Positions 1 to 64,000 of a DNA stretch of 64,000 bases are shown here, in pieces. A model generated the notes under the pieces. It had not been told where the DNA came from, did not search any database, and was given only the letters and a program-made list of their open reading frames with translations. The position numbers were made by a program, and so were the translations under genes. Origin of the DNA: a virus; IMG/VR virus record IMGVR_UViG_3300025364_000003, positions 142,529 to 206,528 of that record; one strand, given 5' to 3'. Each line of letters starts with the position of its first letter. Positions within the stretch are counted from its first letter, which is position 1.

Positions 1-406
1 CAGTAAATTCTTCACGCTTGTGAGAGGGGCTTGCGTCAATGTGCACCTCCGGCGAAACAGAAATTGCTTCCTGCATTGCCAAGCCAATCATGCATGATCG
101 AGTAACCTCGTCAAACATTCTCATCTTTTGCACACCAACAGGAAACTTTGCACGAGGCACAAATTCCTTAGTATAAAAGTACAAACCACCCTTACCGACT
201 CTGTGAACAGAGATTACGGAAATGAATTGGAATGCATGGCCAATCATCTGAGAGTCGGTACCAACGGCAACAACATAATCGTATCCCTTGTGATTTGGAT
301 CACGCATGAAGGAGCCAATGTGCTTAAACACTTCTTCAGTGCTTCGCTTTTCCTTGGAACCAGGCTCGTTCCATTGGACTGTCATTACTTGCTCTTGGTC
401 ATACAT
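1..406 (-). CDS. YkuK/DUF458-like RNase H-fold protein (3' end cut by window)
   Basis: Reading the minus strand from the ATG at 406 gives an open frame of about 135 residues that runs off the left edge. It begins MYDQEQVMTVQW and contains VVAVGTDSQ followed by FISVISVHRVGKGGLYFYT. The GTDSQ strand and the HRxGKGG turn are the hallmarks of the YkuK/DUF458 family, predicted RNase H-like proteins; the Asp of GTDSQ would be a metal ligand. It starts 11 nt after the stop of the gene at 418-1197 and probably shares its transcript. The biological role in a phage is unknown; family assignment is fairly secure, nuclease activity is inference. Confidence 0.72.
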   Translation of the reverse strand, partial: MYDQEQVMTVQWNEPGSKEKRSTEEVFKHIGSFMRDPNHKGYDYVVAVGTDSQMIGHAFQFISVISVHRVGKGGLYFYTKEFVPRAKFPVGVQKMRMFDEVTRSCMIGLAMQEAISVSPEVHIDASPSHKREEFT

Positions 407-417
407 TTTAGAGTTAC

Positions 418-1197
418 CTATTCCTTTTCTAGGTCAGTGCGCAATGCGCCACAACGATTACAATTTTTTGAGCTTTTGCGGTTACGTGCTCCGCACTCTG
501 CACAATCCCACCTTTGATCATCCAACTGCTTATATGTGTTGGGAGACTCCTTGGTTCTCACCAAAAAATTCTTTTTTACGTACTGACAATAATAACCCCT
601 GCACATGTCAGGTCGCTTCTCATAAATTCCGCACATTCCATTGTCCGGATTTAAAAATTTACAACCAAATCTAGGACCCATCGCCTGAATCCTCATCATT
701 GGATACGAGGTAGGTTTTTGAAAAATGGGGTGACCATTGAAAAATTTTTCCCCAATAAGCTTACCTTCCTCGTAATCTATAACTACGTCGCTACGCTTGT
801 AGTTCCACCCCTTCTTCTTAGCATATCTCAGAAAAGATTTAACCCATTTCTCCTTAACGGGACCAAGAACATGTTCTAAGTCGTCCGGATCAAGCCTGCA
901 ACATGCTGAAAATACTCCGGGAACTCCACAACAATTGGAAAGACAGGTTTCTGTTGCTACCTCATCTGTAAATAACTTTCGTTCACTTTTTGGTTTTGAT
1001 TGCCACATATCGGCATGATTTAGCGACAACACAGGAAGGTAGTATTTATTTTCTTTTCTTGCTTGTGATAATTCTTCTTTTGTGTGTTTAATAGGCTTAT
1101 CTTCATCTAATTCAGAAAATGGGTTAAGATCGATACGATCTTTGTCCATCGAAATAAGCTCATCCAAGCTCAAAGTTTTTCTATTTTGTTCTGACAC
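418..1197 (-). CDS. YkgJ-type Cys-cluster protein with C-terminal zinc ribbon
   Basis: 259 residues from a GTG start at 1197. The middle carries CCGVPGVFSACC and, further on, CKFLNPDNGMCGIYEKRPDMCRGYYC, which match the YkgJ/CxxCxxxCC family pattern of clustered cysteines thought to bind an Fe-S cluster or zinc. The C-terminal 25 residues (W-D-C-x-x-C-G-x-x-N, then C-x-x-C-G) form a RanBP2-type or zinc-ribbon knuckle, an unusual fusion for YkgJ proteins. The first ~60 residues are charged and probably disordered. Followed by the DUF458-like gene on the same strand. Metal binding is well supported; substrate is unknown. Confidence 0.7.
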   Translation of the reverse strand: MSEQNRKTLSLDELISMDKDRIDLNPFSELDEDKPIKHTKEELSQARKENKYYLPVLSLNHADMWQSKPKSERKLFTDEVATETCLSNCCGVPGVFSACCRLDPDDLEHVLGPVKEKWVKSFLRYAKKKGWNYKRSDVVIDYEEGKLIGEKFFNGHPIFQKPTSYPMMRIQAMGPRFGCKFLNPDNGMCGIYEKRPDMCRGYYCQYVKKNFLVRTKESPNTYKQLDDQRWDCAECGARNRKSSKNCNRCGALRTDLEKE

Positions 1198-1247
1198 GAT
1201 TATCTATACTATTTAACTGTGAAATTGCAACTCAGGCCGGAGAAAAT

Positions 1248-2543
1248 ATGTCCTCGCTTAGACAAGAGTATAACAAAAGTAAAACTCGCAAAGAAAAGAT
1301 TGTCTCGGAAGCAGCTATTAATTGGCTGTCAGAAAATGTTATCATTATAAATGAAAAAATTGATAGAACTACTGTTTCTAGATTGATTGACAGCATCCAA
1401 AAGTTTGAAGAAACTTTTGGCAAATTTGCCGCTCGACTTCCGACAATCAACCAATACCTTAGCGCAGCCGAAGCTGGTTTGCAACAGGTTATCACTGGAA
1501 AGGCTAATGATCGTAAAGCCTCAACAATGTTAAAGAAATTGACCATTCTTTATTTCACCTTCAGCGATTTCTTTTCAAGAGATTTGCCAATTCTTCTTAG
1601 GGCAAAGATTTTTGATGCTGCAAAGGAACAGCCGGATGTTCGACTTGATATGCTCAGAAATCGAAATGGCGCAACGTACGATCCACATCTTGTAAGAGAT
1701 GCGCTTGCAAATGCTCTGAAACCAACAAAAGAAGAAAAAAAGCTTCTTGCAAAAATTTATCGTTCATCGCTTCTTCCAAAACTTAATGCCGAAGAAATTG
1801 CTGGACAAATGATGACTCTAACCTTTAACGAACTTCAAGAATTAACACAGGTCGGCAGAGTGCCAATGGCAGCTACTCCAGAAGAAATGACTGGTGGACA
1901 AGCTGGTTTGCCTGGGGAAGAAATCCCGCCAGCCGAAGTTCCCGTACCTGAAGGTGCCGTGGGAAAAGGAGAGGTGCTTACCGAGCAGGCCCTTAGAGAA
2001 GCTGCCGGATTGCTCAGTGAAGCAAAAATTGACGAATTGCGAGGAGCTGTTGCAAGTTTAAAACAACTTGTAGACTCAGCCGGACTCAGCAAATTATCGC
2101 CAAAGGTAGATAAGCTACAGTCAGATTTGCTTAGGGCAATGAATTCTGATGCATTCGTTAGTTATTGGGAAACTGTTAAGCAAGCAGGTAGCGCAGGCGG
2201 CGCCAGGGGCCTGGCATCACAGCTTGGTGCTTTGTTTAAGCAAAGCCCTCAAGCCCAAGAAATTGCTAAATTAATTGGCAGAACGAACGCAACGGTAGAA
2301 ATTTTTAAGTCTATCGCCCAAGCATGGCCTTCTATTGAGAAAGCAATTGCGAACAAAGAATCTTTAAATGCTGCGGATGTTGCCAACATCAGAAAGATAC
2401 TCATTGGTGCAGCACCAAAGCAAAAGGCAGGATTGGTTGGCATGGTTGGCAATGCTCTCAATAGGCTCGTTGGCAAAGACGCAACTGAACCATATATTAG
2501 CGTCGAAGAAATTGTTGAAGCACTCGTTGGAGAATTGCAATGA
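1248..2543 (+). CDS. Unknown helical protein, 431 aa
   Basis: ATG at 1248 has GGAG 5 nt upstream. The first ~190 residues are helix-rich and charged; residues ~205-245 form a Pro/Gly/Glu-rich linker (EEIPPAEVPVPEGA), and the rest is again helical. No family is recognised. The stop overlaps the start of the next gene by 4 nt (ATGA), so the two are translationally coupled. Linker composition and position next to virion genes make a structural or internal virion role possible, but nothing in the sequence proves it. Confidence 0.6.
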   Translation: MSSLRQEYNKSKTRKEKIVSEAAINWLSENVIIINEKIDRTTVSRLIDSIQKFEETFGKFAARLPTINQYLSAAEAGLQQVITGKANDRKASTMLKKLTILYFTFSDFFSRDLPILLRAKIFDAAKEQPDVRLDMLRNRNGATYDPHLVRDALANALKPTKEEKKLLAKIYRSSLLPKLNAEEIAGQMMTLTFNELQELTQVGRVPMAATPEEMTGGQAGLPGEEIPPAEVPVPEGAVGKGEVLTEQALREAAGLLSEAKIDELRGAVASLKQLVDSAGLSKLSPKVDKLQSDLLRAMNSDAFVSYWETVKQAGSAGGARGLASQLGALFKQSPQAQEIAKLIGRTNATVEIFKSIAQAWPSIEKAIANKESLNAADVANIRKILIGAAPKQKAGLVGMVGNALNRLVGKDATEPYISVEEIVEALVGELQ

Positions 2544-3028
2544 CGAAAAATAAAAGACTCTCTGTGCAAGAACAAGACCAAACTGGAGTTGACGCTGCGG
2601 TCGCCCGTGGACAAAATCAAGTTCCTGATGATAAGTTTGAAGAGTTCAAAACCACGATGTCGAGGTTGTACCAGGCGACACAACAAATTGGTGGAGGCAC
2701 TGCCGGCTCGGCGCCGACAGCGGCGGCTGGACAGACACAACCACCAAGACAAACTGGCGCTCCGTCAGCAACAGGTACGCCTGGTCAGACCCAAAGGGGT
2801 GGTTCACAACCTCAAGGTCGTCAAACACCTTTGGAACAACAAATACAACAAAGTATTAGCCAGCCTGCCAACGTTCAAGGATTTGTCGAAATAAAAAGAG
2901 ACGCATCTGATGCGGCATTGACCCATATAGCAAGGCAATTAGGCGTAGAAGAAGATCGGCTCAAGAAACTTGCAATTGATGCAGACGTTAGGTTGTTAAT
3001 CAATCCTGATCTTCTTAGGGTCCAGTGA
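2540..3028 (+). CDS. Unknown Gln/Pro/Gly-rich protein, 162 aa
   Basis: Coupled to the preceding gene through an ATGA overlap. Residues ~55-115 are low-complexity (repeats of Q, P, G, T), flanked by a short helical N-terminus (DDKFEEFKTTMSRLYQATQQ) and a C-terminal helical part (ALTHIARQLGVEEDRLKKLAIDADVRLLI). No recognised domain. Its last 14 nt overlap the 3' end of the convergent chaperonin-like gene. Function unknown; partner of the upstream 431-residue protein is the best guess from coupling. Confidence 0.55.
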   Translation: MTKNKRLSVQEQDQTGVDAAVARGQNQVPDDKFEEFKTTMSRLYQATQQIGGGTAGSAPTAAAGQTQPPRQTGAPSATGTPGQTQRGGSQPQGRQTPLEQQIQQSISQPANVQGFVEIKRDASDAALTHIARQLGVEEDRLKKLAIDADVRLLINPDLLRVQ

Positions 3029-4457
3029 ATTTTACAAAGCCTGAACTTGTCATAAGGAGCATAATAGCTTTGCCGGCGAGCATTATACCACCGATGCTGC
3101 TAATTGCAGGAACTTTTTGAACCTTTTCTTGTTTGAGCCTCTCGCTAAAGTTTGCGAACACCTTTTTAAAGAAATGTTCAATTTCTTCATCGTTAATGGG
3201 TGCCGTTGTGAATTCCTCACAAAAATATTTTAATTCATTAACTAAATTTACTGTACCATAATGAAGCATTGTTTTGATCTGTCTCAAAGCAATATCAATT
3301 TTAACTCTTTGTTCATCATTTTTTGTAGATGATAAATTTGGCAAGTGAACCAAAACAGAATTTGATACCAGTGAACGGAGTCGTTTGTCAAACAACTCTT
3401 GCACTTCTTCGTGCAAAAAATAATTCTGCCTTTTTTGAAGGATAGATTGAGCTTGGGAAGCAACTGCTGCTCTCGTGCTTCCGTTTTCGATTGTGCATTC
3501 GTTCGAATCTAATCTCACTCGTTCTACCAAGGGCAGTTCATCATATTTTGTAAAAACAACAAGGTCACCTTTCATGGATGAAACAGGTAAAGAACCACAA
3601 ACTACCGCAATATCATTGACAATGTTTAGCGAATCAATATCGGAAGGCACTCGCACAGGTTGCACGTCAAGTAATCCTCGCTCCTGGTTTGCTTTTAAAG
3701 TTGCGACGACCTCTTCAGAAAAACCATGAGCAATTATTACCATTGGTATTTTTGTTTCCAAACACTTTGTTAGTAGATGATCGATTTCTGAAACTTTCTC
3801 GACTAATCCATCTACAACTAAAAGCTTACAATTACGGCGTTCCCAGGTATTTTTTTCGAGCATAAATTTGAATGGCTTCAATTGAAAAGTGTAGCCTTCT
3901 TTTAGTTCAATAAAAAAGTTATCTTGCCGACCATTTTCTACGAAAATGCGACCTTCAAGACCAGCAAGATTTAAAGCTTCCCAAATGGCTTGAGCCAGAA
4001 CTTTGTCGGACCCGCAAATTTTATCAACAACATCACGAATGTTGTTAGGGCTAGGAATCGAGGAGTTTTTTTCAACCTGATTTTTAAATTGATCTACAAC
4101 TTTATCGAATTGCTGTAGCAAAATTTGGGCATTGGTTTTTTCCATTGAAGTTTTGATCATTTCATTGACAAGCGTCACTCCGAACAAATAAGCTATATTC
4201 GCTCCACCGGCCGAAAGAAGTTCAGACTGGTAACATGACTTGAAAAGTGTAGAAGCCAATGCACGGGTTGTTCTGTCCGCTGGAGCGAGCTTTTTAAGAA
4301 GCTTTCCAATGAAATGGTAGCTGTCCTTTTCAAGAGGGTACAAGTCTTCATGGAGAATTAAATTTATTTTTGAGTATAACGAATCAATATTGTTGATTCC
4401 TGAAAATAACTCTCTGTGAACTTGTTCCTGTGGAATAAATGTGGTTGCTGTCTTCAT
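3015..4457 (-). CDS. Divergent GroEL-like chaperonin
   Basis: 480 residues from ATG at 4457 (an in-frame TTG at 4496 would add 13; the ATG is preferred). Similarity to group I chaperonins is seen along the whole length: an equatorial segment with LEKDSYHF (GroEL ITKDGVSV) and ADRTTRALASTL (GroEL GDGTTTATVLA); the apical block EGRIFVENGRQDNFFIELKEGYTFQ (shown here in part, GroEL EGVITVEEG...VVEGMQF), then LLVVDGLVEKVSEI and IPMVIIAHGFSEEVVATL; and a C-terminal KIDIALRQIKTMLHYG near GroEL's catalytic VEDALHATRAAVEEG. The Gly-Gly-Met tail is absent and the protein is ~70 residues shorter than GroEL. Phage chaperonins of this kind are known from jumbo phages (EL, OBP, AR9). Probably folds virion proteins without or with reduced GroES dependence; that part is inference. 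Divergently transcribed from the gene at 4503. Confidence 0.8.
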   Translation of the reverse strand: MKTATTFIPQEQVHRELFSGINNIDSLYSKINLILHEDLYPLEKDSYHFIGKLLKKLAPADRTTRALASTLFKSCYQSELLSAGGANIAYLFGVTLVNEMIKTSMEKTNAQILLQQFDKVVDQFKNQVEKNSSIPSPNNIRDVVDKICGSDKVLAQAIWEALNLAGLEGRIFVENGRQDNFFIELKEGYTFQLKPFKFMLEKNTWERRNCKLLVVDGLVEKVSEIDHLLTKCLETKIPMVIIAHGFSEEVVATLKANQERGLLDVQPVRVPSDIDSLNIVNDIAVVCGSLPVSSMKGDLVVFTKYDELPLVERVRLDSNECTIENGSTRAAVASQAQSILQKRQNYFLHEEVQELFDKRLRSLVSNSVLVHLPNLSSTKNDEQRVKIDIALRQIKTMLHYGTVNLVNELKYFCEEFTTAPINDEEIEHFFKKVFANFSERLKQEKVQKVPAISSIGGIMLAGKAIMLLMTSSGFVKFTGP

Positions 4458-4502
4458 ATTTAATAAATGTAAACTCTTTAGAGTAGAAGGTATCAAAAAT
4501 AA

Positions 4503-5024
4503 ATGTCTGACTCAGAACGTGATGAAAAAATTGATAAACTTTTAGAGTTGCTTATAGAAGCTCCAGCGCTAAATGGCGGATTCGCCAAATTATCTGATGC
4601 TGTTAAAAATATAAAAGATACCAACACTAAAGTTTTATATGAATTGCAATTGGTAAAAACAAACCAAAACGTTCACACGAAAAAAATTGAAGATATGCAT
4701 GAATCACTTTATGATCCAGACAATGGTCTTTTTTCAAGAGTTACTGCCGCAATTAAAGACAATAAAGCACAGGAAGCTGGCATTGAATTTATTAAACAAA
4801 AAACAGAACACCTAGAAACGGCTCATACTGATTTTGCGAAAAAAATTGCCTTGCTTGAAGAAAAGCATGATGCAATAGAAAGAATTGCCGGAAAAGATTT
4901 ACAAGAGCTTCATTCGACCATATCTATCAGAAAGAACATGTTGCGAGCGTTTTGGATATTTATAACAGGAACGATTGCAGGACTGGCAAAATTTTTATGG
5001 GACATATTCCCAGTATTGTTTTGA
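4503..5024 (+). CDS. Coiled-coil protein with C-terminal membrane anchor
   Basis: 173 residues, ATG preceded by AGAAGG at a suitable distance. Long heptad-rich helices occupy residues ~5-140; the last ~25 residues (AFWIFITGTIAGLAKFLWDIFPVLF) contain one hydrophobic segment that would place the coiled coil on one side of the inner membrane. The topology recalls small phage membrane proteins such as haemolysin XhlA-type proteins, but no sequence signature confirms that. Function unknown. Confidence 0.6.
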   Translation: MSDSERDEKIDKLLELLIEAPALNGGFAKLSDAVKNIKDTNTKVLYELQLVKTNQNVHTKKIEDMHESLYDPDNGLFSRVTAAIKDNKAQEAGIEFIKQKTEHLETAHTDFAKKIALLEEKHDAIERIAGKDLQELHSTISIRKNMLRAFWIFITGTIAGLAKFLWDIFPVLF

Positions 5025-5089
5025 TTTTTAGACACTTGTTTGATGAAAGAAAATAATTCAAGAATCAGGTGTTATAAAAGGAGATAAAG

Positions 5090-5302
5090 ATGAGTGATGT
5101 AAAAACAGCTGAAGAACTCAAGGAGCTTTGGGCAGACCTTTGTCATTGTGTGGAGTCCATGGAAAAGGACTTAGAAAAAAATCTAAACAAAGGAAATTCT
5201 GCTGCGGGCCGACGAGTACGAGCACAGCTTAGAGATCTTAAGAAGAAGTCCGCAGAGTTGATCAGGGAGCTTGTAAAGCTCGATAAATCATCAAAGGACT
5301 GA
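5090..5302 (+). CDS. Hc1-like small histone-like protein
   Basis: 70 residues with a strong AGGAG upstream. The segment LEKNLNKGNSAAGRRVRAQL followed by RDLKKKSAELIRELVKLDKS matches the helical core of the Hc1 histone H1-like family (pattern KGNKAAxxRVRxxxxxLxKxxKxxRxxxxxxxK) known from chlamydiae and some other bacteria. Such proteins bind DNA non-specifically and compact nucleoids. One nucleotide separates its stop from the next gene, a Lys-rich protein, so together they could form a DNA-condensing pair. Family call from pattern memory, so moderate confidence. Confidence 0.6.
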   Translation: MSDVKTAEELKELWADLCHCVESMEKDLEKNLNKGNSAAGRRVRAQLRDLKKKSAELIRELVKLDKSSKD

Positions 5303-5303
5303 T

Positions 5304-5741
5304 ATGGGTTTCAGAAAAGCAATTTATGATGTTGAGGAAAAGGGACTGGATCCTACCGTTCCTCATAACCAAATTGGTGATGATGGAAGATTGTTGTCTG
5401 ACGTTGAACCAAGCGAACCTGCTGCTGCGAGTTCTCCAAAAAAAGAATCGCCAAAGGAGAAGTCCACCCAGAAACCATCTAAGGGAGTAGCAGCAAAAAG
5501 TCGTAAAAGGAAAGAGGTGGAGACTCCCGACAGCAAGGTTTCTGTAGAAATCGAGTTCAAGGATGAACCTCTTCAGGCGGCAGAGGAATTATCGGACAAC
5601 GAACCAAAAATTGAAACCAAAAAGAGGAATAAGAAAACTTCAGCAAAAACCAAATCCAGAACAAGAGCCAAAAAAAAGACCTCTTCGCCCACCAAGAAGA
5701 AGATAAGCAAAGAAAGGGCTGGAGGTAAGAAGGAATCCTAA
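5304..5741 (+). CDS. Lys/Ser/Pro-rich basic protein, possible DNA-condensing tail protein
   Basis: 145 residues. After ~35 ordinary residues (MGFRKAIYDVEEKGLDPTVP...) the protein becomes low-complexity, dominated by K, S, E, P and T; the C-terminal ~40 residues (KKRNKKTSAKTKSRTRAKKK and so on) are almost entirely basic, like the tails of eukaryotic H1 or bacterial Hc2. It follows the Hc1-like gene directly, and the phoH-like gene starts 3 nt after its stop. DNA or RNA binding is inferred from composition only. Confidence 0.55.
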   Translation: MGFRKAIYDVEEKGLDPTVPHNQIGDDGRLLSDVEPSEPAAASSPKKESPKEKSTQKPSKGVAAKSRKRKEVETPDSKVSVEIEFKDEPLQAAEELSDNEPKIETKKRNKKTSAKTKSRTRAKKKTSSPTKKKISKERAGGKKES

Positions 5742-5744
5742 TAG

Positions 5745-7082
5745 ATGGCCAAGAAAACATTCGTACTTGACACAAACATTCTTTTAGCCGACCCAAACGC
5801 AATTTTTTCTTTTGAAGAAAACGAAGTTATTTTACCTTTTGTTGTTCTGGAGGAACTTGATAAGCATAAGTCCAACCAAGGAGAGATTGGCCTCAGCGCA
5901 CGTGAAGTAAGTCGTCAATTGCATGACTTATTAAAGGTTGCCGATAGACAAACTATGAAACGTGGCATTTCGCTACCTAATGGTGGCAAGTTGAAAGTTG
6001 TTTCTTCCTCAGGACAATCCGATCTTTTTGACAAAGAGCTTGCAGCAGATAAAGCAGACAATCATATTCTAGCGGTTTGTCTTGGACTGAAAAACAAAAA
6101 AGTTATTTTAGTCACGAACGACATGCTTCTTAGGGTAAAGGCAGATGCCTATGGCATTGCCAATGAAAATTATAGAAAAAATGTCATAGCCAAAAACATT
6201 GAAAGCATGTATTCAGGCATCAGAGAACTGAATGTCACGAAATCTGTATTGCATGAACTTTGGCAAAAATATAGAGACAAGGACAGTTTAACGAATTTTA
6301 TCAATGATAAAATTGATAACTTAAAACCAAATGAATTTGTTCATATAACAAACGGTGGATCAAATAAGCCATTTTTAATTCGAAAGCAAAACGATTCAAT
6401 CAGGTTCGTACCCGAAGGCTTTGAATTGTCGAAAGTGAAACCTCGCAATCTAGAACAGAGACTTGCTTTTGATCTTCTTATGGACAATTCTGTCAACCTT
6501 GTTTCTATCGTAGGAAGCGCAGGAACAGGCAAGACATTAATTACTCTTGCGGCAGGACTCGAACAAGTTGTAGACAAAAAGAAATACAAATCATTGCTTG
6601 TGTGTCGGCCAGTTCAACCTCTTGGAAAAGACATTGGTTATCTTCCAGGAAGCAAAGAAGAAAAGATGGAGCCATGGATTGCCCCCATAAAAGACAATCT
6701 TCGTTTTCTTCTTACAAGTGATGGAAGAAAGTCTAGGAATAGCGAGAACAGTCTAAATTACTACTTCGATATGGGAATCATCGAGGTTGAGGCAATGACC
6801 TACATTCGAGGTCGCTCTATTGCCAATGCATATATGATCATTGATGAAGCACAGAATTTGTCAGCTCATGAATTGAAAACAATCATTACACGAGTGGGCG
6901 AAGGTACCAAGATTGTACTAACTGGCGACATTGAACAGATTGACAACATGTACGTTGATTCTGTTTCAAACGGACTTGCTGTTGCCGTTGAGAGGTTCAA
7001 GGAACATGACATAGCTGGTCATATTACCTTGAAGAAGGGCGAACGAAGCAAGTTGGCAACTTTAGGTTCAAAAATATTGTGA
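5745..7082 (+). CDS. phoH: PIN domain-PhoH family ATPase
   Basis: 445 residues. Residues 1-~135 are a PIN domain (FVLDTNILLADP, later EELDKH and VTNDMLLRVKA supply the acidic residues of a metal-dependent ribonuclease). Residues ~230-440 are a PhoH ATPase with Walker A GSAGTGKT, then CRPVQPLGKDIGYLPGS, Walker B MIIDEAQN and VLTGDIEQID. This two-domain layout is the YlaK/PhoH2 type, an RNase coupled to an RNA helicase-like motor. PhoH genes are common phage auxiliary genes. The start lies 3 nt after the upstream stop, using an SD inside that gene. Confidence 0.9.
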   Translation: MAKKTFVLDTNILLADPNAIFSFEENEVILPFVVLEELDKHKSNQGEIGLSAREVSRQLHDLLKVADRQTMKRGISLPNGGKLKVVSSSGQSDLFDKELAADKADNHILAVCLGLKNKKVILVTNDMLLRVKADAYGIANENYRKNVIAKNIESMYSGIRELNVTKSVLHELWQKYRDKDSLTNFINDKIDNLKPNEFVHITNGGSNKPFLIRKQNDSIRFVPEGFELSKVKPRNLEQRLAFDLLMDNSVNLVSIVGSAGTGKTLITLAAGLEQVVDKKKYKSLLVCRPVQPLGKDIGYLPGSKEEKMEPWIAPIKDNLRFLLTSDGRKSRNSENSLNYYFDMGIIEVEAMTYIRGRSIANAYMIIDEAQNLSAHELKTIITRVGEGTKIVLTGDIEQIDNMYVDSVSNGLAVAVERFKEHDIAGHITLKKGERSKLATLGSKIL

Positions 7083-7133
7083 ATCGTCAAAACGAGTCCT
7101 CTGATTTATACTAACTTTGATTGAAAGTTGTGT

Positions 7134-7613
7134 ATGAAAAGGAAATTTAATGGCAATTCTGACAAAGGTAGAATTTATCGGATTGCCAATACTAAAAACG
7201 GTAAATTTATATTGGTTCTACAATTCTGCAAAAACTTTAAAAGCGTGCTTATCAACACGTTTTTTCTTTGAAAAACAACAAACACCAAAAAATGAAGCAT
7301 GCATGGAAGGTAATGCTGCCGAAAAAAGAAAGCAACGTTCTCAAAAAATTTCCAAAGCATTGTCCGGAATCAAACGTTCACCACAAGAACATAAAAGAAA
7401 AATAAGTTATTCCTTGAAAGGAAATATAAAGGAGATAAAAGTCCACTTCTCAGGTGATGCGAAAACATTAGACTTGTTTCTCCAAGAGGTGAACAATTCG
7501 ACTACATTGTCAATCTAAATAAGTTCTGTATTCAGAATGACTTGAATTATAAATGTATGTGGAAATTCCTCAACAGGAAGATGAAAAGTTATAAAGGTTG
7601 GCATCTTGAATAA
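7134..7613 (+). pseudogene. Decayed GIY-YIG homing endonuclease
   Basis: Three frames must be joined to restore the gene. From ATG at 7134: MKRKFNGNSDKGRIYRIANTKNGKF, the start of a GIY-YIG domain (compare RGIYKITNTKNGRYYYGS in the intact gene at 50646). One base then appears lost (the next frame gives YIGST). The middle third, read in the frame of 7150, contains ISKALSGIKRSPQEHKRKIS, a NUMOD3-type DNA-binding motif. The end, in yet another frame up to the TAA at 7611, gives LVSPRGEQFDYIVNLNKFC and MKSYKGWHLE, an IENR1/NUMOD-type C-terminal module. Every switch corresponds to a missing base. It lies between phoH and the fibre genes and is presumably inactive. Confidence 0.8.
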
Positions 7614-7663
7614 ATGTTAGTGATGATAAGACTAAAAGAAGCCTTGAATGGTAATTACCGAGT

Positions 7664-8395
7664 GTGATAGACGATAGCAACAAATACGGTCGAAATAGGA
7701 ATCTATGGCGCAGGGTTTATAGTTTTAGGAGACGCAAACCTGTCAACACTCAATTGGTTGATGCTGAAACAGGTGTGACTTTCTCCTATGATCTTCAGCA
7801 AATCTTGCGGCATAGAGATTATTTTATTATTAAGACCACTGCCACTGCTTCAGCTGTTATTCCGCCCATACCACCTCCGTTACTCCTGGGAGAATACGAT
7901 GAGGGTTTGGTGTTCTTCAACAATACAGATTCGGCAGTTGCTTCGTTTGATACTTGTTTTTCTGACACCCCCGATGCGGTTGTTCTTTCGGTAGAGCCAA
8001 GCCCTAATAATGATGATTTTATAATTCCGTATGGTATTACTTTTAATTCATGTTCAATGAGTATTGGGTTGTCGGCGCCTTATAGTGGTGCGGTTAGATA
8101 TCGAGCAGTTTATTCTTCAACAGGTTACCCCATCAATGTCACCAGTTCGCTTGTGCCAGCCTCGGGTACATTTCAAGTTTCAGCTGGACACATTACAGCT
8201 TCGCAGGCAACGGAATTTACGGCAAGTCATCCTTCGGGCGGAAGCTTGGACTTTTTTGCCAAAACAGCCTGGGACTTTTTTGGCAACTTTGACAATAACG
8301 TATTTATATCAGAAGACAATGCAACCAGCACATCAACTTCAGGATCAATATCAGCGCCACTTAGCAATCCAATATATTTCATAGCATTCTTTTGA
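7664..8395 (+). CDS. Probable virion surface or fibre-associated protein, 243 aa
   Basis: The frame has no ATG at its beginning; an in-frame TAA at 7652 forces a GTG start near 7664. After a basic N-terminal ~30 residues, the rest is Ser/Thr/Gly/Asn-rich beta-type sequence (VVLSVEPSPNNDDFIIPYGITF, shown in part) ending in hydrophobic NPIYFIAFF. This composition matches the adjacent fibre genes. No family is recognised. A 17-codon ORF (7616-7667) ends over its start and might couple translation. Confidence 0.5.
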   Translation: MIDDSNKYGRNRNLWRRVYSFRRRKPVNTQLVDAETGVTFSYDLQQILRHRDYFIIKTTATASAVIPPIPPPLLLGEYDEGLVFFNNTDSAVASFDTCFSDTPDAVVLSVEPSPNNDDFIIPYGITFNSCSMSIGLSAPYSGAVRYRAVYSSTGYPINVTSSLVPASGTFQVSAGHITASQATEFTASHPSGGSLDFFAKTAWDFFGNFDNNVFISEDNATSTSTSGSISAPLSNPIYFIAFF

Positions 8396-8427
8396 AGAAC
8401 TATTTACCCTAGTCAAGGAACGTAATA

Positions 8428-11400
8428 ATGGCAAAAGACTTTCGAGCCAGTCAAGTACAAACAACCCAAATAATCTCTTCGGGATCTTCCGGCACAAATG
8501 CAAGAATTGTTGTCTACCCCGTGGAGAAGCAGTCGGGTGCTAGCCCAAATCAGGGCATAATCGATCCTGACAAGTTTTCAACTGGTTCTATTGGAGTAGA
8601 TACATTTATTTTTGTTTCTGGCGGCATCGGCGAGCGGAACACAATCAATAATTCTATTGCTGTATTCGGTGGTGACGTTCATATTTCTGGTAATCTTACT
8701 TCAGATCAACAAATTTTTGGCGAAGGAGAGAGCCTTTTTAGGTTGGGTGTTGTTGATTATGCTACAACTGAAAACACCTCTTCGAATCCGTTAGTTGCTG
8801 GACAAGTTGCATTTCCTGGTAATGAATTTTCCGGGTCTTCATTAACTCTTAGAGCAATCCTTGCCAATACAACTGGTTCTGGCATTGCAGCTGTAAAACT
8901 TTTTAACCTTGATTCACTAACTTTTGTTGATATTAATGGACCTTCCCAGCAAGAGCTTGCGGTAACTGGTACTACGCCAACTCTTGTTGAATCTGTCAAT
9001 CTATTGAGTGCCTCAGGATTTACGACCGGGTCGTTGGCTCTTTACGAACTTCAGCTGTTTTCAAACAGCAGTACAAACACTGCGCAAGTGGGTGGAGGTG
9101 AACTTCGTCCTTCGGGCTCATTTACCGCCAACACAATTATAACAAGCAGCGTAACCGTCATATCTGGAAATTGGATAGATGACAATAGTCGTTTGAGAAC
9201 CACTGCTTCCGTAGCTATTGATAGTGATGGAAATTTTGCCAATGAGAAAGGTTCCGATAATTATTTTTATGTTTCAGGAACTATAAATTCTTGGACTACA
9301 GCTTCGCTGTTTGGCAATCGCAGCATTTCTGTTTTTGGGGGAGATGTAAGAATCTCTGGTTCTGTAATCGGAGGTTCGGGTTCAGTAATACAAGACAATT
9401 TCCCCGGAGGGACAACTGGAAGTAATTCACCGTTCAACTTTATAGGCGGTGGTGTCAACCACACAATCACTCCGTTCTCAAACGGCCAGGAGACTAGCAC
9501 AGCTGGGACAACTGCAAGAAACTTCATTGGTGCAGGTACGGCAAATACTATCACTCAATCTAGCGATTCCGCTATTGTGGGTGGAAAAAGAAACCAAATT
9601 TCCGAAGGGGTTCTTTCGGGTGCATTTATTGGTGCCGGCAGTTCCAACAGTGTTAACGGCAATGATGCTACACAAGTAGCCGGTTTTGACAATTCAGTTG
9701 GTGGCGATAGAGCATTTGGTGGCGCCGGCGACTCAAATGTTTCAAGTGCTGACGATGGTTTTGTAGGTGCGGGCGCAAACAACGTTGTCGCACTTGGAGC
9801 TAACCGCTCAGCAATCGTAGGCGGAAGCACTAACAATATTCAAAATGGTGATACCGATTCCTTCATTGGGGCAGGTACTTTTAACACTATTGATGCAAAA
9901 AACTCGGCTATTGTAGCTGGCACAAACAACATTGTTGATTTTGATGCAAACCATTCTTTCATTGGCGCAGGTCAAAATAACCGAATTGATACTCTCGGTG
10001 CTACATTATGGGAGGCGATCCTTGTTGGCTCTGGGAACAGAATCCAAGGATTTAGCGCAAATGCTACAAATTACTCTGTTATTCTTGGCGGTCAAAGCAA
10101 TTTGATTGTCAACAGCGCTTCCCTTCTTTATGGATTTGATCTTACAAGTAGTTTTTCTGAGGGGAACACAATCCAGTTTGGTAGCCGAATTTCAGGCAAA
10201 CGCCCATATAGATTTGTAGTTTCGGCTTCCAAAGGTTCCGTTTTTCACGGTGGATTGTCAGGTTCGCTTACAACACTAACCGATGGCAGCCCTTATCTTA
10301 TTGCTGGAACCAATATTACACTCTCAACTGGTTCCAGTGGAGCCGTAACTATCAATTCTACCGGTGGTGGAGGCGGCGCCGACTCAGATTGGACTTTAAC
10401 AGGTTCAACACTCTATACAACTTCATCAATTGTAGTTGGTCAACAAACCACTACCAATCCAATTGGAGAAGATGTATTTTTCTTTGTTTCAGGCACCTTT
10501 GGATCTGGTTCTGCTGTCGATGCAGTTTCCGTATTCGGCGGCGATGTTAGGATTTCTGGTACGTTAGCAGTTGGAACTGGTTCTGTTTTCATTAAGGATG
10601 ACTCCATTTTCTTTGGTTCGGCCTCCATTAGAAATGTTGGAGGTCAACTCCAATTCTTTGATGATAATAATTTAGCTGGACAAACCTTGCAGCAGCTCGC
10701 AACTGGTAGTGGGGGAGGAGAAACATCATCTCTACAACAAGCTTATAATCTAAACAATGTTGTTACTACAAGTGTAGCAAGTGGTTCATTTACATTGTTC
10801 GCAAATGACGACACTCATTCTCCATTTGTGATTAGTGCCAGCGCACACTCCACTGGCGATCCTCCGATTATTGATATAAGAACTGGCACAGGAAGTCCAG
10901 AATTTTTCCGAGTCATCGATACGGCCAATAAAGAATTCATGACCATTGAAAAGGCTGGAAATTTTGATAGCCGTATTAATATGAGGTCAGAGGGTTCTTT
11001 TGGTATTTCATATGGCTGGCTCAACAACACAAACGCTGGAATCGGTCTTAACACAGACAATATACGGTTCCAGGTTAGCTCTGGCGATTCTTTTGAATTC
11101 GTTTCCACTGAAGGCGTCGTCGCCTTTACAATTAGTGCTGGAGGCAGCATTGCTGCATCTTCGATTGTTGCTGGAGTAAGTGTAGCTGTTTCAAGCACGC
11201 TCGGTGTTACAGATACCATTCGTGCCAGAGGCGGGCTTGCGGTTGATCCAGGCGCAAACATTAGCGAAACTACATATGGCACAGATGCTATCATGGTTGT
11301 TTCTGGAGTTGTTGGCGGCAAGGATTCTACTGCAAATTCCACTGCTTTGTTTCTTGGTGATGTTCATATTTCTGGCAACCTTACTGTAGATGGTACAGCA

Positions 11401-12819
11401 CCTGGTGGTGGCGGAAGTTCTTTCTTCTATTCAGATACGGCTAACGTTATTGAACAATCAGGCTCGCTTGAAATGTCAGGCTCTGGGCTTTTCAAGTCTG
11501 GCCTAACTGGTGCCTTAAACGTGCTTCCAGACGGTTCACCGTTTATTGTTGGGGGTGGAGATGTTTCGGTATCTTCGGCTTCCAATGGAAGAATTACAGT
11601 AAGTGCAAATCTGTCAACATCAAGCAGCCTAATCCAGCTTTCTGTTGTCGATTACACAACTACGACTGCCACATCAAGCAATCCAGCAGCTCTTGGACAA
11701 ATCATTTTTGACCCAAGTGATTATACGGGTAACATTATTCTAAAATCAGTTCTTTCAGCAGCTTCTTCATCAGTCACTGCTTCTGTCAGACTTTTCAATG
11801 TAACCTCTGGTGCTCTTGTTCACATTGGAGGAGCAGGTCAGACCGAAATTACCTCGGTTGGCACAACTCCAACAATCGTTGAATCAGTCAACTTGCGTAA
11901 TGCAACCAACTTCTCTGCCGGGGCGGCCATTTACGAATTCCAAGCATTCACCTCGGATGAGTCTCAGCTTGTTACAGTTGGTGGTGGCGAAATCAGGACC
12001 AATGGTTTGGTTGATAAGAGCATTCCTATTACTGGTAGCTTGTTGTCATTTGGTATTGCCGACTATGCTACTACCAATAGCACTTCCTCCAACCCAGAGG
12101 CCGTAGGACAGCTTGTATTTGATCCATCGGAATACACCGGCCCAATTAAACTTAGAGCGGTTCTAGCGTCAACCACAGGCTCTGTGACAGCTTCTATGCG
12201 ACTGTTTAACGTAACTTCGGGCTCGTTGGTTCATATTGGTGGTTCAGGCGTTACAGTGTTGGAAACAACAAGCGTGACACCGGAGTTAGTTGAATCTGTT
12301 AATTTGCGTGACGCCACAAACTTTTCAACAAACCAGGCCATTTATGAACTTCAGCTTTACACAACAACTGGTTCGCAATCTGCCATTGTTGGTAGTGCTG
12401 AGTTTAGAGTGACCGGCTCAGTTACTGCGCCTCCAACAAGACTTAGCCTTGGAAGCTATACTACTACAACAGCAACTTCATCAAATCCACAAGCTGTTGG
12501 TGGTGGTTACTTCGTACCTTCAGAGCATAATACCAACTTGTGTGTTTTCCGAGCTGTTCTTTCTACTACAACAGCTTCAAATACCGCATTTGCACAGCTT
12601 TATAATATAACATCAGGGGCGTTGGTTCATGTGGGCGGACCAGGAATAACAGAACTTTCTTCGTCGGCCAATTCGCCAACCAATGTTGAATCCGTGAACC
12701 TGTTTAACGCAACAAACTTTAACCCAGACACAAGCTCTGTATATGAGGTTCGTGTTTATGGAAGTGGCTCGTCGTCGCCAACAACGACGCTAGTAAATTC
12801 AGAACTGGTGTGTTCTTAA
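8428..12819 (+). CDS. Giant repeat-rich tail fibre/adhesin, 1463 aa
   Basis: ATG preceded by AAGGAA. Three repeat families are visible. (1) A box with FGGDVxISG at residues ~82, ~305, ~705 and ~978. (2) Around residues 335-570, many short copies of FIGAG-x-x-N-x-I / AIVGG-x-x-N-x-I, the pattern of a left-handed beta-roll like YadA heads. (3) A ~120-residue domain, at ~105-230 and three times in tandem at ~1071-1463, beginning VVDYTT...TSSNP and carrying LFNVTSGALVHIGG and PT(I/L)VESVNL. Likely a trimeric host-binding fibre. Its stop overlaps the next start (TAATG). Confidence 0.8.
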   Translation: MAKDFRASQVQTTQIISSGSSGTNARIVVYPVEKQSGASPNQGIIDPDKFSTGSIGVDTFIFVSGGIGERNTINNSIAVFGGDVHISGNLTSDQQIFGEGESLFRLGVVDYATTENTSSNPLVAGQVAFPGNEFSGSSLTLRAILANTTGSGIAAVKLFNLDSLTFVDINGPSQQELAVTGTTPTLVESVNLLSASGFTTGSLALYELQLFSNSSTNTAQVGGGELRPSGSFTANTIITSSVTVISGNWIDDNSRLRTTASVAIDSDGNFANEKGSDNYFYVSGTINSWTTASLFGNRSISVFGGDVRISGSVIGGSGSVIQDNFPGGTTGSNSPFNFIGGGVNHTITPFSNGQETSTAGTTARNFIGAGTANTITQSSDSAIVGGKRNQISEGVLSGAFIGAGSSNSVNGNDATQVAGFDNSVGGDRAFGGAGDSNVSSADDGFVGAGANNVVALGANRSAIVGGSTNNIQNGDTDSFIGAGTFNTIDAKNSAIVAGTNNIVDFDANHSFIGAGQNNRIDTLGATLWEAILVGSGNRIQGFSANATNYSVILGGQSNLIVNSASLLYGFDLTSSFSEGNTIQFGSRISGKRPYRFVVSASKGSVFHGGLSGSLTTLTDGSPYLIAGTNITLSTGSSGAVTINSTGGGGGADSDWTLTGSTLYTTSSIVVGQQTTTNPIGEDVFFFVSGTFGSGSAVDAVSVFGGDVRISGTLAVGTGSVFIKDDSIFFGSASIRNVGGQLQFFDDNNLAGQTLQQLATGSGGGETSSLQQAYNLNNVVTTSVASGSFTLFANDDTHSPFVISASAHSTGDPPIIDIRTGTGSPEFFRVIDTANKEFMTIEKAGNFDSRINMRSEGSFGISYGWLNNTNAGIGLNTDNIRFQVSSGDSFEFVSTEGVVAFTISAGGSIAASSIVAGVSVAVSSTLGVTDTIRARGGLAVDPGANISETTYGTDAIMVVSGVVGGKDSTANSTALFLGDVHISGNLTVDGTAPGGGGSSFFYSDTANVIEQSGSLEMSGSGLFKSGLTGALNVLPDGSPFIVGGGDVSVSSASNGRITVSANLSTSSSLIQLSVVDYTTTTATSSNPAALGQIIFDPSDYTGNIILKSVLSAASSSVTASVRLFNVTSGALVHIGGAGQTEITSVGTTPTIVESVNLRNATNFSAGAAIYEFQAFTSDESQLVTVGGGEIRTNGLVDKSIPITGSLLSFGIADYATTNSTSSNPEAVGQLVFDPSEYTGPIKLRAVLASTTGSVTASMRLFNVTSGSLVHIGGSGVTVLETTSVTPELVESVNLRDATNFSTNQAIYELQLYTTTGSQSAIVGSAEFRVTGSVTAPPTRLSLGSYTTTTATSSNPQAVGGGYFVPSEHNTNLCVFRAVLSTTTASNTAFAQLYNITSGALVHVGGPGITELSSSANSPTNVESVNLFNATNFNPDTSSVYEVRVYGSGSSSPTTTLVNSELVCS

Positions 12820-14099
12820 TGGCTGGTAATAAAATCATAGTTCCTGACATTTTTGTATCTTCAAGAACTGAAGACACAAATTCAAATGCTTATAGCACCT
12901 TTCAAGGCGCCTTTAAAGCATGTTGGGATCACCTAAAATACCTCGAAACTTTAGGAATAACTACGGAAATTGCACGAAATCATGGGACTGCTGTAAATGG
13001 TCGTGGACCAGGAACCGGCTGGTGGGACGAACCAACACGTTTTGGTAACAACGGGTGGTCATGTTTTAGATGGAATTCAAACACTAATAGAAGCTGGGAA
13101 TGGTACATGTTTATTCAAAATTGCGATACCGTTGGTCCGACTGGCCCTGGATTACCTGGCTATAGTATTCCTGGAGCTGGTAGTACTCGTGGATTTCATG
13201 TAGCAGCCGCTATTACAATTTCTGGTTCTGTTACATCTAACCCTTGGGGTGGAACCACTGGTTCTCTTGGTTCTGATGCCAAAGGCAGCCCAGTTTGGAT
13301 ATCTGGTTCAAATAATCACAAGCTTTTTGTTTTTCCTGAAGCCAATGGCGTTAGTGGTGTTTTGGGAGATGGAAGAACCAGCACCGATCGTGAAGGACTC
13401 GCTGTGGATAGCGACGCAGGTGGAAATGCCTCACATCGTAGAATAAGCTTTATTACAGATGATGATTCGTTTTTATATATCAGAAACAACGGTCAGGCTG
13501 ATTATTCGATTGGATATTTGGGACTCTACGAGGCTTTTAATCGACAAAATGCTGAAGGAGTTGAGGATACTACAACGCCAAACTTTGTTTGTTATTGGGA
13601 TTTCTCTCCGTCAGACCCATGGGAAGCGTCTAAAGACATTGGAAGTTTGACAGTTGAACCAGGCGACAATGAACAAGGGGCTTGTATTTTGCCGCACGAG
13701 CAAGATAGCCAAATGAGAGGAATACGACTTTTGACTATACCAGATAGTACAGTTGATGGTGTTCATGTTTTGAAATACGGACAAAGGCTGACCAAGCCAA
13801 CGGTTGCATTGCACGATGCAACATTTTCTCTGCGGTCCGCTGGGGTTTTTGAGGCTTCGACACTATATCAAGGAACAGTCGGTAGGTTTGATCCGACTAT
13901 GTTACAGGTTTCGAAAGGAATACCAAATTTTGCTCGTATTACAAATACAAGCATACCCAAAATGGCAATAAACCCACTTCAAAATAGTTCAAATCTTGCA
14001 ACATCTTGGATAATTCCATGGCATCCAGATGCTCCATATCTGGAGAGGCGTGATCGATTTGGTGATAGAAGAAGATACGTTATAACGAGTAGCGGTTAA
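12819..14099 (+). CDS. Fibre/baseplate-associated protein, paralogue 1 of 3
   Basis: 426 residues from the ATG at 12819, which overlaps the stop of the giant fibre gene. It shares with the next two family members an N-terminal segment FKACWDHLKYLETLGITTEIARN, then GWWD...FGNNGWSCFRWN, NRSWEWYMFIQ, and the block NPWGGTTGSLGSDAKGSPVW (split here from its neighbours). Conserved Trp and the tandem arrangement suggest structural subunits that assemble on one another or a set of alternative receptor-binding tips. No characterised family was recognised. Confidence 0.7.
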   Translation: MAGNKIIVPDIFVSSRTEDTNSNAYSTFQGAFKACWDHLKYLETLGITTEIARNHGTAVNGRGPGTGWWDEPTRFGNNGWSCFRWNSNTNRSWEWYMFIQNCDTVGPTGPGLPGYSIPGAGSTRGFHVAAAITISGSVTSNPWGGTTGSLGSDAKGSPVWISGSNNHKLFVFPEANGVSGVLGDGRTSTDREGLAVDSDAGGNASHRRISFITDDDSFLYIRNNGQADYSIGYLGLYEAFNRQNAEGVEDTTTPNFVCYWDFSPSDPWEASKDIGSLTVEPGDNEQGACILPHEQDSQMRGIRLLTIPDSTVDGVHVLKYGQRLTKPTVALHDATFSLRSAGVFEASTLYQGTVGRFDPTMLQVSKGIPNFARITNTSIPKMAINPLQNSSNLATSWIIPWHPDAPYLERRDRFGDRRRYVITSSG

Positions 14100-14100
14100 A

Positions 14101-15339
14101 ATGGCAGGAACAATTAGAGCAAAACTTGACGGATATTTCTTTGGCGAATCCGACGACAACAATGCTAAAGCTGCGTTTAAGTTTGTTTGGGACCATCTAA
14201 AGGAGCTTGAAACACTAGGCATTGTGACCGAAGTCGCTAGAAACAATGGAACTAGCGCAGGCGTAGGCGATACTGGCTGGTGGAACGATAGCAATTCATT
14301 TGGCAACGATTGCTGGGCCGTATTTCGATGGAACGCAAGTTCCAATCGTTCATGGGAATGGTACTTCTATATGCAAGCTGCTGTTAGCTATACAGCGGGA
14401 GTGGGTGCACCAGCGTTAGTTCAAGGTGGTACAAGCATTGATGGTTTAGTGATGGCTGCGGCAATTTCTGCCAATACCGCATCGGGTGTCACGTCTAACC
14501 CCTGGGGCGGAACCACTGGTTCTCTTGGTTCTGATACCAAAGGTGATCCCGTCTGGACTACAGGTTCTGTTGGCGATGGTCTTTTTGTTTTTCCTCGTTC
14601 GAATAATTTAAGTGGTTCGCACAATACAAGCAAGCAAAATTTATGGCTAGCTTCTTCTGAAGCTAGCCATATGCGGGCTCATGTTATTACTGACGAAGAT
14701 AGTTTTCTTGGCATTTTTGGCAACCCGGACGCAGAATCTGACTACTCTTCATATTCTATGAGCTTTATCGGACCATACAAGCCAAACCAAATTATATCTT
14801 CAAGCGTAACCACGCCATTAACTGTTGTACAGGCAACAGAAGATACGCTTGGCATGTTTAATCCAGGCGTAGAACATGGCGGCACAGCGGGATCTGCTGT
14901 TAATTGTGGCGGAGGTATAATTGCAGCAGATAAAATTTCAGTACGAAGTCTTAGAGTTGATTTTCCAAGACCTAATATAGGCAGTGCATTTTTACCCACT
15001 GATCAGTGGGGTTCAGAGATACAAGGACACGTTTCTGGTTCCGATGATGCGAAATGGATTCCTTTAGACCCATTTTTATTTGTTCATAATAATGAACCTG
15101 ATTATCAGGGTTACGTTGGTCAACTTAACAATCAACTAATTAAACTGGTTCGGTATGCACACCTAACACATCGCTCATCAGATGGAACTAAAATAACCTT
15201 TTCTACAAACAGAAACTGGTTTGTTGATTCCATTGGAACTGTTGCAGATAATGTTGTTCTTGTTCCTTGGACTGGCTCTGTTGATGTAGGAAAAAATCTT
15301 GGGATTCGTGATGGTGTATTTAGTGGGAGCATTGGCTAA
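14101..15339 (+). CDS. Fibre/baseplate-associated protein, paralogue 2 of 3
   Basis: 412 residues, 1 nt after the previous stop. Shares FVWDHLKELETLGIVTEVARN, GWWNDSNSFGND, RWNASSNRSWEWYFYMQ and NPWGGTTGSLGSDTKG with paralogue 1; the DNA encoding that last block is almost identical between the two genes (around 13246 and 14502), which points to recent duplication or gene conversion. C-terminal halves are much less alike, as expected if the N-terminal half attaches to the virion and the distal half contacts host or partner. Function inferred from context. Confidence 0.7.
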   Translation: MAGTIRAKLDGYFFGESDDNNAKAAFKFVWDHLKELETLGIVTEVARNNGTSAGVGDTGWWNDSNSFGNDCWAVFRWNASSNRSWEWYFYMQAAVSYTAGVGAPALVQGGTSIDGLVMAAAISANTASGVTSNPWGGTTGSLGSDTKGDPVWTTGSVGDGLFVFPRSNNLSGSHNTSKQNLWLASSEASHMRAHVITDEDSFLGIFGNPDAESDYSSYSMSFIGPYKPNQIISSSVTTPLTVVQATEDTLGMFNPGVEHGGTAGSAVNCGGGIIAADKISVRSLRVDFPRPNIGSAFLPTDQWGSEIQGHVSGSDDAKWIPLDPFLFVHNNEPDYQGYVGQLNNQLIKLVRYAHLTHRSSDGTKITFSTNRNWFVDSIGTVADNVVLVPWTGSVDVGKNLGIRDGVFSGSIG

Positions 15340-15593
15340 TGGCTGACTACGAAGGTATAGACACAACTGATTATGAAGCTGAAGTATTTCAAGCTTATTC
15401 TTCGCAACCAGTTAGCTTAAGAAAACGTGACATTTGGGTGGCCGCAGAAACAGCAAGGCAGCCAACTACTACGACAGGTGCTAACGTTGTTAGACTATTT
15501 CGTGGGATAGTCGGAGGACAATTTGTATTTAGCACAGGTAGTCCTCCGACAGGGGCAACAGACGTCGTTGTAATTACTGAGGTTATAGAATAA
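15339..15593 (+). CDS. Small unknown protein between fibre paralogues
   Basis: 84 residues; its ATG overlaps the preceding stop (TAATG). Sequence is mixed polar and beta-prone (NVVRLFRGIVGGQFVFSTGS) with no signal peptide or known motif. Tight packing between paralogues 2 and 3 implies co-translation with them; a small capping or chaperone role for the fibre proteins is possible but unproven. Confidence 0.55.
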   Translation: MADYEGIDTTDYEAEVFQAYSSQPVSLRKRDIWVAAETARQPTTTTGANVVRLFRGIVGGQFVFSTGSPPTGATDVVVITEVIE

Positions 15594-15595
15594 AC

Positions 15596-16858
15596 ATGGC
15601 CGGAACAATCAAAGGAAGGTTGCTTGTATCTTTGTCTAGTAGCGGAGCTGGCGCTGATCAGAAAAACATCGCCTTATTTTACCGCTCTGTTTATGATTTT
15701 CTTAAGGTTCAAGTTGAAACAGAAGGCTATGTTACAGAAATAGCCAATGGCGGAAGCAGCGGAAGTAATATTAGCCCAGGAGCCTTTTCTGTTTGGCGTT
15801 GGAATACCAGTTCTAACAGAAATTGGGAATGGTACATGCTTATTCAGTTTACTTCTGGAAGCACTGTACCTTCAAGTCGTTTGCCAGTTAATATTGAAGG
15901 TTTCGGTAGCACATTTAACAACATGGGTTTTGGCGCCGCTGTTGGCATAAATCACATATCTGGTAGTTATACATTCTTTAATCCATGGAATGGAACTACT
16001 GGTTCTTTTGGCTCTGACAGTAAAGGCAACCCTGTTTGGGGTACGACCGCTTCAAATCCTTTGGCAGACGTACATCTTTCTGTTATGCCGAGGAGCAATA
16101 TTAGTGGTAGTAGGATTATCAGTAACGCAGGAGCAACTACCTTTTGGGACGAACGTTCTGATTTAGCTGGATTTGCGAGTGGCTTTACGGGTCAGTACAA
16201 CAATGGACTGATGTTAAACATGTTTGCTGACGAAGACAGCATCATGGTTTTGGTAAAAGATGATGATTCAAACGATCACGGTCATATATACATTGGCCCA
16301 TATGATCCGCTACCAAGTTTGTCTGCTTCAGTTCCCGCCCCACTGATGATGTATAGGAAACTTTGGGCAGAGTCTAGTGACTTATTTGACAACAGTGACA
16401 CTATTTGGAGCAATATAAGAGCTGGAACAGCATGTACTGTTTTCCCAATGAGCAACACTCTATCAAGCTCAGAGCTTTTCCTCCCAACTTGTGGGATAAT
16501 GCCCACCTTTGCCCCCTTGTTTGGAACTATTCAGCCGAACAAGCAAGCTCAAATTGCTTTGAATACCACTTCAAGCTTTTATGAGTCAACACCAATTTTT
16601 ATTCATAGACTCGAACGTCCATTTGGAATGGTTGGTATGTTTAGAAGTCAATTGTTGCGCCTTATTTCTGGGGTGGGAGGGGATACTTTTCGGTATGCCA
16701 CTAGTAATAGTGGTTCCAGTGCGCTAAGAAGAGCATTTTTTCCCGTTGATAACATAAGTGAGGAAGCTGGCACATATTCGACACCTTGGTCGGGCTCATT
16801 GTTGCCCAACACTGGGTCAGGTGTTTTTACAACCATTTCTGGCGGATTCATATTTTAG
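15596..16858 (+). CDS. Fibre/baseplate-associated protein, paralogue 3 of 3
   Basis: 420 residues. The most divergent of the three: keeps FYRSVYDFLKVQVETEGYVTEI, FSVWRWNTSSNRNWEWYMLIQF (quoted in part) and NPWNGTTGSFGSDSKGNPVW. An IGPYDPLP segment near residue 240 aligns with IGPYKP and LGLYEAF in the others, showing homology extends to the middle of the protein. Ends 2 nt from the convergent metalloprotease gene. Structural role as for the other two members. Confidence 0.65.
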   Translation: MAGTIKGRLLVSLSSSGAGADQKNIALFYRSVYDFLKVQVETEGYVTEIANGGSSGSNISPGAFSVWRWNTSSNRNWEWYMLIQFTSGSTVPSSRLPVNIEGFGSTFNNMGFGAAVGINHISGSYTFFNPWNGTTGSFGSDSKGNPVWGTTASNPLADVHLSVMPRSNISGSRIISNAGATTFWDERSDLAGFASGFTGQYNNGLMLNMFADEDSIMVLVKDDDSNDHGHIYIGPYDPLPSLSASVPAPLMMYRKLWAESSDLFDNSDTIWSNIRAGTACTVFPMSNTLSSSELFLPTCGIMPTFAPLFGTIQPNKQAQIALNTTSSFYESTPIFIHRLERPFGMVGMFRSQLLRLISGVGGDTFRYATSNSGSSALRRAFFPVDNISEEAGTYSTPWSGSLLPNTGSGVFTTISGGFIF

Positions 16859-16859
16859 T

Positions 16860-17519
16860 TTATAAATTGAAAATAATGAACGGTTCTGGCCTGGGTCCTA
16901 GCACCATCATTCTTACATGTTCTATGTCTTCTTCAGTAATTGAACCTCTTCGTCCATTGTTGTGAGGATACATCACTGACTGAATTTCTCTATCATGATG
17001 CAGTCCAAGTGCATGACCAAATTCATGTATAGCGGTACTTAAAACCCTGTCGTCGGGTATTCCAACGTGTAGTTGAATTTTGCTTCTTGCAATTGACATT
17101 TTTATTCCAAAAAAATCATGTCGAAAATAACGATGAGCCAAACCAAAAAGTTGGTAACCACATTCATTTTGCGGTAGCGGTTCTTCATTTATCCAAATTG
17201 TATTTTCTTCCATTGTTTCCATTGGAACACTTTCTTCATACGAAAATATATTTAATTCGGTTTCTCGATTCCAGGTTGCAATGGCCTGTTGCACAACTCT
17301 TTTTCGTTTTTCTCTCATAGAATAATCAACAATGACTCGTATTGGGAAAGCTTCTTGATTCCATAAAACTGGTTGTCCGAAGTCGTTTTCAATGACATTG
17401 GCAAAATCAGCAGATGGCACATTATGATTTTCATTGCAGTGCGAAGGTGTCGTTTCGGCATGTGTCGGAACGCAACCAGATGCTAAAGCAATAAATAAAA
17501 ATGCAAAGTTTTTCAACAT
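16860..17519 (-). CDS. Matrixin-like zinc metalloprotease, lipoprotein
   Basis: 219 residues from ATG at 17519 (a TTG 36 nt upstream is less likely). The N-terminus MLKNFAFLFIALASGC is a short lipoprotein signal with the lipobox ALASGC, so the mature protein would be lipidated at Cys. The catalytic region shows HEFGHALGLHHD, the HExxHxxGxxH zinc motif, followed at the right distance by SVMYPH, the Met-turn of metzincins; ATWNRETELNIF upstream is typical of the matrixin fold. No SD is seen; ATATTTA ends 5 nt before the ATG. A secreted, membrane-anchored protease is unusual for a phage and might modify host envelope or help release or exclusion. Transferred from a bacterial host is plausible. 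Confidence 0.82.
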   Translation of the reverse strand: MLKNFAFLFIALASGCVPTHAETTPSHCNENHNVPSADFANVIENDFGQPVLWNQEAFPIRVIVDYSMREKRKRVVQQAIATWNRETELNIFSYEESVPMETMEENTIWINEEPLPQNECGYQLFGLAHRYFRHDFFGIKMSIARSKIQLHVGIPDDRVLSTAIHEFGHALGLHHDREIQSVMYPHNNGRRGSITEEDIEHVRMMVLGPRPEPFIIFNL

Positions 17520-17524
17520 GTTCT

Positions 17525-17531
17525 TAAATAT
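17525..17531 (-). promoter_or_regulatory. TATTTA element 5 nt before a start codon
   Basis: On the minus strand ATATTTA is followed by agaac and then the ATG of the metalloprotease. The same TATTTA-N5-start spacing is seen at 35547, 51599, 61461 and 63417. No Shine-Dalgarno is present. Interpreted as a -10-type promoter element giving a leaderless transcript. Confidence 0.4.
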
Positions 17532-17545
17532 ATAAAACCTACTTA

Positions 17546-20089
17546 ATGAAAGCAATGTCTTCCAAGAACAAAAATAATAATTGGGAAAAGCAATTCCGTG
17601 AACTTGAAAAAAGGGCGGTTAGACATGAACAAATTTTACAAGAGGCTGGTTATGCTGGAGGCCCGAGTTCCGTTGATGGGTCTGCAACTTTCAGGGGAGG
17701 CCCATACGGTTTTGGAGGCGTAAATCAACTGGCTGCTGGTTTGTCTGAGCCGGTAAAGAAGTTGAAAAAACAAAGAGATGAGGAAGCGGTTTATAACATT
17801 GCAAGCCAACAAAGAATAAATCGTGGGTACCCGGCACCACAATCCGTCACAGGATTTCCCGGTGGTGAATCTAATTCCGGCATTCGCTCTGGACAGCATT
17901 TCCCCACAGAAATTGAACCAATAGCAGTTTCTTCCGACGACCTTTCAAAAATGGCTGCTGACGAAGATCCAACAGATGACTATTTTGGCTTTGATGATGA
18001 TGAATTAGAAGACATGAAAGATAGGTCAGACAGAGGGCTGAAAGAATTTGGAGTATCAGGTGCTCAAGGAGCTATGAGAGGTGTTCCTTCAGACAAGAAT
18101 TATCGTGACCTTCCTGGGTGGCCACGTCACAATTCGCTTGAGAAACCCGGCAACTTCGTTCCAGAAATTGAAGGAGACGAAGATGGGGATGGCGAAGAAG
18201 ATGACTACTTGACCGATGAGGAATACGTCAATGACGTGCTGCGTTTGAATGGCATGGGGGTTAAACCCGGTCATCTCAAAAAATTGTTTGGTCAGGGTGG
18301 GCTTGAGGAATCAGCTCTCTATGAGCGCACGCTTTATCATGGAACTGTGATTGATCACAAGGACAGCATAGAGCAGTATGGCCTCACGGGTGAACTTGGA
18401 GACTGGGTAAAAGATGCTTACGGTTTGGAACTGGATGAAGAAGACTGGGAAGAACAACTTGGTGGTATAACTTTCGCTGCTCAAAAGAGCGACATGAGCA
18501 TGGCTGTTGGAGCGATGCGTTTTCACATTGGCAAGAAGCTGGGAAAGTCACTGAGGGATGTAACAATTGAAGATATTCGTCGCTGGGGTATGTTGGTTGT
18601 CATAAAAGATGTCGAAGAAGAAGACGATTCATATGGCGACGGGTGGAAACAGCGTCCACCACATGGGCAAGAAGGCTATTATGATGAATATCCTGTTTCT
18701 GTAGAGCCTGGTGATTGGTTTACTAAAGAACAAGTGTACATCGATCATGTTCTTACAGGTGGTAAACTAATTGACTTCCTTCGTCGACATGGAGCACTCA
18801 GACATGTTACTTCGCAAGTAAAAGAAGACAAAGAAGCAGCTGCACGAAGAGAGTTGATCAAACTTGCAGTTGCTTATCATGATCCCAAGTATCGGGATGA
18901 TATTGTAAATAAAGTAAAGCAGCTGTCTGGGAAAATGCTGCAAAAGCAACTTGAAAACTACAGAGATATTGAAGAAGCACATGAAACCATTGCTCAAAAG
19001 AGAGCGCAAAGATACGGCGGGACTGCGCAAAAGCAGCGAGGACAACAGCTAAAATTTGATTTTGGGGAAGCGCTAAGTTTGAAAAATGTATTTCTAGAAA
19101 CGTATGTTGCTCCCCCCTATGGTCCAGAACCCGACAAAGGAACAGAGCATTACAAGCGTGGGAATTGGGAAGAAACTCCAATAGGAGATGATTGGCTTAT
19201 TAATCCAGTCGATCATTCTGGTGGTCATGCTGAAATGCCAGCAGCAAAACATAGTCCTGGCAGACAAGCTTATGGACAAATAGGTTCTCCTAAAGACTTT
19301 GTACCTGAAGACTGGGAGCAGAGACATTCCAAAACAAAAGAGGAACCAATGGATCCAGAAGAACTGAAAAAATTTATCGAATCTGTTGTTAAGGAAGCAA
19401 TCAGAGAAGAAAGAGTGAACGAAGAAGACTTGGTTGAAGGTTCGAAAAATGAACCAACCAATCCAGAACTTTGGTCTAGGGCAAAAGTAGCAGCAAAGCG
19501 TAAGTATGATGTATATCCGAGCGCTTATGCTAACGCTTACGCTAGTAAATGGTATAAAGACAAAGGTGGTGGCTGGCGCAAAAAGAAAAAACCCAAGAAA
19601 GAATCTCTTGAGAATATCATTCGAAATCTCGTTAAAGAAGAAATGGGCGTTCAAGAAAAAGTTCACAAAGATAGCGGTCTTGGAAAATGGTTTGGAGAAA
19701 AGTGGGTTGATATCTCCAGAAAGAAAAAAAGCGGTGGACATCCTGAATGTGGCGCCTCGGCTGACAAGGGTAAAAGAAAAAGTGATAGTTCAAAAGCATA
19801 CCCAAAGTGCGTGAAGAAGTCAAAGGCGCAATCCATGACCAAAAAGGAAAAAGAAAGTGCTACTCGCCGTAAAAGAGCAAAGCCTAACAAACCTGGAAAG
19901 CCTGACAACACAGCCACAGACAAGACAAAAAAAGAAGCATACACTGGCATTGACGACAAAACAGGTCGTGGAGAACCAAAAGGTGGCAGTAAGGCTTTTC
20001 AAAAAAGTCGTAAAAAAGTTTTTGACTACGATGAAGAACACAAACCCAAGGGAATTGAGGATTTGAAAAATTATCACATGGATGATTAA
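17546..20089 (+). CDS. Multidomain protein with ADP-ribosyltransferase-like motif and phage KWYK/YPKC C-terminal modules
   Basis: 847 residues (an ATG at codon 4 is an alternative). Residues 1-~250 are acidic and disordered. At residue ~263 LYHGTVIDHKDSIEQYGL has the YHGT/GL signature of ADP-ribosyltransferase-fold proteins; a catalytic Glu is not identified with certainty. Residues ~600-625 (PEELKKFIESVVKEAIREE) and ~685-700 (ESLENIIRNLVKEEMG) are amphipathic helices like the targeting segments found elsewhere here. Between and after them come YPSAYANAYASKWYKDKGGG and WFGEKWVDISRKKKSGG...YPKCVKKSKAQSMTKKEKESA, modules familiar from T4-like cyanophage proteins. Could be a packaged polyprotein cut by the prohead protease. 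Starts divergently from the metalloprotease. Confidence 0.65.
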   Translation: MKAMSSKNKNNNWEKQFRELEKRAVRHEQILQEAGYAGGPSSVDGSATFRGGPYGFGGVNQLAAGLSEPVKKLKKQRDEEAVYNIASQQRINRGYPAPQSVTGFPGGESNSGIRSGQHFPTEIEPIAVSSDDLSKMAADEDPTDDYFGFDDDELEDMKDRSDRGLKEFGVSGAQGAMRGVPSDKNYRDLPGWPRHNSLEKPGNFVPEIEGDEDGDGEEDDYLTDEEYVNDVLRLNGMGVKPGHLKKLFGQGGLEESALYERTLYHGTVIDHKDSIEQYGLTGELGDWVKDAYGLELDEEDWEEQLGGITFAAQKSDMSMAVGAMRFHIGKKLGKSLRDVTIEDIRRWGMLVVIKDVEEEDDSYGDGWKQRPPHGQEGYYDEYPVSVEPGDWFTKEQVYIDHVLTGGKLIDFLRRHGALRHVTSQVKEDKEAAARRELIKLAVAYHDPKYRDDIVNKVKQLSGKMLQKQLENYRDIEEAHETIAQKRAQRYGGTAQKQRGQQLKFDFGEALSLKNVFLETYVAPPYGPEPDKGTEHYKRGNWEETPIGDDWLINPVDHSGGHAEMPAAKHSPGRQAYGQIGSPKDFVPEDWEQRHSKTKEEPMDPEELKKFIESVVKEAIREERVNEEDLVEGSKNEPTNPELWSRAKVAAKRKYDVYPSAYANAYASKWYKDKGGGWRKKKKPKKESLENIIRNLVKEEMGVQEKVHKDSGLGKWFGEKWVDISRKKKSGGHPECGASADKGKRKSDSSKAYPKCVKKSKAQSMTKKEKESATRRKRAKPNKPGKPDNTATDKTKKEAYTGIDDKTGRGEPKGGSKAFQKSRKKVFDYDEEHKPKGIEDLKNYHMDD

Positions 20090-20107
20090 AAAGTTAATCG
20101 CAAGATG

Positions 20108-20135
20108 TTGACAGTCTTCACTGAGTGTTTACCTT
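20108..20135 (+). promoter_or_regulatory. Sigma70-like promoter of the hsp20 gene
   Basis: A perfect TTGACA lies at 20108-20113; TACCTT at 20130-20135 is a weak -10 with 16 bp spacing. It is the only consensus -35 noticed ahead of a gene in this window and would allow expression by the host polymerase. Confidence 0.45.
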
Positions 20136-20140
20136 ACAGC

Positions 20141-20156
20141 TGTCACAAGAGTGACA
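20141..20156. promoter_or_regulatory. Perfect inverted repeat, possible operator of hsp20
   Basis: TGTCAC-AAGA-GTGACA is a perfect 6-bp dyad with a 4-bp spacer, placed between the promoter and the Shine-Dalgarno of the hsp20 gene. Position fits a repressor site or an RNA hairpin that could melt with temperature; the sequence does not decide. Confidence 0.4.
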
Positions 20157-20177
20157 ACATTTTTAGGAGGAAACATT

Positions 20178-20606
20178 ATGGGACTTTTAGCAAGAAAAAA
20201 CCTTAATTCTGTTAACCCAATTTTTAATGATAGCTTTTTTGATGATTTCTTTAGAGATCCTTGGGGTGTTTCCCTTGCTCGCCCCAACTATTCAAACGTT
20301 GCTCGATACCCAATTAGGCGTCTAAGAACTGACAATGGAACGTTTAAAGTAGAATTTGATGTTCCAGGCGCCGGAAAAGATGACATCGAAATTCATTATG
20401 ATGAAGAAACTGGTATTCTCACCGTCTCCTCTAAGACAGAGGAAAATTCCAAAGAGTTGGAAACGAGTCGCACATTTAGCTACCAAGTTTCGGCCTATGA
20501 TCTAGATACCGAAACCATAGAAGCTACCTGCGACAAAGGAATATTGACTATAATAGGCAAGCCTATAACAAAGCAGCTGACCCGAAAGCGAATTGAGATC
20601 AAGTAA
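20178..20606 (+). CDS. Small heat-shock protein, Hsp20 family
   Basis: 142 residues from ATG 20178, with AGGAGG 7 nt upstream; a GTG at 20151 lies inside the inverted repeat and is rejected. The alpha-crystallin domain spans residues ~45-142: FKVEFDVPGAGKDDIEIHYD (VPG with following DI), GILTVSSKTEE, and the C-terminal CDKGILTIIGKP, corresponding to the family's A-x-x-x-n-G-V-L motif. Hsp20 proteins hold unfolded clients without ATP; hsp20 genes are widespread in T4-like cyanophages. Together with the GroEL-like protein it suggests phage-controlled proteostasis. Monocistronic, with its own promoter and terminator. Confidence 0.88.
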   Translation: MGLLARKNLNSVNPIFNDSFFDDFFRDPWGVSLARPNYSNVARYPIRRLRTDNGTFKVEFDVPGAGKDDIEIHYDEETGILTVSSKTEENSKELETSRTFSYQVSAYDLDTETIEATCDKGILTIIGKPITKQLTRKRIEIK

Positions 20607-20607
20607 A

Positions 20608-20638
20608 AAAAAGCCCCCGATTACGGGGGCTTTTTTTA
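20608..20638 (+). terminator. Rho-independent terminator after hsp20
   Basis: AGCCCCC-GATTAC-GGGGGCT hairpin followed by seven T and preceded by an A-run, so it can also stop the convergent gene at 20663. Confidence 0.92.
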
Positions 20639-20662
20639 TTTATACACCTGTCTCTGTTGTGA

Positions 20663-21163
20663 TTACCAGTTGATTTTGAAAGACTGCCAACCTCTGTTAG
20701 GAACACGAGCTGGCTTTGACTTTTCATTTAAGCCAAGAACTGCCTTCTCTTCCTCGGTTAGCTTTGCAAGGGCATTTTTCCTGAGCTTTTCTTTTCTTTC
20801 TTTTTCGGCTCTAATCTTAGCCTGGCGTTCTTTTTCAGCTTTCTCTTTTGCTCTCTTTTCGGCTGTAGTGTCAAGTTCAGCTAGCTTTATGATCCGAAAC
20901 CCAAACTTTCCTTCTTTTTTCAATTTTTTCAGACGGTTGTAAACCCCTTTTTCAACATCTTTGACAAAAGGGTCGCCATATGGTCGAGAATAACATTCGG
21001 GAGTTACACCAGAAGGGTTTCTCCTTCTCACTTCTGCCCAGTAATTTTCGACGAAAGTTTTAGAATCATCAACTGAAAGATGAACGGTATAGCCATCAGG
21101 GCGCTGCCCCCATCCACTTTCAGACTCAAGCCATTCTTGAAGAACAACGGGGAAAGTAGTCAT
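20663..21163 (-). CDS. Unknown protein with charged C-terminal helix, 166 aa
   Basis: ATG with AGGAGG upstream. The N-terminal ~95 residues look globular (WLESESGWGQRPDGYTVHLS, ENYWAEVRRRNPSGVTPECY) and the next ~45 residues form a single highly charged helix rich in AEKERK repeats. Ends in GWQSFKINW. No family recognised. Precedes the hsp20 terminator on the opposite strand. Confidence 0.65.
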   Translation of the reverse strand: MTTFPVVLQEWLESESGWGQRPDGYTVHLSVDDSKTFVENYWAEVRRRNPSGVTPECYSRPYGDPFVKDVEKGVYNRLKKLKKEGKFGFRIIKLAELDTTAEKRAKEKAEKERQAKIRAEKERKEKLRKNALAKLTEEEKAVLGLNEKSKPARVPNRGWQSFKINW

Positions 21164-21183
21164 ATCTGCCTCCTAATTTTAGT

Positions 21184-21510
21184 TTAGCTGCACCAGACAG
21201 GTCTGTAAACTACTCGAAACCATTTCTTAAATTCTTTTAGCGTTGCTTCAACATAAATGTACTCTTCTTTAAGAATTTTGAATCTGAAATGATCACGTCC
21301 ACGTCGTGACGGCTGAACATCCAAATACATAAACAACTCCCCCTTTAAAAGGGCCGCTTCTTTTCCAGAACCAAGCTCTACTCCAATTAGGTCGTTTTCT
21401 ATTTGAATCAACGCACCTGGACTTAATAGCAACGGGTCACGCACTGGCAAAAGAAAACAATCCACAAATATAACTATTTCTTTAGATGTGAACCAATTAT
21501 ATATCAACAT
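21184..21510 (-). CDS. Unknown protein, 108 aa
   Basis: Frame is open from 21567, but the extra N-terminal residues overlap the control region of the divergent gene at 21571, so the ATG at 21510 is preferred (an ATG at 21558 is possible). Sequence IVIFVDCFLLPVRDPLLLSP and RDHFRFKILKEEYIYVEATL is beta-rich with no known motif; ends WFRVVYRPVWCS. Twenty nucleotides upstream of the 166-residue gene, likely the same transcript. Confidence 0.5.
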   Translation of the reverse strand: MLIYNWFTSKEIVIFVDCFLLPVRDPLLLSPGALIQIENDLIGVELGSGKEAALLKGELFMYLDVQPSRRGRDHFRFKILKEEYIYVEATLKEFKKWFRVVYRPVWCS

Positions 21511-21570
21511 AAGTGATAAATTGAGATGATTGTTTCTCAAGCTATTACAAACTAACATTAGGAGCAATTA

Positions 21571-22089
21571 ATGGAAGATTGGGAAAAAAAATATTGGGCA
21601 CAAAAAATGCAACAGCTCCAAAAAAATCCTCAGGAACTACCACATCATGAGCCGGCACACATAGCTCAAGATAGACAAAGGGCGCAACAAGCTGGAAATC
21701 ATTGGAGAGAAATTGATCCTCTTACGGCCATGTATGCTAATCAACAGGGCATGACGTCTAGGGGAATGGGTCCTCAGGTGCAAGTTGTTCATTTACGTGA
21801 AGGGGTAGTCTACTACAAGAAAGTAGATGTAGAAGGATTTGGCACTACAATGCCAATGGTTCGCTCATGTGGACCAGCAGTAGGCGTTGTTGGAAGGGAA
21901 TTTGAAATGCGCCAAGAATGTCATTGTTATCTTATTGACAATCTTGAAGTTGTTGATCTTGGAAATGTAAACCCACAAAAGATGTTAAAATTAGTTGAGG
22001 TTCGGGCACCATTCATTGGAACTATTTTGGTTGAAAGTAGTGCAGTTGTTGCACCTGGAGACAGGGGACCAAAAATTCTCAAAGGATAA
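21571..22089 (+). CDS. Unknown protein, 172 aa
   Basis: ATG with AGGAG at 8 nt. The N-terminal ~60 residues are Gln-rich helices (WAQKMQQLQKNPQELPHHEP); the remainder is beta-type (VQVVHLREGVVYYKKVDVEG, GPAVGVVGREFEMRQECHCY, LVEVRAPFIGTILVESSAVV) and could be a small beta-barrel. No family recognised. First gene of a rightward run; followed by a 300-nt gap. Confidence 0.6.
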   Translation: MEDWEKKYWAQKMQQLQKNPQELPHHEPAHIAQDRQRAQQAGNHWREIDPLTAMYANQQGMTSRGMGPQVQVVHLREGVVYYKKVDVEGFGTTMPMVRSCGPAVGVVGREFEMRQECHCYLIDNLEVVDLGNVNPQKMLKLVEVRAPFIGTILVESSAVVAPGDRGPKILKG

Positions 22090-22395
22090 CAAGGATTATG
22101 TCTATCTTTCGTATCTGATGTGAAGTCAAGCTCCGGAAACATCATTATAGAGTAAAAGAAGCACTGTTCCTTGCGAGTGAAATTCGTTGGGAGAATATAG
22201 AACGTTGGTCAATTTGAAGTTGTATGTATTTGCAAATACAAATAAGTGATGTCTTTTAATAAAAATCCCGGATTGTCTCTATAGAATACAAGATCCATTT
22301 TTGGCTGTAAACCAAATAATATCAAGAAAGACCGACAATAATCCTGCAAAATTTGAGATTACTACTTATGCTTAAGTTTACCAGGACCGGAACCA
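22090..22395 (+). other. 306-nt intergenic gap with possible gene remnant
   Basis: No intact gene seen. An ATG 10-15 nt after the upstream stop opens MSIFRI then meets TGA; past the stop the same frame reads KLRKHHYRVKEALFLASEIR and WENIERWSI, a helix resembling the N-terminal helices of the kinase-like proteins at 33215-35489 (VLLEIRGTFKW). This may be debris of such a gene. The rest is AT-rich without clear hairpins. Confidence 0.35.
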
Positions 22396-24366
22396 ATGAC
22401 ATCAAATTTTCCAATTTTATTAGATGATTTTCCAAATCCGTCAGGCAGTACATTTTTGTCTGCTACGGGTGCATTGGGTCACGCTGCACAACATACCAAT
22501 ATGAATGATGCCATTGAGGCCATTCAAACACGTATTGGTGTAACGGGTTCAACGGTAAACACGAGTCTTGACTATGAAGTTCACAATGTCGATCACGGTC
22601 ATGATCATGATGGTATCAACTCAAGACCAATTGCTTTAGGCACCAGCGGTTCAGGTTGTACATTTGAAGATGGTTTGTTTGATTTTACAGTTTTCACACG
22701 AGCCGGTGAGGCAATTTGTAAAATAAACGAAATTCTAAAATCACTTGCGCCATCACCAGCACCCAATCTTGATGATCTTGGAGTTGTGGATACGGGCACG
22801 GCTGGCATTTTATCGTTTGGCAATACCCAAGGGGTGTCTGGATATGCGAATGTAACTGGAACTGGTTCTTTGCCAGCTGTCGATATCAACGATTTATATT
22901 CCGTGTCTTCTTTTTCGGGTGATCTTAGACGTGGATTGTTCAACAATTCTACGACGATAAATGGAATTTTGAATGATGACGTCGCCGCCGATCTTCCAAA
23001 CTATCCTGGCAATGCTTTTGGAAACGCCGACCAAGGGATACTTCGGCTTGTTCTAAACGGAGCAACCTTGGTAACCATGAGTCTAACCTCTACTTCTTCA
23101 TCCATAACATCCTCTACAGCCGATGGAAGTTTTTTAGCCGTCTCTTCATTGCAGACAGGAAGTTTTTCCAATGGTGACCCTTTTACACTATTCAAACATA
23201 GAACAGGTGTGTGGTCAGTTGATCCTGGCGACCAAAGAAACGGATGGAATGTTGCTCGTGTTTTTCATGAAATTGGTGGGACCTCTACCGAAACAAACAG
23301 GGTGGCCTGGGTTGTTGACGACAATCCTGCTGCTCCCACTGCACCGTCAGGTTCCTTACATACGTTGAACCTTACAGGGTTAAAATATCTCACAGGGGTA
23401 AAATACTTTACTGGTGGATCAGCTCTTTACAACACAGCTATTTCTGGAGCGTATAGAAATGCATACTCTTCAGGAAACGCTGTTACTTTTACCAATTCTA
23501 CCAATATATCTTTTAGTTCACAACCTTTGTCTTCTATTGTTGTCGGTCTCGAAGATGAAAACAAAGTAGAGGTAATCACAAACAAGGCTGGCACAATCAC
23601 AGCAGCCAAACTCTTACCAGGAACCATTACTGCGAGAGTTAACTGCACCAAGCCTATTGGTCCAAATCTCACAAACGGGGGAGTTTCGAGCATAGGTGAA
23701 ATATTCTTAAACAGTCAAGCTGCAAACAGCACCGTTTTAAGAGATAGATTTAGAGATGAAAATTTTAGACTTGAGGTTGCTGATTACGATCTTCAAGCAG
23801 ATATTCCAGCTTCTGGTTGGGATAGCACCACCAATCGTTCTGGTTCTTCAGCTCTTCCGTTAGTCGTTTTCGATGAGTGCTTAAGAGCACTTCCCGGTCT
23901 TCCGGACAGTGGCGGAGGGAATGGAGATTTCAGTGGGTTTGCCAATGGCCCATCGGCCAATGTGGACTATAGTGATTTCTCTGGTTCCCTAACATATTAC
24001 CGTGAGTTTATAAACAACACTGGTGGTTCAAGATCAAATTTTGATTTACAAATAACTGGCTCTGGCACTTGGAGCACTGGAAGTGCAGTTTTGGGTGCTA
24101 ATAATAGATTTTTGGTGGAGGTAAAATTACCAGAGAAAACAGGTTGGAACGTCTATACTCCGTTTCAAAAGGTTGGTGATCCGCAGATTCCAAATGATGG
24201 AGCAGGAATTTTAAATGGATCGTTTGATGAAACACTTCCTGCTGCAAACAAAGGAACGTTTGGCACCATATTTGTAGCGGACGGCAACTACATCGTTGTA
24301 AGAATAACCGCCAATGCACAGTGGTCTGGAGAAATCTGTGACATGAGATTGGTGTGGACGTCATAA
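22396..24366 (+). CDS. Virion structural protein, fibre/baseplate type, 656 aa
   Basis: ATG with AGGA upstream. The N-terminus LLDDFPNPSGSTFLSATGAL, then HAAQHTNMNDAIEAIQTRIG, is a common opening of phage fibre and baseplate proteins (H-x-x-x-x-N-D-A-I-E-A-[IV]-Q-T-x-[IL]-G). It is followed by HNVDHGHDHDGINS, a His/Asp-rich stretch that might bind metal. The remaining ~540 residues are Gly/Ser/Thr/Asn-rich beta sequence; YYREFINNTGGSRSNFDLQI near the end suggests a carbohydrate-binding-like tip. Leads a three-gene run with 24383 and 25486. Confidence 0.7.
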   Translation: MTSNFPILLDDFPNPSGSTFLSATGALGHAAQHTNMNDAIEAIQTRIGVTGSTVNTSLDYEVHNVDHGHDHDGINSRPIALGTSGSGCTFEDGLFDFTVFTRAGEAICKINEILKSLAPSPAPNLDDLGVVDTGTAGILSFGNTQGVSGYANVTGTGSLPAVDINDLYSVSSFSGDLRRGLFNNSTTINGILNDDVAADLPNYPGNAFGNADQGILRLVLNGATLVTMSLTSTSSSITSSTADGSFLAVSSLQTGSFSNGDPFTLFKHRTGVWSVDPGDQRNGWNVARVFHEIGGTSTETNRVAWVVDDNPAAPTAPSGSLHTLNLTGLKYLTGVKYFTGGSALYNTAISGAYRNAYSSGNAVTFTNSTNISFSSQPLSSIVVGLEDENKVEVITNKAGTITAAKLLPGTITARVNCTKPIGPNLTNGGVSSIGEIFLNSQAANSTVLRDRFRDENFRLEVADYDLQADIPASGWDSTTNRSGSSALPLVVFDECLRALPGLPDSGGGNGDFSGFANGPSANVDYSDFSGSLTYYREFINNTGGSRSNFDLQITGSGTWSTGSAVLGANNRFLVEVKLPEKTGWNVYTPFQKVGDPQIPNDGAGILNGSFDETLPAANKGTFGTIFVADGNYIVVRITANAQWSGEICDMRLVWTS

Positions 24367-24382
24367 AAGGTAAGGTATCTAA

Positions 24383-25447
24383 ATGTCTCTAAACCAGGCA
24401 CTGATTGCTTTCAAGAAGCTCTTCAATAGGCCACATACGTCCAATGATAAACAATTGCTGGCTAACGAAGGTTATTTTGTAGGCTTTCAACAAGACACTT
24501 CTACCATTTTTGCAGAGCGACCTCCGGCAAACCCGCCGGGTAGTCCTTTCCAAGTAAACACAGGTTCGTTTTATGCTAATGATGGCACCACTGAAAAGGT
24601 TAGACTAACTTTAGAATTTGTTTCGGGAACTGACACTTCTAATGGTAGACACGGTTTCCAGGCAAAATTACCTTCCGACTATGAAACCAGTTCTTCCAAT
24701 CCAAAAGCTGGAACCGGTTTTTTTGTTAATAATCAAGTTCTACAGTTCACAACCGGTTCTGTGCAAATTGTTACAGAATTTGTTGGTGGTTCAGGGTACC
24801 AGGCACTTCTACGAAATAAAAATTTGCAACAAATTCCGTTGCTTGATCCCAGAGAATGGATTCTTTATGAGTTTGGTGGTTTAATTTATCAAGAAACGCC
24901 GCCAGCCGTTGGTCCGACAAATGAAAACCCAGGGTTTTTAGATTGTTGGATTTATATCGGCGACATGGCTTCAGATGTAACCAGTTCGGTTTCTGCATCT
25001 GGAATTACAACTAGAATTAATGGCACGAACCTCACTACCAATACGCAAGTTATTAATATAAGCGGCTCAATTGTTTCTGCATCGGTCACAGGCGGAACTG
25101 ATGTAACTTATGCTTTTGATGCTCTAAAAGCTGATGACAGAGTTCACATACTTTTGTCTGACGGTGGACCTTTTGAAAAGTATCTTTCCGGTTCCTTCAG
25201 GGAGGCAATTTATATTAATAAAATTTTCCCTTCAGCTTCTGTTTGGTATGAGGATAGCTCTAAAACAAAAAAAATTGTTGAGAAGATTTGGTCATATAAT
25301 TCAAACAAAACTGTGAATACGATAGTCAGGAACGTATATGCTACTGATGGTACAACAATTCTAACAACCGCTACCGACGCAATTACCTATGGCAGTGGCT
25401 CTGTTCCACCTATTGCAGAAGTAAGTCGCATAAGAAATATTACATAG
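24383..25447 (+). CDS. Virion structural protein, 354 aa
   Basis: SD AAGG just upstream. Beta-rich sequence throughout (VRLTLEFVSGTDTSNGRHGF, FVGGSGYQALLRNKNLQQIP) with SGSIVSASVTGGTDVTYAFD in the middle. No known family. Position between two fibre-type genes and composition support a tail-tip or fibre role. Confidence 0.6.
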   Translation: MSLNQALIAFKKLFNRPHTSNDKQLLANEGYFVGFQQDTSTIFAERPPANPPGSPFQVNTGSFYANDGTTEKVRLTLEFVSGTDTSNGRHGFQAKLPSDYETSSSNPKAGTGFFVNNQVLQFTTGSVQIVTEFVGGSGYQALLRNKNLQQIPLLDPREWILYEFGGLIYQETPPAVGPTNENPGFLDCWIYIGDMASDVTSSVSASGITTRINGTNLTTNTQVINISGSIVSASVTGGTDVTYAFDALKADDRVHILLSDGGPFEKYLSGSFREAIYINKIFPSASVWYEDSSKTKKIVEKIWSYNSNKTVNTIVRNVYATDGTTILTTATDAITYGSGSVPPIAEVSRIRNIT

Positions 25448-25485
25448 AACAATATACTTAAGACCAACGCAGTAAAGGTAAAAAC

Positions 25486-26343
25486 ATGAGTCTAGAATCA
25501 CCATTTTCAGTTTTGTTTGATTCCGAAGGAACAGAGCTTGCGGTAACCGCAAGTCAGTCTGGTTCATTCTTGGACGGCACACAGCCAGGATTTTTGGTTA
25601 TGGGTTCTGGTTCCAATGGAGCACAGTTCCTCAGACTGGCAAGCGATGGTGCTCTTTTTATTACTGGTCAAGTAACTGACACAGTCGATATTACAGGTGC
25701 GTTGCTTATTACAGGTGCAGTTGCACAGGGCGACGCCGGCTCTATACCTGAATCGTGGTACGTTAGAATCACTGACGGCACTCAGGTTATTGGCGATAGT
25801 TTTTCTACTCCGATTTTTGTTACCGGATCTGTTCTTGCTGAATTGGATGGAGCTACTTTTGACGGAGGCGCTCTTCTTGTTACTGGTAATCTTGCACTGG
25901 ATCCAAATTCTGTCGTTGTTGTTTCTGGTAACAACTATGATGCAGATGGCAATCTTCTTGTTGCTCTTTCAGGCGTTGCAGTTTTCAATGAACATCTACA
26001 GGTCACAGGTACTGTAAATGTCGTAGAACCTGTAACAGTTACCGGCTCCGTTTCCACAACACCTGTAAAGTGTCCCAACACGACAGTTACAGGATTTGAT
26101 GCTAATACTACATCAGTTACAGTTCTTGCAACAAATACTGCCCGCTGTGGTGCAACATTCTTCATGGATGGAAACTCTCGGGCATTTATCAAGCTCGGCA
26201 CAGGCGCCTCTACAACCGATTTCTCGATTCTGCTAAGAAATAATGGTTATTTTGAACTTCCAGCGAGTTACACCGGAGAAGTTTCAGCAGTTTTCAACAA
26301 TAACGCAAACAACACATTGAGGATTACAGAAATCACAGAATGA
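25486..26343 (+). CDS. Fibre-type structural protein with TGS/TGxV repeats, 285 aa
   Basis: Residues ~45-190 contain repeated beta-hairpin-like units centred on ITG or VTG (ALFITGQVTDTVDITGALLI, FVTGSVLAELDGATFDGGAL), similar to the ISG/VSG boxes of the giant fibre at 8428. The C-terminal ~90 residues (TARCGATFFMDGNSRAFIKL, ending NTLRITEITE) form a distinct domain often found at the end of phage structural proteins. Ends at a bidirectional terminator. Confidence 0.65.
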   Translation: MSLESPFSVLFDSEGTELAVTASQSGSFLDGTQPGFLVMGSGSNGAQFLRLASDGALFITGQVTDTVDITGALLITGAVAQGDAGSIPESWYVRITDGTQVIGDSFSTPIFVTGSVLAELDGATFDGGALLVTGNLALDPNSVVVVSGNNYDADGNLLVALSGVAVFNEHLQVTGTVNVVEPVTVTGSVSTTPVKCPNTTVTGFDANTTSVTVLATNTARCGATFFMDGNSRAFIKLGTGASTTDFSILLRNNGYFELPASYTGEVSAVFNNNANNTLRITEITE

Positions 26344-26363
26344 TAGCACTATAAGTTTGAAAC

Positions 26364-26391
26364 AAAAAGCCACGTCTAACGTGGCTTTTTT
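26364..26391. terminator. Bidirectional terminator between convergent genes
   Basis: GCCACG-TCTAA-CGTGGC hairpin flanked by A5 on the left and T7 on the right, lying exactly between the fibre-type gene and the HAD gene. Confidence 0.9.
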
Positions 26392-26989
26392 ATTTAACTA
26401 ATTCAATTTCTATTTGAACCTCTGGAAATTCTTCCACAAGTTTTTCCGCAGCTTGTACATTAAACAGATTGTCATCGAAGAATCGTAGAATTTTTATATT
26501 TCCTTGTTGAAGCTTACCCCTCAGATATGCTTGTTTTCTTGCAGCGTTTAGCTCACCAACATCACCCGTAGGCGTGAAATCTCCAACTGCTACAACTTCA
26601 ACGTCCGGCATTCCTTGTTGGGATATGAATTCAATAATTTCATTGGCCGCTGGTCGTGCAGTACAAATAGAAACCCCGTAAGGTCCTAGACGCTTGTAGT
26701 CGGCTTTCATTCGATCAAAATGAGGTAAAGTAACAGGATTTAAAATAACTCCAAAGTCTGATAAATCAAATTCTTCATCATCCTTAAGATGATATTCATG
26801 AAATTCGTGCGGCGATAGTTCTCTTGTTTTACCAGTTGTCTTATTTATTAAGTGAACAGTGCCTTCTGTACTGCAAAGTGTATCGTCAAAATCATAAACA
26901 TTTAGCTCATTTGGTGCGTTATCAAATATTTCTCTCAATATTTTACTTGCATATTCTTTGATCAATATTTCTAATCTGGGCTTTGACAT
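26390..26989 (-). CDS. HAD-superfamily phosphatase with targeting-like N-terminus
   Basis: 199 residues. Residues ~31-41 NVYDFDDTLCST give HAD motif I (DxDxT with both nucleophile Asps); SICTARP around residue 110 supplies motif II; ILRFFDDNLFNV near residue 180 supplies the acidic motif IV. The order and size match the phosphatase half of T4 Pnk-type proteins and stand-alone phage HADs acting on nucleotide or polynucleotide phosphates. The first 25 residues (PRLEILIKEYASKILREIFD) form an amphipathic helix like those on other proteins here. ATG has AGGATG upstream. Substrate unknown. Confidence 0.78.
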   Translation of the reverse strand: MSKPRLEILIKEYASKILREIFDNAPNELNVYDFDDTLCSTEGTVHLINKTTGKTRELSPHEFHEYHLKDDEEFDLSDFGVILNPVTLPHFDRMKADYKRLGPYGVSICTARPAANEIIEFISQQGMPDVEVVAVGDFTPTGDVGELNAARKQAYLRGKLQQGNIKILRFFDDNLFNVQAAEKLVEEFPEVQIEIELVK

Positions 26990-27016
26990 ATTTTCATCCT
27001 AATTATCTCTGATGCT

Positions 27017-28300
27017 ATGTCCACTTTCACAACAATAATCAGACCAACACCTTTCGGCTTTTACGACTCAGATCCAATTTATCAATTGGATGCTGATAAA
27101 ATCATTTTTTATGTGCTGAGGAAACTGGGTGAGGATGTTCTTTCGGTTGAGCTCACCAAGAAGATGATATGGGCTTGTTTCGAGGAGGCCACATTAGCTT
27201 TTAACGCTCACATTATAGAATACCAAGCTAAGTCAAATCTTTCAAGTCTATTAGGACAAGCCACAGGTTCTGTTGATCCTAATAATCCTACAAATAACAC
27301 AGCAGAACTAAACATCAACCTTACGGACAATTACGTTCGTCCAAATCTTGATTTCCTTGTTCGCCAAGCGGAGCCATACGCCGCTGAAATAGGCTATGGA
27401 CAATCTTTAGATACTTTCAGCGGGTCTATCGATCTTCAAACTGGCAGACAAGACTATGATCTTTATACGGAATTAAAAAGCACCGCTGGGACACCACTTC
27501 TTCAGCTTATGCCAACAGGTTCTCGTGGAAGAATGAAAGTAGTCGAAGTTTTCCATTTTGGTCCTATCCAGTTTGTATATAACTCCAATCTTGCTTCCAA
27601 TTTCATTGCTTCTGGACTTCCGGTGGAGTCCTATGTTCCAGATACACGTTTTTATGTTCTTCCCTTGTTTGAAGATATTCTCAGAGCAGGCATGCTTGAA
27701 ACAGCTCAGAGAGTTAGACGTTCTCACTATCGTTACAGAATTGATGGTAGAAATCTCAGAATCTTCCCAGCACCAAGTCACCTCATACCCGGATTTAGCG
27801 ATAAGCTTTGGGTCCGTGTAGCATTTCCTCCATCAGTAGCGCCAGGCATTGTTCCCGGAGGCGGTGTTTCAAGTTCAATAGGTGGTGACGTAAACGGTGA
27901 ACTATTGCCTCCGCTTCCTGATGATACACTTTTTGGCGTTTCTCACCCAGCTAACGTACCATTTGGATTGATCAAATATCGTTCTCTAAACCCTTGGGCC
28001 AAACATTGGATTTTCCAATACACTCTTGCTCTTTGCAAAGAGTTACTTGGCTTGATCAGAGACAAATTCAAAAACTTCCCTATCCCAAATGCCGAACTTA
28101 CTTTGAATGGTGCCGATCTCATTCAGCAAGCACGTGAGGACAAACAAAACCTCCTTACTGGTGATGGTGGGTTGCTAAGTGTTCTCGACGGTCTCACCTA
28201 TGACAAGTTGGCTGAAATGAAAGCAAACACAGCAGAATTTGAAATGAAACAATTGCAAATGTTACCATTTCCGCCCAAATATGTTATTAGCTTCGGGTAG
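27017..28300 (+). CDS. Neck/connector-type virion protein (gp13 position)
   Basis: 427 residues. N-terminus FGFYDSDPIYQLDADKIIFY then LRKLGEDVLSVELTKKMIWA is helical; C-terminal part NPWAKHWIFQYTLALCKELL, then LIRDKFKNFPIPNAELTLNG, resembles a module in several T4-like phage structural proteins annotated as neck. It lies upstream of the gp14-like gene, the T4 order 13-14. No SD is present; a CTAATTAT element lies 11 nt upstream of the ATG. Assignment is by synteny and pattern memory, so moderate. Confidence 0.5.
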   Translation: MSTFTTIIRPTPFGFYDSDPIYQLDADKIIFYVLRKLGEDVLSVELTKKMIWACFEEATLAFNAHIIEYQAKSNLSSLLGQATGSVDPNNPTNNTAELNINLTDNYVRPNLDFLVRQAEPYAAEIGYGQSLDTFSGSIDLQTGRQDYDLYTELKSTAGTPLLQLMPTGSRGRMKVVEVFHFGPIQFVYNSNLASNFIASGLPVESYVPDTRFYVLPLFEDILRAGMLETAQRVRRSHYRYRIDGRNLRIFPAPSHLIPGFSDKLWVRVAFPPSVAPGIVPGGGVSSSIGGDVNGELLPPLPDDTLFGVSHPANVPFGLIKYRSLNPWAKHWIFQYTLALCKELLGLIRDKFKNFPIPNAELTLNGADLIQQAREDKQNLLTGDGGLLSVLDGLTYDKLAEMKANTAEFEMKQLQMLPFPPKYVISFG

Positions 28301-28454
28301 GGGACAAACGTATCCTTTCATATAACCTATGAGTGCAAAGCTCAAAAATATAAAGGGTTACAAAGTTGATTTGGAAGGCAAGAATTAATTTCTTGCATTG
28401 GGTTAGTAGCTCTACTTATCAGTAGTTTATTATGATTAATGTTTGGATTAATAA

Positions 28455-28916
28455 ATGAAAATTTCCAAGAAACAAATAAGAACCTTGGTTCGTGAAGCAG
28501 TACGAGTGCAGCTTGATGAAATTTATGGCATTTCACAGTATGAACGTATGCTTGAGCTAAAACATCAATATGAAGACGACATTAAAGTTCTTGATAAGAT
28601 TGGTCCCGAATTATATCAAAAGATCATTGATTTTAGAGAACAGGCAAGTGATTTCAATGAATTCAAAAGGCTTGTGAGGGGCATGCCCGTTCACATGGCA
28701 AAGAAGTTTTGGGATCGCCAAATGGGCAAAGTTTCAACAGAGCGACTTGTGGAACTGCGTGATGAATGGGAAGAACTTAAAGATCGTTTCAAAGAGATAG
28801 ATGCAACAACAGAAGCTGACCGAGCTTATGGACGCAAGCGAACAAAAATTATTGATACAGAAACTGGTGAGGTCATTGGGACCGAAACGGACAAACGAGG
28901 CAGTCTGGGTTCCTGA
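28455..28916 (+). CDS. Targeting-helix protein, 153 aa
   Basis: Begins MKISKKQIRTLVREAVRVQL then D-E, the clearest class-B targeting-like helix of the window, ending in L-D-E as a prohead-protease-type site. The body (residues ~25-153) is charged and helical (KLVR, KRLVRGMPVHMAKKFWDRQM, DEWEELKDRFKEIDATTEAD) with no known domain. Preceded by a 154-nt gap that holds a hairpin at 28378-28396 and no convincing gene. No good SD. Likely packaged protein by the signal; function unknown. Confidence 0.6.
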   Translation: MKISKKQIRTLVREAVRVQLDEIYGISQYERMLELKHQYEDDIKVLDKIGPELYQKIIDFREQASDFNEFKRLVRGMPVHMAKKFWDRQMGKVSTERLVELRDEWEELKDRFKEIDATTEADRAYGRKRTKIIDTETGEVIGTETDKRGSLGS

Positions 28917-28925
28917 GGAGTTTCA

Positions 28926-29237
28926 ATGAATGCTCAGCTCGAAAAGCTTATTTGCGATATTCTAATTTTAGAATTTGCAGATCATATAAATGAAATAAAA
29001 GCAACAATCAACAGCGAACCTCCCACGTTTGAGCGTTGGTTGCAACATGTCGGCGGACTTGATTTTCTCGAAGATGAATTTCATGAATTTCGCAATGTAG
29101 ATGAATTGGAAGACTCGGAAGCATATGAAGACGCTTTAAGATTTGCCGAGGAGGAGTATGAACATCTTTTTGATAAATTTATCAACTTCTCCAATCCAGA
29201 AACACTATACCGTTGCATTAGTGCTCCAACCATATAG
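28926..29237 (+). CDS. Small acidic protein, 103 aa
   Basis: GAGGAG SD. Helical and strongly acidic (FLEDEFHEFRNVDELEDSEA). The start LEKLICDILILEFADHINEI is amphipathic and might be a variant of the targeting helix, though without a clear L-x-E ending. Part of a rightward run of four small genes. No family. Confidence 0.5.
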   Translation: MNAQLEKLICDILILEFADHINEIKATINSEPPTFERWLQHVGGLDFLEDEFHEFRNVDELEDSEAYEDALRFAEEEYEHLFDKFINFSNPETLYRCISAPTI

Positions 29238-29246
29238 GATATAAAT

Positions 29247-29513
29247 TTGTCAAAATTAGGAGAGTATTGGTCAGTTTTTCCTTCGCATCAAAGTTGTTAT
29301 CTTAGTAAAAATAAAAAGCACCCAAAATGGGTGGTAGCTGCAAATGTTCCATTGAATGGGATAAATTGGTATGAAACCATGACAGCTAACATGGGAACAT
29401 TTGCCGCCGAACAGGAAGTGACTTTATACAAGCATGCAGAAGTAGAGGTGCTTTACATCCTTGACAATAATGGCAAAAAACATAAGCCAAAACAAAAAAT
29501 TGGAATAATCTAA
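29247..29513 (+). CDS. Small unknown protein, 88 aa
   Basis: Starts at TTG 29247 with AGGA 8 nt upstream; no ATG is available at the N-terminus. Sequence GEYWSVFPSHQSCYLSKNKK and PKWVVAANVPLNGINWYETM suggests a small globular fold. The stop overlaps the next ATG (TAATG). No family recognised. Confidence 0.5.
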   Translation: MSKLGEYWSVFPSHQSCYLSKNKKHPKWVVAANVPLNGINWYETMTANMGTFAAEQEVTLYKHAEVEVLYILDNNGKKHKPKQKIGII

Positions 29514-29914
29514 TGACCTACCACAGCAAAAAGCATATTCAACAAATTATTGAAAGTGTTTTAGAAGAACAGTGGGGAGCAATTACATCCAATAGAATTT
29601 ATGGACGACAAAGGAATGGCGGGAATGTTAATCCACCAGAATGGAATGACAGTACGCCCAAGGTTGTTGAATACAGAAACAAACTTCGAGACTTAGAACC
29701 AGTCATTCGTCAAAGTCAACAGTACAAACAATTTCTTGAAGATTTAGGCCACACCAACCCAAATGATCAATCTTCATTGTTTGGCATGTATGAGAACTTC
29801 TTGAGATATTTTGCTATTGATAAGCACGTCTTTCAAGATGGCGATAATGATGATTGGACAGCGGCAAAAGCTGTAGCCGAGTATTTCAAATATCATCCTG
29901 ACCGTCTGAGTTGA
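29513..29914 (+). CDS. Targeting-helix protein, 133 aa
   Basis: Opens with KKHIQQIIESVLEEQWG, a class-B-like helix ending in L-E-E. The remainder includes NPPEWNDSTPKVVEYRNKLR and a C-terminal helical region with no known motif. Coupled to the preceding gene and overlaps the convergent gene by 29 nt at its 3' end. Putative packaged protein by signal only. Confidence 0.55.
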   Translation: MTYHSKKHIQQIIESVLEEQWGAITSNRIYGRQRNGGNVNPPEWNDSTPKVVEYRNKLRDLEPVIRQSQQYKQFLEDLGHTNPNDQSSLFGMYENFLRYFAIDKHVFQDGDNDDWTAAKAVAEYFKYHPDRLS

Positions 29915-30326
29915 CTGGAATTAGTTTCCAATCAATTTTCATTGGACAGAACACTATTCTTTTATACACCTTGTCACTGACAAGCAAAGTAATAAAATCC
30001 TTTTGATCAAATTCGGTAGACGCATCCTCAAGAAACATAACTGGTTTGTCAAAAGAGTGAACTTCGTACTCTTTAGAAAAGAAAGGTTTCTTTTTCACTT
30101 CTCTAAGGACCAGATAGTGCGCATTCCAATATGAATCCAGATCTTTTTTGGTATCTTTGTTGTTGGACGGACGAATTACGTAGCCTTCGAATATGTCTGA
30201 TGACACATCTTCTATTGACGTGCACTCTTTGGGGATAACCCAGTACAGTTTTCCCGGAATAAGATTGGGAACATCCAAACTTCGCTGCATCTCAGATAAA
30301 ATGCTGTTGAGTGCATCAATGTTCAT
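29886..30326 (-). CDS. Unknown protein, 146 aa
   Basis: MNIDALNSILSEMQRSLDVP opens with a helix; the rest is beta-rich (LIPGKLYWVIPKECTSIEDV, YLVLREVKKKPFFSKEYEVH). No SD; TTATTTA lies 4 nt before the ATG at 30331-30337. Only minus-strand gene between 26989 and 52696. No family recognised. Confidence 0.55.
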   Translation of the reverse strand: MNIDALNSILSEMQRSLDVPNLIPGKLYWVIPKECTSIEDVSSDIFEGYVIRPSNNKDTKKDLDSYWNAHYLVLREVKKKPFFSKEYEVHSFDKPVMFLEDASTEFDQKDFITLLVSDKVYKRIVFCPMKIDWKLIPVNSDGQDDI

Positions 30327-30330
30327 ATTC

Positions 30331-30337
30331 TAAATAA
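30331..30337 (-). promoter_or_regulatory. TATTTA element before a start codon
   Basis: Reads TTATTTA-gaat-ATG on the minus strand, 4 nt spacing, no SD. Part of the recurring TATTTA-start pattern. Confidence 0.35.
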
Positions 30338-30377
30338 CCTCTTGGCCTACCTAATTATTGCTGAGAGGTAGGTCACC

Positions 30378-31082
30378 ATCGCACGCTTATTCATTACGCC
30401 CCGTGAGCAGCAGCTAATCAACGACTGGACTAAAGAGTTCGTGAAAGACGTTGTTGGTCAGTACATTTGGTACTATCCAATTTCAATTCTTAAATCGGAC
30501 GTTCATCCGGTGTATGATGAAGCGATCGTTAAAATATTTGATAATCCCATCAAGATTGATGCTTTGGTCGATCAACCAGACAGGGGGCAATCCATTGGCA
30601 AATGGACAGTGGAAAGCACAACTACTATTTCTGTTTACGTTCAAGTCAGAGATTTGATTGACAAGGGTTTTTCACCAGACATTGGTGATTATTTTGTTTA
30701 TGGTGAAGATGTTTTTGAAATTAATGTCATTATGCAAATGGGTGATGCTTTTGGTCAGGCAGAATATGATGTATATTGGAAAATAGATGGCAAACTTGCT
30801 CGCTCGGGACGATTTGATCTTCCACAATTTAAAAAGCTTCTTGAAGATAGGAAAGTGTTTGAAGAATCGCAAGTTCAGAAAAGATTTGAGCAACAGCGTG
30901 GACTCAAGGAAAACACTGAGGACGGAGCAACTGGTGATGTCCGTCAGGTTAGAGAACGACTTGCTGACGACATGGCACCTATCGCTCTCAATGAAGGCCC
31001 GAGAACTGTAAATCCTGAAGATGAAGAAGATACCTCCGATACTACTGGTAAGAAGGCTTCATCTTCTTTTTATAATGAATAG
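30378..31082 (+). CDS. gp14-like neck protein (AUC start suspected)
   Basis: The region LINDWTKEFVKDVVGQYIWY, the YPIS strand, and PDIGDYFVYGEDVFEINVIM followed by DAFGQAEYDVYWKIDGKLAR parallel T4 gp14 (YYVPR; [40 protein letters not shown]). A GTG at 30441 would remove the conserved FITPREQQLINDW; an in-frame TAG at 30369 limits the N-terminus. The best fit is ATC at 30378, behind GAGAGG, reading I/M-ARLFITPREQQ, where an ATG GCA would be normal. Gives 234 residues. Head-neck closure role inferred from homology. Follows the gp13-position gene after several small genes. Confidence 0.65.
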   Translation: MARLFITPREQQLINDWTKEFVKDVVGQYIWYYPISILKSDVHPVYDEAIVKIFDNPIKIDALVDQPDRGQSIGKWTVESTTTISVYVQVRDLIDKGFSPDIGDYFVYGEDVFEINVIMQMGDAFGQAEYDVYWKIDGKLARSGRFDLPQFKKLLEDRKVFEESQVQKRFEQQRGLKENTEDGATGDVRQVRERLADDMAPIALNEGPRTVNPEDEEDTSDTTGKKASSSFYNE

Positions 31083-31106
31083 TGTTCATTCACTATAAAT
31101 TAAATT

Positions 31107-31598
31107 ATGGCACAAAATTCTATAAAGAAGCCGTCTAAGCCTCGACGTCGAAGAAGCAAAAAGAAAAGCGGTGGGAGGGGTCACTACAAAACCGGTTATC
31201 ACACTTCTCCTAAGTGTTCCAATGGCCCAGCAAAATATCGCTCTGGTTGGGAGAAAGTTGTTTGCGAAAGCTTGGATGCAGATCCGGATGTTGTAGAATA
31301 TCAATACGAACCTTTTGAGATCAAATACGTTTCTAATCACAGAACTGGAAGAATAAGAATCTACATTCCTGATTTCTTAATCACATACTCTTCCGGAGAT
31401 AGAAAATTGGTTGAAGTTAAGAGAGAGAAGCATCTTGAACGACCAACAGTCAAAAAGAAAGCGTTGGTTGCAAGAGCTTATGCAAGCCGTAACGGTATGG
31501 AGTATCAGTTTTGGACAGAAAAGAAAATCAAGGAACTCCAGAAGATGCTAAAGAGTTCGAAGACCTCTTTGACGAAAGCGAAGACGAACGAGAAATAG
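31107..31598 (+). CDS. gp4-like head-completion nuclease / TnsA-like endonuclease
   Basis: 163 residues with a Lys/Arg-rich N-terminal ~35. The core YRSGWEKVVCESLDADPDVV, then YQYEPFEIKY, RIYIPDFLITYSSGDRKLVE and VKREKH has the E...PD...ExK (D/E-V-K) pattern of restriction-like nucleases in the TnsA-N/T4 gp4 group; gp4 proteins act in head completion. Directly follows the gp14-like neck gene, which supports that role. Its last 88 nt overlap the RuvC-like frame. Confidence 0.7.
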   Translation: MAQNSIKKPSKPRRRRSKKKSGGRGHYKTGYHTSPKCSNGPAKYRSGWEKVVCESLDADPDVVEYQYEPFEIKYVSNHRTGRIRIYIPDFLITYSSGDRKLVEVKREKHLERPTVKKKALVARAYASRNGMEYQFWTEKKIKELQKMLKSSKTSLTKAKTNEK

Positions 31599-32179
31599 TA
31601 GACATAGGTCTCGATATTTCCACAAGTATTGTTGGTCTTGTAGTTTTGAATGCAACCACCAACGATCTTATCAAGATGGATGCAATTAAGCTCACCAGCA
31701 AAAAGTATTCAGATACCTGGGACAAGGGGACTCGTGTTGAAAAGGAACTTGCTAGGATTGTTGATCTAGAAAAGTATGTTGTCAACCACATTTTTGTGGA
31801 AGAAGCTCATATGAAGTTTACGCCAGGATTTTCTAGTGCAAAGACTTTGTTTTCCCTTGCATGCTTCAACGGTATTGTTTCATTTACAGCTTATAAGTTG
31901 TTTGGTGTGAAACCAAAAATGATCAATGTAAGAACTGCTCGTAAAAACCTTGGGATTAAGATCAACTATAAGGACAAGTCCAAGGACACTAAAACAAAGA
32001 TATTTGAAGCGGTCAAAAAAATGAACCCGCATTTCCCGTGGGCTAAACATGTAGCTAAAGGTGGAAAGAAAAAAGGTCAAACTGTGTGGAGTAAACACAA
32101 TTTTGATATGGCAGATGCTTGGATTATATGCGAAGGCGGTCGTCGAACAATAAACCCTTCTGGTAAAAAGAAACGCTAA
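31511..32179 (+). CDS. RuvC-like Holliday junction resolvase
   Basis: Core: VDIGLDISTSIVGLVVLN (first catalytic Asp), HIFVEEAHMKF (second acidic residue), SSAKTLFSLACFNGIVSFTA, and DMADAWIICEGG (C-terminal acidic pair), the RNase H-fold resolvase pattern. Such enzymes resolve branched DNA before packaging. The only standard start is TTG at 31511, deep inside the nuclease gene; the -1 frame there encodes an acidic linker (EDAKEFEDLFDESEDE). Either a long overlap with TTG start, a -1 frameshift fusion, or a sequencing deletion. Stop is 1 nt before the next ATG. Confidence 0.72.
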   Translation: MDRKENQGTPEDAKEFEDLFDESEDEREIVDIGLDISTSIVGLVVLNATTNDLIKMDAIKLTSKKYSDTWDKGTRVEKELARIVDLEKYVVNHIFVEEAHMKFTPGFSSAKTLFSLACFNGIVSFTAYKLFGVKPKMINVRTARKNLGIKINYKDKSKDTKTKIFEAVKKMNPHFPWAKHVAKGGKKKGQTVWSKHNFDMADAWIICEGGRRTINPSGKKKR

Positions 32180-32180
32180 T

Positions 32181-32563
32181 ATGGAACCTGGTGATATCGT
32201 TGTAGCAAAACGGTTAATATACCATGAAGGAATCAATATCAAAGGTGTTTGGTCATCTCCTAGTAGTCATGAATCAAATCTTGTTTTGGCGATAAAATTT
32301 CTGTTTATTCTCATAAAGAAGCTTATTTGTTTACCGTATTGAGTGAAGGGCGTACGTTAGAAAAACATTATTCGGGTTATGAAGAATTTTCTAAAGAAGT
32401 TCTTCATGTTTCTAAAATTAAAGGGATGGTAATTGACTTCGATCCATTGGGTTCAAAAAGACCCCATATTGAAGGAATAGCAGCAGTTTTAATTGAAGAC
32501 AAGGTTTGGTGGATAGTTGCTGGCGATCTTCAAGTAGTAAAGTTAGGCAAGGGTAAGCAATGA
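32181..32563 (+). pseudogene. Small protein gene split by one-base deletion
   Basis: Frame 1 from ATG 32181 reads MEPGDIVVAKRLIYHEGINI...SNLV and then runs into a stop; the neighbouring frame continues smoothly from FGDKISVYSHKEAYLFTVLS to the TGA at 32563. The switch falls in the T-run at 32284-32287: one extra T would restore a single 127-residue protein with a PGDIV start typical of small beta-barrel (KOW/SH3-like) proteins and a C-terminal VWWIVAGDLQVVKLG. Overlaps the methyltransferase start by 4 nt. Real decay or assembly error. Confidence 0.6.
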
Positions 32564-33207
32564 GTGCAACCGGAAGAAAAAAACACAACTCTAAAGGGAA
32601 GGCCGAAGAACGTGATCCTTTCGATTATTATCCTACGCCAAATTGGTGCATAAAACGCTTTGTAGAAAAAGCATCGCACAGGTTGCCAGTTGGTAATTGG
32701 ATTGAACCAGCAGCTGGCGATGGCGCAATCATACGTTCTATCACCTCTTATGGTAAGGGATATGAGAAAGTTCAATGGACTTCGGTTGAAATTCAAGATA
32801 GATTTAAAGAATCGCTTGAGGAAGTATCTGATAAAGTTTGTATTGGAAATTTTGCGTCTTATTTACATCCAGGCTCAAAAGCCGACGTGTGCATTACCAA
32901 TCCTCCATACAAACTTGCTGAGTCAATGATTAAACATGCACAGACTCAGGCTAAATCCGTTGTTATGTTGTTGCGAATTAACTTTTTGGCAAGTGAAAAA
33001 AGACGTGATTGGATGGAACAAGATACTCCTGACATTTATGTTATTCCAAATCGTCCTTCGTTTCGTGGTAAAGGTTCTGACGCTACTGAATATGCTTGGT
33101 TTGTGTGGGACGATAAATCGTGTGGTAGAATTTTCATACTCGATTCAACGCCTCGGGGCGTGCGACAAGCAGAAAAGAAGGCTTTGAGACAAAAGCAAAC
33201 TATTTAA
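32560..33207 (+). CDS. Phage DNA N6-adenine methyltransferase-like protein
   Basis: 215 residues. DPFDYYPTPNWCIKRFVEKA, then NWIEPAAGDGAIIRS (SAM-binding motif I), VEIQDRF, and CITNPPYKLAESMIKHA with the catalytic NPPY of N6-adenine methyltransferases; later IPNRPSFRGKGSDATEYAWF is conserved in phage Dam-like enzymes. Probably modifies phage DNA against host restriction. No target-recognition domain is evident. Starts over the preceding stop (ATGA). Confidence 0.85.
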   Translation: MSATGRKKHNSKGKAEERDPFDYYPTPNWCIKRFVEKASHRLPVGNWIEPAAGDGAIIRSITSYGKGYEKVQWTSVEIQDRFKESLEEVSDKVCIGNFASYLHPGSKADVCITNPPYKLAESMIKHAQTQAKSVVMLLRINFLASEKRRDWMEQDTPDIYVIPNRPSFRGKGSDATEYAWFVWDDKSCGRIFILDSTPRGVRQAEKKALRQKQTI

Positions 33208-33214
33208 TGTTGCT

Positions 33215-33961
33215 GTGTTACTCAAAGAATATATAAACTATCAAGTTGCTAGTGTCTTGCTCGAAATCAGAGGCACGTTCAAGTGGAATGAATTTAAGGC
33301 ACTTAGTACCCTAGACCAAAAACTTCAATACGCTCAACAACATCTCAAGGAGCTTGGAAGAGGTAGCAGCAGGGCTGCCTTCCTACTAAGCAATCGATAT
33401 GTTTTAAAGATTGCCCTTCCTCAAGCGGCAGAAAAGGGAATGGGGCAGAACAAAGGCGAGCTTCAGGTCTTTGCTAATACGGCAAGCAAGAATTATGTAA
33501 CCGCTATTCATGACGCTGGCGAAGATGGCCATTGGCTCGTTTCAGAAATTGCACGACCACTTGCAAGCACAGAAGAATTTCAGAAGCTCACAGGGGTTCC
33601 CTGGGAACAGTTTGTTTCTATACTGAAAAATCATGAAGATATCAAGAGTGAATTTAGCGAGATCGAACAGGGCATTCAAATGTGGTCTCGTCGTCTCAAA
33701 AATGCTCAATCGCAGGGTAATGAAGCGGGTATTGACAAGTTTACAAAGAACGTTCAAAACCTTCAGCAAAGAAAAACAAACCTTCAAAAAATGTTAAATT
33801 CACCAGTGGTACAAGGTGCTCTTGCTTTGATGAATCAAGCTGGTGTTATGCGTGGTGATATTCTTGAAGTGGATCATTGGGGCAAAACCGCTGATGGTCG
33901 TGTAGTTCTATTAGACTACGGCTTTACAGAGGACTTGGTTGACCTTTACCGAGCTGCATGA
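33215..33961 (+). CDS. Protein kinase-like protein with targeting helix, copy 1
   Basis: 248 residues from GTG 33215. N-terminal helix LLKEYINYQVASVLLEIRG contains an L-L-E site; then FKWNEF and a glycine-rich loop LGRGSSRAAFLLSNRYVLKI whose VLK could be the ATP-binding Lys. HWLVSEIARPL resembles a hinge strand. Near the C-terminus MRGDILEVDHWG and GRVVLLDYG stand where kinases have the catalytic-loop Asp and DFG. The family is not one I can name; kinase fold is inferred from motif order. First of three tandem copies, CTATTTA 8 nt upstream. Confidence 0.62.
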   Translation: MLLKEYINYQVASVLLEIRGTFKWNEFKALSTLDQKLQYAQQHLKELGRGSSRAAFLLSNRYVLKIALPQAAEKGMGQNKGELQVFANTASKNYVTAIHDAGEDGHWLVSEIARPLASTEEFQKLTGVPWEQFVSILKNHEDIKSEFSEIEQGIQMWSRRLKNAQSQGNEAGIDKFTKNVQNLQQRKTNLQKMLNSPVVQGALALMNQAGVMRGDILEVDHWGKTADGRVVLLDYGFTEDLVDLYRAA

Positions 33962-34755
33962 TGAGACTGAAAGAACAAATACGCTTCATGGTTTTTCAAA
34001 CACTTCATGAAATTAGGAGTAATTTCAAGTGGTCTGAATTTAAAAAGATAGATGATCACTTTGACAGGGCCTTGTACCTTATAAACACTGGTACTCAAGT
34101 ATTAGGGGAGGGAACTTCACGTCTTGTATTTTTGTTAAGCAATAGGTTTGTGCTCAAACTAGCCCAACTAGCCCAACCTCTTCCACGTTCTCCTCGTAGT
34201 TTTGAGAGAGGGAAGGCGCAAAACAAATATGAAGTAGATTTGTCTACCGATCCAGATGTAAAACCAATTGTGGCCGAAGTCTATGATGCGGCCGATGATT
34301 ACTCGTGGATTGTTTCGGAGTTGGTTCGACCAATAAAAAATATAAATGAATTTAAAGATTTAACTGGGTTTTCGTTCACTGATTTTCGCCAGGTTCTTAA
34401 ACTTGTTTTTGAGGGCGAACTTGAAAATACCATTGAGAAACATCGCAAATTGCGACAGAGGTATATCGAAGAGATCAATCGACTTGACTCTGAAGATACG
34501 GCCGATAAAACAAATATTGAATACTACAAAAGCCAACTTGAGGCTATTGAAAAAGTTATTGAATATCAAACTGAATTACCCGAACACCCAATGGTACAAG
34601 CTGCTATTGAATTAATTTCTGATAAGGGTGCAATGGCTGCCGATATGATCGTGTTAGACCACTGGGGCAAAACTGCCGATGGCCGTGTAGTTTTGTTGGA
34701 TTATGGTTATTCGAGAGATGTAGCTAGAAAACATTATGATGTTACGTGGATCTGA
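33958..34755 (+). CDS. Protein kinase-like protein with targeting helix, copy 2
   Basis: 265 residues; ATG overlaps the stop of copy 1 (ATGATG offers two starts). LKEQIRFMVFQTLHEIRSNF is the targeting-like helix with L-H-E, then FKWSEFK. Gly-rich loop LGEGTSRLVFLLSNRFVLKL; hinge-like YSWIVSELVRPI; C-terminal DHWGKTADGRVVLLDYG is identical to copy 1 in 15 of 17 positions or more. A charged coiled insertion (residues ~145-210) replaces part of the C-lobe. Likely phosphotransferase or pseudokinase. Confidence 0.62.
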   Translation: MMRLKEQIRFMVFQTLHEIRSNFKWSEFKKIDDHFDRALYLINTGTQVLGEGTSRLVFLLSNRFVLKLAQLAQPLPRSPRSFERGKAQNKYEVDLSTDPDVKPIVAEVYDAADDYSWIVSELVRPIKNINEFKDLTGFSFTDFRQVLKLVFEGELENTIEKHRKLRQRYIEEINRLDSEDTADKTNIEYYKSQLEAIEKVIEYQTELPEHPMVQAAIELISDKGAMAADMIVLDHWGKTADGRVVLLDYGYSRDVARKHYDVTWI

Positions 34756-34779
34756 ACAAACAAAATCATATATATTGTT

Positions 34780-35489
34780 ATGTTAGTTGCAAATCTTAAA
34801 GAACAAATACATTTCATGGTGTCGCAAACTCTTTTAGAAATTAGGAGTAATTTCAAGTGGTCGGAGTTTAAAGAACTTGAAACTCCTAAGGGAATGGCAT
34901 ATTACCTAGAAAAAACAGGCACCGAAAAACTAGGCAGCGGGTCTTCTAGATGGGTTTACTTATTGAGCAACCGCTATGTCTTAAAATTAGCTGATCCTTT
35001 AAATCCTCGTAGGGGACTGGCCCAAAATCATGCAGAACTTGAAGTTGCAACCGACTCAGTGTAGCTCCATTCGTGTCGCAAATTTTTGATTATGATCCTG
35101 ATGGTTTCTGGTTGGTATCTCAACTTGTTAGACCATTGAATAGCGATGAAGATTTTGAAAAACTAACTGGTGGAATCGACTGGGAAGCATTTCAGTATGC
35201 CGTACAAACTTTTTTGTATGAAGCTAGGGGGGATTTTAAAAAAGCTGCTGATGAACTTGAGTTTAGGGCATCAAGGAGAAATTCTGATCATTATGCAGAA
35301 GTATTACTCAAGGCTCTTTCATATCTTAAGACAAACAAGTGGGTGAGAAATTTTCTAAAAATGGCAAAAAAATACGATTTGCTTCCAGAAGATTTAACAT
35401 TTTTAGATCATTGGGGCAAAACCGCTGATGGACGTGTAGTGCTTCTTGACTATGGTTATACGGCATTAGTTCATGATCTACACTACTGA
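34780..35489 (+). pseudogene. Protein kinase-like protein, copy 3, frameshifted
   Basis: First frame (34780-35064) gives LKEQIHFMVSQTLLEIRSNF, FKWSEFK and the loop LGSGSSRWVYLLSNRYVLKL, then a TAG. The next frame continues SVAPFVSQIFDYDPDGFWLV and ends with DHWGKTADGRVVLLDYG at the expected spacing. One missing base near 35050-35060 joins them. In the present sequence the ATP-binding and catalytic-loop parts are separated, so the product should be inactive unless the shift is programmed or an error. Confidence 0.65.
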
Positions 35490-35546
35490 CAATTCTCTAT
35501 TGTCTAAACAATTATTTCTAAAATGCGTTCGACGTGGGTTTACTTA

Positions 35547-35553
35547 CTATTTA
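35547..35553 (+). promoter_or_regulatory. CTATTTA element 5 nt before a start codon
   Basis: CTATTTA-cccat-ATG(35559), no SD. Same spacing as at 51599, 61461, 17525 and 63417. Confidence 0.4.
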
Positions 35554-35558
35554 CCCAT

Positions 35559-36776
35559 ATGTCCGGCAATGAAACTCGACAGAATATCCCAAGAGATCCA
35601 AGGAATCCTGAACCACATGTAGATTCTGGATATGAGGGTGACGATACCTCGGATACGTTTTTGATTCCGCCAGTTGGAATTGAAGATGCGGACATGACTC
35701 TGTTCAGACTTTTTGACAAAGATATTGGATTTACTGTTCGATTAGTAGAGACGGCAAACAAAGATATCCAGATTAAAAAGCCTTTTGTAATTTTCGCTAC
35801 TGGTGAACGATTTGTGCTTGCAAAGCGATTGCGTCCACCAAGAGATAGAAACGACAAATTGATGCTTCCGGCCATTTCTATCCGAAGAACATCTATTGAA
35901 CAAACATCGCTGGACATTACTGGCAGAGGTATCAATCAGTTTACTGGCAATCTTGTCATTAAGCGACGTCTTGAAAAGGGAGACAGGGATTACCAAAACT
36001 TTATTAATAAGCTGGGGTTTAAAAACTTAAAAAATTCTTATTCTACCGAAAGAGAAACAGGCGAACTGAAAAACGACGTTTCGGTGCAGCAAGGCGGGCT
36101 TTTAGAACAGAGAACCAGTTTGAATAACATGTGGGAAATTATCACAGTACCACAGCCACAGTTTTTTACTGCAACATACGAAGTAACTTTTTGGACTTCG
36201 TTTACCCAACACATGAATTATATGATAGAAACGTTTATCTCATCGTTTCTACCAAACGATAGAATACACAAGTTGGTAACCGACAAGGGTTACTGGTTTC
36301 TTGCTTACACGCAAGAACAGTTTGCGAATCAAGAAAATATTGATGATTTCACTGAAGATGAAAGAATTTTGAGGTACTCTTTCAATGTTCAGGTTAAAGG
36401 TTATATTTTCGCACCACAGCATCCAACTAATGCTGTTCCAGTGAGAAGATGGATTTCATCGCCAACGGTAGTTTTCGACGTAAGTTCATATTCTACCGAA
36501 GTGTTGGAGAAGGAACATCTAAATCGTCCACCGCAAAAAAACAAGGACAATCCGGAAAATTTCACATTGACAGACATTGAACTGGATCCCCAAACAAAAC
36601 AGACTCCAACAACAAATGAAAGATTCGCTGTTCGAAAAGATATAATCGACCCGATCACAGGAAAGAGGAAGCGTCGTTACGTATCTATTTTAGAGTCCAA
36701 TGAAAAAAAGGGAGAGACAGTTTACAGGGCATCCGACGTTGAAACATTGGAAGAGTTTATCAAGACACTCAAATAA
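35559..36776 (+). CDS. Tail terminator/sheath-stabiliser-like protein (gp15 position)
   Basis: 405 residues from ATG 35559 (ATG 35523 would add 12; the TATTTA element at 35547 argues for the shorter form). The centre QFFTATYEVTFWTSFTQHMN, YMIETFISSFLPND, and later DERILRYSFNVQVKGYIFAP follow the pattern of tail completion proteins that cap tube and sheath (beta strand, long helix, I-R-x-x-x-N-x-x-V-K-G-Y strand). Location between the gp14-like gene and the sheath genes matches T4 gene 15. C-terminal ~80 residues are charged. Assignment by pattern and synteny. Confidence 0.5.
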   Translation: MSGNETRQNIPRDPRNPEPHVDSGYEGDDTSDTFLIPPVGIEDADMTLFRLFDKDIGFTVRLVETANKDIQIKKPFVIFATGERFVLAKRLRPPRDRNDKLMLPAISIRRTSIEQTSLDITGRGINQFTGNLVIKRRLEKGDRDYQNFINKLGFKNLKNSYSTERETGELKNDVSVQQGGLLEQRTSLNNMWEIITVPQPQFFTATYEVTFWTSFTQHMNYMIETFISSFLPNDRIHKLVTDKGYWFLAYTQEQFANQENIDDFTEDERILRYSFNVQVKGYIFAPQHPTNAVPVRRWISSPTVVFDVSSYSTEVLEKEHLNRPPQKNKDNPENFTLTDIELDPQTKQTPTTNERFAVRKDIIDPITGKRKRRYVSILESNEKKGETVYRASDVETLEEFIKTLK

Positions 36777-36857
36777 GAAGATTTCTCCTCAGGTGGTGTC
36801 TAATTAGTTAGGAGTATACTGACAAATTGCCTCAGGTAATGGTAAAAGGAACGGAAC

Positions 36858-39800
36858 ATGGTTAGCCAAATTTTTAACTTTCCAGGCTTCTTCGATAGAG
36901 AAATCGATCTAACAGCCCAGATTCAGGAGCCAGTAGGCGTTCCAGCTGGTGTAATTGGTGGTGCCGAACGTGGTCCGGCATTCGTCCCATTCACTGTTGG
37001 ATCATTTGCTGATTTCCGAACTCGCTTCGGCGATCTAAATCCAAGATATGCTGCGCCATACGCAGTCGATAGATTCCTGGAAAACAGGACAGCACTTACC
37101 TTCATCAGAATTCTTGGTGCGGGTGCCAATGAGACGTCAAGTGATATCGAGACAACTCGTTTGCAAGGAACAGTCAAAAATGCTGGATTCCGTCTAAGTG
37201 GAACTCTCAGTTCCGTTAACCCAGCTACTACTAATGGTGCTGTTCAATTCCTCGTCGCTCGCCACGTTGTTACTGCTTCAGAAGCACTCGGAATGCCGAT
37301 GTTTTCTGACAATAATTCACTTCTTACCTCGGGTTCGAACGACGAGGTTTACCTTACTCGTGGTGTTATTTTCGCTGCGTCAGGTACTCGAATTCAAATT
37401 CTAAATGGAGATGACAGCAACGAGCAGTACAGCAGCTTTGTTGATGACGTTGCAACTGTAAACTCTGCAAGCAGAGAATTCAAAATTGTTATTTCTTCAT
37501 CGGCTGGTGCGTCGTTTGGCAATGACGACGGATTCCCTGGCGTTAGAATTCTAACCGCTTCTCTGAATCCAAGTTCTGATAACTACTTTGCCAAGCTGAT
37601 GAATACTGATCCAGAAAGGTTCAGCGACGAAAAACATGTGGTCTATGCTGATTATGCAGTCGATGCCGAACTCGCAAATGTTGGCACTGGAAGCGGCGAT
37701 GTTGCTATTGCAAGCGGTAGCATTAACACTTCTTCTACTTCTGGCAACACCTCTCTTCCATTCCTAGAGGCGTTCGGTCGTTTTGACACCAGATTCACAA
37801 CTCCAAAAACACCTTGGTTTATCTCGCAACCATATGGCAAAACTGAGTATGACCTCTTTTACATTGAAGCTGTTGATGATGGCGCATACGCAAATCAGCG
37901 TTTCAAGATTTCTATCACCAATCTTCTCAAGTCTTCAAATGTTCGTGATAAACACGGAACTTTCACACTTGTTGTAAGAACATTTGATGATACAGATGCC
38001 GAACCACAGATTCTTGAGCAGTTCAACAACCTTTCTCTTGATCCGGATTCGGACAACTACATTGCTAAGGTTATTGGAGATAAGCGTGCTCGCTTCAACT
38101 TTGACGCTGAAGCTGAAGAAGATCGTCGCCTTCTCACCACTGGCAAGTTTGAAAACAGAAGCCGATACATTCGAGTATTTGTTTCTGACCAGGTAGCACA
38201 AAAGAAGATTCCTGAAGATGCTGTTCCATTCGGCTTCCGAGGAACTGCTCCATTGAGCACCAACTCACTTCTTTCTGATACTGCTGGGTCGGCGGCCCTA
38301 GCAAGACTTGCTTTGTCGGGTGCAACTGATCCACGTCTTGCGTGGTCTATAGTACCTCCTCTTCCATACCGTTATAAGGTAACAAGAGGAAATGCAGCAA
38401 CCAATCCGGGTTTCGAAGGTGCTCCAGGAGCAACCGAATTAACTGATGCACGTTATTTTTGGGGGGTCAAGACTTCTAGAAACACCAACGCACTGAATCC
38501 AAACATTGTCAATCTTCCAAACCAGTTGGTCAACAGCTACACTAAGTTTGCAGGTATTGAAAAACTTGATGTACTTGTTACAGGTTCAGCTAAAGATGAT
38601 TTCAACAACAATAAGTTTACGCTTGCTCGTGTTGCGCTAGGAAATGCATCACTCAATGATGTTACATCATCAGCCGCAATCCACATGAAAGAAGCTGCTT
38701 ATCTTCGTAACAGAACGCCAGATGGGTTCGAATACAAGATAACTGATGAAATTTCTGGTCTGGATAGAATTACATTTGCCACCCTTTACCAAAAGGGCAC
38801 GTCTGCTGCCGACTTCAACAAGTTCACCAACTTTGCAAAGTTTACCTCTATTCTATATGGTGGTTTCGATGGCGTCAACATTCTTGATAAGAATGCAGCT
38901 ACATTTAATGACCGTTCCACTTCAACAGAAACTGCTGGAAGCGAGGTTGGAAATGCAGCATCTACTTTCACTTCACCTGGACTTAACGAGAACGTAAACG
39001 GATTTGGTACTTCAAACCAGACTGTTTTCGCTTATCGAAGAGCTTCAGAGATTATCACTGATGCAATCGCATCTAACATCAATCTGCTTACTATTCCAGG
39101 TCAGCGTGATCCGTTGGTCACAGACTTTGCTGCTGATGAAGTTCGTGACTTTGGTCTTGCTTTCTATGCCATGGATTTACCAGCATATGACTCTGATGGT
39201 AACAGAATTTGGGACAATCAAACTTCAAGATTTATCGACATCGAACAGACTGCAAATAACTTTGAGCAGCGTGCTCTTGACAATGAGTTTGCAGGTGCTT
39301 ACTTCCCAGATTTCGTACTTGAGGATGATGTAAACAGGCGCAGAGTAACCGTTCCAGCTTCTGTTGGAGCACTTGCAGCACTTGGATTCAATGACCGTGT
39401 TGCTTATCCTTGGTTCGCACCAGCAGGCTTCAACAGAGCAGCTCTTGATTTTGTACAGCTTACAAAGACAAGAATTAAGCAACCAGAACGTGAACGTCTT
39501 TTTGACATTCACATTAACCCAATCGTCAAATTCCCTGGCGAATCTGGTTTCGTAATCTTCGCACAAAACACGCTTGAACAAGCCGAGTCTGCGCTCGGCA
39601 GTATCAATGTTGTTCGAATGTTGAATGAACTCAAGCGCAGGATAATCGAGATTGGCAACCGAGCAATCTTCGAACAGATTACTCCGGAAATTTACACTGA
39701 ACTTGATAGGAGATTCCGCAGCGTTCTTAACCTCATTTCGGCTCGTGCTGGTATTGAGAGATTTGATGTCATCGTTGATGGCAGAAACAATACAAACCTT

Positions 39801-39917
39801 GATCGTGAGAACAATAGAGTCAATGCTCGAATTGTGCTCGTTCCAACGAGGGCGGTTGAGTTCATTGCAATTGACTTCATCATTACTAGAAGCGGCGTGT
39901 CGTTCGATGCCGTATAA
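36858..39917 (+). CDS. Tail sheath protein, paralogue 1
   Basis: 1019 residues, SD AAGGAA. N-terminal FPGFFDREIDLTAQIQEPVG, VPAGVIGGAERGPAFVPFTV, then FRTRFGDLNPRYAAPYAVDR and LTFIRILGAG are the classic sheath opening. The C-terminal ~250 residues hold VGALAALGFNDRVAYPWFAP, AGFNRAAL and the strand/helix end INVVRMLNELKRRIIEIGNR with RAVEFIAIDFIITRSG. The middle ~500 residues form variable insertion domains (much larger than T4 gp18, 659 residues), probably exposed on the sheath surface. Contracts to drive the tube into the host. Confidence 0.9.
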   Translation: MVSQIFNFPGFFDREIDLTAQIQEPVGVPAGVIGGAERGPAFVPFTVGSFADFRTRFGDLNPRYAAPYAVDRFLENRTALTFIRILGAGANETSSDIETTRLQGTVKNAGFRLSGTLSSVNPATTNGAVQFLVARHVVTASEALGMPMFSDNNSLLTSGSNDEVYLTRGVIFAASGTRIQILNGDDSNEQYSSFVDDVATVNSASREFKIVISSSAGASFGNDDGFPGVRILTASLNPSSDNYFAKLMNTDPERFSDEKHVVYADYAVDAELANVGTGSGDVAIASGSINTSSTSGNTSLPFLEAFGRFDTRFTTPKTPWFISQPYGKTEYDLFYIEAVDDGAYANQRFKISITNLLKSSNVRDKHGTFTLVVRTFDDTDAEPQILEQFNNLSLDPDSDNYIAKVIGDKRARFNFDAEAEEDRRLLTTGKFENRSRYIRVFVSDQVAQKKIPEDAVPFGFRGTAPLSTNSLLSDTAGSAALARLALSGATDPRLAWSIVPPLPYRYKVTRGNAATNPGFEGAPGATELTDARYFWGVKTSRNTNALNPNIVNLPNQLVNSYTKFAGIEKLDVLVTGSAKDDFNNNKFTLARVALGNASLNDVTSSAAIHMKEAAYLRNRTPDGFEYKITDEISGLDRITFATLYQKGTSAADFNKFTNFAKFTSILYGGFDGVNILDKNAATFNDRSTSTETAGSEVGNAASTFTSPGLNENVNGFGTSNQTVFAYRRASEIITDAIASNINLLTIPGQRDPLVTDFAADEVRDFGLAFYAMDLPAYDSDGNRIWDNQTSRFIDIEQTANNFEQRALDNEFAGAYFPDFVLEDDVNRRRVTVPASVGALAALGFNDRVAYPWFAPAGFNRAALDFVQLTKTRIKQPERERLFDIHINPIVKFPGESGFVIFAQNTLEQAESALGSINVVRMLNELKRRIIEIGNRAIFEQITPEIYTELDRRFRSVLNLISARAGIERFDVIVDGRNNTNLDRENNRVNARIVLVPTRAVEFIAIDFIITRSGVSFDAV

Positions 39918-39973
39918 GATGAGCCAGGCAAATAGTTACATAGAAAGATTAGTCGACTAATCGGAGAGAATTC

Positions 39974-42900
39974 ATGACTCAAATTAATTTCAAAAGTGCA
40001 GGAGTTTCAGCCAGGGTTATCAACCTTACTGGCCCAACAGCAATTCAACCTGTTGGAATCCCAGCTGGTGTGATCGGAACTGCTGTAAAGGGACCTGCAT
40101 TTGTTCCTGTAACTTTTGCAACAACGCAGGACTTTACGGTTGTATTCGGACTTCCAGAAGACAACAAGGCAAATGGACCACTTGCTGTGGGCGAGTGGCT
40201 TCGTAATAGACAAGCAGCAACTTACCTTAGGGTTCTTGGTGCTGGTCAAGCCAAGAGAAGAGAACAATCTGGAGAGAATCAGGGTAAAGTTCAGGGTGCA
40301 GGTTTTGTTGTTGGTGACGAACAGCCACAAGCTGGTGGAGCATTGGATAACAACATGTACGCCAATGAAGGGGGACCTCTAGGGCGTTTGTATTTCCTAA
40401 ACACCTTTATGTCAGAAGCAAACGGTTCGGGTTTTCTTACTGACGCTGGTCTCCCTGGTGAGGGAACGCCAATCGTTAGGGCAGTTCTTTTAGCTGCTTC
40501 CGGTGTTATCATCACCCTTTCTTCGTCACTTTCTGCATCGACAATGGTTCCAGGAGCAGCTCCAGCGTCAAACCTTGTTGCCACAGAAGAAAATAAGAGC
40601 GGTTCATTCCTAGGCTCCGTCAACCTCTCCGGCGGCAGACAGGAATTTGTGATGTTCTTGAATGGTCACAAGGGAACTGATCCTCTATTTCCCAATGTCA
40701 TTACTGCATCTTTTGATGTTGACGCACCAAATTACCTTGGCAGTGCCCTTAACACCGATCCTTTCAACCTTGAAAAGGCAGGTTACTTGCTTTATGCCGA
40801 TTACTCGGTTCATCCAAACCTTGCAACCGTTACTGGTTCTTCTGTGGTCGATACCACTACTGATGAAGTTGTAGGTGGAGGTTTGGCAGCTGGATTTGAA
40901 CCAATCGCATTCTTGGCAACTGGTTCATTGTCTCGAAACTCCGGCTCAACCGTAGTACCAAGTTATGAAAACTGGGAAGATAGATACACTACGCCAAAAT
41001 CACCTTGGATTGTTTCACAGAGGCTTGGCGGCAAGCCAAGAAATCTCTTCAGAATTCATCTTTTGGATGACGGTGCTTGGGGCAACGATCAGGTCAAATG
41101 GTCTGTTGAAAACATTGTTCCGGCAATCAATGATGTAAACCCTTATGGAACTTTCGACCTTCTCATCCGTCGTTTCAACGACATCGATAAGAAACGTGAG
41201 GCAACTGAGGCTTGGAGAGGGCTTTCACTCAATCCAAGCTCCGACAATTACATTGCTAGAGTGATTGGTGACCTCAACACCTTCTACAACTTTGATGCTG
41301 CCGAAGGTAACCAGAAGATTCAAACTACTGGCGAGTATCCAAACCAGTCCAAGGTTATCAGAGTAGAAGTCTCGCCAGACGTTGAAAACGTTGAGTTGGA
41401 TGCTTCGGCTCTTCCGCTTGGTTTCAGAGGAATTCCACACTTGGTAACCTCGGGAACTGCACCATTGGCTCCATTAGGCGAAGCACTTGCAGACAGCGTT
41501 CTTATTACTGGCTCTTCTGATCCAGCTCACAATGTCGTACAGATGCCAGTTCAGTTCCGCAGAAGCCTTAACCTTGGTTCGGTTACCAGCCGTCGTGTAG
41601 ACAAGGGCCTCTATTGGGGTATTCAGTTTACTCGTCAGCTTTCAGTTGAAGAGCCAAACTCAACAACCGAGCCAGAAAGAACTATTGCCAACTTCACCAA
41701 GTTCTTCCCTAAGCATCAGACTGATTGGTTGAATGTTGTCGTCAGCGACAATGAAGGAGTGGCAGATGCGGCAGAAACCGGTATTCTTGATGCGGATAGG
41801 TTCAATAACAACCTATTCTCTCTTGAGAACATCAGGATCGTAAGAGATCCGATCACGAATCTTGCTGACACTACCCAGCTTGTAAGTTGGAGTTATGTAA
41901 GAGCCGGAAACGTAGCTACCTCTGGTTCGGTTAGAGCATTGACAGCTGACGATTTGTCGGATTCATCTGTAAGGCAGGTTGCTAAGTTCAGCGGAATTAT
42001 CCAGGGCGGATTTGATGGTGTTAGAATCTTTGATGAAGACACTGCCAATCTTACCAACCTCGCAATTATCGAAGAAATGGACAACACAAACAGGGGAGTG
42101 TCGAATGGTCCTACCGTAAAGGCTTATGATACCGCTTTGGATATCATTGCCGACGACACCGAAACTGATATCCAACTTCTTACCATCCCAGGAATTAGAC
42201 ATCCACAGATCACCGATGACGCTCTACAGCTTATCGAGGAAAGATTTGATGCAATGTACATCATGGATCTTCCAGAGTATGACACCACAAATCAACTCGT
42301 TACTGCTTCCTCACAGGATTTGAGCGTTAGATTTACCGCAAATCAGCACCGTGATCGAGGTTTGAACACTTCCTTCGGAGCAGCTTACTTCCCAGACGTA
42401 ATCTTGAGGGATACACTCAACAACACTATTCGACAGGTTCCGCCTTCGGTTGCTGTTCTTGGTGCATTCGGTCTCAATGATGCAGTCGGATTCCCATGGT
42501 TTGCCCCAGCAGGTTTTGCACGTGGCGCCCTACAGACAACTGAAGAATCTACGCTTCCATTGTCCCGTGACAACATGGATGCGCTTCAAGATGTCAAGAT
42601 TAACCCACTTGTATCCTTTGCAGGATCGGATGGTGTTGTAGTCTGGGGTCAGCGTACTCTACTTGCTCGTGATTCTGCACTTGAGAGAGTCAATGTACGT
42701 AGACTTCTCATTCAACTTAGAAGAGATGTTCGCCGTGTTGCTCGACGCTTCGTATTCGAACCTGGTCGTGCCGAAACGCTTGCAAGATTTTCTCAGTTGG
42801 TAAACCCAATCTTGAAGAGGGTGCAGGACCAGAGAGGCGTGGAGAGATTCCTTGTAAGAATTGACACCACAACTACTACACAAGCCGACATTGAAAACAG

Positions 42901-43003
42901 AACGGTTCGTGGAAAGATTTTCCTTGTTCCAACCAGAACTTTGGAATTCTTGTCCATCGACTTCGTCGTTACCAATCAAGGCAATTTCGTTTCATCGCAA
43001 TAA
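39974..43003 (+). CDS. Tail sheath protein, paralogue 2
   Basis: 1009 residues, SD GGAGAG. Same architecture as the preceding gene: VGIPAGVIGTAVKGPAFVPV, FVVFG-type GLPEDNKANGPLAVGEWLRN, YLRVLGAG, and C-terminal VAVLGAFGLNDAVGFPWFAP, AGFARGAL, NVRRLLIQLRRDVRRVARRF, RTLEFLSIDFVVTNQG. Tandem sheath genes suggest either a mixed-subunit sheath or separate roles (for example a baseplate-proximal ring). Both look intact. Confidence 0.9.
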   Translation: MTQINFKSAGVSARVINLTGPTAIQPVGIPAGVIGTAVKGPAFVPVTFATTQDFTVVFGLPEDNKANGPLAVGEWLRNRQAATYLRVLGAGQAKRREQSGENQGKVQGAGFVVGDEQPQAGGALDNNMYANEGGPLGRLYFLNTFMSEANGSGFLTDAGLPGEGTPIVRAVLLAASGVIITLSSSLSASTMVPGAAPASNLVATEENKSGSFLGSVNLSGGRQEFVMFLNGHKGTDPLFPNVITASFDVDAPNYLGSALNTDPFNLEKAGYLLYADYSVHPNLATVTGSSVVDTTTDEVVGGGLAAGFEPIAFLATGSLSRNSGSTVVPSYENWEDRYTTPKSPWIVSQRLGGKPRNLFRIHLLDDGAWGNDQVKWSVENIVPAINDVNPYGTFDLLIRRFNDIDKKREATEAWRGLSLNPSSDNYIARVIGDLNTFYNFDAAEGNQKIQTTGEYPNQSKVIRVEVSPDVENVELDASALPLGFRGIPHLVTSGTAPLAPLGEALADSVLITGSSDPAHNVVQMPVQFRRSLNLGSVTSRRVDKGLYWGIQFTRQLSVEEPNSTTEPERTIANFTKFFPKHQTDWLNVVVSDNEGVADAAETGILDADRFNNNLFSLENIRIVRDPITNLADTTQLVSWSYVRAGNVATSGSVRALTADDLSDSSVRQVAKFSGIIQGGFDGVRIFDEDTANLTNLAIIEEMDNTNRGVSNGPTVKAYDTALDIIADDTETDIQLLTIPGIRHPQITDDALQLIEERFDAMYIMDLPEYDTTNQLVTASSQDLSVRFTANQHRDRGLNTSFGAAYFPDVILRDTLNNTIRQVPPSVAVLGAFGLNDAVGFPWFAPAGFARGALQTTEESTLPLSRDNMDALQDVKINPLVSFAGSDGVVVWGQRTLLARDSALERVNVRRLLIQLRRDVRRVARRFVFEPGRAETLARFSQLVNPILKRVQDQRGVERFLVRIDTTTTTQADIENRTVRGKIFLVPTRTLEFLSIDFVVTNQGNFVSSQ

Positions 43004-43035
43004 TTGAATAAATTTCCCCATAAGAGAGGTAAATA

Positions 43036-43140
43036 ATGAAGGGTCTACTCCACCGTTTAATAAATCTTTTCAACTCTGAGCACTGTTGCTGCTGTTGTGG
43101 CTGCTGTCAGTGCCGGAACTGCAAGGGCAGCTGTAAGTGA
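43036..43140 (+). CDS. 34-residue cysteine-rich microprotein
   Basis: ATG at 43036 has AGAGGT at 7 nt. The N-terminal half KGLLHRLINLFN is an amphipathic helix; the C-terminal half HCCCCCGCCQCRNCKGSCK has 10 Cys in 19 residues. The TGA overlaps the GTG of the next gene (GTGA), so the two are translationally coupled. Not described in any family I know. Metal binding (zinc, Fe-S) or thiol chemistry is inferred from composition; membrane association of the helix is possible. Confidence 0.6.
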   Translation: MKGLLHRLINLFNSEHCCCCCGCCQCRNCKGSCK

Positions 43141-43991
43141 ATGATAGGGATAGAATACAAGGATTCATTTCTGACTTAGTCAAAGAAGAATTGACTGAGG
43201 TATCTCCTGTATTTTATCCCACAATCAAAAAGGGAATAGAAGCTGGCCGTGAGGCTTCTCGTAGACAGGCTTCGGCCTACAGGGGAAGGCACGGCCAAAC
43301 CTTTTCTGATGAACTTGCTCAAATACGTCGAGATTCCAAGCGTAAAAGGGATAGGCATCATAAGATGCTGTCGCTTTCCAAGCATCTGAAAAAAGTTTTC
43401 GGAAATAATGCATATGGTGGCTCTGCACTTGCCACTGTAGAAATTTCTAACGATTTTAAAGCTGATGTTAAAGCTGAATTTGTGAGCGTTATGGGAATTG
43501 ATAATGTCAAGTTTGTAGTTTCAATAAAGAAAAACGGCAAAGAAATTCTTACCAAAGAATTTGTTGCTGGATTAGGGGCAAAACAAAGTGTAGCAAGGTT
43601 CATTAAGAAATTTCAGGAAAAATTGCAAGAGGATGCAGCAATGAAGGTTACGAAAGCGCAACTAAAAGAAATGGTCCGCAAGATCATTAGAAAAAAATTA
43701 ACAGAAATGGATCTTGGTGAAAAAAGTCGATCTACTACAGGGGCTGACAGGAGGATGAGTCCATCTCAACTTGAAAAGCATCTTGAAAAGGAAAGAGAAA
43801 GATCAAAACAAGCCAAGGTTGTTAAAAAACGACAAGCAATGAAGCAATCGGCTCGTGGTATGGAATTAGAGAGTCGCATAGATATTGATCGAGATGTTGA
43901 CAACGAAGAAATGGTTGATGCTAAAGAAGAAGAATATCTTACCAAGCTCGAAAAGTTAATTCTTCAAAGTGAAAAGGAAGGGCTTTGCTAA
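43137..43991 (+). CDS. Protein with two targeting-like helices, 284 aa
   Basis: GTG 43137 overlaps the microprotein stop. N-terminus IQGFISDLVKEELTE is a targeting-like helix with V-K-E and L-T-E. Residues ~35-165 form a basic then beta domain (VEISNDFKADVKAEFVSVMG, VSIKKNGKEILTKEF). At M169 a second signal starts, MKVTKAQLKEMVRKIIRKKL followed by T-E, and the final ~90 residues are a charged coil. An internal class-B helix behind an M suggests either gene fusion or a polyprotein processed by the prohead protease. Confidence 0.6.
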   Translation: MNDRDRIQGFISDLVKEELTEVSPVFYPTIKKGIEAGREASRRQASAYRGRHGQTFSDELAQIRRDSKRKRDRHHKMLSLSKHLKKVFGNNAYGGSALATVEISNDFKADVKAEFVSVMGIDNVKFVVSIKKNGKEILTKEFVAGLGAKQSVARFIKKFQEKLQEDAAMKVTKAQLKEMVRKIIRKKLTEMDLGEKSRSTTGADRRMSPSQLEKHLEKERERSKQAKVVKKRQAMKQSARGMELESRIDIDRDVDNEEMVDAKEEEYLTKLEKLILQSEKEGLC

Positions 43992-43992
43992 A

Positions 43993-44550
43993 ATGACTAC
44001 TATAAAACAAATAATTGAAGAAGCTGTCAAGGAAGCACTTGACCCAGTTGGGAAAACTGAAACGGGGAAAAAGGTAGGGGTCGGTCAAATTCGTGACATC
44101 GACAACGATGGTGATATTGATAGTTCTGATGCGTATCTTGCATATCGTCGAAAAAAAATTACACAGGCAATGAAAAAAGAAGATCGTGAACTCAATGAAA
44201 AAACAATGACTTGGGGTGATCTTCCATCGGAAGATGTTTTTGAAGATTTAATGGATGGCAAAGCTTTCAACATGAAACTTCAGGGTGCCGACTCTCTTGC
44301 GTTTGAATATGCCATGACTCTATCTGATAATCCAGGAGCGGGAAGTACAGCATCTGCGGGCAGTCTTAGAGCTACCATAGAAGCCCTTATCAACGCTCCA
44401 GAGCCAGACGAACTTTCTGATGACCAATACGAAGAGGTTGAAAATGTTCTTGACGAATGGAACGACAGATACGGGGATGTGAGCATTGAAGAAACTGCGT
44501 GGTCTTTGGCTTCTGGTATTATGGAAGTCCTTGGAATTGAATGGATTTGA
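43993..44550 (+). CDS. EF-hand-like calcium-loop protein with targeting helix
   Basis: 185 residues from ATG 43993 (an upstream in-frame ATG at 43969 lies inside the preceding gene). TTIKQIIEEAVKEALDP is the N-terminal helix. Residues ~30-50 hold RDIDNDGDIDSSDAYLAYRR, a D-x-D-x-D-G-x-I-x-x-x-D loop typical of EF-hand/dockerin calcium sites. The C-terminal half is acidic and helical (DELSDDQYEEVENVLDEWND). Calcium binding is likely; partner unknown. Located between sheath and scaffold genes with other small head-type proteins. Confidence 0.62.
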   Translation: MTTIKQIIEEAVKEALDPVGKTETGKKVGVGQIRDIDNDGDIDSSDAYLAYRRKKITQAMKKEDRELNEKTMTWGDLPSEDVFEDLMDGKAFNMKLQGADSLAFEYAMTLSDNPGAGSTASAGSLRATIEALINAPEPDELSDDQYEEVENVLDEWNDRYGDVSIEETAWSLASGIMEVLGIEWI

Positions 44551-44559
44551 TAGAGTAAA

Positions 44560-45054
44560 ATGCCAAAGAGTAAATATCCAAAAAGCGTACAAGATCTACC
44601 AGAAGACGACTACAGTCAGTGGACGGCAGTTTATCACAGTGCACGTGACGGGGGCGACAGCAAAGAAACCGCAGCAAAAAAAGCTTGGGGTGCTGTTAAG
44701 GAATCCGGCTTGCAAGAAAGTGGTGAAGATAATCCATGCTGGGATGGTTACGAAATGGTCGGTATGAAAACCCAAAACGGGAAAGAAGTACCTAACTGCG
44801 TTCCGAAAAATGAATCAAAAAAACCTGTACGTATTTCAAAAACGCAGCTTAAAGAAATGGTAAAGCGGGCCGTTAGAAATCAATTACAAGAGGCTTCCAC
44901 TGTTCGAAAGCGTCAAATGATACTTGATCGGTTTAGAACCGAAGCAAACCTTTCAACTTATGAATTGCTAGAAGACGTCCTTGAATTCATTGATGAAAAG
45001 ACTTGGCAGAAAGTATTGCAGGGCATTGGTAACAAATATGGTTATCGACTTTAA
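44560..45054 (+). CDS. ChaB-like domain protein with internal targeting helix
   Basis: 164 residues. Residues 1-48 MPKSKYPKSVQDLPEDDYSQ ... GDSKETAAKKAWGAVKESG match the ChaB fold (DLP, A..A, E-T-A-x-x-x-A-W-x-A-V-K). Residues ~58-85 DNPCWDGYEMVGMKTQNGKE then VPNCVPK is a module shared with T4-like marine phage proteins. From residue ~90 comes VRISKTQLKEMVKRAVRNQL with Q-E, a class-B helix, then a ~50-residue helical tail. The layout domain-signal-domain again suggests processing. Confidence 0.65.
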   Translation: MPKSKYPKSVQDLPEDDYSQWTAVYHSARDGGDSKETAAKKAWGAVKESGLQESGEDNPCWDGYEMVGMKTQNGKEVPNCVPKNESKKPVRISKTQLKEMVKRAVRNQLQEASTVRKRQMILDRFRTEANLSTYELLEDVLEFIDEKTWQKVLQGIGNKYGYRL

Positions 45055-45126
45055 CAGAATAAAACAAAGACATAATAAATGAGCAGAATAATTTACCTAT
45101 AGAGCCTTTATACGGGAACAGGTAAA

Positions 45127-45618
45127 ATGAAGCTTAATAGAACACAATTCAAGAAAATTTTAAAAGAGTGCATCAGAGAATTAATAACAGAAGGTGCATT
45201 TGACAATGTAATCAAAGAAAATGTTCAACCAGTTGCTGCAACAGCTAGGGTTGCTCCAAATGATTTTGTAGGACAGGTTACTAAAAATTCTACCACGGCG
45301 CAACCACCATTCTCTTCTGTTGGTCATATGACACCAAATGAAAGACTTAGGGAACTTTCTCGTATTGCAGCTATGCAGACCGCTCAAGGTGACCCAAAAC
45401 AAGCTGCAATGATGGAAAGTATTTTTGCAGACACGGCAATGACGACCCTACAATCGCAACTTGGAACAGAAATGGGCGGCGGAGGTGGTGTTTATCTCGG
45501 CGAACAAGCAAGTCCAGAGGTAGAACAGATTGATCAGGCCCAACTAAATGCTCTTAGTGGCGACCGTCCAAAAAATCATTGGGCAGCTTTAGCATTCGGA
45601 AAGTATGAGAATAAGTAA
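45127..45618 (+). CDS. Targeting-helix protein, 163 aa
   Basis: Starts MKLNRTQFKKILKECIRELI followed by T-E-G, a class-B helix ending I-T-E. The remainder is Ala/Gln/Pro-rich with helices (LRELSRIAAMQTAQGDPKQA) and a Gly run (EMGGGGGVYLGEQ) near the C-terminus. SD ACAGG. No domain recognised. Likely an internal head protein from signal and position just upstream of scaffold and capsid genes. Confidence 0.6.
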   Translation: MKLNRTQFKKILKECIRELITEGAFDNVIKENVQPVAATARVAPNDFVGQVTKNSTTAQPPFSSVGHMTPNERLRELSRIAAMQTAQGDPKQAAMMESIFADTAMTTLQSQLGTEMGGGGGVYLGEQASPEVEQIDQAQLNALSGDRPKNHWAALAFGKYENK

Positions 45619-45672
45619 AAGTTTTTAGTGACGTAATATTTAGTAAGCAGATAGTAAGCAAGGAAACAAGCA

Positions 45673-46203
45673 ATGCCATTCGAACAATTCAAAGTTGATG
45701 TCCCATCCACTACCCGTGGAAACGGTTCTTCTGATACCGAATCACTACAAACTGCACACCCAGGTTCTCCAATTTACCGTAATGAAATTAACGATGCTCT
45801 ATTGGAGGAACAGGCTAATTCAGTTTTGATTGGTCCGCTTGATGCTTCAGACCCGATCGATTCTGGAAGAGGTACCGATGTTCAGGCAATTGCTTACTGG
45901 GATCTCCCAACAAACTATGGCAGAGATTATGAGCTTGCACCAAATCTCGATGAGGTTGTGGTTGGCGGTGGTGGTCTACCAGGTTCGCCGTATGCTCCAA
46001 ACATCGCAGTTCCAGCCGAAGGTCAAAACCCAGCTGATATTCCAGCAGAAGGCGTTGGTGTAACTCAAGCTGCCCAAGGCGGCGGCGGGCCCTTTGGTGG
46101 AGATGGATTAGCTTCTCCATCCGACACAAGAGAAAACGTTGGTCGTCAAACCATTGGCTCTCTTGGTCTTGGCACCTCGACTCCTTCTGGTGGTGGCGCC
46201 TAA
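45673..46203 (+). CDS. Unknown Gly/Pro-rich head-region protein, 176 aa
   Basis: SD AAGGAA. Mostly disordered: Ser/Thr-rich start, a single helical segment RNEINDALLEEQANSVLIGP that contains L-L-E, and a Gly/Pro/Ala-rich C-terminal half (GGGGLPGSPYAP, AQGGGGPFGGDG). Directly upstream of the scaffold gene, so a head-assembly role is plausible. No family recognised. Confidence 0.55.
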   Translation: MPFEQFKVDVPSTTRGNGSSDTESLQTAHPGSPIYRNEINDALLEEQANSVLIGPLDASDPIDSGRGTDVQAIAYWDLPTNYGRDYELAPNLDEVVVGGGGLPGSPYAPNIAVPAEGQNPADIPAEGVGVTQAAQGGGGPFGGDGLASPSDTRENVGRQTIGSLGLGTSTPSGGGA

Positions 46204-46221
46204 TTCACTTAAGGAAATAGA

Positions 46222-48483
46222 ATGACAGATCTTTTTACAGAAGCAGTAAGGGACGCTGAAAAGCTTAAGGAAATCGCAGAGGCCGATGCGAAGAAAGCCT
46301 TAATTGAAGAACTCACCCCTTACATTAAAAAAGTAATTGCGAAGGAAGCTATGGGTTCCTCGGACTTCTTCTTTGAACAGGAAGATGAAGAGGAGGTTTC
46401 GCCTCAACTACCACCAGACCCTCAGGGTATGGGTGGTACACAACCAACCACTGCTCCAGCCGGCACAACTGATCCGACTCAAACGGTTGCAGGAGAGCTT
46501 GGCGATCAAACAGTGGACGCCCCAGTTCCTGCACCTGGCGGTGAGGATTTGGTTGGTGCTTCTATGCCAGATGAAGATGGAAAGATCGTTGTTGATTTCG
46601 AAGATCTTTTTGTAGACGCTGACTCGGATCAGGTTACAATTACGCCTGGAGAGGCACCACTCCAAGCAGCAGGTGCTCCAGCAGGTGCACAGCCAACTCA
46701 GCCGACAGAGCCAGCTGCTGTGCCAGCTCCAGAAACTGCTGGTCCAGCAGCACCAGTTCAACCAGCTGCTGGTGAGCCAACTGAAGAAGAAGAGGAAGTT
46801 GCACCGCTTCCAACAGAGGCGGTTTCTTATAAAGAATACAATAGGGTCCTTAGTAATATTTCTGAACGGATTGATCGAGCTTATTTCTCAGGACGAGTTT
46901 CTGACATCACGAGAAGTTCTCTTAAAAAGAGACTTTTTGATTTAGTCGAAGCTTTGGATGGAATGCGAGATCGGGGCCTAATTACTAACAAACAAGCTCG
47001 TCTCAACGAAAACAAGTTAGAATTTTTATTCTTAAAGCTGAAAGAGGCAGGTTTGGATAATAGTTACTTGAAGAAAGAACAAGGTAAAGGTACCGATATG
47101 ACAAGTCTCAAAGAATTTGCAGCAAAACTTTTCGAGGAAGATGAAAACCTCGCTAAGGATTCTGCTCACACTGGCGAGTCCGGTTTGAAAGTTGATGACG
47201 AATATTCACGTCACGCAGCTGATGTATCTGGTGTTGATCCACATCTTGGTGGTCCCGAAGACGTTGAAGTCGCTCAGGAGGGCAAGCTTGCCGAAGAGAT
47301 GAAGGGTGGAACCGCTGGCTCTGTTGATGCAGATGCAATTAGTGGCGATGTGCACGATCGTCCTTGGGATGAGGCCGAGCCTGTTGTTGATGAGGAAGAT
47401 CAGGATCAAACCGTTACTCGTTCAATGAATGAGAACAGCGCAGACGCAAACACTGATGCAAATGATGACGTTGCAGAAGGTGCAGCTGGCTTTGGTGACA
47501 CTAACGAAGAACCAGTCGCAGAGTTTGAAGTTGATGACGCCGAACTTGCAGAGGCAGTAAGGGCAATCCGCAAGGAAAATATCAAACGTAAGCTTGATGC
47601 TCTTAGAGAAGCTTCCGACGGCAAAGAAGCAGAGTCATGGGAAGATGCCGAACCAGAAGGTGGTGATGACGGTTCCCATGAGAACCTTGAGGACAGGAAA
47701 CATAAGAGCAATCTTAAAATGAAAGAAAGCATGTACGAAATGGATATGATGGAAGATGATGACCTTGGTGTTGATGATGCCGCAGATCTTGTTCTTTCGG
47801 TAGACCTTCCGCCAGAGGTTGAAGAAGAGTTGGCAGCACTTGGTGTTGATGATCTTGACGTAGACGTTGATCTCAATGTAGGTGCTGAGGATGAGGAAGT
47901 TGAAATCGTTGATGACGAGGATGACGAAATGGATGTTGACCTTGGTGGCGACGTAGACGATATGGAATCCGCAGAAGAAGACATGGTTCTTGCAGATGAG
48001 ATGGAAGAGGCAATGCACATGGAATCCCGTAAGTTCAAACACCTCGCACGTAAGAACAGACTTCTTGAAAAGAAGCTCGCAAAGGCTGTCAAGCTTCTTG
48101 AAGCAAGAGGCAAGCAGGTTGAAGGATTGAACAGACAGCTCGCAGAGACCAACTTGTTCACTTCAAAGACAGTTTACTACAGCAAATTCCTTCAGAGAGC
48201 ACTCTCTGAAAAAGCACTCACCAAGAAGGCTCTACAGCAAATTGTCGAGCACCTTGACAAGGGTGCATCCGTAGCCGAGACAAAGGCTATTTACACAAAA
48301 ATTAAGCGCAGGCTCGACGAGCATGCATCAGCTTCCCGCAAATTGGGTGGTTCTTCCTCTAAGGTGACCAAACCAGGGAGCGCAAACCTCACTGAGGCCG
48401 CTCAGCCACAGGCAGGTCATGATTCCAATGGCCAATCCGCAAATCGCTGGCAGGTACTTGCCGGGATCAAAAAGGTTGACTAA
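46222..48483 (+). CDS. Prohead core/scaffold protein (gp22-like)
   Basis: 753 residues, SD AAGGA. Strongly acidic: Pro/Ala/Gln-rich linker at ~55-195, a helical block at ~205-290, a Glu/Asp-rich region up to ~620 (DVDVDLNVGAEDEEVEIVDD) and a final coiled coil (KFKHLARKNRLLEKKLAKAV). The last residues are SANRWQVLAGIKKVD, ending at D753. Its place directly before the capsid gene, acidity and coiled coils fit T4 gp22-type scaffolds, which are degraded in the maturing head. The C-terminal NRWQVLAGI is shared with the N-termini of several small proteins at 52320-61756. Confidence 0.75.
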   Translation: MTDLFTEAVRDAEKLKEIAEADAKKALIEELTPYIKKVIAKEAMGSSDFFFEQEDEEEVSPQLPPDPQGMGGTQPTTAPAGTTDPTQTVAGELGDQTVDAPVPAPGGEDLVGASMPDEDGKIVVDFEDLFVDADSDQVTITPGEAPLQAAGAPAGAQPTQPTEPAAVPAPETAGPAAPVQPAAGEPTEEEEEVAPLPTEAVSYKEYNRVLSNISERIDRAYFSGRVSDITRSSLKKRLFDLVEALDGMRDRGLITNKQARLNENKLEFLFLKLKEAGLDNSYLKKEQGKGTDMTSLKEFAAKLFEEDENLAKDSAHTGESGLKVDDEYSRHAADVSGVDPHLGGPEDVEVAQEGKLAEEMKGGTAGSVDADAISGDVHDRPWDEAEPVVDEEDQDQTVTRSMNENSADANTDANDDVAEGAAGFGDTNEEPVAEFEVDDAELAEAVRAIRKENIKRKLDALREASDGKEAESWEDAEPEGGDDGSHENLEDRKHKSNLKMKESMYEMDMMEDDDLGVDDAADLVLSVDLPPEVEEELAALGVDDLDVDVDLNVGAEDEEVEIVDDEDDEMDVDLGGDVDDMESAEEDMVLADEMEEAMHMESRKFKHLARKNRLLEKKLAKAVKLLEARGKQVEGLNRQLAETNLFTSKTVYYSKFLQRALSEKALTKKALQQIVEHLDKGASVAETKAIYTKIKRRLDEHASASRKLGGSSSKVTKPGSANLTEAAQPQAGHDSNGQSANRWQVLAGIKKVD

Positions 48484-48538
48484 CGGAAAATAGATATTTT
48501 AACACATACTTAGAAACAGGAGATTTGAGGAGAATACC

Positions 48539-50461
48539 ATGAAGACTTTCACTTTAGAGCAACTCGCAGAAGGCGTACACCGTCGCTCGCTTGGTGCAGA
48601 CTCACCACGACTCGTAAAGAAGTGGGGAGCAACTGGTCTTCTTGAGGGCCTAAAAGGCATGAACCGAGATGGCATGGCACGTCTTCTTGAGAACCAGGCA
48701 GCTGAGCTTCTCAAGGAAACCAACGCTTTGTCCCTTGGTGGTGCTTCTTTGACCTCAAGCGGGAAGATTGCAGGTTTCACAAACGTTGCATTCCCAATCG
48801 TTCGCCGTGTTTTCGCAGGTTTGATTTCAAACGAGATCGTGTCGGTTCAGCCAATGAGCCTTCCAACCGGTCTTCTTTTCTACCTCGATTACACTTACGG
48901 CAGCTCGGTTGGTGGTGACGCAGGAACCGCAGCTAACCAGTTTGCAACAACTAGCGTTGTAGATCCATCAACTTACACCAGCCAGGATTCCGTATACAAC
49001 AACCCACGTGGTGTTGGCGTACGTTCTGGTTCTCTTGCAACCGGTGGACAGTATGACCTTGTAGGTCATGGTTACTCCAAGGTTCACAAGCAGAGCCGTT
49101 TCCTTTCTGGTTCAACCGACTCTGTTGGTTACTGGGCATCTGGCTCCATTTGGACCCCAGGTGGCACAGTAGACACCGCTGATGACTTCGAAGGTCTCAA
49201 CGCACGTTTCGTCATGTACGATACTCGTGTTGAAAACGACCTTACCGATGGCGTACTTGATTACTGCTTCGTGTTTGTCAGCGCATCTGAGTTTACCGAC
49301 AAGATCAACGGTGCTGACCTCAACAACCTCAACCAGATTGCACTCACCGGTTTCGGTGCAGCAACCAACTCTGCTGTTGAGTGGGGAGAGAAGTATCAAG
49401 GTGGTCGAGGCGTGCTTAACCTTCGTCAGATGAACCAGCGTGGTAACTGGAACTCAGCAACTGGTATCTTCACACCAGATCCGCTTAACGGTTCACACGT
49501 GCTTCACGTAGTTCGTCTTGCAAATGCAGGTACCGCACCAGCACCTGATGGAGCTGTCGGTAATGCAGTAACTGCTTCGGCAGCTATCGCAGACGCACTC
49601 AGCGTAAACTCTGACGGTTCAACTCTTACGATTCCAAGCTTCGAGTCTGACTTCGCAGTCGACGCAAGCCCACGTATCCCAGAGGTTGACATCCGCATTG
49701 AGTCCACCAGCGTTACGGCACAAACCCGTAAGCTCAGGGCTCGTTGGTCGCCAGAAATGGCTCAGGATCTCACAGCATTCTACTCAATCGATGTAGAAGT
49801 TGAGCTTACAAACATTCTCTCCGAGATGATTACGCTTGACATTGACCGTGAAATCTTGAACGACCTTCTCACCCAGGCAGGAGCAGCAAACCTCTACTGG
49901 TCCCGAGCACCAGGTAAGCTTGTCAACAAGTTCACCGGCGCAGAGGCTCTCCAGAGCAGCACGCTTTCTCCAGGCCCAATGGCATTCGTAAACATTCAAG
50001 AGTGGTACCAGACCCTCCTTGAGACTGTTACGGACGCAGCAAACACCATTCACCGTAAGACACTCCGTGGTTCCGGTAACTTCATTGTTACTTCCCCAGA
50101 TGTCTGCACCATCCTTGAGCACCTTGTTGCCTACAAGCCTTCCTACAGAGTAGATGCTGACGGTCAGGTTCGTGACAACATGGTAATCGGAGCAGAGGCA
50201 GTTGGTACTTTGAACAACCGTTACACGGTCTACAAAGACCCATATTTCCCAAGCAACAAGCTCTTGATCGGATTGAAGGGTAACACCTTCCTTGAGTCAG
50301 GATTCATCTACGCACCATACGTGCCACTTATCCTTACTCCAGTTATCTACGCTCAGGAAGACTTTACTCCACGTAAGGGCGTCATGACCCGATACGGTAA
50401 GAAGATGGTCAGAAATGACTTCTACGCAACCGTAACTGTTCTTGACATGGGTATAATTTAA
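48539..50461 (+). CDS. Major capsid protein (T4 gp23-like)
   Basis: 640 residues, GAGGAG SD. LVKKWGATGLLEGLKGMNRD, then LLENQAAELLKETNALS, is the propeptide region; cleavage after L-K-E at residue 60 would match T4 gp23 processing after residue 65. The core shows VAFPIVRRVFAGLISNEIVS, VQPMSLPTGLLFYLDYTYGS and near the end RYTVYKDPYFPSNKLLIGLK and FIYAPYVPLILTPVIY, all gp23 hallmarks of the HK97 fold. Codon use is noticeably biased to C-ending codons compared with neighbours, as expected for a very highly expressed gene. Followed by a strong terminator. Confidence 0.95.
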   Translation: MKTFTLEQLAEGVHRRSLGADSPRLVKKWGATGLLEGLKGMNRDGMARLLENQAAELLKETNALSLGGASLTSSGKIAGFTNVAFPIVRRVFAGLISNEIVSVQPMSLPTGLLFYLDYTYGSSVGGDAGTAANQFATTSVVDPSTYTSQDSVYNNPRGVGVRSGSLATGGQYDLVGHGYSKVHKQSRFLSGSTDSVGYWASGSIWTPGGTVDTADDFEGLNARFVMYDTRVENDLTDGVLDYCFVFVSASEFTDKINGADLNNLNQIALTGFGAATNSAVEWGEKYQGGRGVLNLRQMNQRGNWNSATGIFTPDPLNGSHVLHVVRLANAGTAPAPDGAVGNAVTASAAIADALSVNSDGSTLTIPSFESDFAVDASPRIPEVDIRIESTSVTAQTRKLRARWSPEMAQDLTAFYSIDVEVELTNILSEMITLDIDREILNDLLTQAGAANLYWSRAPGKLVNKFTGAEALQSSTLSPGPMAFVNIQEWYQTLLETVTDAANTIHRKTLRGSGNFIVTSPDVCTILEHLVAYKPSYRVDADGQVRDNMVIGAEAVGTLNNRYTVYKDPYFPSNKLLIGLKGNTFLESGFIYAPYVPLILTPVIYAQEDFTPRKGVMTRYGKKMVRNDFYATVTVLDMGII

Positions 50462-50491
50462 ATTATTCCTGCCCTCGCCGGCAAAAAAACG

Positions 50492-50523
50492 AAAAAGCGA
50501 CCACTTGTTGGTCGCTTTTTTCT
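50492..50523 (+). terminator. Terminator after the capsid gene
   Basis: GCGACCA-CTTGT-TGGTCGC hairpin (50497-50515) with an upstream A-run and T6 downstream. Confidence 0.9.
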
Positions 50524-50561
50524 TTTAAAATTCCCTTGTGTTTTCAAGGCCCACCCGCTAT

Positions 50562-50610
50562 TTTTGATATTGTTACTGTGTTAGATATGGGGGTATATAT
50601 CCTGCCCTAT
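50562..50610 (+). repeat. Diverged duplicate of the capsid gene 3' end
   Basis: In one frame this reads DIVTVLDMGVYI; the capsid protein ends ATVTVLDMGII. The DNA differs mostly at third positions (GTA/GTT, CTT/TTA, GAC/GAT), and the similarity continues past the stop into the shared CCTGCCCT (50468 and 50601). It sits just upstream of the GIY-YIG gene. Confidence 0.65.
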
Positions 50611-50645
50611 GCGCCCTATTCTATAGTATAGAGTGGAAGGCAGTA

Positions 50646-51539
50646 ATGAAAATATTTTTACACGGATATGCAAATAAGCGTGGTATTTATAAAATTACTA
50701 ATACAAAAAATGGACGTTATTATTATGGATCCGCTTCTCGTTTAAAAGAACGAGCTTATTCTCATCGGGACGATTTGCGCAGAAATAGGCATGCGAATTT
50801 GTTTTTACAAAGAGATTATAACAAATGTGGCGAAGATGCATTTATATTTGAAGCAATAGAAACAGTAGATGGAGCCAGGGAAGAACAACTCGCTAAAGAA
50901 CAGGCTTACCTTGATAAATTTTTTGATGGAGGAAACGAATGTTACAACCTTTGTCCAAAAGCAGAAAGTAGAGAAGGTAGCAAAAATGTTCGTCCATTTA
51001 ACCCAGAAACAGACGGGCGAGTAACATCACGAACGCCAGAAGTGTGTGCTATTGTAAGCAAGAAAAACAAAAAGACGTGGAACACACCAAAGAAAAAAGA
51101 AGAAGCTCTCAAGAACGCTCAAAAGCGTTGGGATAACCATTCTGCTGATGTAACCGTCACCAATAAAAAGACTGGTGAAACTGTTACCATTGAAGGTTCT
51201 GTCAGGTCTTGGTGCCAAGAAAGAAATCTCTCTTATAAGTCATTTCATTTAATGCTCAAAGGCAAGACTAAATCTTCAGGCGGTTGGTTTCTTGGCACGG
51301 AAGAACCGACTTACGTGGAACGCAAGGGTGAAAAAAGAAAACCTTTGTCGGATGAACATAGAGCCAAGATAGCGGGTGGTAAATATGCTGGTGTTGTCTT
51401 GAAGAACAAGGTGTCTGGTGAGATGTTTGTGGTTGGTGAGAATGCCAAAGCTGATTGCCGTGAGCGTGGCATTTCATATTCAAGCTTTGCAAAAATGATG
51501 AGTGGTAAGTGTAAAAGTGCTTCTGGTTGGATAGTCTAA
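50646..51539 (+). CDS. GIY-YIG homing endonuclease
   Basis: 297 residues, SD GGAAGG. N-terminal domain KRGIYKITNTKNGRYYYGSA, SRLKERAYSHRDDLRR, then F-EAIE and EQAYLDKFF form a GIY-YIG nuclease (Arg after YGS helix, Glu in the E-x-x-x-Y/L-D region). Two C-terminal IENR/NUMOD-like modules follow: GSVRSWCQERNLSYKSFHLM...SSGGWFLG and ENAKADCRERGISYSSFAKM...SASGWIV, with a NUMOD3-like SDEHRAKIAGGKY between. Free-standing enzyme placed after the capsid gene, a typical site for phage homing genes. Own terminator downstream. Confidence 0.88.
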   Translation: MKIFLHGYANKRGIYKITNTKNGRYYYGSASRLKERAYSHRDDLRRNRHANLFLQRDYNKCGEDAFIFEAIETVDGAREEQLAKEQAYLDKFFDGGNECYNLCPKAESREGSKNVRPFNPETDGRVTSRTPEVCAIVSKKNKKTWNTPKKKEEALKNAQKRWDNHSADVTVTNKKTGETVTIEGSVRSWCQERNLSYKSFHLMLKGKTKSSGGWFLGTEEPTYVERKGEKRKPLSDEHRAKIAGGKYAGVVLKNKVSGEMFVVGENAKADCRERGISYSSFAKMMSGKCKSASGWIV

Positions 51540-51560
51540 GTTTTTACTAACAAGATTTTA

Positions 51561-51586
51561 GAGCCTCGTCAAAGACGAGGCTTTCG
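51561..51586 (+). terminator. Hairpin terminator after the GIY-YIG gene
   Basis: AGCCTCGTC-AAA-GACGAGGCT stem (51562-51582) followed by a short T-rich tract. Confidence 0.7.
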
Positions 51587-51598
51587 TTGTTAAAGTCA

Positions 51599-51605
51599 CT
51601 ATTTA
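51599..51605 (+). promoter_or_regulatory. CTATTTA element 5 nt before a GTG start
   Basis: CTATTTA-tacta-GTG(51611), directly after a terminator and without SD, so a promoter is required here; supports a leaderless start. Confidence 0.45.
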
Positions 51606-51610
51606 TACTA

Positions 51611-52225
51611 GTGAACAGTAACCTAAAATCGTTATTAACCTTTCTTGAATCCAGTGCTCAACATGAGGCACTCGAATACGGAACGGAACCAAAAGATGAG
51701 GTTGCTTATCCACCATTTATAAAAAAGCTCGCCAAAGAAGTGGAATTGTTGGATAGAAAAGTTCAAAAGGCATATGAAGAGGGGGATCCCAATGCTACAG
51801 AACTTGATGTGTTGTTTGCAATGAAGCAAGAACAGTTGGAAACTGCCTTATCAGAGTTAGAAGACGAGCCGAAAGAAACTGACTTCGAGGATGAATTTCA
51901 AAGTGGCGGGCAAGAAGAAATGATGAGGCAATTTGCTTCAATCTACCGACATTGGCATGAAAAGATTCCTTATCAGGGTGTCATGTTGGACAAACAACAA
52001 CTTCTTGAGTTTCTTCGTGCTTGGGCTAGAGATTACGGCTTTAGACTTGGTGGATTCAAGGAAGAGACAACTGACGAGCAGCTTTTAGATGCAGCCAAAG
52101 ATTCATATGAGCGCATGAAATATCTAATCAACAAAAAGCAAGTTGTTGAACACAAAGCGTTGAATCTCGAATCTCTCTTGTCGGTCCTTGAACAAGCCGA
52201 ACTTGAAGCGTGTTTGGACGAATAA
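51611..52225 (+). CDS. Protein with LLxxLE helices at both ends, 204 aa
   Basis: GTG 51611 chosen from the TATTTA element and lack of SD; an upstream TTG (51587) lies within the terminator tail. N-terminus NLKSLLTFLESS and C-terminus NLESLLSVLEQAELEACLDE both show an L-L-x-x-L-E helix. The body is acidic and helical: FIKKLAKEVELLDRKVQKAY then MKQEQLETALSELEDEPKET. No family known. The repeated end-helices suggest interaction with the same partner, possibly the prohead interior. Confidence 0.55.
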   Translation: MNSNLKSLLTFLESSAQHEALEYGTEPKDEVAYPPFIKKLAKEVELLDRKVQKAYEEGDPNATELDVLFAMKQEQLETALSELEDEPKETDFEDEFQSGGQEEMMRQFASIYRHWHEKIPYQGVMLDKQQLLEFLRAWARDYGFRLGGFKEETTDEQLLDAAKDSYERMKYLINKKQVVEHKALNLESLLSVLEQAELEACLDE

Positions 52226-52319
52226 CGAAGCTTGAATTCAATAATTGTTGTGTCACATTGCTCAAGAGAGCATACAAAAACTTCATACTAAAAAAGTATG
52301 ATGATTACTTGGAGTAGAA

Positions 52320-52691
52320 ATGTTAACAGAAAGACGTCTTAAGAAACTCGCTGGGCTTATAAAAGAATATGAAGAGGGTCTAATGGTCGGGGAAACGTAT
52401 CAAAGCTGGCTTGACGAACATGGCAAATTACCATCCTTGCCATCTAAGGCAGCAGACAAAATCGTGTACTCGCTTCATGACCTTGAAACGGAAACCGATA
52501 CAGAAGGATACGACGAACTTCAGATAAGCGTTGGTCGCTTACCTAAAGATCTTAAGTTAAAGATTGGTGATGAAATCCTGGTAGTTCCATCAGGATGGTA
52601 TTATTCAACTGAGTCAGAATGGGGCGGACCTAATGTACATGGCCCGTTTGATTCAAAAAAAGAAGCTAGAAACGCAGCAGTGTTTGGCTAA
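52320..52691 (+). CDS. RW-LAG motif protein, 123 aa
   Basis: SD GGAG. N-terminus TERRLKKLAGLIKEYEEG is the LAG-box helix with I-K-E. The rest (YQSWLDEHGKLPSLPSKAAD, GDEILVVPSGWYYSTESEWG) looks like a small beta domain. No known family. Convergent with the next gene after 4 nt. Confidence 0.6.
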   Translation: MLTERRLKKLAGLIKEYEEGLMVGETYQSWLDEHGKLPSLPSKAADKIVYSLHDLETETDTEGYDELQISVGRLPKDLKLKIGDEILVVPSGWYYSTESEWGGPNVHGPFDSKKEARNAAVFG

Positions 52692-52695
52692 TTGA

Positions 52696-53520
52696 TTACT
52701 GATCAAACAGGTACTCTAGGAGTCCTTCAACTACTGATTTTGGTTTCTTTTTATTTATCTTCTTTTTCTTCGTTGGATATTTGCCATGAATGTTTGGTGG
52801 ATTCTTTACGGCTTTCCAGATAAACCAAGTAACAGCTTGAAGTTCTTGTGGAGTCAATCCAACTAGGTCTGCTACTTTTCTGTAATCATGAATGATAGCT
52901 TCTCTTTCAGCCTTTGTTGGTTGTCTTAGATCTTGGAGACGTGTTTTAATTCCTCTCCACACATTGATTGCATGTCCATCAAGAACCAACTCTCTTTCGA
53001 CTCTGTCGGGATTCAACAAAGAATGAAAAAACACGGAAACCTTTGGACCTGCAACAAGACCAACATCTCCGGTGTCGAGGATCTTCAAAGCTTTATAAAC
53101 GTTCGATTTGTATGCAGGAACTTTTTCAAGTGGCCCCAAATCACGTTCGCCTTCAAGCATCAACCAGTTTTCTATTAGCCTCTGTGCGGCCAAGAGATTG
53201 ACTTTCCAGCCAAGGTTCGGACTGAGAACGGCAACAACGGCAGCGGTAACTGGCAACGGCAGCTCATATCTTTCTGCTAATTCTCTTACGTGTTGATGAG
53301 CATGTTGATACCAGTTGCTCCAGTAGTCGATTTCATCTTTGGTTGCTTTTTTCAGTACAGAAAGAATATTATGATAACTTTCGTTTTTTTGAAGATTCAT
53401 TTTTTCATGAGGGATTTTTTTCCTACTTGGTTCATTTAGAACGAAGTCTAAGCCGAATCTTTCCCTCTCATCATAATCGGCTTCAAGGAGCCATTTTAAT
53501 AGTCGTTCAACGTTTCCCAT
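52696..53520 (-). CDS. DUF7178-like helical protein (DNA glycosylase-like pattern)
   Basis: 274 residues. ELPLPVTAAVVAVLSPNLGW, KVNLLAAQRLIENW, PAYKSNVYKALKILDTGDVG and GPKVSVFFHSLLNPD, then LVLDGHAINVWRG match a family seen in many actinophage and environmental phage genomes (conserved SP...W..N, GxKxxxF, D.H). The helical pattern resembles HhH-GPD glycosylases, but no lysine/aspartate pair is secure. Ends: N-terminal VERLLKWLLEADYDE and C-terminal VVEGLLEYLF carry the L-L-x-x-L-E-type helix. Function unknown. Confidence 0.55.
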   Translation of the reverse strand: MGNVERLLKWLLEADYDERERFGLDFVLNEPSRKKIPHEKMNLQKNESYHNILSVLKKATKDEIDYWSNWYQHAHQHVRELAERYELPLPVTAAVVAVLSPNLGWKVNLLAAQRLIENWLMLEGERDLGPLEKVPAYKSNVYKALKILDTGDVGLVAGPKVSVFFHSLLNPDRVERELVLDGHAINVWRGIKTRLQDLRQPTKAEREAIIHDYRKVADLVGLTPQELQAVTWFIWKAVKNPPNIHGKYPTKKKKINKKKPKSVVEGLLEYLFDQ

Positions 53521-53528
53521 GGAGATAA

Positions 53529-53807
53529 CTATTTCTTTTCTATTCTAAAAACCAGTGGTCTCTTGCAATTTGGACCTTTAATAACCCTGTGCCATGTCTT
53601 GGATTTAATAAACAATGTTCCTTCCATTAGCTTGGGTATTTCATTGTCGTATTGGAACCACCAGTCATCAGCTTGCATTACTTCAACAATTCGGTCTTCT
53701 TTATCTCGGTGCCAAACCAACTCTTCCGAATCGACATTTGGGTCGAACTCACGGATTACAACATTAGTTGATAACGTCTTTTCTTTGAACGGAAACATTA
53801 CCACCAA
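53529..53807 (-). CDS. Small cupin-like protein, 92 aa
   Basis: LSTNVVIREFDPNVDSEELV, VWHRDKEDRIVEVMQADDWW, then PKLMEGTLFIKSKTWHRVIK has the cupin arrangement H-x-D...E followed by a G...P/K...H motif: His of WHRD, Glu of VEV, His of WHRV. Similar short cupins occur in T4-like marine phages. Metal binding is likely; reaction unknown. Overlaps the upstream gene by 10 nt. Confidence 0.6.
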   Translation of the reverse strand: MVVMFPFKEKTLSTNVVIREFDPNVDSEELVWHRDKEDRIVEVMQADDWWFQYDNEIPKLMEGTLFIKSKTWHRVIKGPNCKRPLVFRIEKK

Positions 53808-54403
53808 CGATACGATTTAGATGCGCCTGTCAATGACGGATAACGACCAATTCTACATGACCAGTAACCTGCGGTACAACGATCGTTTTTATCCTCACAA
53901 TTGTGTCTAGCGGCAAAAGATTTTCGGCGTTCAGGATCTGATACTTTCACACTCATATCTGGTGAACCAAAGGAGATTTTCTTGACTTTATCCCCGCATT
54001 TTTGATAAACATAAAACTTTTTGGATCCACCACGCTTTGGTTTGCCAAGTTCAACATCTTTTCCTTGATACTCGGCCTCATCAAGCATTTCGCTTCCTTC
54101 GATCATCGGAATGCCGAGAGGAACTTTTTTGTTTTCGTAGATGGCAAACTCACCAACGCCTTGTTCGATCAATTCTTTTTCTTGTTCAGAGAGTTGAATT
54201 TTGCCTTCGGTGTAAAGTTCTTTCATTTCCCTCATTAGGGAAAAGAACGCTTTCGACTTTACACGATAAATGTTGTCATAAAAACTGATACCATTTTCAA
54301 GATGAAATCGCATTCCCTCTGACAAGACACGCCCATACTTGTTCTTTTCAATCTCTTCTTTGACAAGCTTGTTAATTTCTTCTTCCAGTGTTTGTTTTGC
54401 CAC
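53798..54403 (-). CDS. Protein with phage RARHNC/YWSCR module and targeting helix, 201 aa
   Basis: ATG with AGGAG upstream. N-terminus EEEINKLVKEEIEKNKYGRV then L-S-E resembles the targeting helix with V-K-E and L-S-E. C-terminal ~95 residues GKPKRGGSKKFYVYQKCGDK, KKISFGSPDMSVKVSDPERR, KSFAARHNCEDKNDRCTAGY, then WSCRIGRYP are a well-conserved module of T4-like marine phages, often attached to head proteins, with four Cys/His. Molecular role unknown; head association is likely from module distribution. Confidence 0.62.
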   Translation of the reverse strand: MAKQTLEEEINKLVKEEIEKNKYGRVLSEGMRFHLENGISFYDNIYRVKSKAFFSLMREMKELYTEGKIQLSEQEKELIEQGVGEFAIYENKKVPLGIPMIEGSEMLDEAEYQGKDVELGKPKRGGSKKFYVYQKCGDKVKKISFGSPDMSVKVSDPERRKSFAARHNCEDKNDRCTAGYWSCRIGRYPSLTGASKSYRWW

Positions 54404-54451
54404 ATTTATGCTCCTGATTGCTAATTATTCGGGTAAAACTAGTTGGACCAA

Positions 54452-55696
54452 ATGAATCTAATAAAACCAAATGTTAACATCTGGTATCATGGGACGGAAA
54501 AGGGAATTAGTGGACCTTTGCGTTCAATATATCTAACACCAAGCAAAAATTTGGCTAAGCTGCATGGCGATGTTTACGCATTTAGAATTGATCCTAACGC
54601 TAGGTGGCTTGATATTGGCGAACTTTCTTGGGGCGTTCCAAGTATGGATACTATGGGATACGCTGAAGGGATGGATGAAAGATTTCGTTCTAAAGGCTTT
54701 GATGTGGTTTGGGATCGTTCTGATTATCGAAGAGGCCACCAACAAATCTACGTAGTTAACCCTGAGGTACTGTCAATGGTTGATAATATAAACGAATCCA
54801 TTAAGCTCAATAAGCTTTTGATGTTTCTTGAGGCCATATCTCCAGAACAAGTGGAAAAAATCGCATCAGCAGAACCAAATGATGTAATCACGGTATATCA
54901 TGGGACCCCTAAGTTCAGACTTCCTCTTTTGCTAAGTGGATTTGATGCAACCCAAGACATACCAAGAGATTATGGCGGGCCTGTTCATAGGGGCTTGTTT
55001 GTTACTCCAGATTTTGAAGTTGCTAAGAACTTTGGTGGTGGTGCCATTATAGAAATAAAGGTTCCAGCGAAGTTCATCCATGGAACTAACTACAGTGGTT
55101 TTATTGGCCGTAAACAGCAAAAGGAAAAAGGTAAAGAAATATTCGACTGGATTAAAGAAAAGTTTCCTAACTCATTTCGTCCGTACATGAGTCACACAAT
55201 GTTGTCGTCGGGCGCAGAGCCTCAAGGTTTGTTGATAGGAGTTGTAAAGCCAACCCAAATTACAAAGGTCTGGATTTACGAACATGAAAGTAACCAATGG
55301 GTTGAGTACGATCGTAAGGAATATTTGAAAAAACGTGATGTTTATAATCGACGTAGAGTTTTAGATCGATACGAAGAAGAAACTTTCTTTGATCCAGAGA
55401 TACACATGGCTGACCCAAATTTAGATCTTCAAGATTTTGTGAAAGCCTTAGCTAGGTTTGAAAACCGAGAAGGAATGGAAGAGAAATACTTGAAGTTTCT
55501 AAAAATGATGGGTAGCGTAGGAAGAGATAGGCTTGAAGAAAAACTAAGCATGATGGAAATAGGCGGTGCTAAGCTTGGCAAGCTGGCCATGAAAAACATT
55601 ATCGATCAAGTGATGGAATTAGTGGAAAAGGAAAAGAAACCTAAGATTGAGTCAACATTATCAATTGATAAGCTTTTGCACTACTTAGAAGGGTGA
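54452..55696 (+). CDS. Tandem ADP-ribosyltransferase-like protein with internal and C-terminal targeting helices
   Basis: 414 residues from ATG 54452 (TTG 54443 possible). First ART-like unit: NIWYHGTEKGI, RSIYLTPSKNLAKLHGDVYA (Y-H-G-T; S/T-P with helix; then GFDVVWD). Second, from residue ~148: TVYHGTPKFRLPLLLSGFDA, HRGLFVTPDFEVAKNFGGGA, IIEIKVPAKF. These are H-Y type ART signatures. Between them lies ESIKLNKLLMFLEA, and the protein ends ESTLSIDKLLHYLEG, both L-L-x-x-L-E helices. T4 packages ART enzymes (Alt) in its head; the same is inferred here. Catalytic Glu not assigned. Confidence 0.65.
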   Translation: MNLIKPNVNIWYHGTEKGISGPLRSIYLTPSKNLAKLHGDVYAFRIDPNARWLDIGELSWGVPSMDTMGYAEGMDERFRSKGFDVVWDRSDYRRGHQQIYVVNPEVLSMVDNINESIKLNKLLMFLEAISPEQVEKIASAEPNDVITVYHGTPKFRLPLLLSGFDATQDIPRDYGGPVHRGLFVTPDFEVAKNFGGGAIIEIKVPAKFIHGTNYSGFIGRKQQKEKGKEIFDWIKEKFPNSFRPYMSHTMLSSGAEPQGLLIGVVKPTQITKVWIYEHESNQWVEYDRKEYLKKRDVYNRRRVLDRYEEETFFDPEIHMADPNLDLQDFVKALARFENREGMEEKYLKFLKMMGSVGRDRLEEKLSMMEIGGAKLGKLAMKNIIDQVMELVEKEKKPKIESTLSIDKLLHYLEG

Positions 55697-55702
55697 GCAC
55701 GT

Positions 55703-56548
55703 ATGAGCAATAAACTAAGATGGAAAAAATTAGCAGGACTTCTTACTGAAGGATATGAAGATCGCTGGCCTTCCCGTGAAGACGAAGAAGAAGAATTGGC
55801 CGATCTAAAATCAAAAGCAGAACCAAGACTTCCTCGAACTGTTGTTGTTGATGATGAAGAATATATTGGTGGTCGTCGGGCACCAGCCTGGATGCGTTCG
55901 GACTACGATCCAAAGAGTGATTCATATGCTTTTGATCTTGACTACAACCCGTATAAAGAATTAGATGAGCAAGTTGACATGGTTGCAGATATGAATGCGC
56001 CAGTTGAACCAGTAATTTCTGGACTTGCTCCTATCTCAAGTTTGGAGCAACAAAGAGATGATGTCAGAGATGAAATCGATGATGTCAAGAACTGGCTCGC
56101 TGGATACGTTTCTTATCTTAGAGCAATTCATCTTTGGTTTCACGCAGCTCATCATCTTACCAAAGGCACTGGATTCGCTGGTGACCATGAAGACCTTTAT
56201 GGAAGGATATATACTGAAGTCCAAGATGAGATTGATGGCGCCATAGAAAAAGCTGTCGGTGTTACCAACGATGAATTGCTTGCTTGCCCTCTGATGATTA
56301 CAAGCAACGCTGTTGAAATAATGGAAGAAGCAGGTTGTAAGGTAAGCGACAGTGCTCACAATATCGCAAAAGCCGGACTTCGTCTTGAAAAAGCTTATAT
56401 AAAATTTGTTGAGGAAATGTTTGCAACTTTGGAAGAAATGGATGCCATGACGCTTGGTTTGAATGATCAACTTGCATCATCAGCCAACACTCACGAGACG
56501 TATGTTTATCTTCTTCAGCAAAGAGTTAAGGATAGCAAAAAATTGTGA
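55703..56548 (+). CDS. Dps/ferritin-like protein with RW-LAG targeting motif
   Basis: 281 residues, SD AGGGTGAG. N-terminus NKLRWKKLAGLLTEGYED is the LAG-box helix with L-L-T-E. Residues ~22-125 are acidic and disordered. Residues ~128-275 form a four-helix bundle with YLRAIHLWFHAAHHLTKGTG, FAGDHEDLYGRIYTEVQDEI and DGAIEKAVG, the Dps pattern (H...D/E-x-x-E...D-x-x-x-E-R/K). Dps proteins bind iron and protect DNA. A capsid-targeted Dps could shield packaged DNA or be injected. Fusion of a long acidic spacer to Dps is unusual. Confidence 0.7.
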   Translation: MSNKLRWKKLAGLLTEGYEDRWPSREDEEEELADLKSKAEPRLPRTVVVDDEEYIGGRRAPAWMRSDYDPKSDSYAFDLDYNPYKELDEQVDMVADMNAPVEPVISGLAPISSLEQQRDDVRDEIDDVKNWLAGYVSYLRAIHLWFHAAHHLTKGTGFAGDHEDLYGRIYTEVQDEIDGAIEKAVGVTNDELLACPLMITSNAVEIMEEAGCKVSDSAHNIAKAGLRLEKAYIKFVEEMFATLEEMDAMTLGLNDQLASSANTHETYVYLLQQRVKDSKKL

Positions 56549-56551
56549 TAA

Positions 56552-56941
56552 TTAAACTACTTTTTTAACTCTCAAAGCACATCTTTCTGGTTTCAAACCA
56601 TTTAACCAGCCTCTTGATGTTTCTACAACATATTTGACCGGGGGAGTCTTGTAAAGTGTTTGTGTTCCTGATTTCATGGGAATAAAACAAACCAAATGGC
56701 CATTTTTATCAAATCCAAGCAAATCTAAATCAAACATTACATTATTCATGTGAAAATGGCGAGAAGATTCTTCATCAAACAAAAACAATAAGCCTTCGCC
56801 TGGTTTTGGAATGTCTTTTTCGAATTGATATCCGCAGGCTCTTTCGGCATCGGTGCTAAGCACACGCATTTTAATTGGTGCGTCACCAATTCTTCCATGA
56901 CAAAAAACGTGCATAAACGTAATTAGGACAAAGTAAGACAT
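56552..56941 (-). CDS. DUF192 family protein
   Basis: 129 residues. MRVLSTDAERACGYQFEKDI, GEGLLFLFDEESSRHFHMNN, VMFDLDLLGFDKNGHLVCFI then YVVETSRGWLNG follow DUF192 (A-T-x-x-x-R-x-x-G-L, G-M-L-F-x-F, F-W-M-x-N-T, L-D-L-x-F-I-D, Y-V-L-E-x-x-x-G). The usual GLM is CGY and FWM is FHM. DUF192 proteins are small beta proteins of unknown function; no clear signal peptide, though the first 12 residues are hydrophobic. Convergent with the Dps-like gene. Confidence 0.75.
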   Translation of the reverse strand: MSYFVLITFMHVFCHGRIGDAPIKMRVLSTDAERACGYQFEKDIPKPGEGLLFLFDEESSRHFHMNNVMFDLDLLGFDKNGHLVCFIPMKSGTQTLYKTPPVKYVVETSRGWLNGLKPERCALRVKKVV

Positions 56942-57056
56942 GGAGTTCGATGATAAACTTTTTTATTTGACTATTTATATCTACAGGATTTCATACGAAT
57001 CTTCAAAAAACCGTTGCAACCACTATTTAAGCAAAGGAACAGTCGGAGAATAAACA

Positions 57057-57548
57057 ATGGCAGAGACACTTACAGTAACAGATATGCTTCCTACTAAGTT
57101 TGAACCACTTGCAAAACGTAGGTTCTTGCTTGCTATTGAAGGCATTGACTCCTTTATCGTAAAAACCGCAGCTAGACCAACATACACCACAGAGGAAATT
57201 ACAGTCAACTGGATCAACCACACTCGTTACCTCGCAGGTAAGACAACCTTCAGTACAATTTCAGTAACTCTTCACGATCCAATCGCACCTGCTGGTGCGC
57301 AGCAAGTTATGGAGTGGGTGCGTCTTTGCTTTGAATCTGTTTCTGGCCGTGGTGGTTACGCTGATTTCTACAAGCGTGACATCCAACTCAAGATGCTTGA
57401 CCCAGTTGGTACCGTAGTTCAACTTTGGGACATCAAGGGTGCATTCATTACAGAAGCAAACTTCAACGACGTTTCCTATGATTCAACTGCTGACCTTGCA
57501 GAAATCTCATTGACCATTCGCTTCGATAACGCAGTTTTGCAGTTTTAA
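57057..57548 (+). CDS. Tail tube protein (T4 gp19-like)
   Basis: 163 residues. FEPLAKRRFLLAIEGIDSFI, VKTAARPTYTTEEITVNWIN, RYLAGKTTFSTISVTLHDPI, MEWVRLCFESVSGRGGYADF and the end AEISLTIRFDNAVLQF are all characteristic of gp19 tube subunits, with the expected length. CTATTTA lies 27 nt upstream. C-ending codon preference, like the capsid gene, suggests high expression. Separated from the sheath genes by ~14 kb, unlike T4 where 18 and 19 are adjacent. Confidence 0.92.
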   Translation: MAETLTVTDMLPTKFEPLAKRRFLLAIEGIDSFIVKTAARPTYTTEEITVNWINHTRYLAGKTTFSTISVTLHDPIAPAGAQQVMEWVRLCFESVSGRGGYADFYKRDIQLKMLDPVGTVVQLWDIKGAFITEANFNDVSYDSTADLAEISLTIRFDNAVLQF

Positions 57549-57624
57549 AATATATTTGTTCGCAGTACACAAATATCAAACAACATGGTAAACTCTCCTT
57601 AGAAGACAGTTCAAGGAGAGTTTT

Positions 57625-58470
57625 GTGTTTAAGTGCCCTTTGTGCAAAAACCAATATGAAAAACTTATTTCTTTGTCTGTCCATTACAGAAAAGGGCACA
57701 AGAAAAAGTCAAAAGATTTAATTGTTGACTTGTATTACAATGGCAGAGAGCCCACGTGTGCTTGTGGTTGTGGCGGGGAAGTAAAATTTCTTGATATAAC
57801 TCGTGGGTTTCGTGAATTTATTCATGGACACGCAGCACGCATACCAGAAAAAAATAATTTTGTTTCAAACAAAGCCCAACAAAACAGCGCTAAAACACGT
57901 AAAAAGATGATTGAAAGTGGAGGCTGGAAACCATTTCACCTAAAAGAAACTAGTGAACATTGGGGCAAAGGTTTATCAAAAGAAACCGACGACCGCATAG
58001 CCAAAATGGCTAACTCCATTAAAACAAATAAAGTTGAAATTGAAAAACGTTCAAAACGTATGCGCAAAGGACGTTTAGATGGAACAATACCGACACTTCA
58101 CAAAGAGAACCATAGCCAATGGAAAGGTGGTATCAGCCCACTAAATCAATATTGTCGTAGTAGTATTAAACTTTATTCAAATTGGAAATATCCTTTGCTT
58201 AAAGCGGCAAAATTTCAATGTGTCATGTGTAAAAAACCTGGTCCTGGCTTGGAAATACATCACAACAAAGAAACAATGTCTTCCATAATTCGTAAATTTG
58301 CTAAAAAATTTAAATGGGATCATTATTACAACAGCAATGCACCAGCAAATGATCAAAATTTGATTAATATCAAAGATCAAATTGCAGAAGCCGTTGCTGA
58401 CTACCACATTCAAAACAATGTGTCCGGCGTTGTCCTGTGTTCCAAATGTCACAGTAAAGAACATAACTAA
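57625..58470 (+). CDS. HNH homing endonuclease with N-terminal zinc finger
   Basis: 281 residues from GTG 57625, SD AAGGAGAG. FKCPLCKNQYEKLISLSVHY is a C2H2-like finger; TCACGCGGEVKFLD is a short Cys knuckle common in phage HNH enzymes; the C-terminal domain has CVMCKKPGPGLEIHHNKETM (Cys-x-x-Cys plus the catalytic His-His) and VVLCSKCHSKEHN. It follows the tail tube gene by 76 nt, the usual placement of free-standing homing genes beside conserved virion genes. Ends before a strong terminator. Confidence 0.85.
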   Translation: MFKCPLCKNQYEKLISLSVHYRKGHKKKSKDLIVDLYYNGREPTCACGCGGEVKFLDITRGFREFIHGHAARIPEKNNFVSNKAQQNSAKTRKKMIESGGWKPFHLKETSEHWGKGLSKETDDRIAKMANSIKTNKVEIEKRSKRMRKGRLDGTIPTLHKENHSQWKGGISPLNQYCRSSIKLYSNWKYPLLKAAKFQCVMCKKPGPGLEIHHNKETMSSIIRKFAKKFKWDHYYNSNAPANDQNLINIKDQIAEAVADYHIQNNVSGVVLCSKCHSKEHN

Positions 58471-58489
58471 TTTCAGCTTTGCAACCCAG

Positions 58490-58518
58490 AAAAGACCTGG
58501 CCAAAAGCCAGGTCTTTT
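58490..58518 (+). terminator. Terminator after the HNH gene
   Basis: GACCTGGC-CAAAA-GCCAGGTC stem (58494-58514) with A4 before and T4 after. Confidence 0.9.
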
Positions 58519-58543
58519 CTATTTAAGCTTGTCGGAGTATGAA

Positions 58544-58849
58544 ATGAAAATAACCAAGTCACAACTTAGAGAAATGATCCGAGAAGCCATCAATGAACAG
58601 GTTGGCGGAAACGATATTCTACAACAAGACTTAGGAGGAGAAGGAAAAGAGCTTCTCGATACTTTTATTCAATCTATGGATGAAGCAGTACAAGCTTGGT
58701 ACGCATTACACTATTGGCTTGAACCGTCTGAAGAAGCAGATGTAGCAATGTTACAAGAGTTAGGTAAGGAAGTCGGGAATTTTATTGTTGATGAGAACTT
58801 GACTGCATGGCTTAACAGCCTTGCAGAAAAAGCAAAAGCTGACAAGTAA
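58544..58849 (+). CDS. Targeting-helix protein, 101 aa
   Basis: ATG 58544 has CGGAG upstream; an open frame from 58382 overlaps the HNH gene and terminator and is rejected. N-terminus MKITKSQLREMIREAINEQV is the class-B helix, here without an L-x-E end. The body is acidic and helical (FIQSMDEAVQAWYALHYWLE). CTATTTA at 58519. No family known. Bounded by terminators on both sides, so it has its own transcription unit. Confidence 0.62.
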   Translation: MKITKSQLREMIREAINEQVGGNDILQQDLGGEGKELLDTFIQSMDEAVQAWYALHYWLEPSEEADVAMLQELGKEVGNFIVDENLTAWLNSLAEKAKADK

Positions 58850-58874
58850 GACATTTTGAATCTAATTGATGTTT

Positions 58875-58900
58875 GCCATACTCATAGTATGGCTTTTTCT
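58875..58900 (+). terminator. Terminator after the 101-residue gene
   Basis: GCCATAC-TCATA-GTATGGC stem (58875-58893) followed by T5CT4. Confidence 0.88.
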
Positions 58901-58925
58901 TTTAAAAATTCCTGGAATATTTTTA

Positions 58926-59317
58926 ATGTTTAGTTCTGAAGGTGTGCTCAAGTATTTCATAATTGACGAAAGCAATTATAAGCTAACGCTTTTGGTCGAT
59001 ACGGAGATTGCTCGTTATTATCGTAATTTCGTTCCAAAGTCTCAGAAGTGTCGGCCTGGTCGTTATGCACCTCATATTACAGTTGTTAGAAATGAACGAC
59101 CTTTGAATATGAAAAAGTGGGGCTTGTATGAGAACAAAGTGATTAGCTTTGAGTATGAACCCTACATTTGGTATGATGAAACTTATTGGTGGCTTAATTG
59201 CCACTCTTCCTTCTTGAAAAAACAAGAGAAGAACTTGGATTACCAAAATGGGCAAAGTGGAACATGCCTCCAAGTGGAAAAGCTTGTTTTCATATGACAA
59301 TAGGCAATTCAAAATAG
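58926..59317 (+). pseudogene. 2H phosphoesterase-like gene split by one-base deletion
   Basis: Frame from ATG 58926: FSSEGVLKYFIIDESNYKLT, CRPGRYAPHITVVRNERPLN (first HxT motif) and WWLNCHS. It then drifts to a non-homologous end, while the neighbouring frame reads LEKTREELGLPKWAKWNMPP then GKACFHMTIGNSK up to the TAG at 59315, supplying the second HxT motif. One base lost next to the A-run near 59215 explains this. The restored protein (~130 residues) would be a two-histidine phosphoesterase, acting on 2',5' or cyclic phosphate RNA ends. As given, the second catalytic His is lost. Confidence 0.68.
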
Positions 59318-59360
59318 GAACAACCATTCAGTATCCGCTAGTTAAGCTTATAGGATTATC

Positions 59361-59573
59361 GTGGCCAAAATCTTAAAAGAGCGATGGATGAAATTGGCTG
59401 GCTTACTCAAGGAAGCTGATGATTTGGAAATTGATATACAGGATTCAGATGATTCATCTTCTGAGTGGCAGAGAGACAAAAAACGCTCTGATGAAGAAGA
59501 GCCTGGTTGGGATCCTGCTGATGAAGATGAATGGCTTGCAGAAGAATTAGGTTCTTGGCATTCGGAAGGTTGA
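59361..59573 (+). CDS. Small acidic RW-LAG motif protein, 70 aa
   Basis: GTG start with TAGGA upstream. AKILKERWMKLAGLLKEADD is the LAG-box helix with L-K-E at its end; the other 48 residues are highly acidic and Ser/Trp-containing (DSDDSSSEWQRDKK). If cut after L-K-E, the product is a small acidic peptide, as in T4 internal peptides. Overall a minimal cargo unit. Next gene starts 1 nt after the stop. Confidence 0.6.
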   Translation: MAKILKERWMKLAGLLKEADDLEIDIQDSDDSSSEWQRDKKRSDEEEPGWDPADEDEWLAEELGSWHSEG

Positions 59574-59574
59574 T

Positions 59575-60033
59575 ATGAATAAAATAAACAAAAACAGATG
59601 GCAACAGCTCGCTGGACTCAAGGAGTCTTCTGTAGGAACAGAAGAAAGAGAACGGCTTAATGAAGGTTTTATGAATCTTGGAATGGCAAGTCCAGCACCA
59701 ATGGGTAATCCATTCGGCAATCGTCCTAAACAACCGGAATACAATTTTGAGGGAATTTTAGAAGAGATGGCTCCAGAATTGGATCCTGATAAAATTGAAG
59801 TTGAGCCTGATGAAGACCACGAGGGTTCTATGGCCAGAGGTCAACTTGAAAAAATCCGCAAATATTCCAAAGAATTGCTTTTAAAGCTTCCAGAAGATGC
59901 GCAACTTGAAGCTTGGGTGCAAAGCAAGCTTACTCTCGCAGCAGAAATGATGGACGTTGTAGCACACTATCTTCAAGATGAAGCTGGCGATGATCAGGAT
60001 GATGAGCACGGCCTCGAAAAAGATGTCAAATAA
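59575..60033 (+). CDS. RW-LAG motif protein with phage QLEAWVQSKLTLA module
   Basis: 152 residues. NKINKNRWQQLAGLKESSVG is the signal with L-K-E. The C-terminal part ARGQLEKIRKYSKELLLKLP, EDAQLEAWVQSKLTLAAEMM, DVVAHYL is a helical module common in T4-like marine phages. Pro/Gly-rich middle. Overlaps the next gene by 11 nt. Confidence 0.6.
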   Translation: MNKINKNRWQQLAGLKESSVGTEERERLNEGFMNLGMASPAPMGNPFGNRPKQPEYNFEGILEEMAPELDPDKIEVEPDEDHEGSMARGQLEKIRKYSKELLLKLPEDAQLEAWVQSKLTLAAEMMDVVAHYLQDEAGDDQDDEHGLEKDVK

Positions 60034-60720
60034 AATAATAAAAGAGAGATGGCAGCGGCTTGCTGGTATTGTTAAAGAATCGTCTTATCACATGGCCAAA
60101 CATGACCATGTTGCAAGTGTTGTTAATAAACATGTGGCTGGCCTAATCAAAGACCTTGAGCTTGATCCAGTAGATGCCCCAGAAGTCTTCGATGATCTTA
60201 CTCATAACATTAAACGATATCTCTCTTCCGTACTAGGAGAATCAACATCTTCGATAGCTGAAAGAACATCACCTGAAGCGGCCCAGGACGTCGCTGCTTA
60301 CTTTGGAACTAATGATTCGGTAGATGGGCCATATAAAAAAGTTTCGGCTTTACAGCCCTTCCAAGACGCCAAACATCGTAAGAAATTTTTAAAAGCCATA
60401 CATGCAGAAGGTGCCTTGGGGAAAGCAAGTATCCGGAGACTGCATCGGAATATGCCGAGCTTCTTAACAAGCAGTCAAAAGGACCATTTAAACTAGTTGT
60501 CGATCCTTCTCATTGGGAACAATATGACGTAAGAACCGGTGAAGATTTAGCAAAATATTTGGCAATTGAGACTTATAGGGATGTATACAAGGATGTTTAC
60601 GGAATTCGTCCTCGGCGTAGTCTGGAAGACAAGTCTGTTGAAGAGATCGAAGCTATGATTGATTCTTTGTCGGAAGATTTTGAAGAAGACGACGATTCAT
60701 GGCTGCGCAATATAGACTAA
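60023..60720 (+). pseudogene. RW-LAG motif protein, split by one-base deletion
   Basis: From ATG 60023: NKIIKERWQRLAGIVKESSY (signal with V-K-E), then helical DVAAYFGTNDSVDGPYKKVS and FLKAIHAEG. The frame then shifts; the -1 frame continues LGESKYPETASEYAELLNKQ, PFKLVVDPSHWEQYDVRTGE, VYKDVYGIRPRRSLEDKSVE to the TAA at 60718. The second part contains the DVYGxRPR module seen in many phage proteins. Break near 60410-60418 beside GGGG. Restored length ~232 residues. Confidence 0.62.
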
Positions 60721-60738
60721 ATCAAGAACTCATCGTAT

Positions 60739-60755
60739 GCTAATCGGTAATTAGC
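60739..60755. repeat. Short inverted repeat
   Basis: GCTAAT-CGGTA-ATTAGC, perfect 6-bp arms, 16 nt before the GTG of the next gene. Too weak for a terminator; could be an operator. Confidence 0.3.
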
Positions 60756-60770
60756 AAACAAAGGCAAGCC

Positions 60771-61433
60771 GTGCAAGATACGAAACAAACCTTTTTTAAA
60801 CAGATTGATAGATACTTTAATCGTTCACTTGATGAAGTTGCCTCTAATTTAGAAAAAATTGGCAGCAAACGAACCGATCCAAATTTGAATCAACATGCAT
60901 TTAGAGGGGAAGTAACTTTAGAAGAAGTAGTTCATATAAAACCAAAAGTTTCTAAATTCGTTCCAGGTACTTTGCTTACATCTCCAGAGGGTATTGACAA
61001 CTACGAAGAAAACGATTTTGGCGTTGGTAACTTAACGTGTGCCAGTTCAGAAGAAATGGAAGCAAATATTGTTTTGGGTCCCACGAAAGAGATTTCTGAA
61101 ATTGGGAAAACCAAAAGATTTCTTGTTCCAGAAACTATCATGATTACAGATGAGTTCATACAAATTCGCAAGCACACAACGGTAAAAGCAGCAGAAAATT
61201 TTGAAAAGTCTTGTCATAAAAACATCGTTTTTTATACCGTTAAACATGTTTTACATGTTTTAGACAATAAAAACAAGCTTACTATACCGACTAATATGTT
61301 TAAAGAAGACAATGGACAATTCAGCTCAGATTTGGTAATGTTTGATACATTTGATTATGATCTTGTAATGCATTTATATGACACTGCCAAGCCTGAGGAA
61401 ATTGTGAAACCGTTGTCCATATTCAACAAATAG
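60771..61433 (+). CDS. Unknown protein, 220 aa
   Basis: GTG start with AAAGGCA upstream. Helical N-terminus FFKQIDRYFNRSLDEVASNL, then beta-rich sequence (FVPGTLLTSPEGIDNYEEND, RFLVPETIMITDEFIQIRKH, IVFYTVKHVLHVLDNKNKLT). No targeting helix and no known family. Ends 5 nt before a strong terminator. Confidence 0.6.
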   Translation: MQDTKQTFFKQIDRYFNRSLDEVASNLEKIGSKRTDPNLNQHAFRGEVTLEEVVHIKPKVSKFVPGTLLTSPEGIDNYEENDFGVGNLTCASSEEMEANIVLGPTKEISEIGKTKRFLVPETIMITDEFIQIRKHTTVKAAENFEKSCHKNIVFYTVKHVLHVLDNKNKLTIPTNMFKEDNGQFSSDLVMFDTFDYDLVMHLYDTAKPEEIVKPLSIFNK

Positions 61434-61437
61434 ACAC

Positions 61438-61460
61438 GGCGGCCGAATGGCCGCCTTTTT
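61438..61460 (+). terminator. Terminator after the 220-residue gene
   Basis: GGCGGCC-GAAT-GGCCGCC stem with T5 behind it. Confidence 0.92.
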
Positions 61461-61467
61461 CTATTTA
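61461..61467 (+). promoter_or_regulatory. CTATTTA element 5 nt before a start codon
   Basis: CTATTTA-aatgc-ATG(61473), squeezed between terminator and gene with no room for a normal leader. Strongest case for leaderless initiation. Confidence 0.5.
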
Positions 61468-61472
61468 AATGC

Positions 61473-61721
61473 ATGCTTCAGAAACTTTCAAAACTTTTCA
61501 CCGAACATCCAGGAGAACAGGGAGAAACTTATTGGCAGCACGCTAAATTTGCCCTCGGTGTTTCTTTTCATTTTTTTATTTCTGCTATTTTTTTGATTTT
61601 GCATGCTTTATTTCCTTTTGTTTGCCCACCAAAACCATTTGAATTATCATCGACAATAAACTACTTAACCAAGAAATGCGATAATCGCAAGGCCGATAAA
61701 AGTGGGCCGCCGTATCCATAG
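61473..61721 (+). CDS. DUF6356-like small membrane protein
   Basis: 82 residues: LSKLFTEHPGEQGETYWQHA then KFALGVSFHFFISAIFLILH ALFPF. The HP..GE-[TS]-Y-x-x-H pattern followed by two short hydrophobic segments and H-A-x-F-P-F matches DUF6356, proteins best known from alphaproteobacteria. No SD. Probably inner-membrane; role unknown. Host-derived gene is possible and could point to the host group. Confidence 0.65.
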   Translation: MLQKLSKLFTEHPGEQGETYWQHAKFALGVSFHFFISAIFLILHALFPFVCPPKPFELSSTINYLTKKCDNRKADKSGPPYP

Positions 61722-61755
61722 TATGGATTTACCAGATTGGTTCGAGGGAAAAAAA

Positions 61756-62571
61756 ATGACAAAAATTCTTAAAGAACGTTGGATGAGATTGGCCGGAGTG
61801 TTACAAGAAAAGACCGAGCCTAATCCAGGCGAAGACCGCCTTAAGGATGCTAAGCATTATGTAAGAAATGCTATGGAAGCACTTCAAACTGCCATCGAAA
61901 AAGGCTTGGATGAAGATCAAGAGATGGCAAAGGAAATTGAGGGCCAGCTTTCAACTGCTTACAAAAAGCTTACTGGTGCCGAAGAAAGCGACCGAAAAAA
62001 CATTGGCGAAGCACAGTTTGCAAAAGATGCGTTAGAAGACATTGAAACACTTTGGCAGCCTAAGCCAGGTGAAGATTATGAACTCGGCGTAGATTATCAG
62101 CAACCTCCAACAATGATTGGTTCGGTTCAAGATGAAGAGTTTTCTTTAGATGATTTTGATCCAGAAGATGAAGGGCTTACCATCAGAGAACCAGGTTACG
62201 AGACTGATCCAGAGTATGATGAGGATCAACTAGGCGATCTTTATGGTTCTACGTGGGAAGAAGAAGAGGAACGTACCCATTGGGGGGAACCGGTATTTAG
62301 AGATACAGATATTGGCAGAAAAAGCGACTTCATTAAGAGAAAAAGCGACTTCATTAAGTCAGAAGATGCCACACAGGCCGAGGATAAGCAATGGAGCAAG
62401 TCGGATTTGCAATACGCTGCGCAATATTTTTGGACAAGCGTTAATCGAAGAGGGAATGATTACGAAGACGCACTAAACTTTGCAAGTAACAATTTCGACA
62501 TTCCAAAAGATGTGCTTGAAAAGGCATATGACGATTTTGAAAAGGAATATGACACGATGTACATCTTTTGA
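61756..62571 (+). CDS. RW-LAG motif protein, 271 aa
   Basis: ATG 61756 has GAGGG at 8 nt; the longer frame from 61702 overlaps the previous gene. TKILKERWMRLAGVLQEKTE is the LAG-box helix with L-Q-E. Then a helical AKHYVRNAMEALQTAIEKGL, a long acidic disordered region (residues ~100-205), a tandem heptapeptide RKSDFIK RKSDFIK from a 21-bp DNA repeat, and a C-terminal helical DLQYAAQYFWTSVNRRGNDY. Resembles the other cargo-like proteins. Confidence 0.6.
   Translation: MTKILKERWMRLAGVLQEKTEPNPGEDRLKDAKHYVRNAMEALQTAIEKGLDEDQEMAKEIEGQLSTAYKKLTGAEESDRKNIGEAQFAKDALEDIETLWQPKPGEDYELGVDYQQPPTMIGSVQDEEFSLDDFDPEDEGLTIREPGYETDPEYDEDQLGDLYGSTWEEEEERTHWGEPVFRDTDIGRKSDFIKRKSDFIKSEDATQAEDKQWSKSDLQYAAQYFWTSVNRRGNDYEDALNFASNNFDIPKDVLEKAYDDFEKEYDTMYIF
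62317..62358 (+). repeat. Perfect 21-bp tandem duplication
   Basis: Two adjacent identical 21-bp units (62317-62337, 62338-62358) encode RKSDFIK twice inside the 271-residue protein; a recent in-frame slippage. Confidence 0.9.
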
Positions 62572-62595
62572 TAGATTAGCGTGCAAATCCCTTTT

Positions 62596-62630
62596 GGCTG
62601 CCCATGTTGTTCATGGGCAGCCTTTTTTTT
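62596..62630 (+). terminator. Strong terminator
   Basis: GGCTGCCCATG-TTGTT-CATGGGCAGCC stem and T8. Confidence 0.95.
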
Positions 62631-62685
62631 GCAGGTTTGTCCTCTTTTAGTGGCTGAGTTTCAAAGGCTCCCTCAACCCACCCTT

Positions 62686-63411
62686 CTAAAAAATTTCTGC
62701 TGCAACAAGCTTTTCTTTGAGTTTTTTGTTTTCAATTTTTAATTTTCTTAACTCCAGGAGGAGTTTTCTGTGTTCACCAGAATGTTCATTTCTATTGAGA
62801 AGCTCAAGATTTTCTATCCTATTATCATCTTTAACTCCATTGATATGATGAACAACCTCATTTGATAAAAGAGGTCTTTTGAGGCTTAGTGCCATAATAG
62901 CTCTATGTTCAAGTATTTCAGGATTTCTTTTTCCATTATGTGTTACTGACATTGGTTTAAGAATTTTTTGTTCTTTTTCTGAAAAGAAGTCAAGTAGACA
63001 TACAATGTACCCAGAACTGTTATAGTGTTTTCCTACCATACCTGTTTTACTTTGACCGCTCCTTATAATTTTCGAACATAACAAACAGATTGACATTTTT
63101 CCTTGTCTGATTTTTCCTATATTTACTGTCCTAACCATTCTCCATTGTTTGCAAATACCACACCTCAGACAGAAAATTCGCCTAATTGAGTTCCCATCTT
63201 TAAATCTTTTAGTTTTATCCCAATTTATGGCTGCTCCATTAGGCAAGTTTTCAATACCTGAATTTATTTTCTTAGTCGATGAAGCAAGTCCTAAATTTTT
63301 TCGTTTCGACCAAACACTTGAAGTGTCAACATTTAATTCTCTTGCTATTTCAGCATTGTTTTTAGACCAGTCAACTTTAGACCAGTCTACTGTCCAAGAT
63401 TTTTTACCCAT
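62686..63411 (-). CDS. HNH endonuclease (homing type) with helix-turn-helix
   Basis: 241 residues. N-terminal VDWSKNNAEIARELNVDTSS then VWSKRKNLGL is a helix-turn-helix of the kind preceding HNH domains. Middle Cys pairs (CLRCGICKQW, CLLCSK) form a zinc-binding element. The C-terminal catalytic domain EHRAIMALSLKRPLLSNEVV, HHINGVKDDNRIENLELLNR, NEHSGEHR is a canonical HNH_3 type, followed by a Lys-rich coiled coil. ATATTTA lies 5 nt before the ATG. Third homing-type endonuclease of the window. Confidence 0.85.
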   Translation of the reverse strand: MGKKSWTVDWSKVDWSKNNAEIARELNVDTSSVWSKRKNLGLASSTKKINSGIENLPNGAAINWDKTKRFKDGNSIRRIFCLRCGICKQWRMVRTVNIGKIRQGKMSICLLCSKIIRSGQSKTGMVGKHYNSSGYIVCLLDFFSEKEQKILKPMSVTHNGKRNPEILEHRAIMALSLKRPLLSNEVVHHINGVKDDNRIENLELLNRNEHSGEHRKLLLELRKLKIENKKLKEKLVAAEIF

Positions 63412-63416
63412 ACAAT

Positions 63417-63423
63417 TAAATAT
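63417..63423 (-). promoter_or_regulatory. TATTTA element 5 nt before a start codon
   Basis: ATATTTA-attgt-ATG(63411) on the minus strand, no SD. Confidence 0.4.
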
Positions 63424-63558
63424 GATCCACTGGATAAAACATTCGACGTGTTAATTCGCAACTGTTATTAACATCTAAATCCCTTTTTTCCAATATGATT
63501 TAGATTTTTTGGCTGTTTTTGGTTGTTTTTTGCGTCCCTGGGTTTAAGCCCAGGTGAA

Positions 63559-64000
63559 CTAAAACAATTCACTAGCAATTAAACATCCACGAGATACTGC
63601 ACGAAGAGGATCTTCTGCATGGCGAACCTCTTTTAGCTCAACAGGGAAATTGTTTTCTTTAAGTTTCTTCTCAAGCATGTCGACAAATCCCTTTGCTTTT
63701 GAAGTGCCACCAGCCACAACAACTGGAAGTGGGTCTTTGAACTTTGGAAGTGCTGAAGAAACTGACAAATGTGCAGCTAACTGTTTTGTAGTGTAATCAA
63801 TCAAACGAACGTAGCTTGCAGCTACAGCCTCAAGAACCTGATTTTCGTTAGCTTGACCAATAGTAAACTCGCCGTTTTCTTTTTCGGCCTGCACGATAGA
63901 ATCTGGCTCTCCGGTTGCAACTGCTGCCATACGATCAATCCAGTCACCAGAACGGGTTGTTGAGAAGGTAAGCACTGGTTCGCCATTCAACATTACGCAG
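63559..64000 (-). CDS. Actin-like ATPase, C-terminal part (5' end outside window)
   Basis: The frame stays open to the window edge, so the ATG at 63993 is probably internal. Visible residues: GEPVLTFSTTRSGDWIDRMA (as MreB/ParM ...S...GD-x-[IL]-D), an I-G-x-A helix region, LPVVVAGGTSKAKGFVDMLE (the phosphate/adenosine motif GG-[TS]-x-x-x-x-G-F) and RHAEDPLRAVSRGCLIASEL (DP...AV-x-R-G/A). These fit the C-terminal half of actin/Hsp70-fold filament proteins such as MreB, ParM or MamK. Phage actins position or segregate phage DNA; which subtype is unclear without the N-terminus. Confidence 0.7.
   Translation of the reverse strand, partial: CVMLNGEPVLTFSTTRSGDWIDRMAAVATGEPDSIVQAEKENGEFTIGQANENQVLEAVAASYVRLIDYTTKQLAAHLSVSSALPKFKDPLPVVVAGGTSKAKGFVDMLEKKLKENNFPVELKEVRHAEDPLRAVSRGCLIASELF

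Follow-up and report, generated by a model that had tools for sequence, protein, structure and literature searches.

A peptide box shared by the scaffold C terminus and the N termini of small proteins in a T4-like virus is a probable docking signal for prohead assembly

Introduction

For decades, the capsid-targeting sequences of phage T4 have served to carry foreign proteins into phage heads, and we found no account of exactly what these sequences bind. T4 internal proteins enter heads by means of such sequences, which are N-terminal, 10 residues long and removed by gp21; residues 4 and 7 act in targeting, residues 8 and 10 govern processing, and the internal proteins co-purify with gp22 (PMC9026906). 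The carriers in T4 are IPI, IPII and IPIII (Mullaney and Black 1996, as reviewed in PMC9026906). In giant phages of the SPN3US type, ejection proteins and the protease are believed to reach the prohead through propeptides that are removed after x-x-E (PMC5694885, PMC7411985). In herpesviruses, the maturation protease removes a C-terminal peptide of the scaffold (UL26.5, M site) that binds the capsid protein (PMC12474303). Here we describe an RW-x-x-LAG box in a large T4-like virus and many uncultured relatives, and we think it quite probable that scaffold and cargo share this box as a docking peptide in prohead assembly and that it is cut off at maturation.

Results

The window, the whole stretch of DNA that we analysed, comprises the final 64 kb of an IMG/VR viral record of 206,528 bases. 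Its head region is T4-like, with a scaffold gene followed by a gp23-type capsid gene (Table 1), and this order, in which the scaffold gene lies directly upstream of gp23 as in gp22 scaffolds, was found in the window and its relatives. No PHROG or Pfam family above the cut-off was assigned to the scaffold. The same genome encodes a T4-type portal and a gp21-type protease, both about 70 to 75 kb upstream of the scaffold, and most relatives whose loci extend that far also encode the protease. The portal open reading frame (L097:4973-8200; G000:112,972-116,199) is 1075 aa long and has an intein-like insert, CLHGDTKIA...VISHN, that was recognized by inspection. Translations inspected near the head genes (L097:14122-15789 and 9850-10167) resemble a GroEL-like chaperonin (555 aa) and a thioredoxin-like protein, respectively. 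The window also holds two adjacent tail-sheath paralogues of ~1,000 aa each (36858-39917 and 39974-43003), and genes resembling GIY-YIG and HNH homing endonucleases are found among the head and cargo genes (50646-51539, 57625-58470 and 62686-63411).

Table 1 Features of the head and cargo region. Numbers refer to the window unless a locus is named; a slash marks a predicted cut.
Feature	Position	Strand	Details
gp21-type prohead protease	G000:117,183-117,803 (L097:9184-9804)		PF03420, E=5.6e-22; ~71 kb upstream
Second-class protein	45127..45618	+	MKLNRTQFKKILKECIRELITE/G
gp22-type scaffold, 753 aa	46222..48483	+	directly upstream of capsid gene; acidic, helical; AlphaFold2 of last 165 aa
L-T-E predicted protease site, scaffold linker	48388..48396	+	Glu is residue 725, position 137 of the 165-residue fragment
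Scaffold C-terminal box	48442..48480	+	NRWQVLAGIKKVD, then stop; separate helix in AlphaFold2 model
gp23-type major capsid protein	48539..50461	+	phrog_138, E=2.8e-72
KKWGATGLLEG in capsid propeptide	48617..48649	+	possible distant box version
Client 52320	52320..52691	+	box MLTERRLKKLAGLIKE at 52320-52367 (L for W)
Client 55703, Dps-like mini-ferritin	55703..56548	+	box MSNKLRWKKLAGLLTE/G at 55703-55750
Second-class protein	58544..58849	+	MKITKSQLREMIREAINE/Q
Client 59361 (GTG start)	59361..59573	+	box VAKILKERWMKLAGLLKE/A at 59361-59414
Client 59575	59575..60033	+	box MNKINKNRWQQLAGLKE/S at 59575-59625
Client 60023	60023..60496	+	box MSNKIIKERWQRLAGIVKE/S at 60023-60079
Client 61756	61756..62571	+	box MTKILKERWMRLAGVLQE/K at 61756-61809

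Six-frame translation placed W..LAG at exactly six sites in the window: the C terminus of the scaffold and the N termini of clients 55703, 59361, 59575, 60023 and 61756, for which start codons were inferred. Client 52320 begins with the same box, with L for W (RRLKKLAGLIKE). A first-pass annotation, made from the sequence by eye, had reported that the scaffold ends and six small proteins begin with this box, and its coordinates proved correct. It had also described the remainder of the six proteins as unrelated, and blastp indeed found no similarity among their bodies at E<=1e-3. A body search with one tool found no relatives of clients 59575 and 61756; relatives of client 59575 at two loci (L019 and L357) are likewise boxed. 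The boxed set is larger than first listed and includes MTKISKRRLMELAGL..., a short way upstream of the window, as well as an internal box, SRWQQLAGLKVVSELLTE, in a 356-aa protein just upstream of the window (L004:856-1926; G000:140,206-141,276). This 356-aa protein matched DUF3008 (E=8.3e-18) and has a weak DnaJ-type Cys motif.

The box was present in all 78 scaffold C termini examined, in the strict form R[WF]xxLAG in 72 of them. Across 44 non-redundant tails, the information content was 7.6 bits at W and 3.0 to 3.5 bits at L, A, G and I. An alignment of 45 sequences showed an invariant box R and W, L, A and G conserved at 90% or more; one upstream Glu (residue 725) and four residues of the helical part were likewise invariant or at least 90% conserved. 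In a single-chain AlphaFold2 model of the last 165 residues, long helices lead into a linker of low confidence, and the box follows as a terminal helix of its own. The linker contains an L-x-E, closed by Glu 725, that fits the T4 gp21 consensus. Other proteins in some relatives carry the box at their C termini, and one relative (L051) has an internal copy between two L/I/V-x-E sites. Some tails are unusual (DRFRELVNNKKIG, ERWQKLANI and ERFMHLAGI), and no convincing clients that match them were found in three genomes.

Sites of the protease consensus adjoin the box on opposite sides in scaffolds and clients. The first-pass annotation had not noted these sites, which offer a mechanism for the box. 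In the scaffolds, 42 of the 44 non-redundant tails had L-x-E[GSAN], where the L could also be I, V, M or F, within 28 residues upstream of the box (6.6 in shuffles), and the Glu of the site was about 6 to 30 residues ahead of it. Among 19 N-terminal boxes from the window and its relatives, 15 were followed by L/I/V-x-E within 7 residues of LAG, against 2.7 expected, when V was accepted besides the L/I of T4; the Glu was usually at +4. All six clients of the window have a gp21-type site directly after the box, and three of the four client boxes without a site in 7 residues have L/I/V-x-E farther on. Scaffold tails nearly always end where clients have the site Glu. As the predicted cut lies behind the box in clients and ahead of it in scaffolds, the box would be severed from the bulk of the protein either way. 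The C terminus of the protease lacks the RW-x-x-LAG box and has its own conserved end, DRIxRIxNDIL, instead, which in many relatives is preceded by a possible M-x-E/G self-cleavage site.

We measured how often the motif [RK][WFYM]..LAG[LIVM] occurs against 300 permutations. Eighty loci picked by capsid-protein similarity alone had 75 C-terminal, 5 N-terminal and 0 internal matches (permuted means of 0.16, 0.11 and 0.23), and none of the 300 permutations reached the N- or C-terminal count; because the sequences are related, such shuffle controls overstate independence. The virus's own sequence (the window and 34 kb upstream) gave 5 N-terminal, 1 C-terminal and 1 internal match, with permuted means of 0.02, 0.003 and 0.04. 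Other viral contigs, 1.01 Mb in all, yielded a single match, itself a scaffold tail that adjoins a gp23-type capsid gene (L250). We also scanned IMG/VR with the motif only; among the matches listed, 30 open reading frames ended in the box; the contigs of 25 of these also carry a gp23-type capsid gene, and 2 of the other 5 contigs stop within about 110 bases of the box. Since these motif-only matches cluster on gp23-type contigs, the C-terminal motif marks T4-like scaffolds. Degenerate DNA scans were usable for the C-terminal class and unspecific for N-terminal boxes when compared with a reversed control; the N-terminal clients were drawn mostly from close relatives of the window.

Client 55703 is a Dps-like mini-ferritin with the Dps fold. 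Its profile matched a bacterioferritin chain (E=2.5e-4), and nearly all of the best 50 matches in a fold search were Dps or bacterioferritin, at a probability of 1.0 and an E of only about 0.01. H150, H162, D178 and E182 are invariant across six orthologues; their spacing is close to that of known Dps ligands, and they are candidate ferroxidase ligands. Closer orthologues keep the box with a diverged linker behind it, and two groups of Dps-like orthologues are without the box. Unboxed orthologues at three loci (L375, L376 and L377) start with MIRRIKEQ or MKRRLREQ.

The capsid propeptide contains KKWGATGLLEG, which the first-pass annotation had likened to a distant version of the box; the sequence is there, and the pattern W..(x)LLEG is seen again in capsid propeptides of T4-like phages (NKWKPLLEG in T4 gp23, for example), but its likeness to the box goes no further than resemblance. 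Another class of N-terminal sequence, MK[LI]TxSQL[RK]xII...LxE/[GAS], was found at protein starts 44 times in the 80 capsid-selected loci, against 0.74 expected, and two proteins of the window (45127 and 58544) begin with it. This class and the C-terminal end of the protease might likewise serve as docking peptides.

For named phages, the tails encoded by the gene upstream of gp23 were aligned from the stop codon. They read SRWQKLAGIIK in the cultured relative Flavobacterium phage immuto, ERMKKLAGIVK in Mel-JY01, ERIKRLAGL in RM378, HELRRLAGIEK in Phosso, LDEIAKLSGMDKKR in GAP32, NAYVQQLAKRL in P-HM2, SVYAKVASRF in T4 and xAYxxxAxxx in other Straboviridae, and fit the same plan as the scaffold tail of the window. 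This comparison draws on gene position and pattern, because window-type scaffolds show weak profile homology to T4 gp22 (hhalign E=0.0076 over 29 columns). Phages with Y-type tails have Y/F-type N-terminal sequences of the T4 class, such as MKTYQEFIAE (T4), MKTYKEFITE (KPN6), MKSFKEFITE (Pm5461) and MKSYKQFLSE (S-CREM1). Tail class and targeting class pair up, and shared lineage could explain the pairing. T4 gp61.1 (gene 61.1; L406, T4 18,966-19,130), which is annotated as hypothetical, starts with MKTFKEFIKE, a match to the T4 capsid-targeting sequence, and may be an internal head protein.

Discussion

The first-pass annotation proposed a docking code for cargo loading. A linear peptide common to scaffold tail and clients, tied to T4-like head genes, is what we observed; head loading we infer, as we do binding, cleavage and the acceptor of the box (scaffold core or capsid protein). 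We envisage that a flexible tether links the C-terminal box helix to the rest of the gp22-type scaffold, and that unrelated proteins with an N-terminal copy (C-terminal in some relatives) would bind the acceptor of the scaffold box. Boxed clients would in this way be built into the prohead core. Once activated, the gp21-type protease would cut after L/I/V-x-E, past the box in clients and ahead of it in the scaffold, and this cleavage would free the clients inside the head and release the scaffold. The targeting sequence would be a copy of the scaffold tail with a T4-like mode of action. As to the acceptor, analogy with the T4 literature favours the scaffold core, and the precedent of the herpesvirus scaffold favours the capsid protein (PMC12474303).

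A short motif such as this one can be expected to recur in a large set of open reading frames; chance or composition is nevertheless refuted by the permutations and by the other contigs, which leaves it a negligible probability. It is unlikely that the box acts in scaffold self-assembly only, with the small boxed proteins being accessory scaffold or core components, similar to T4 gp67 and gp68, that are degraded, exit the head and are not cargo. Several clients are indeed small and acidic (59361, 59575 and 61756), and gp21 cuts the core proteins of T4, which mostly leave the head, but a folded Dps-like protein would make an improbable piece of scaffold, and the clients carry a single site immediately behind the box, as do the T4 internal proteins that stay. 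We give about as little credence to a box that chiefly recruits the prohead protease to its substrates, with incorporation into the head through other parts of the proteins. The box does adjoin a protease-consensus site in scaffold and clients alike; the site, however, lies on opposite sides, its distance varies (the Glu is at +4 in clients and precedes the scaffold box by about 6 to 30 residues), T4 targeting and processing use different residues of one peptide, and no such requirement of the protease is known beyond L/I-x-E (PMC9026906).

If the box is a docking peptide, the motif would allow head cargo to be predicted in uncultured phages, and here it nominates the Dps-like protein and several unknown proteins. 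A broader idea, which we put forward tentatively and do not yet lean towards, is that the capsid-targeting sequences of T4-like phages, T4 included, mimic the C-terminal tail of the scaffold and occupy its binding site. Were this true, tail mimicry would reveal what the T4 targeting sequence has as its receptor, and head cargo would be readable from genomes. A scaffold tail of the same sequence points to a testable candidate for a shared acceptor.

Of the known systems, the T4 capsid-targeting sequence is similar in being a short N-terminal peptide on unrelated proteins that ends at L/I-x-E, with a gp21-type protease in the genome, and in having an aromatic and a hydrophobic residue three apart (Y4 and F7 in T4; W and L here). 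The sequences themselves differ (MKTYQEFIAE compared with xxRWxxLAGLLKE), the T4 pattern MKT[YF]xEF is not matched, and unlike the T4 peptide the box plainly matches the scaffold C terminus and occurs at C termini too. Because only the aromatic-x-x-hydrophobic spacing agrees, the box would work like the T4 peptide but is not the T4 peptide. T4 gp22 and other gp22 scaffolds share the gene position and a terminal tail behind a linker with L-x-E sites, whereas tails of the T4 group have Y in place of RW, and no LAG, when set against NRWQVLAGIKKVD; no function for the gp22 tail was reported in the papers that we found.

The herpesvirus scaffold is cut about 25 residues from its end, compared with about 15 to 30 residues predicted here from sequence geometry alone, and no shared cargo peptide is mentioned for it (PMC12474303). 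Propeptides of the giant phages differ in being mostly >100 residues long, and no motif in common with the scaffold has been reported for them. A paper on a 'conserved N-terminal motif' in RaK2, considered as a precedent, concerns tail spikes. That the docking code had not been described, as the first-pass annotation supposed, is too strong given the T4 targeting sequences (PMC9026906), but the copying of a scaffold C terminus was not found in print, nor was a link between targeting propeptides and the scaffold C terminus in the open-licence PubMed Central literature. The docking code thus varies a mechanism already familiar from the targeting propeptides of T4; new with respect to the papers searched are its sharing with the scaffold tail, the conservation of that tail and the mirrored geometry of the predicted cleavage.
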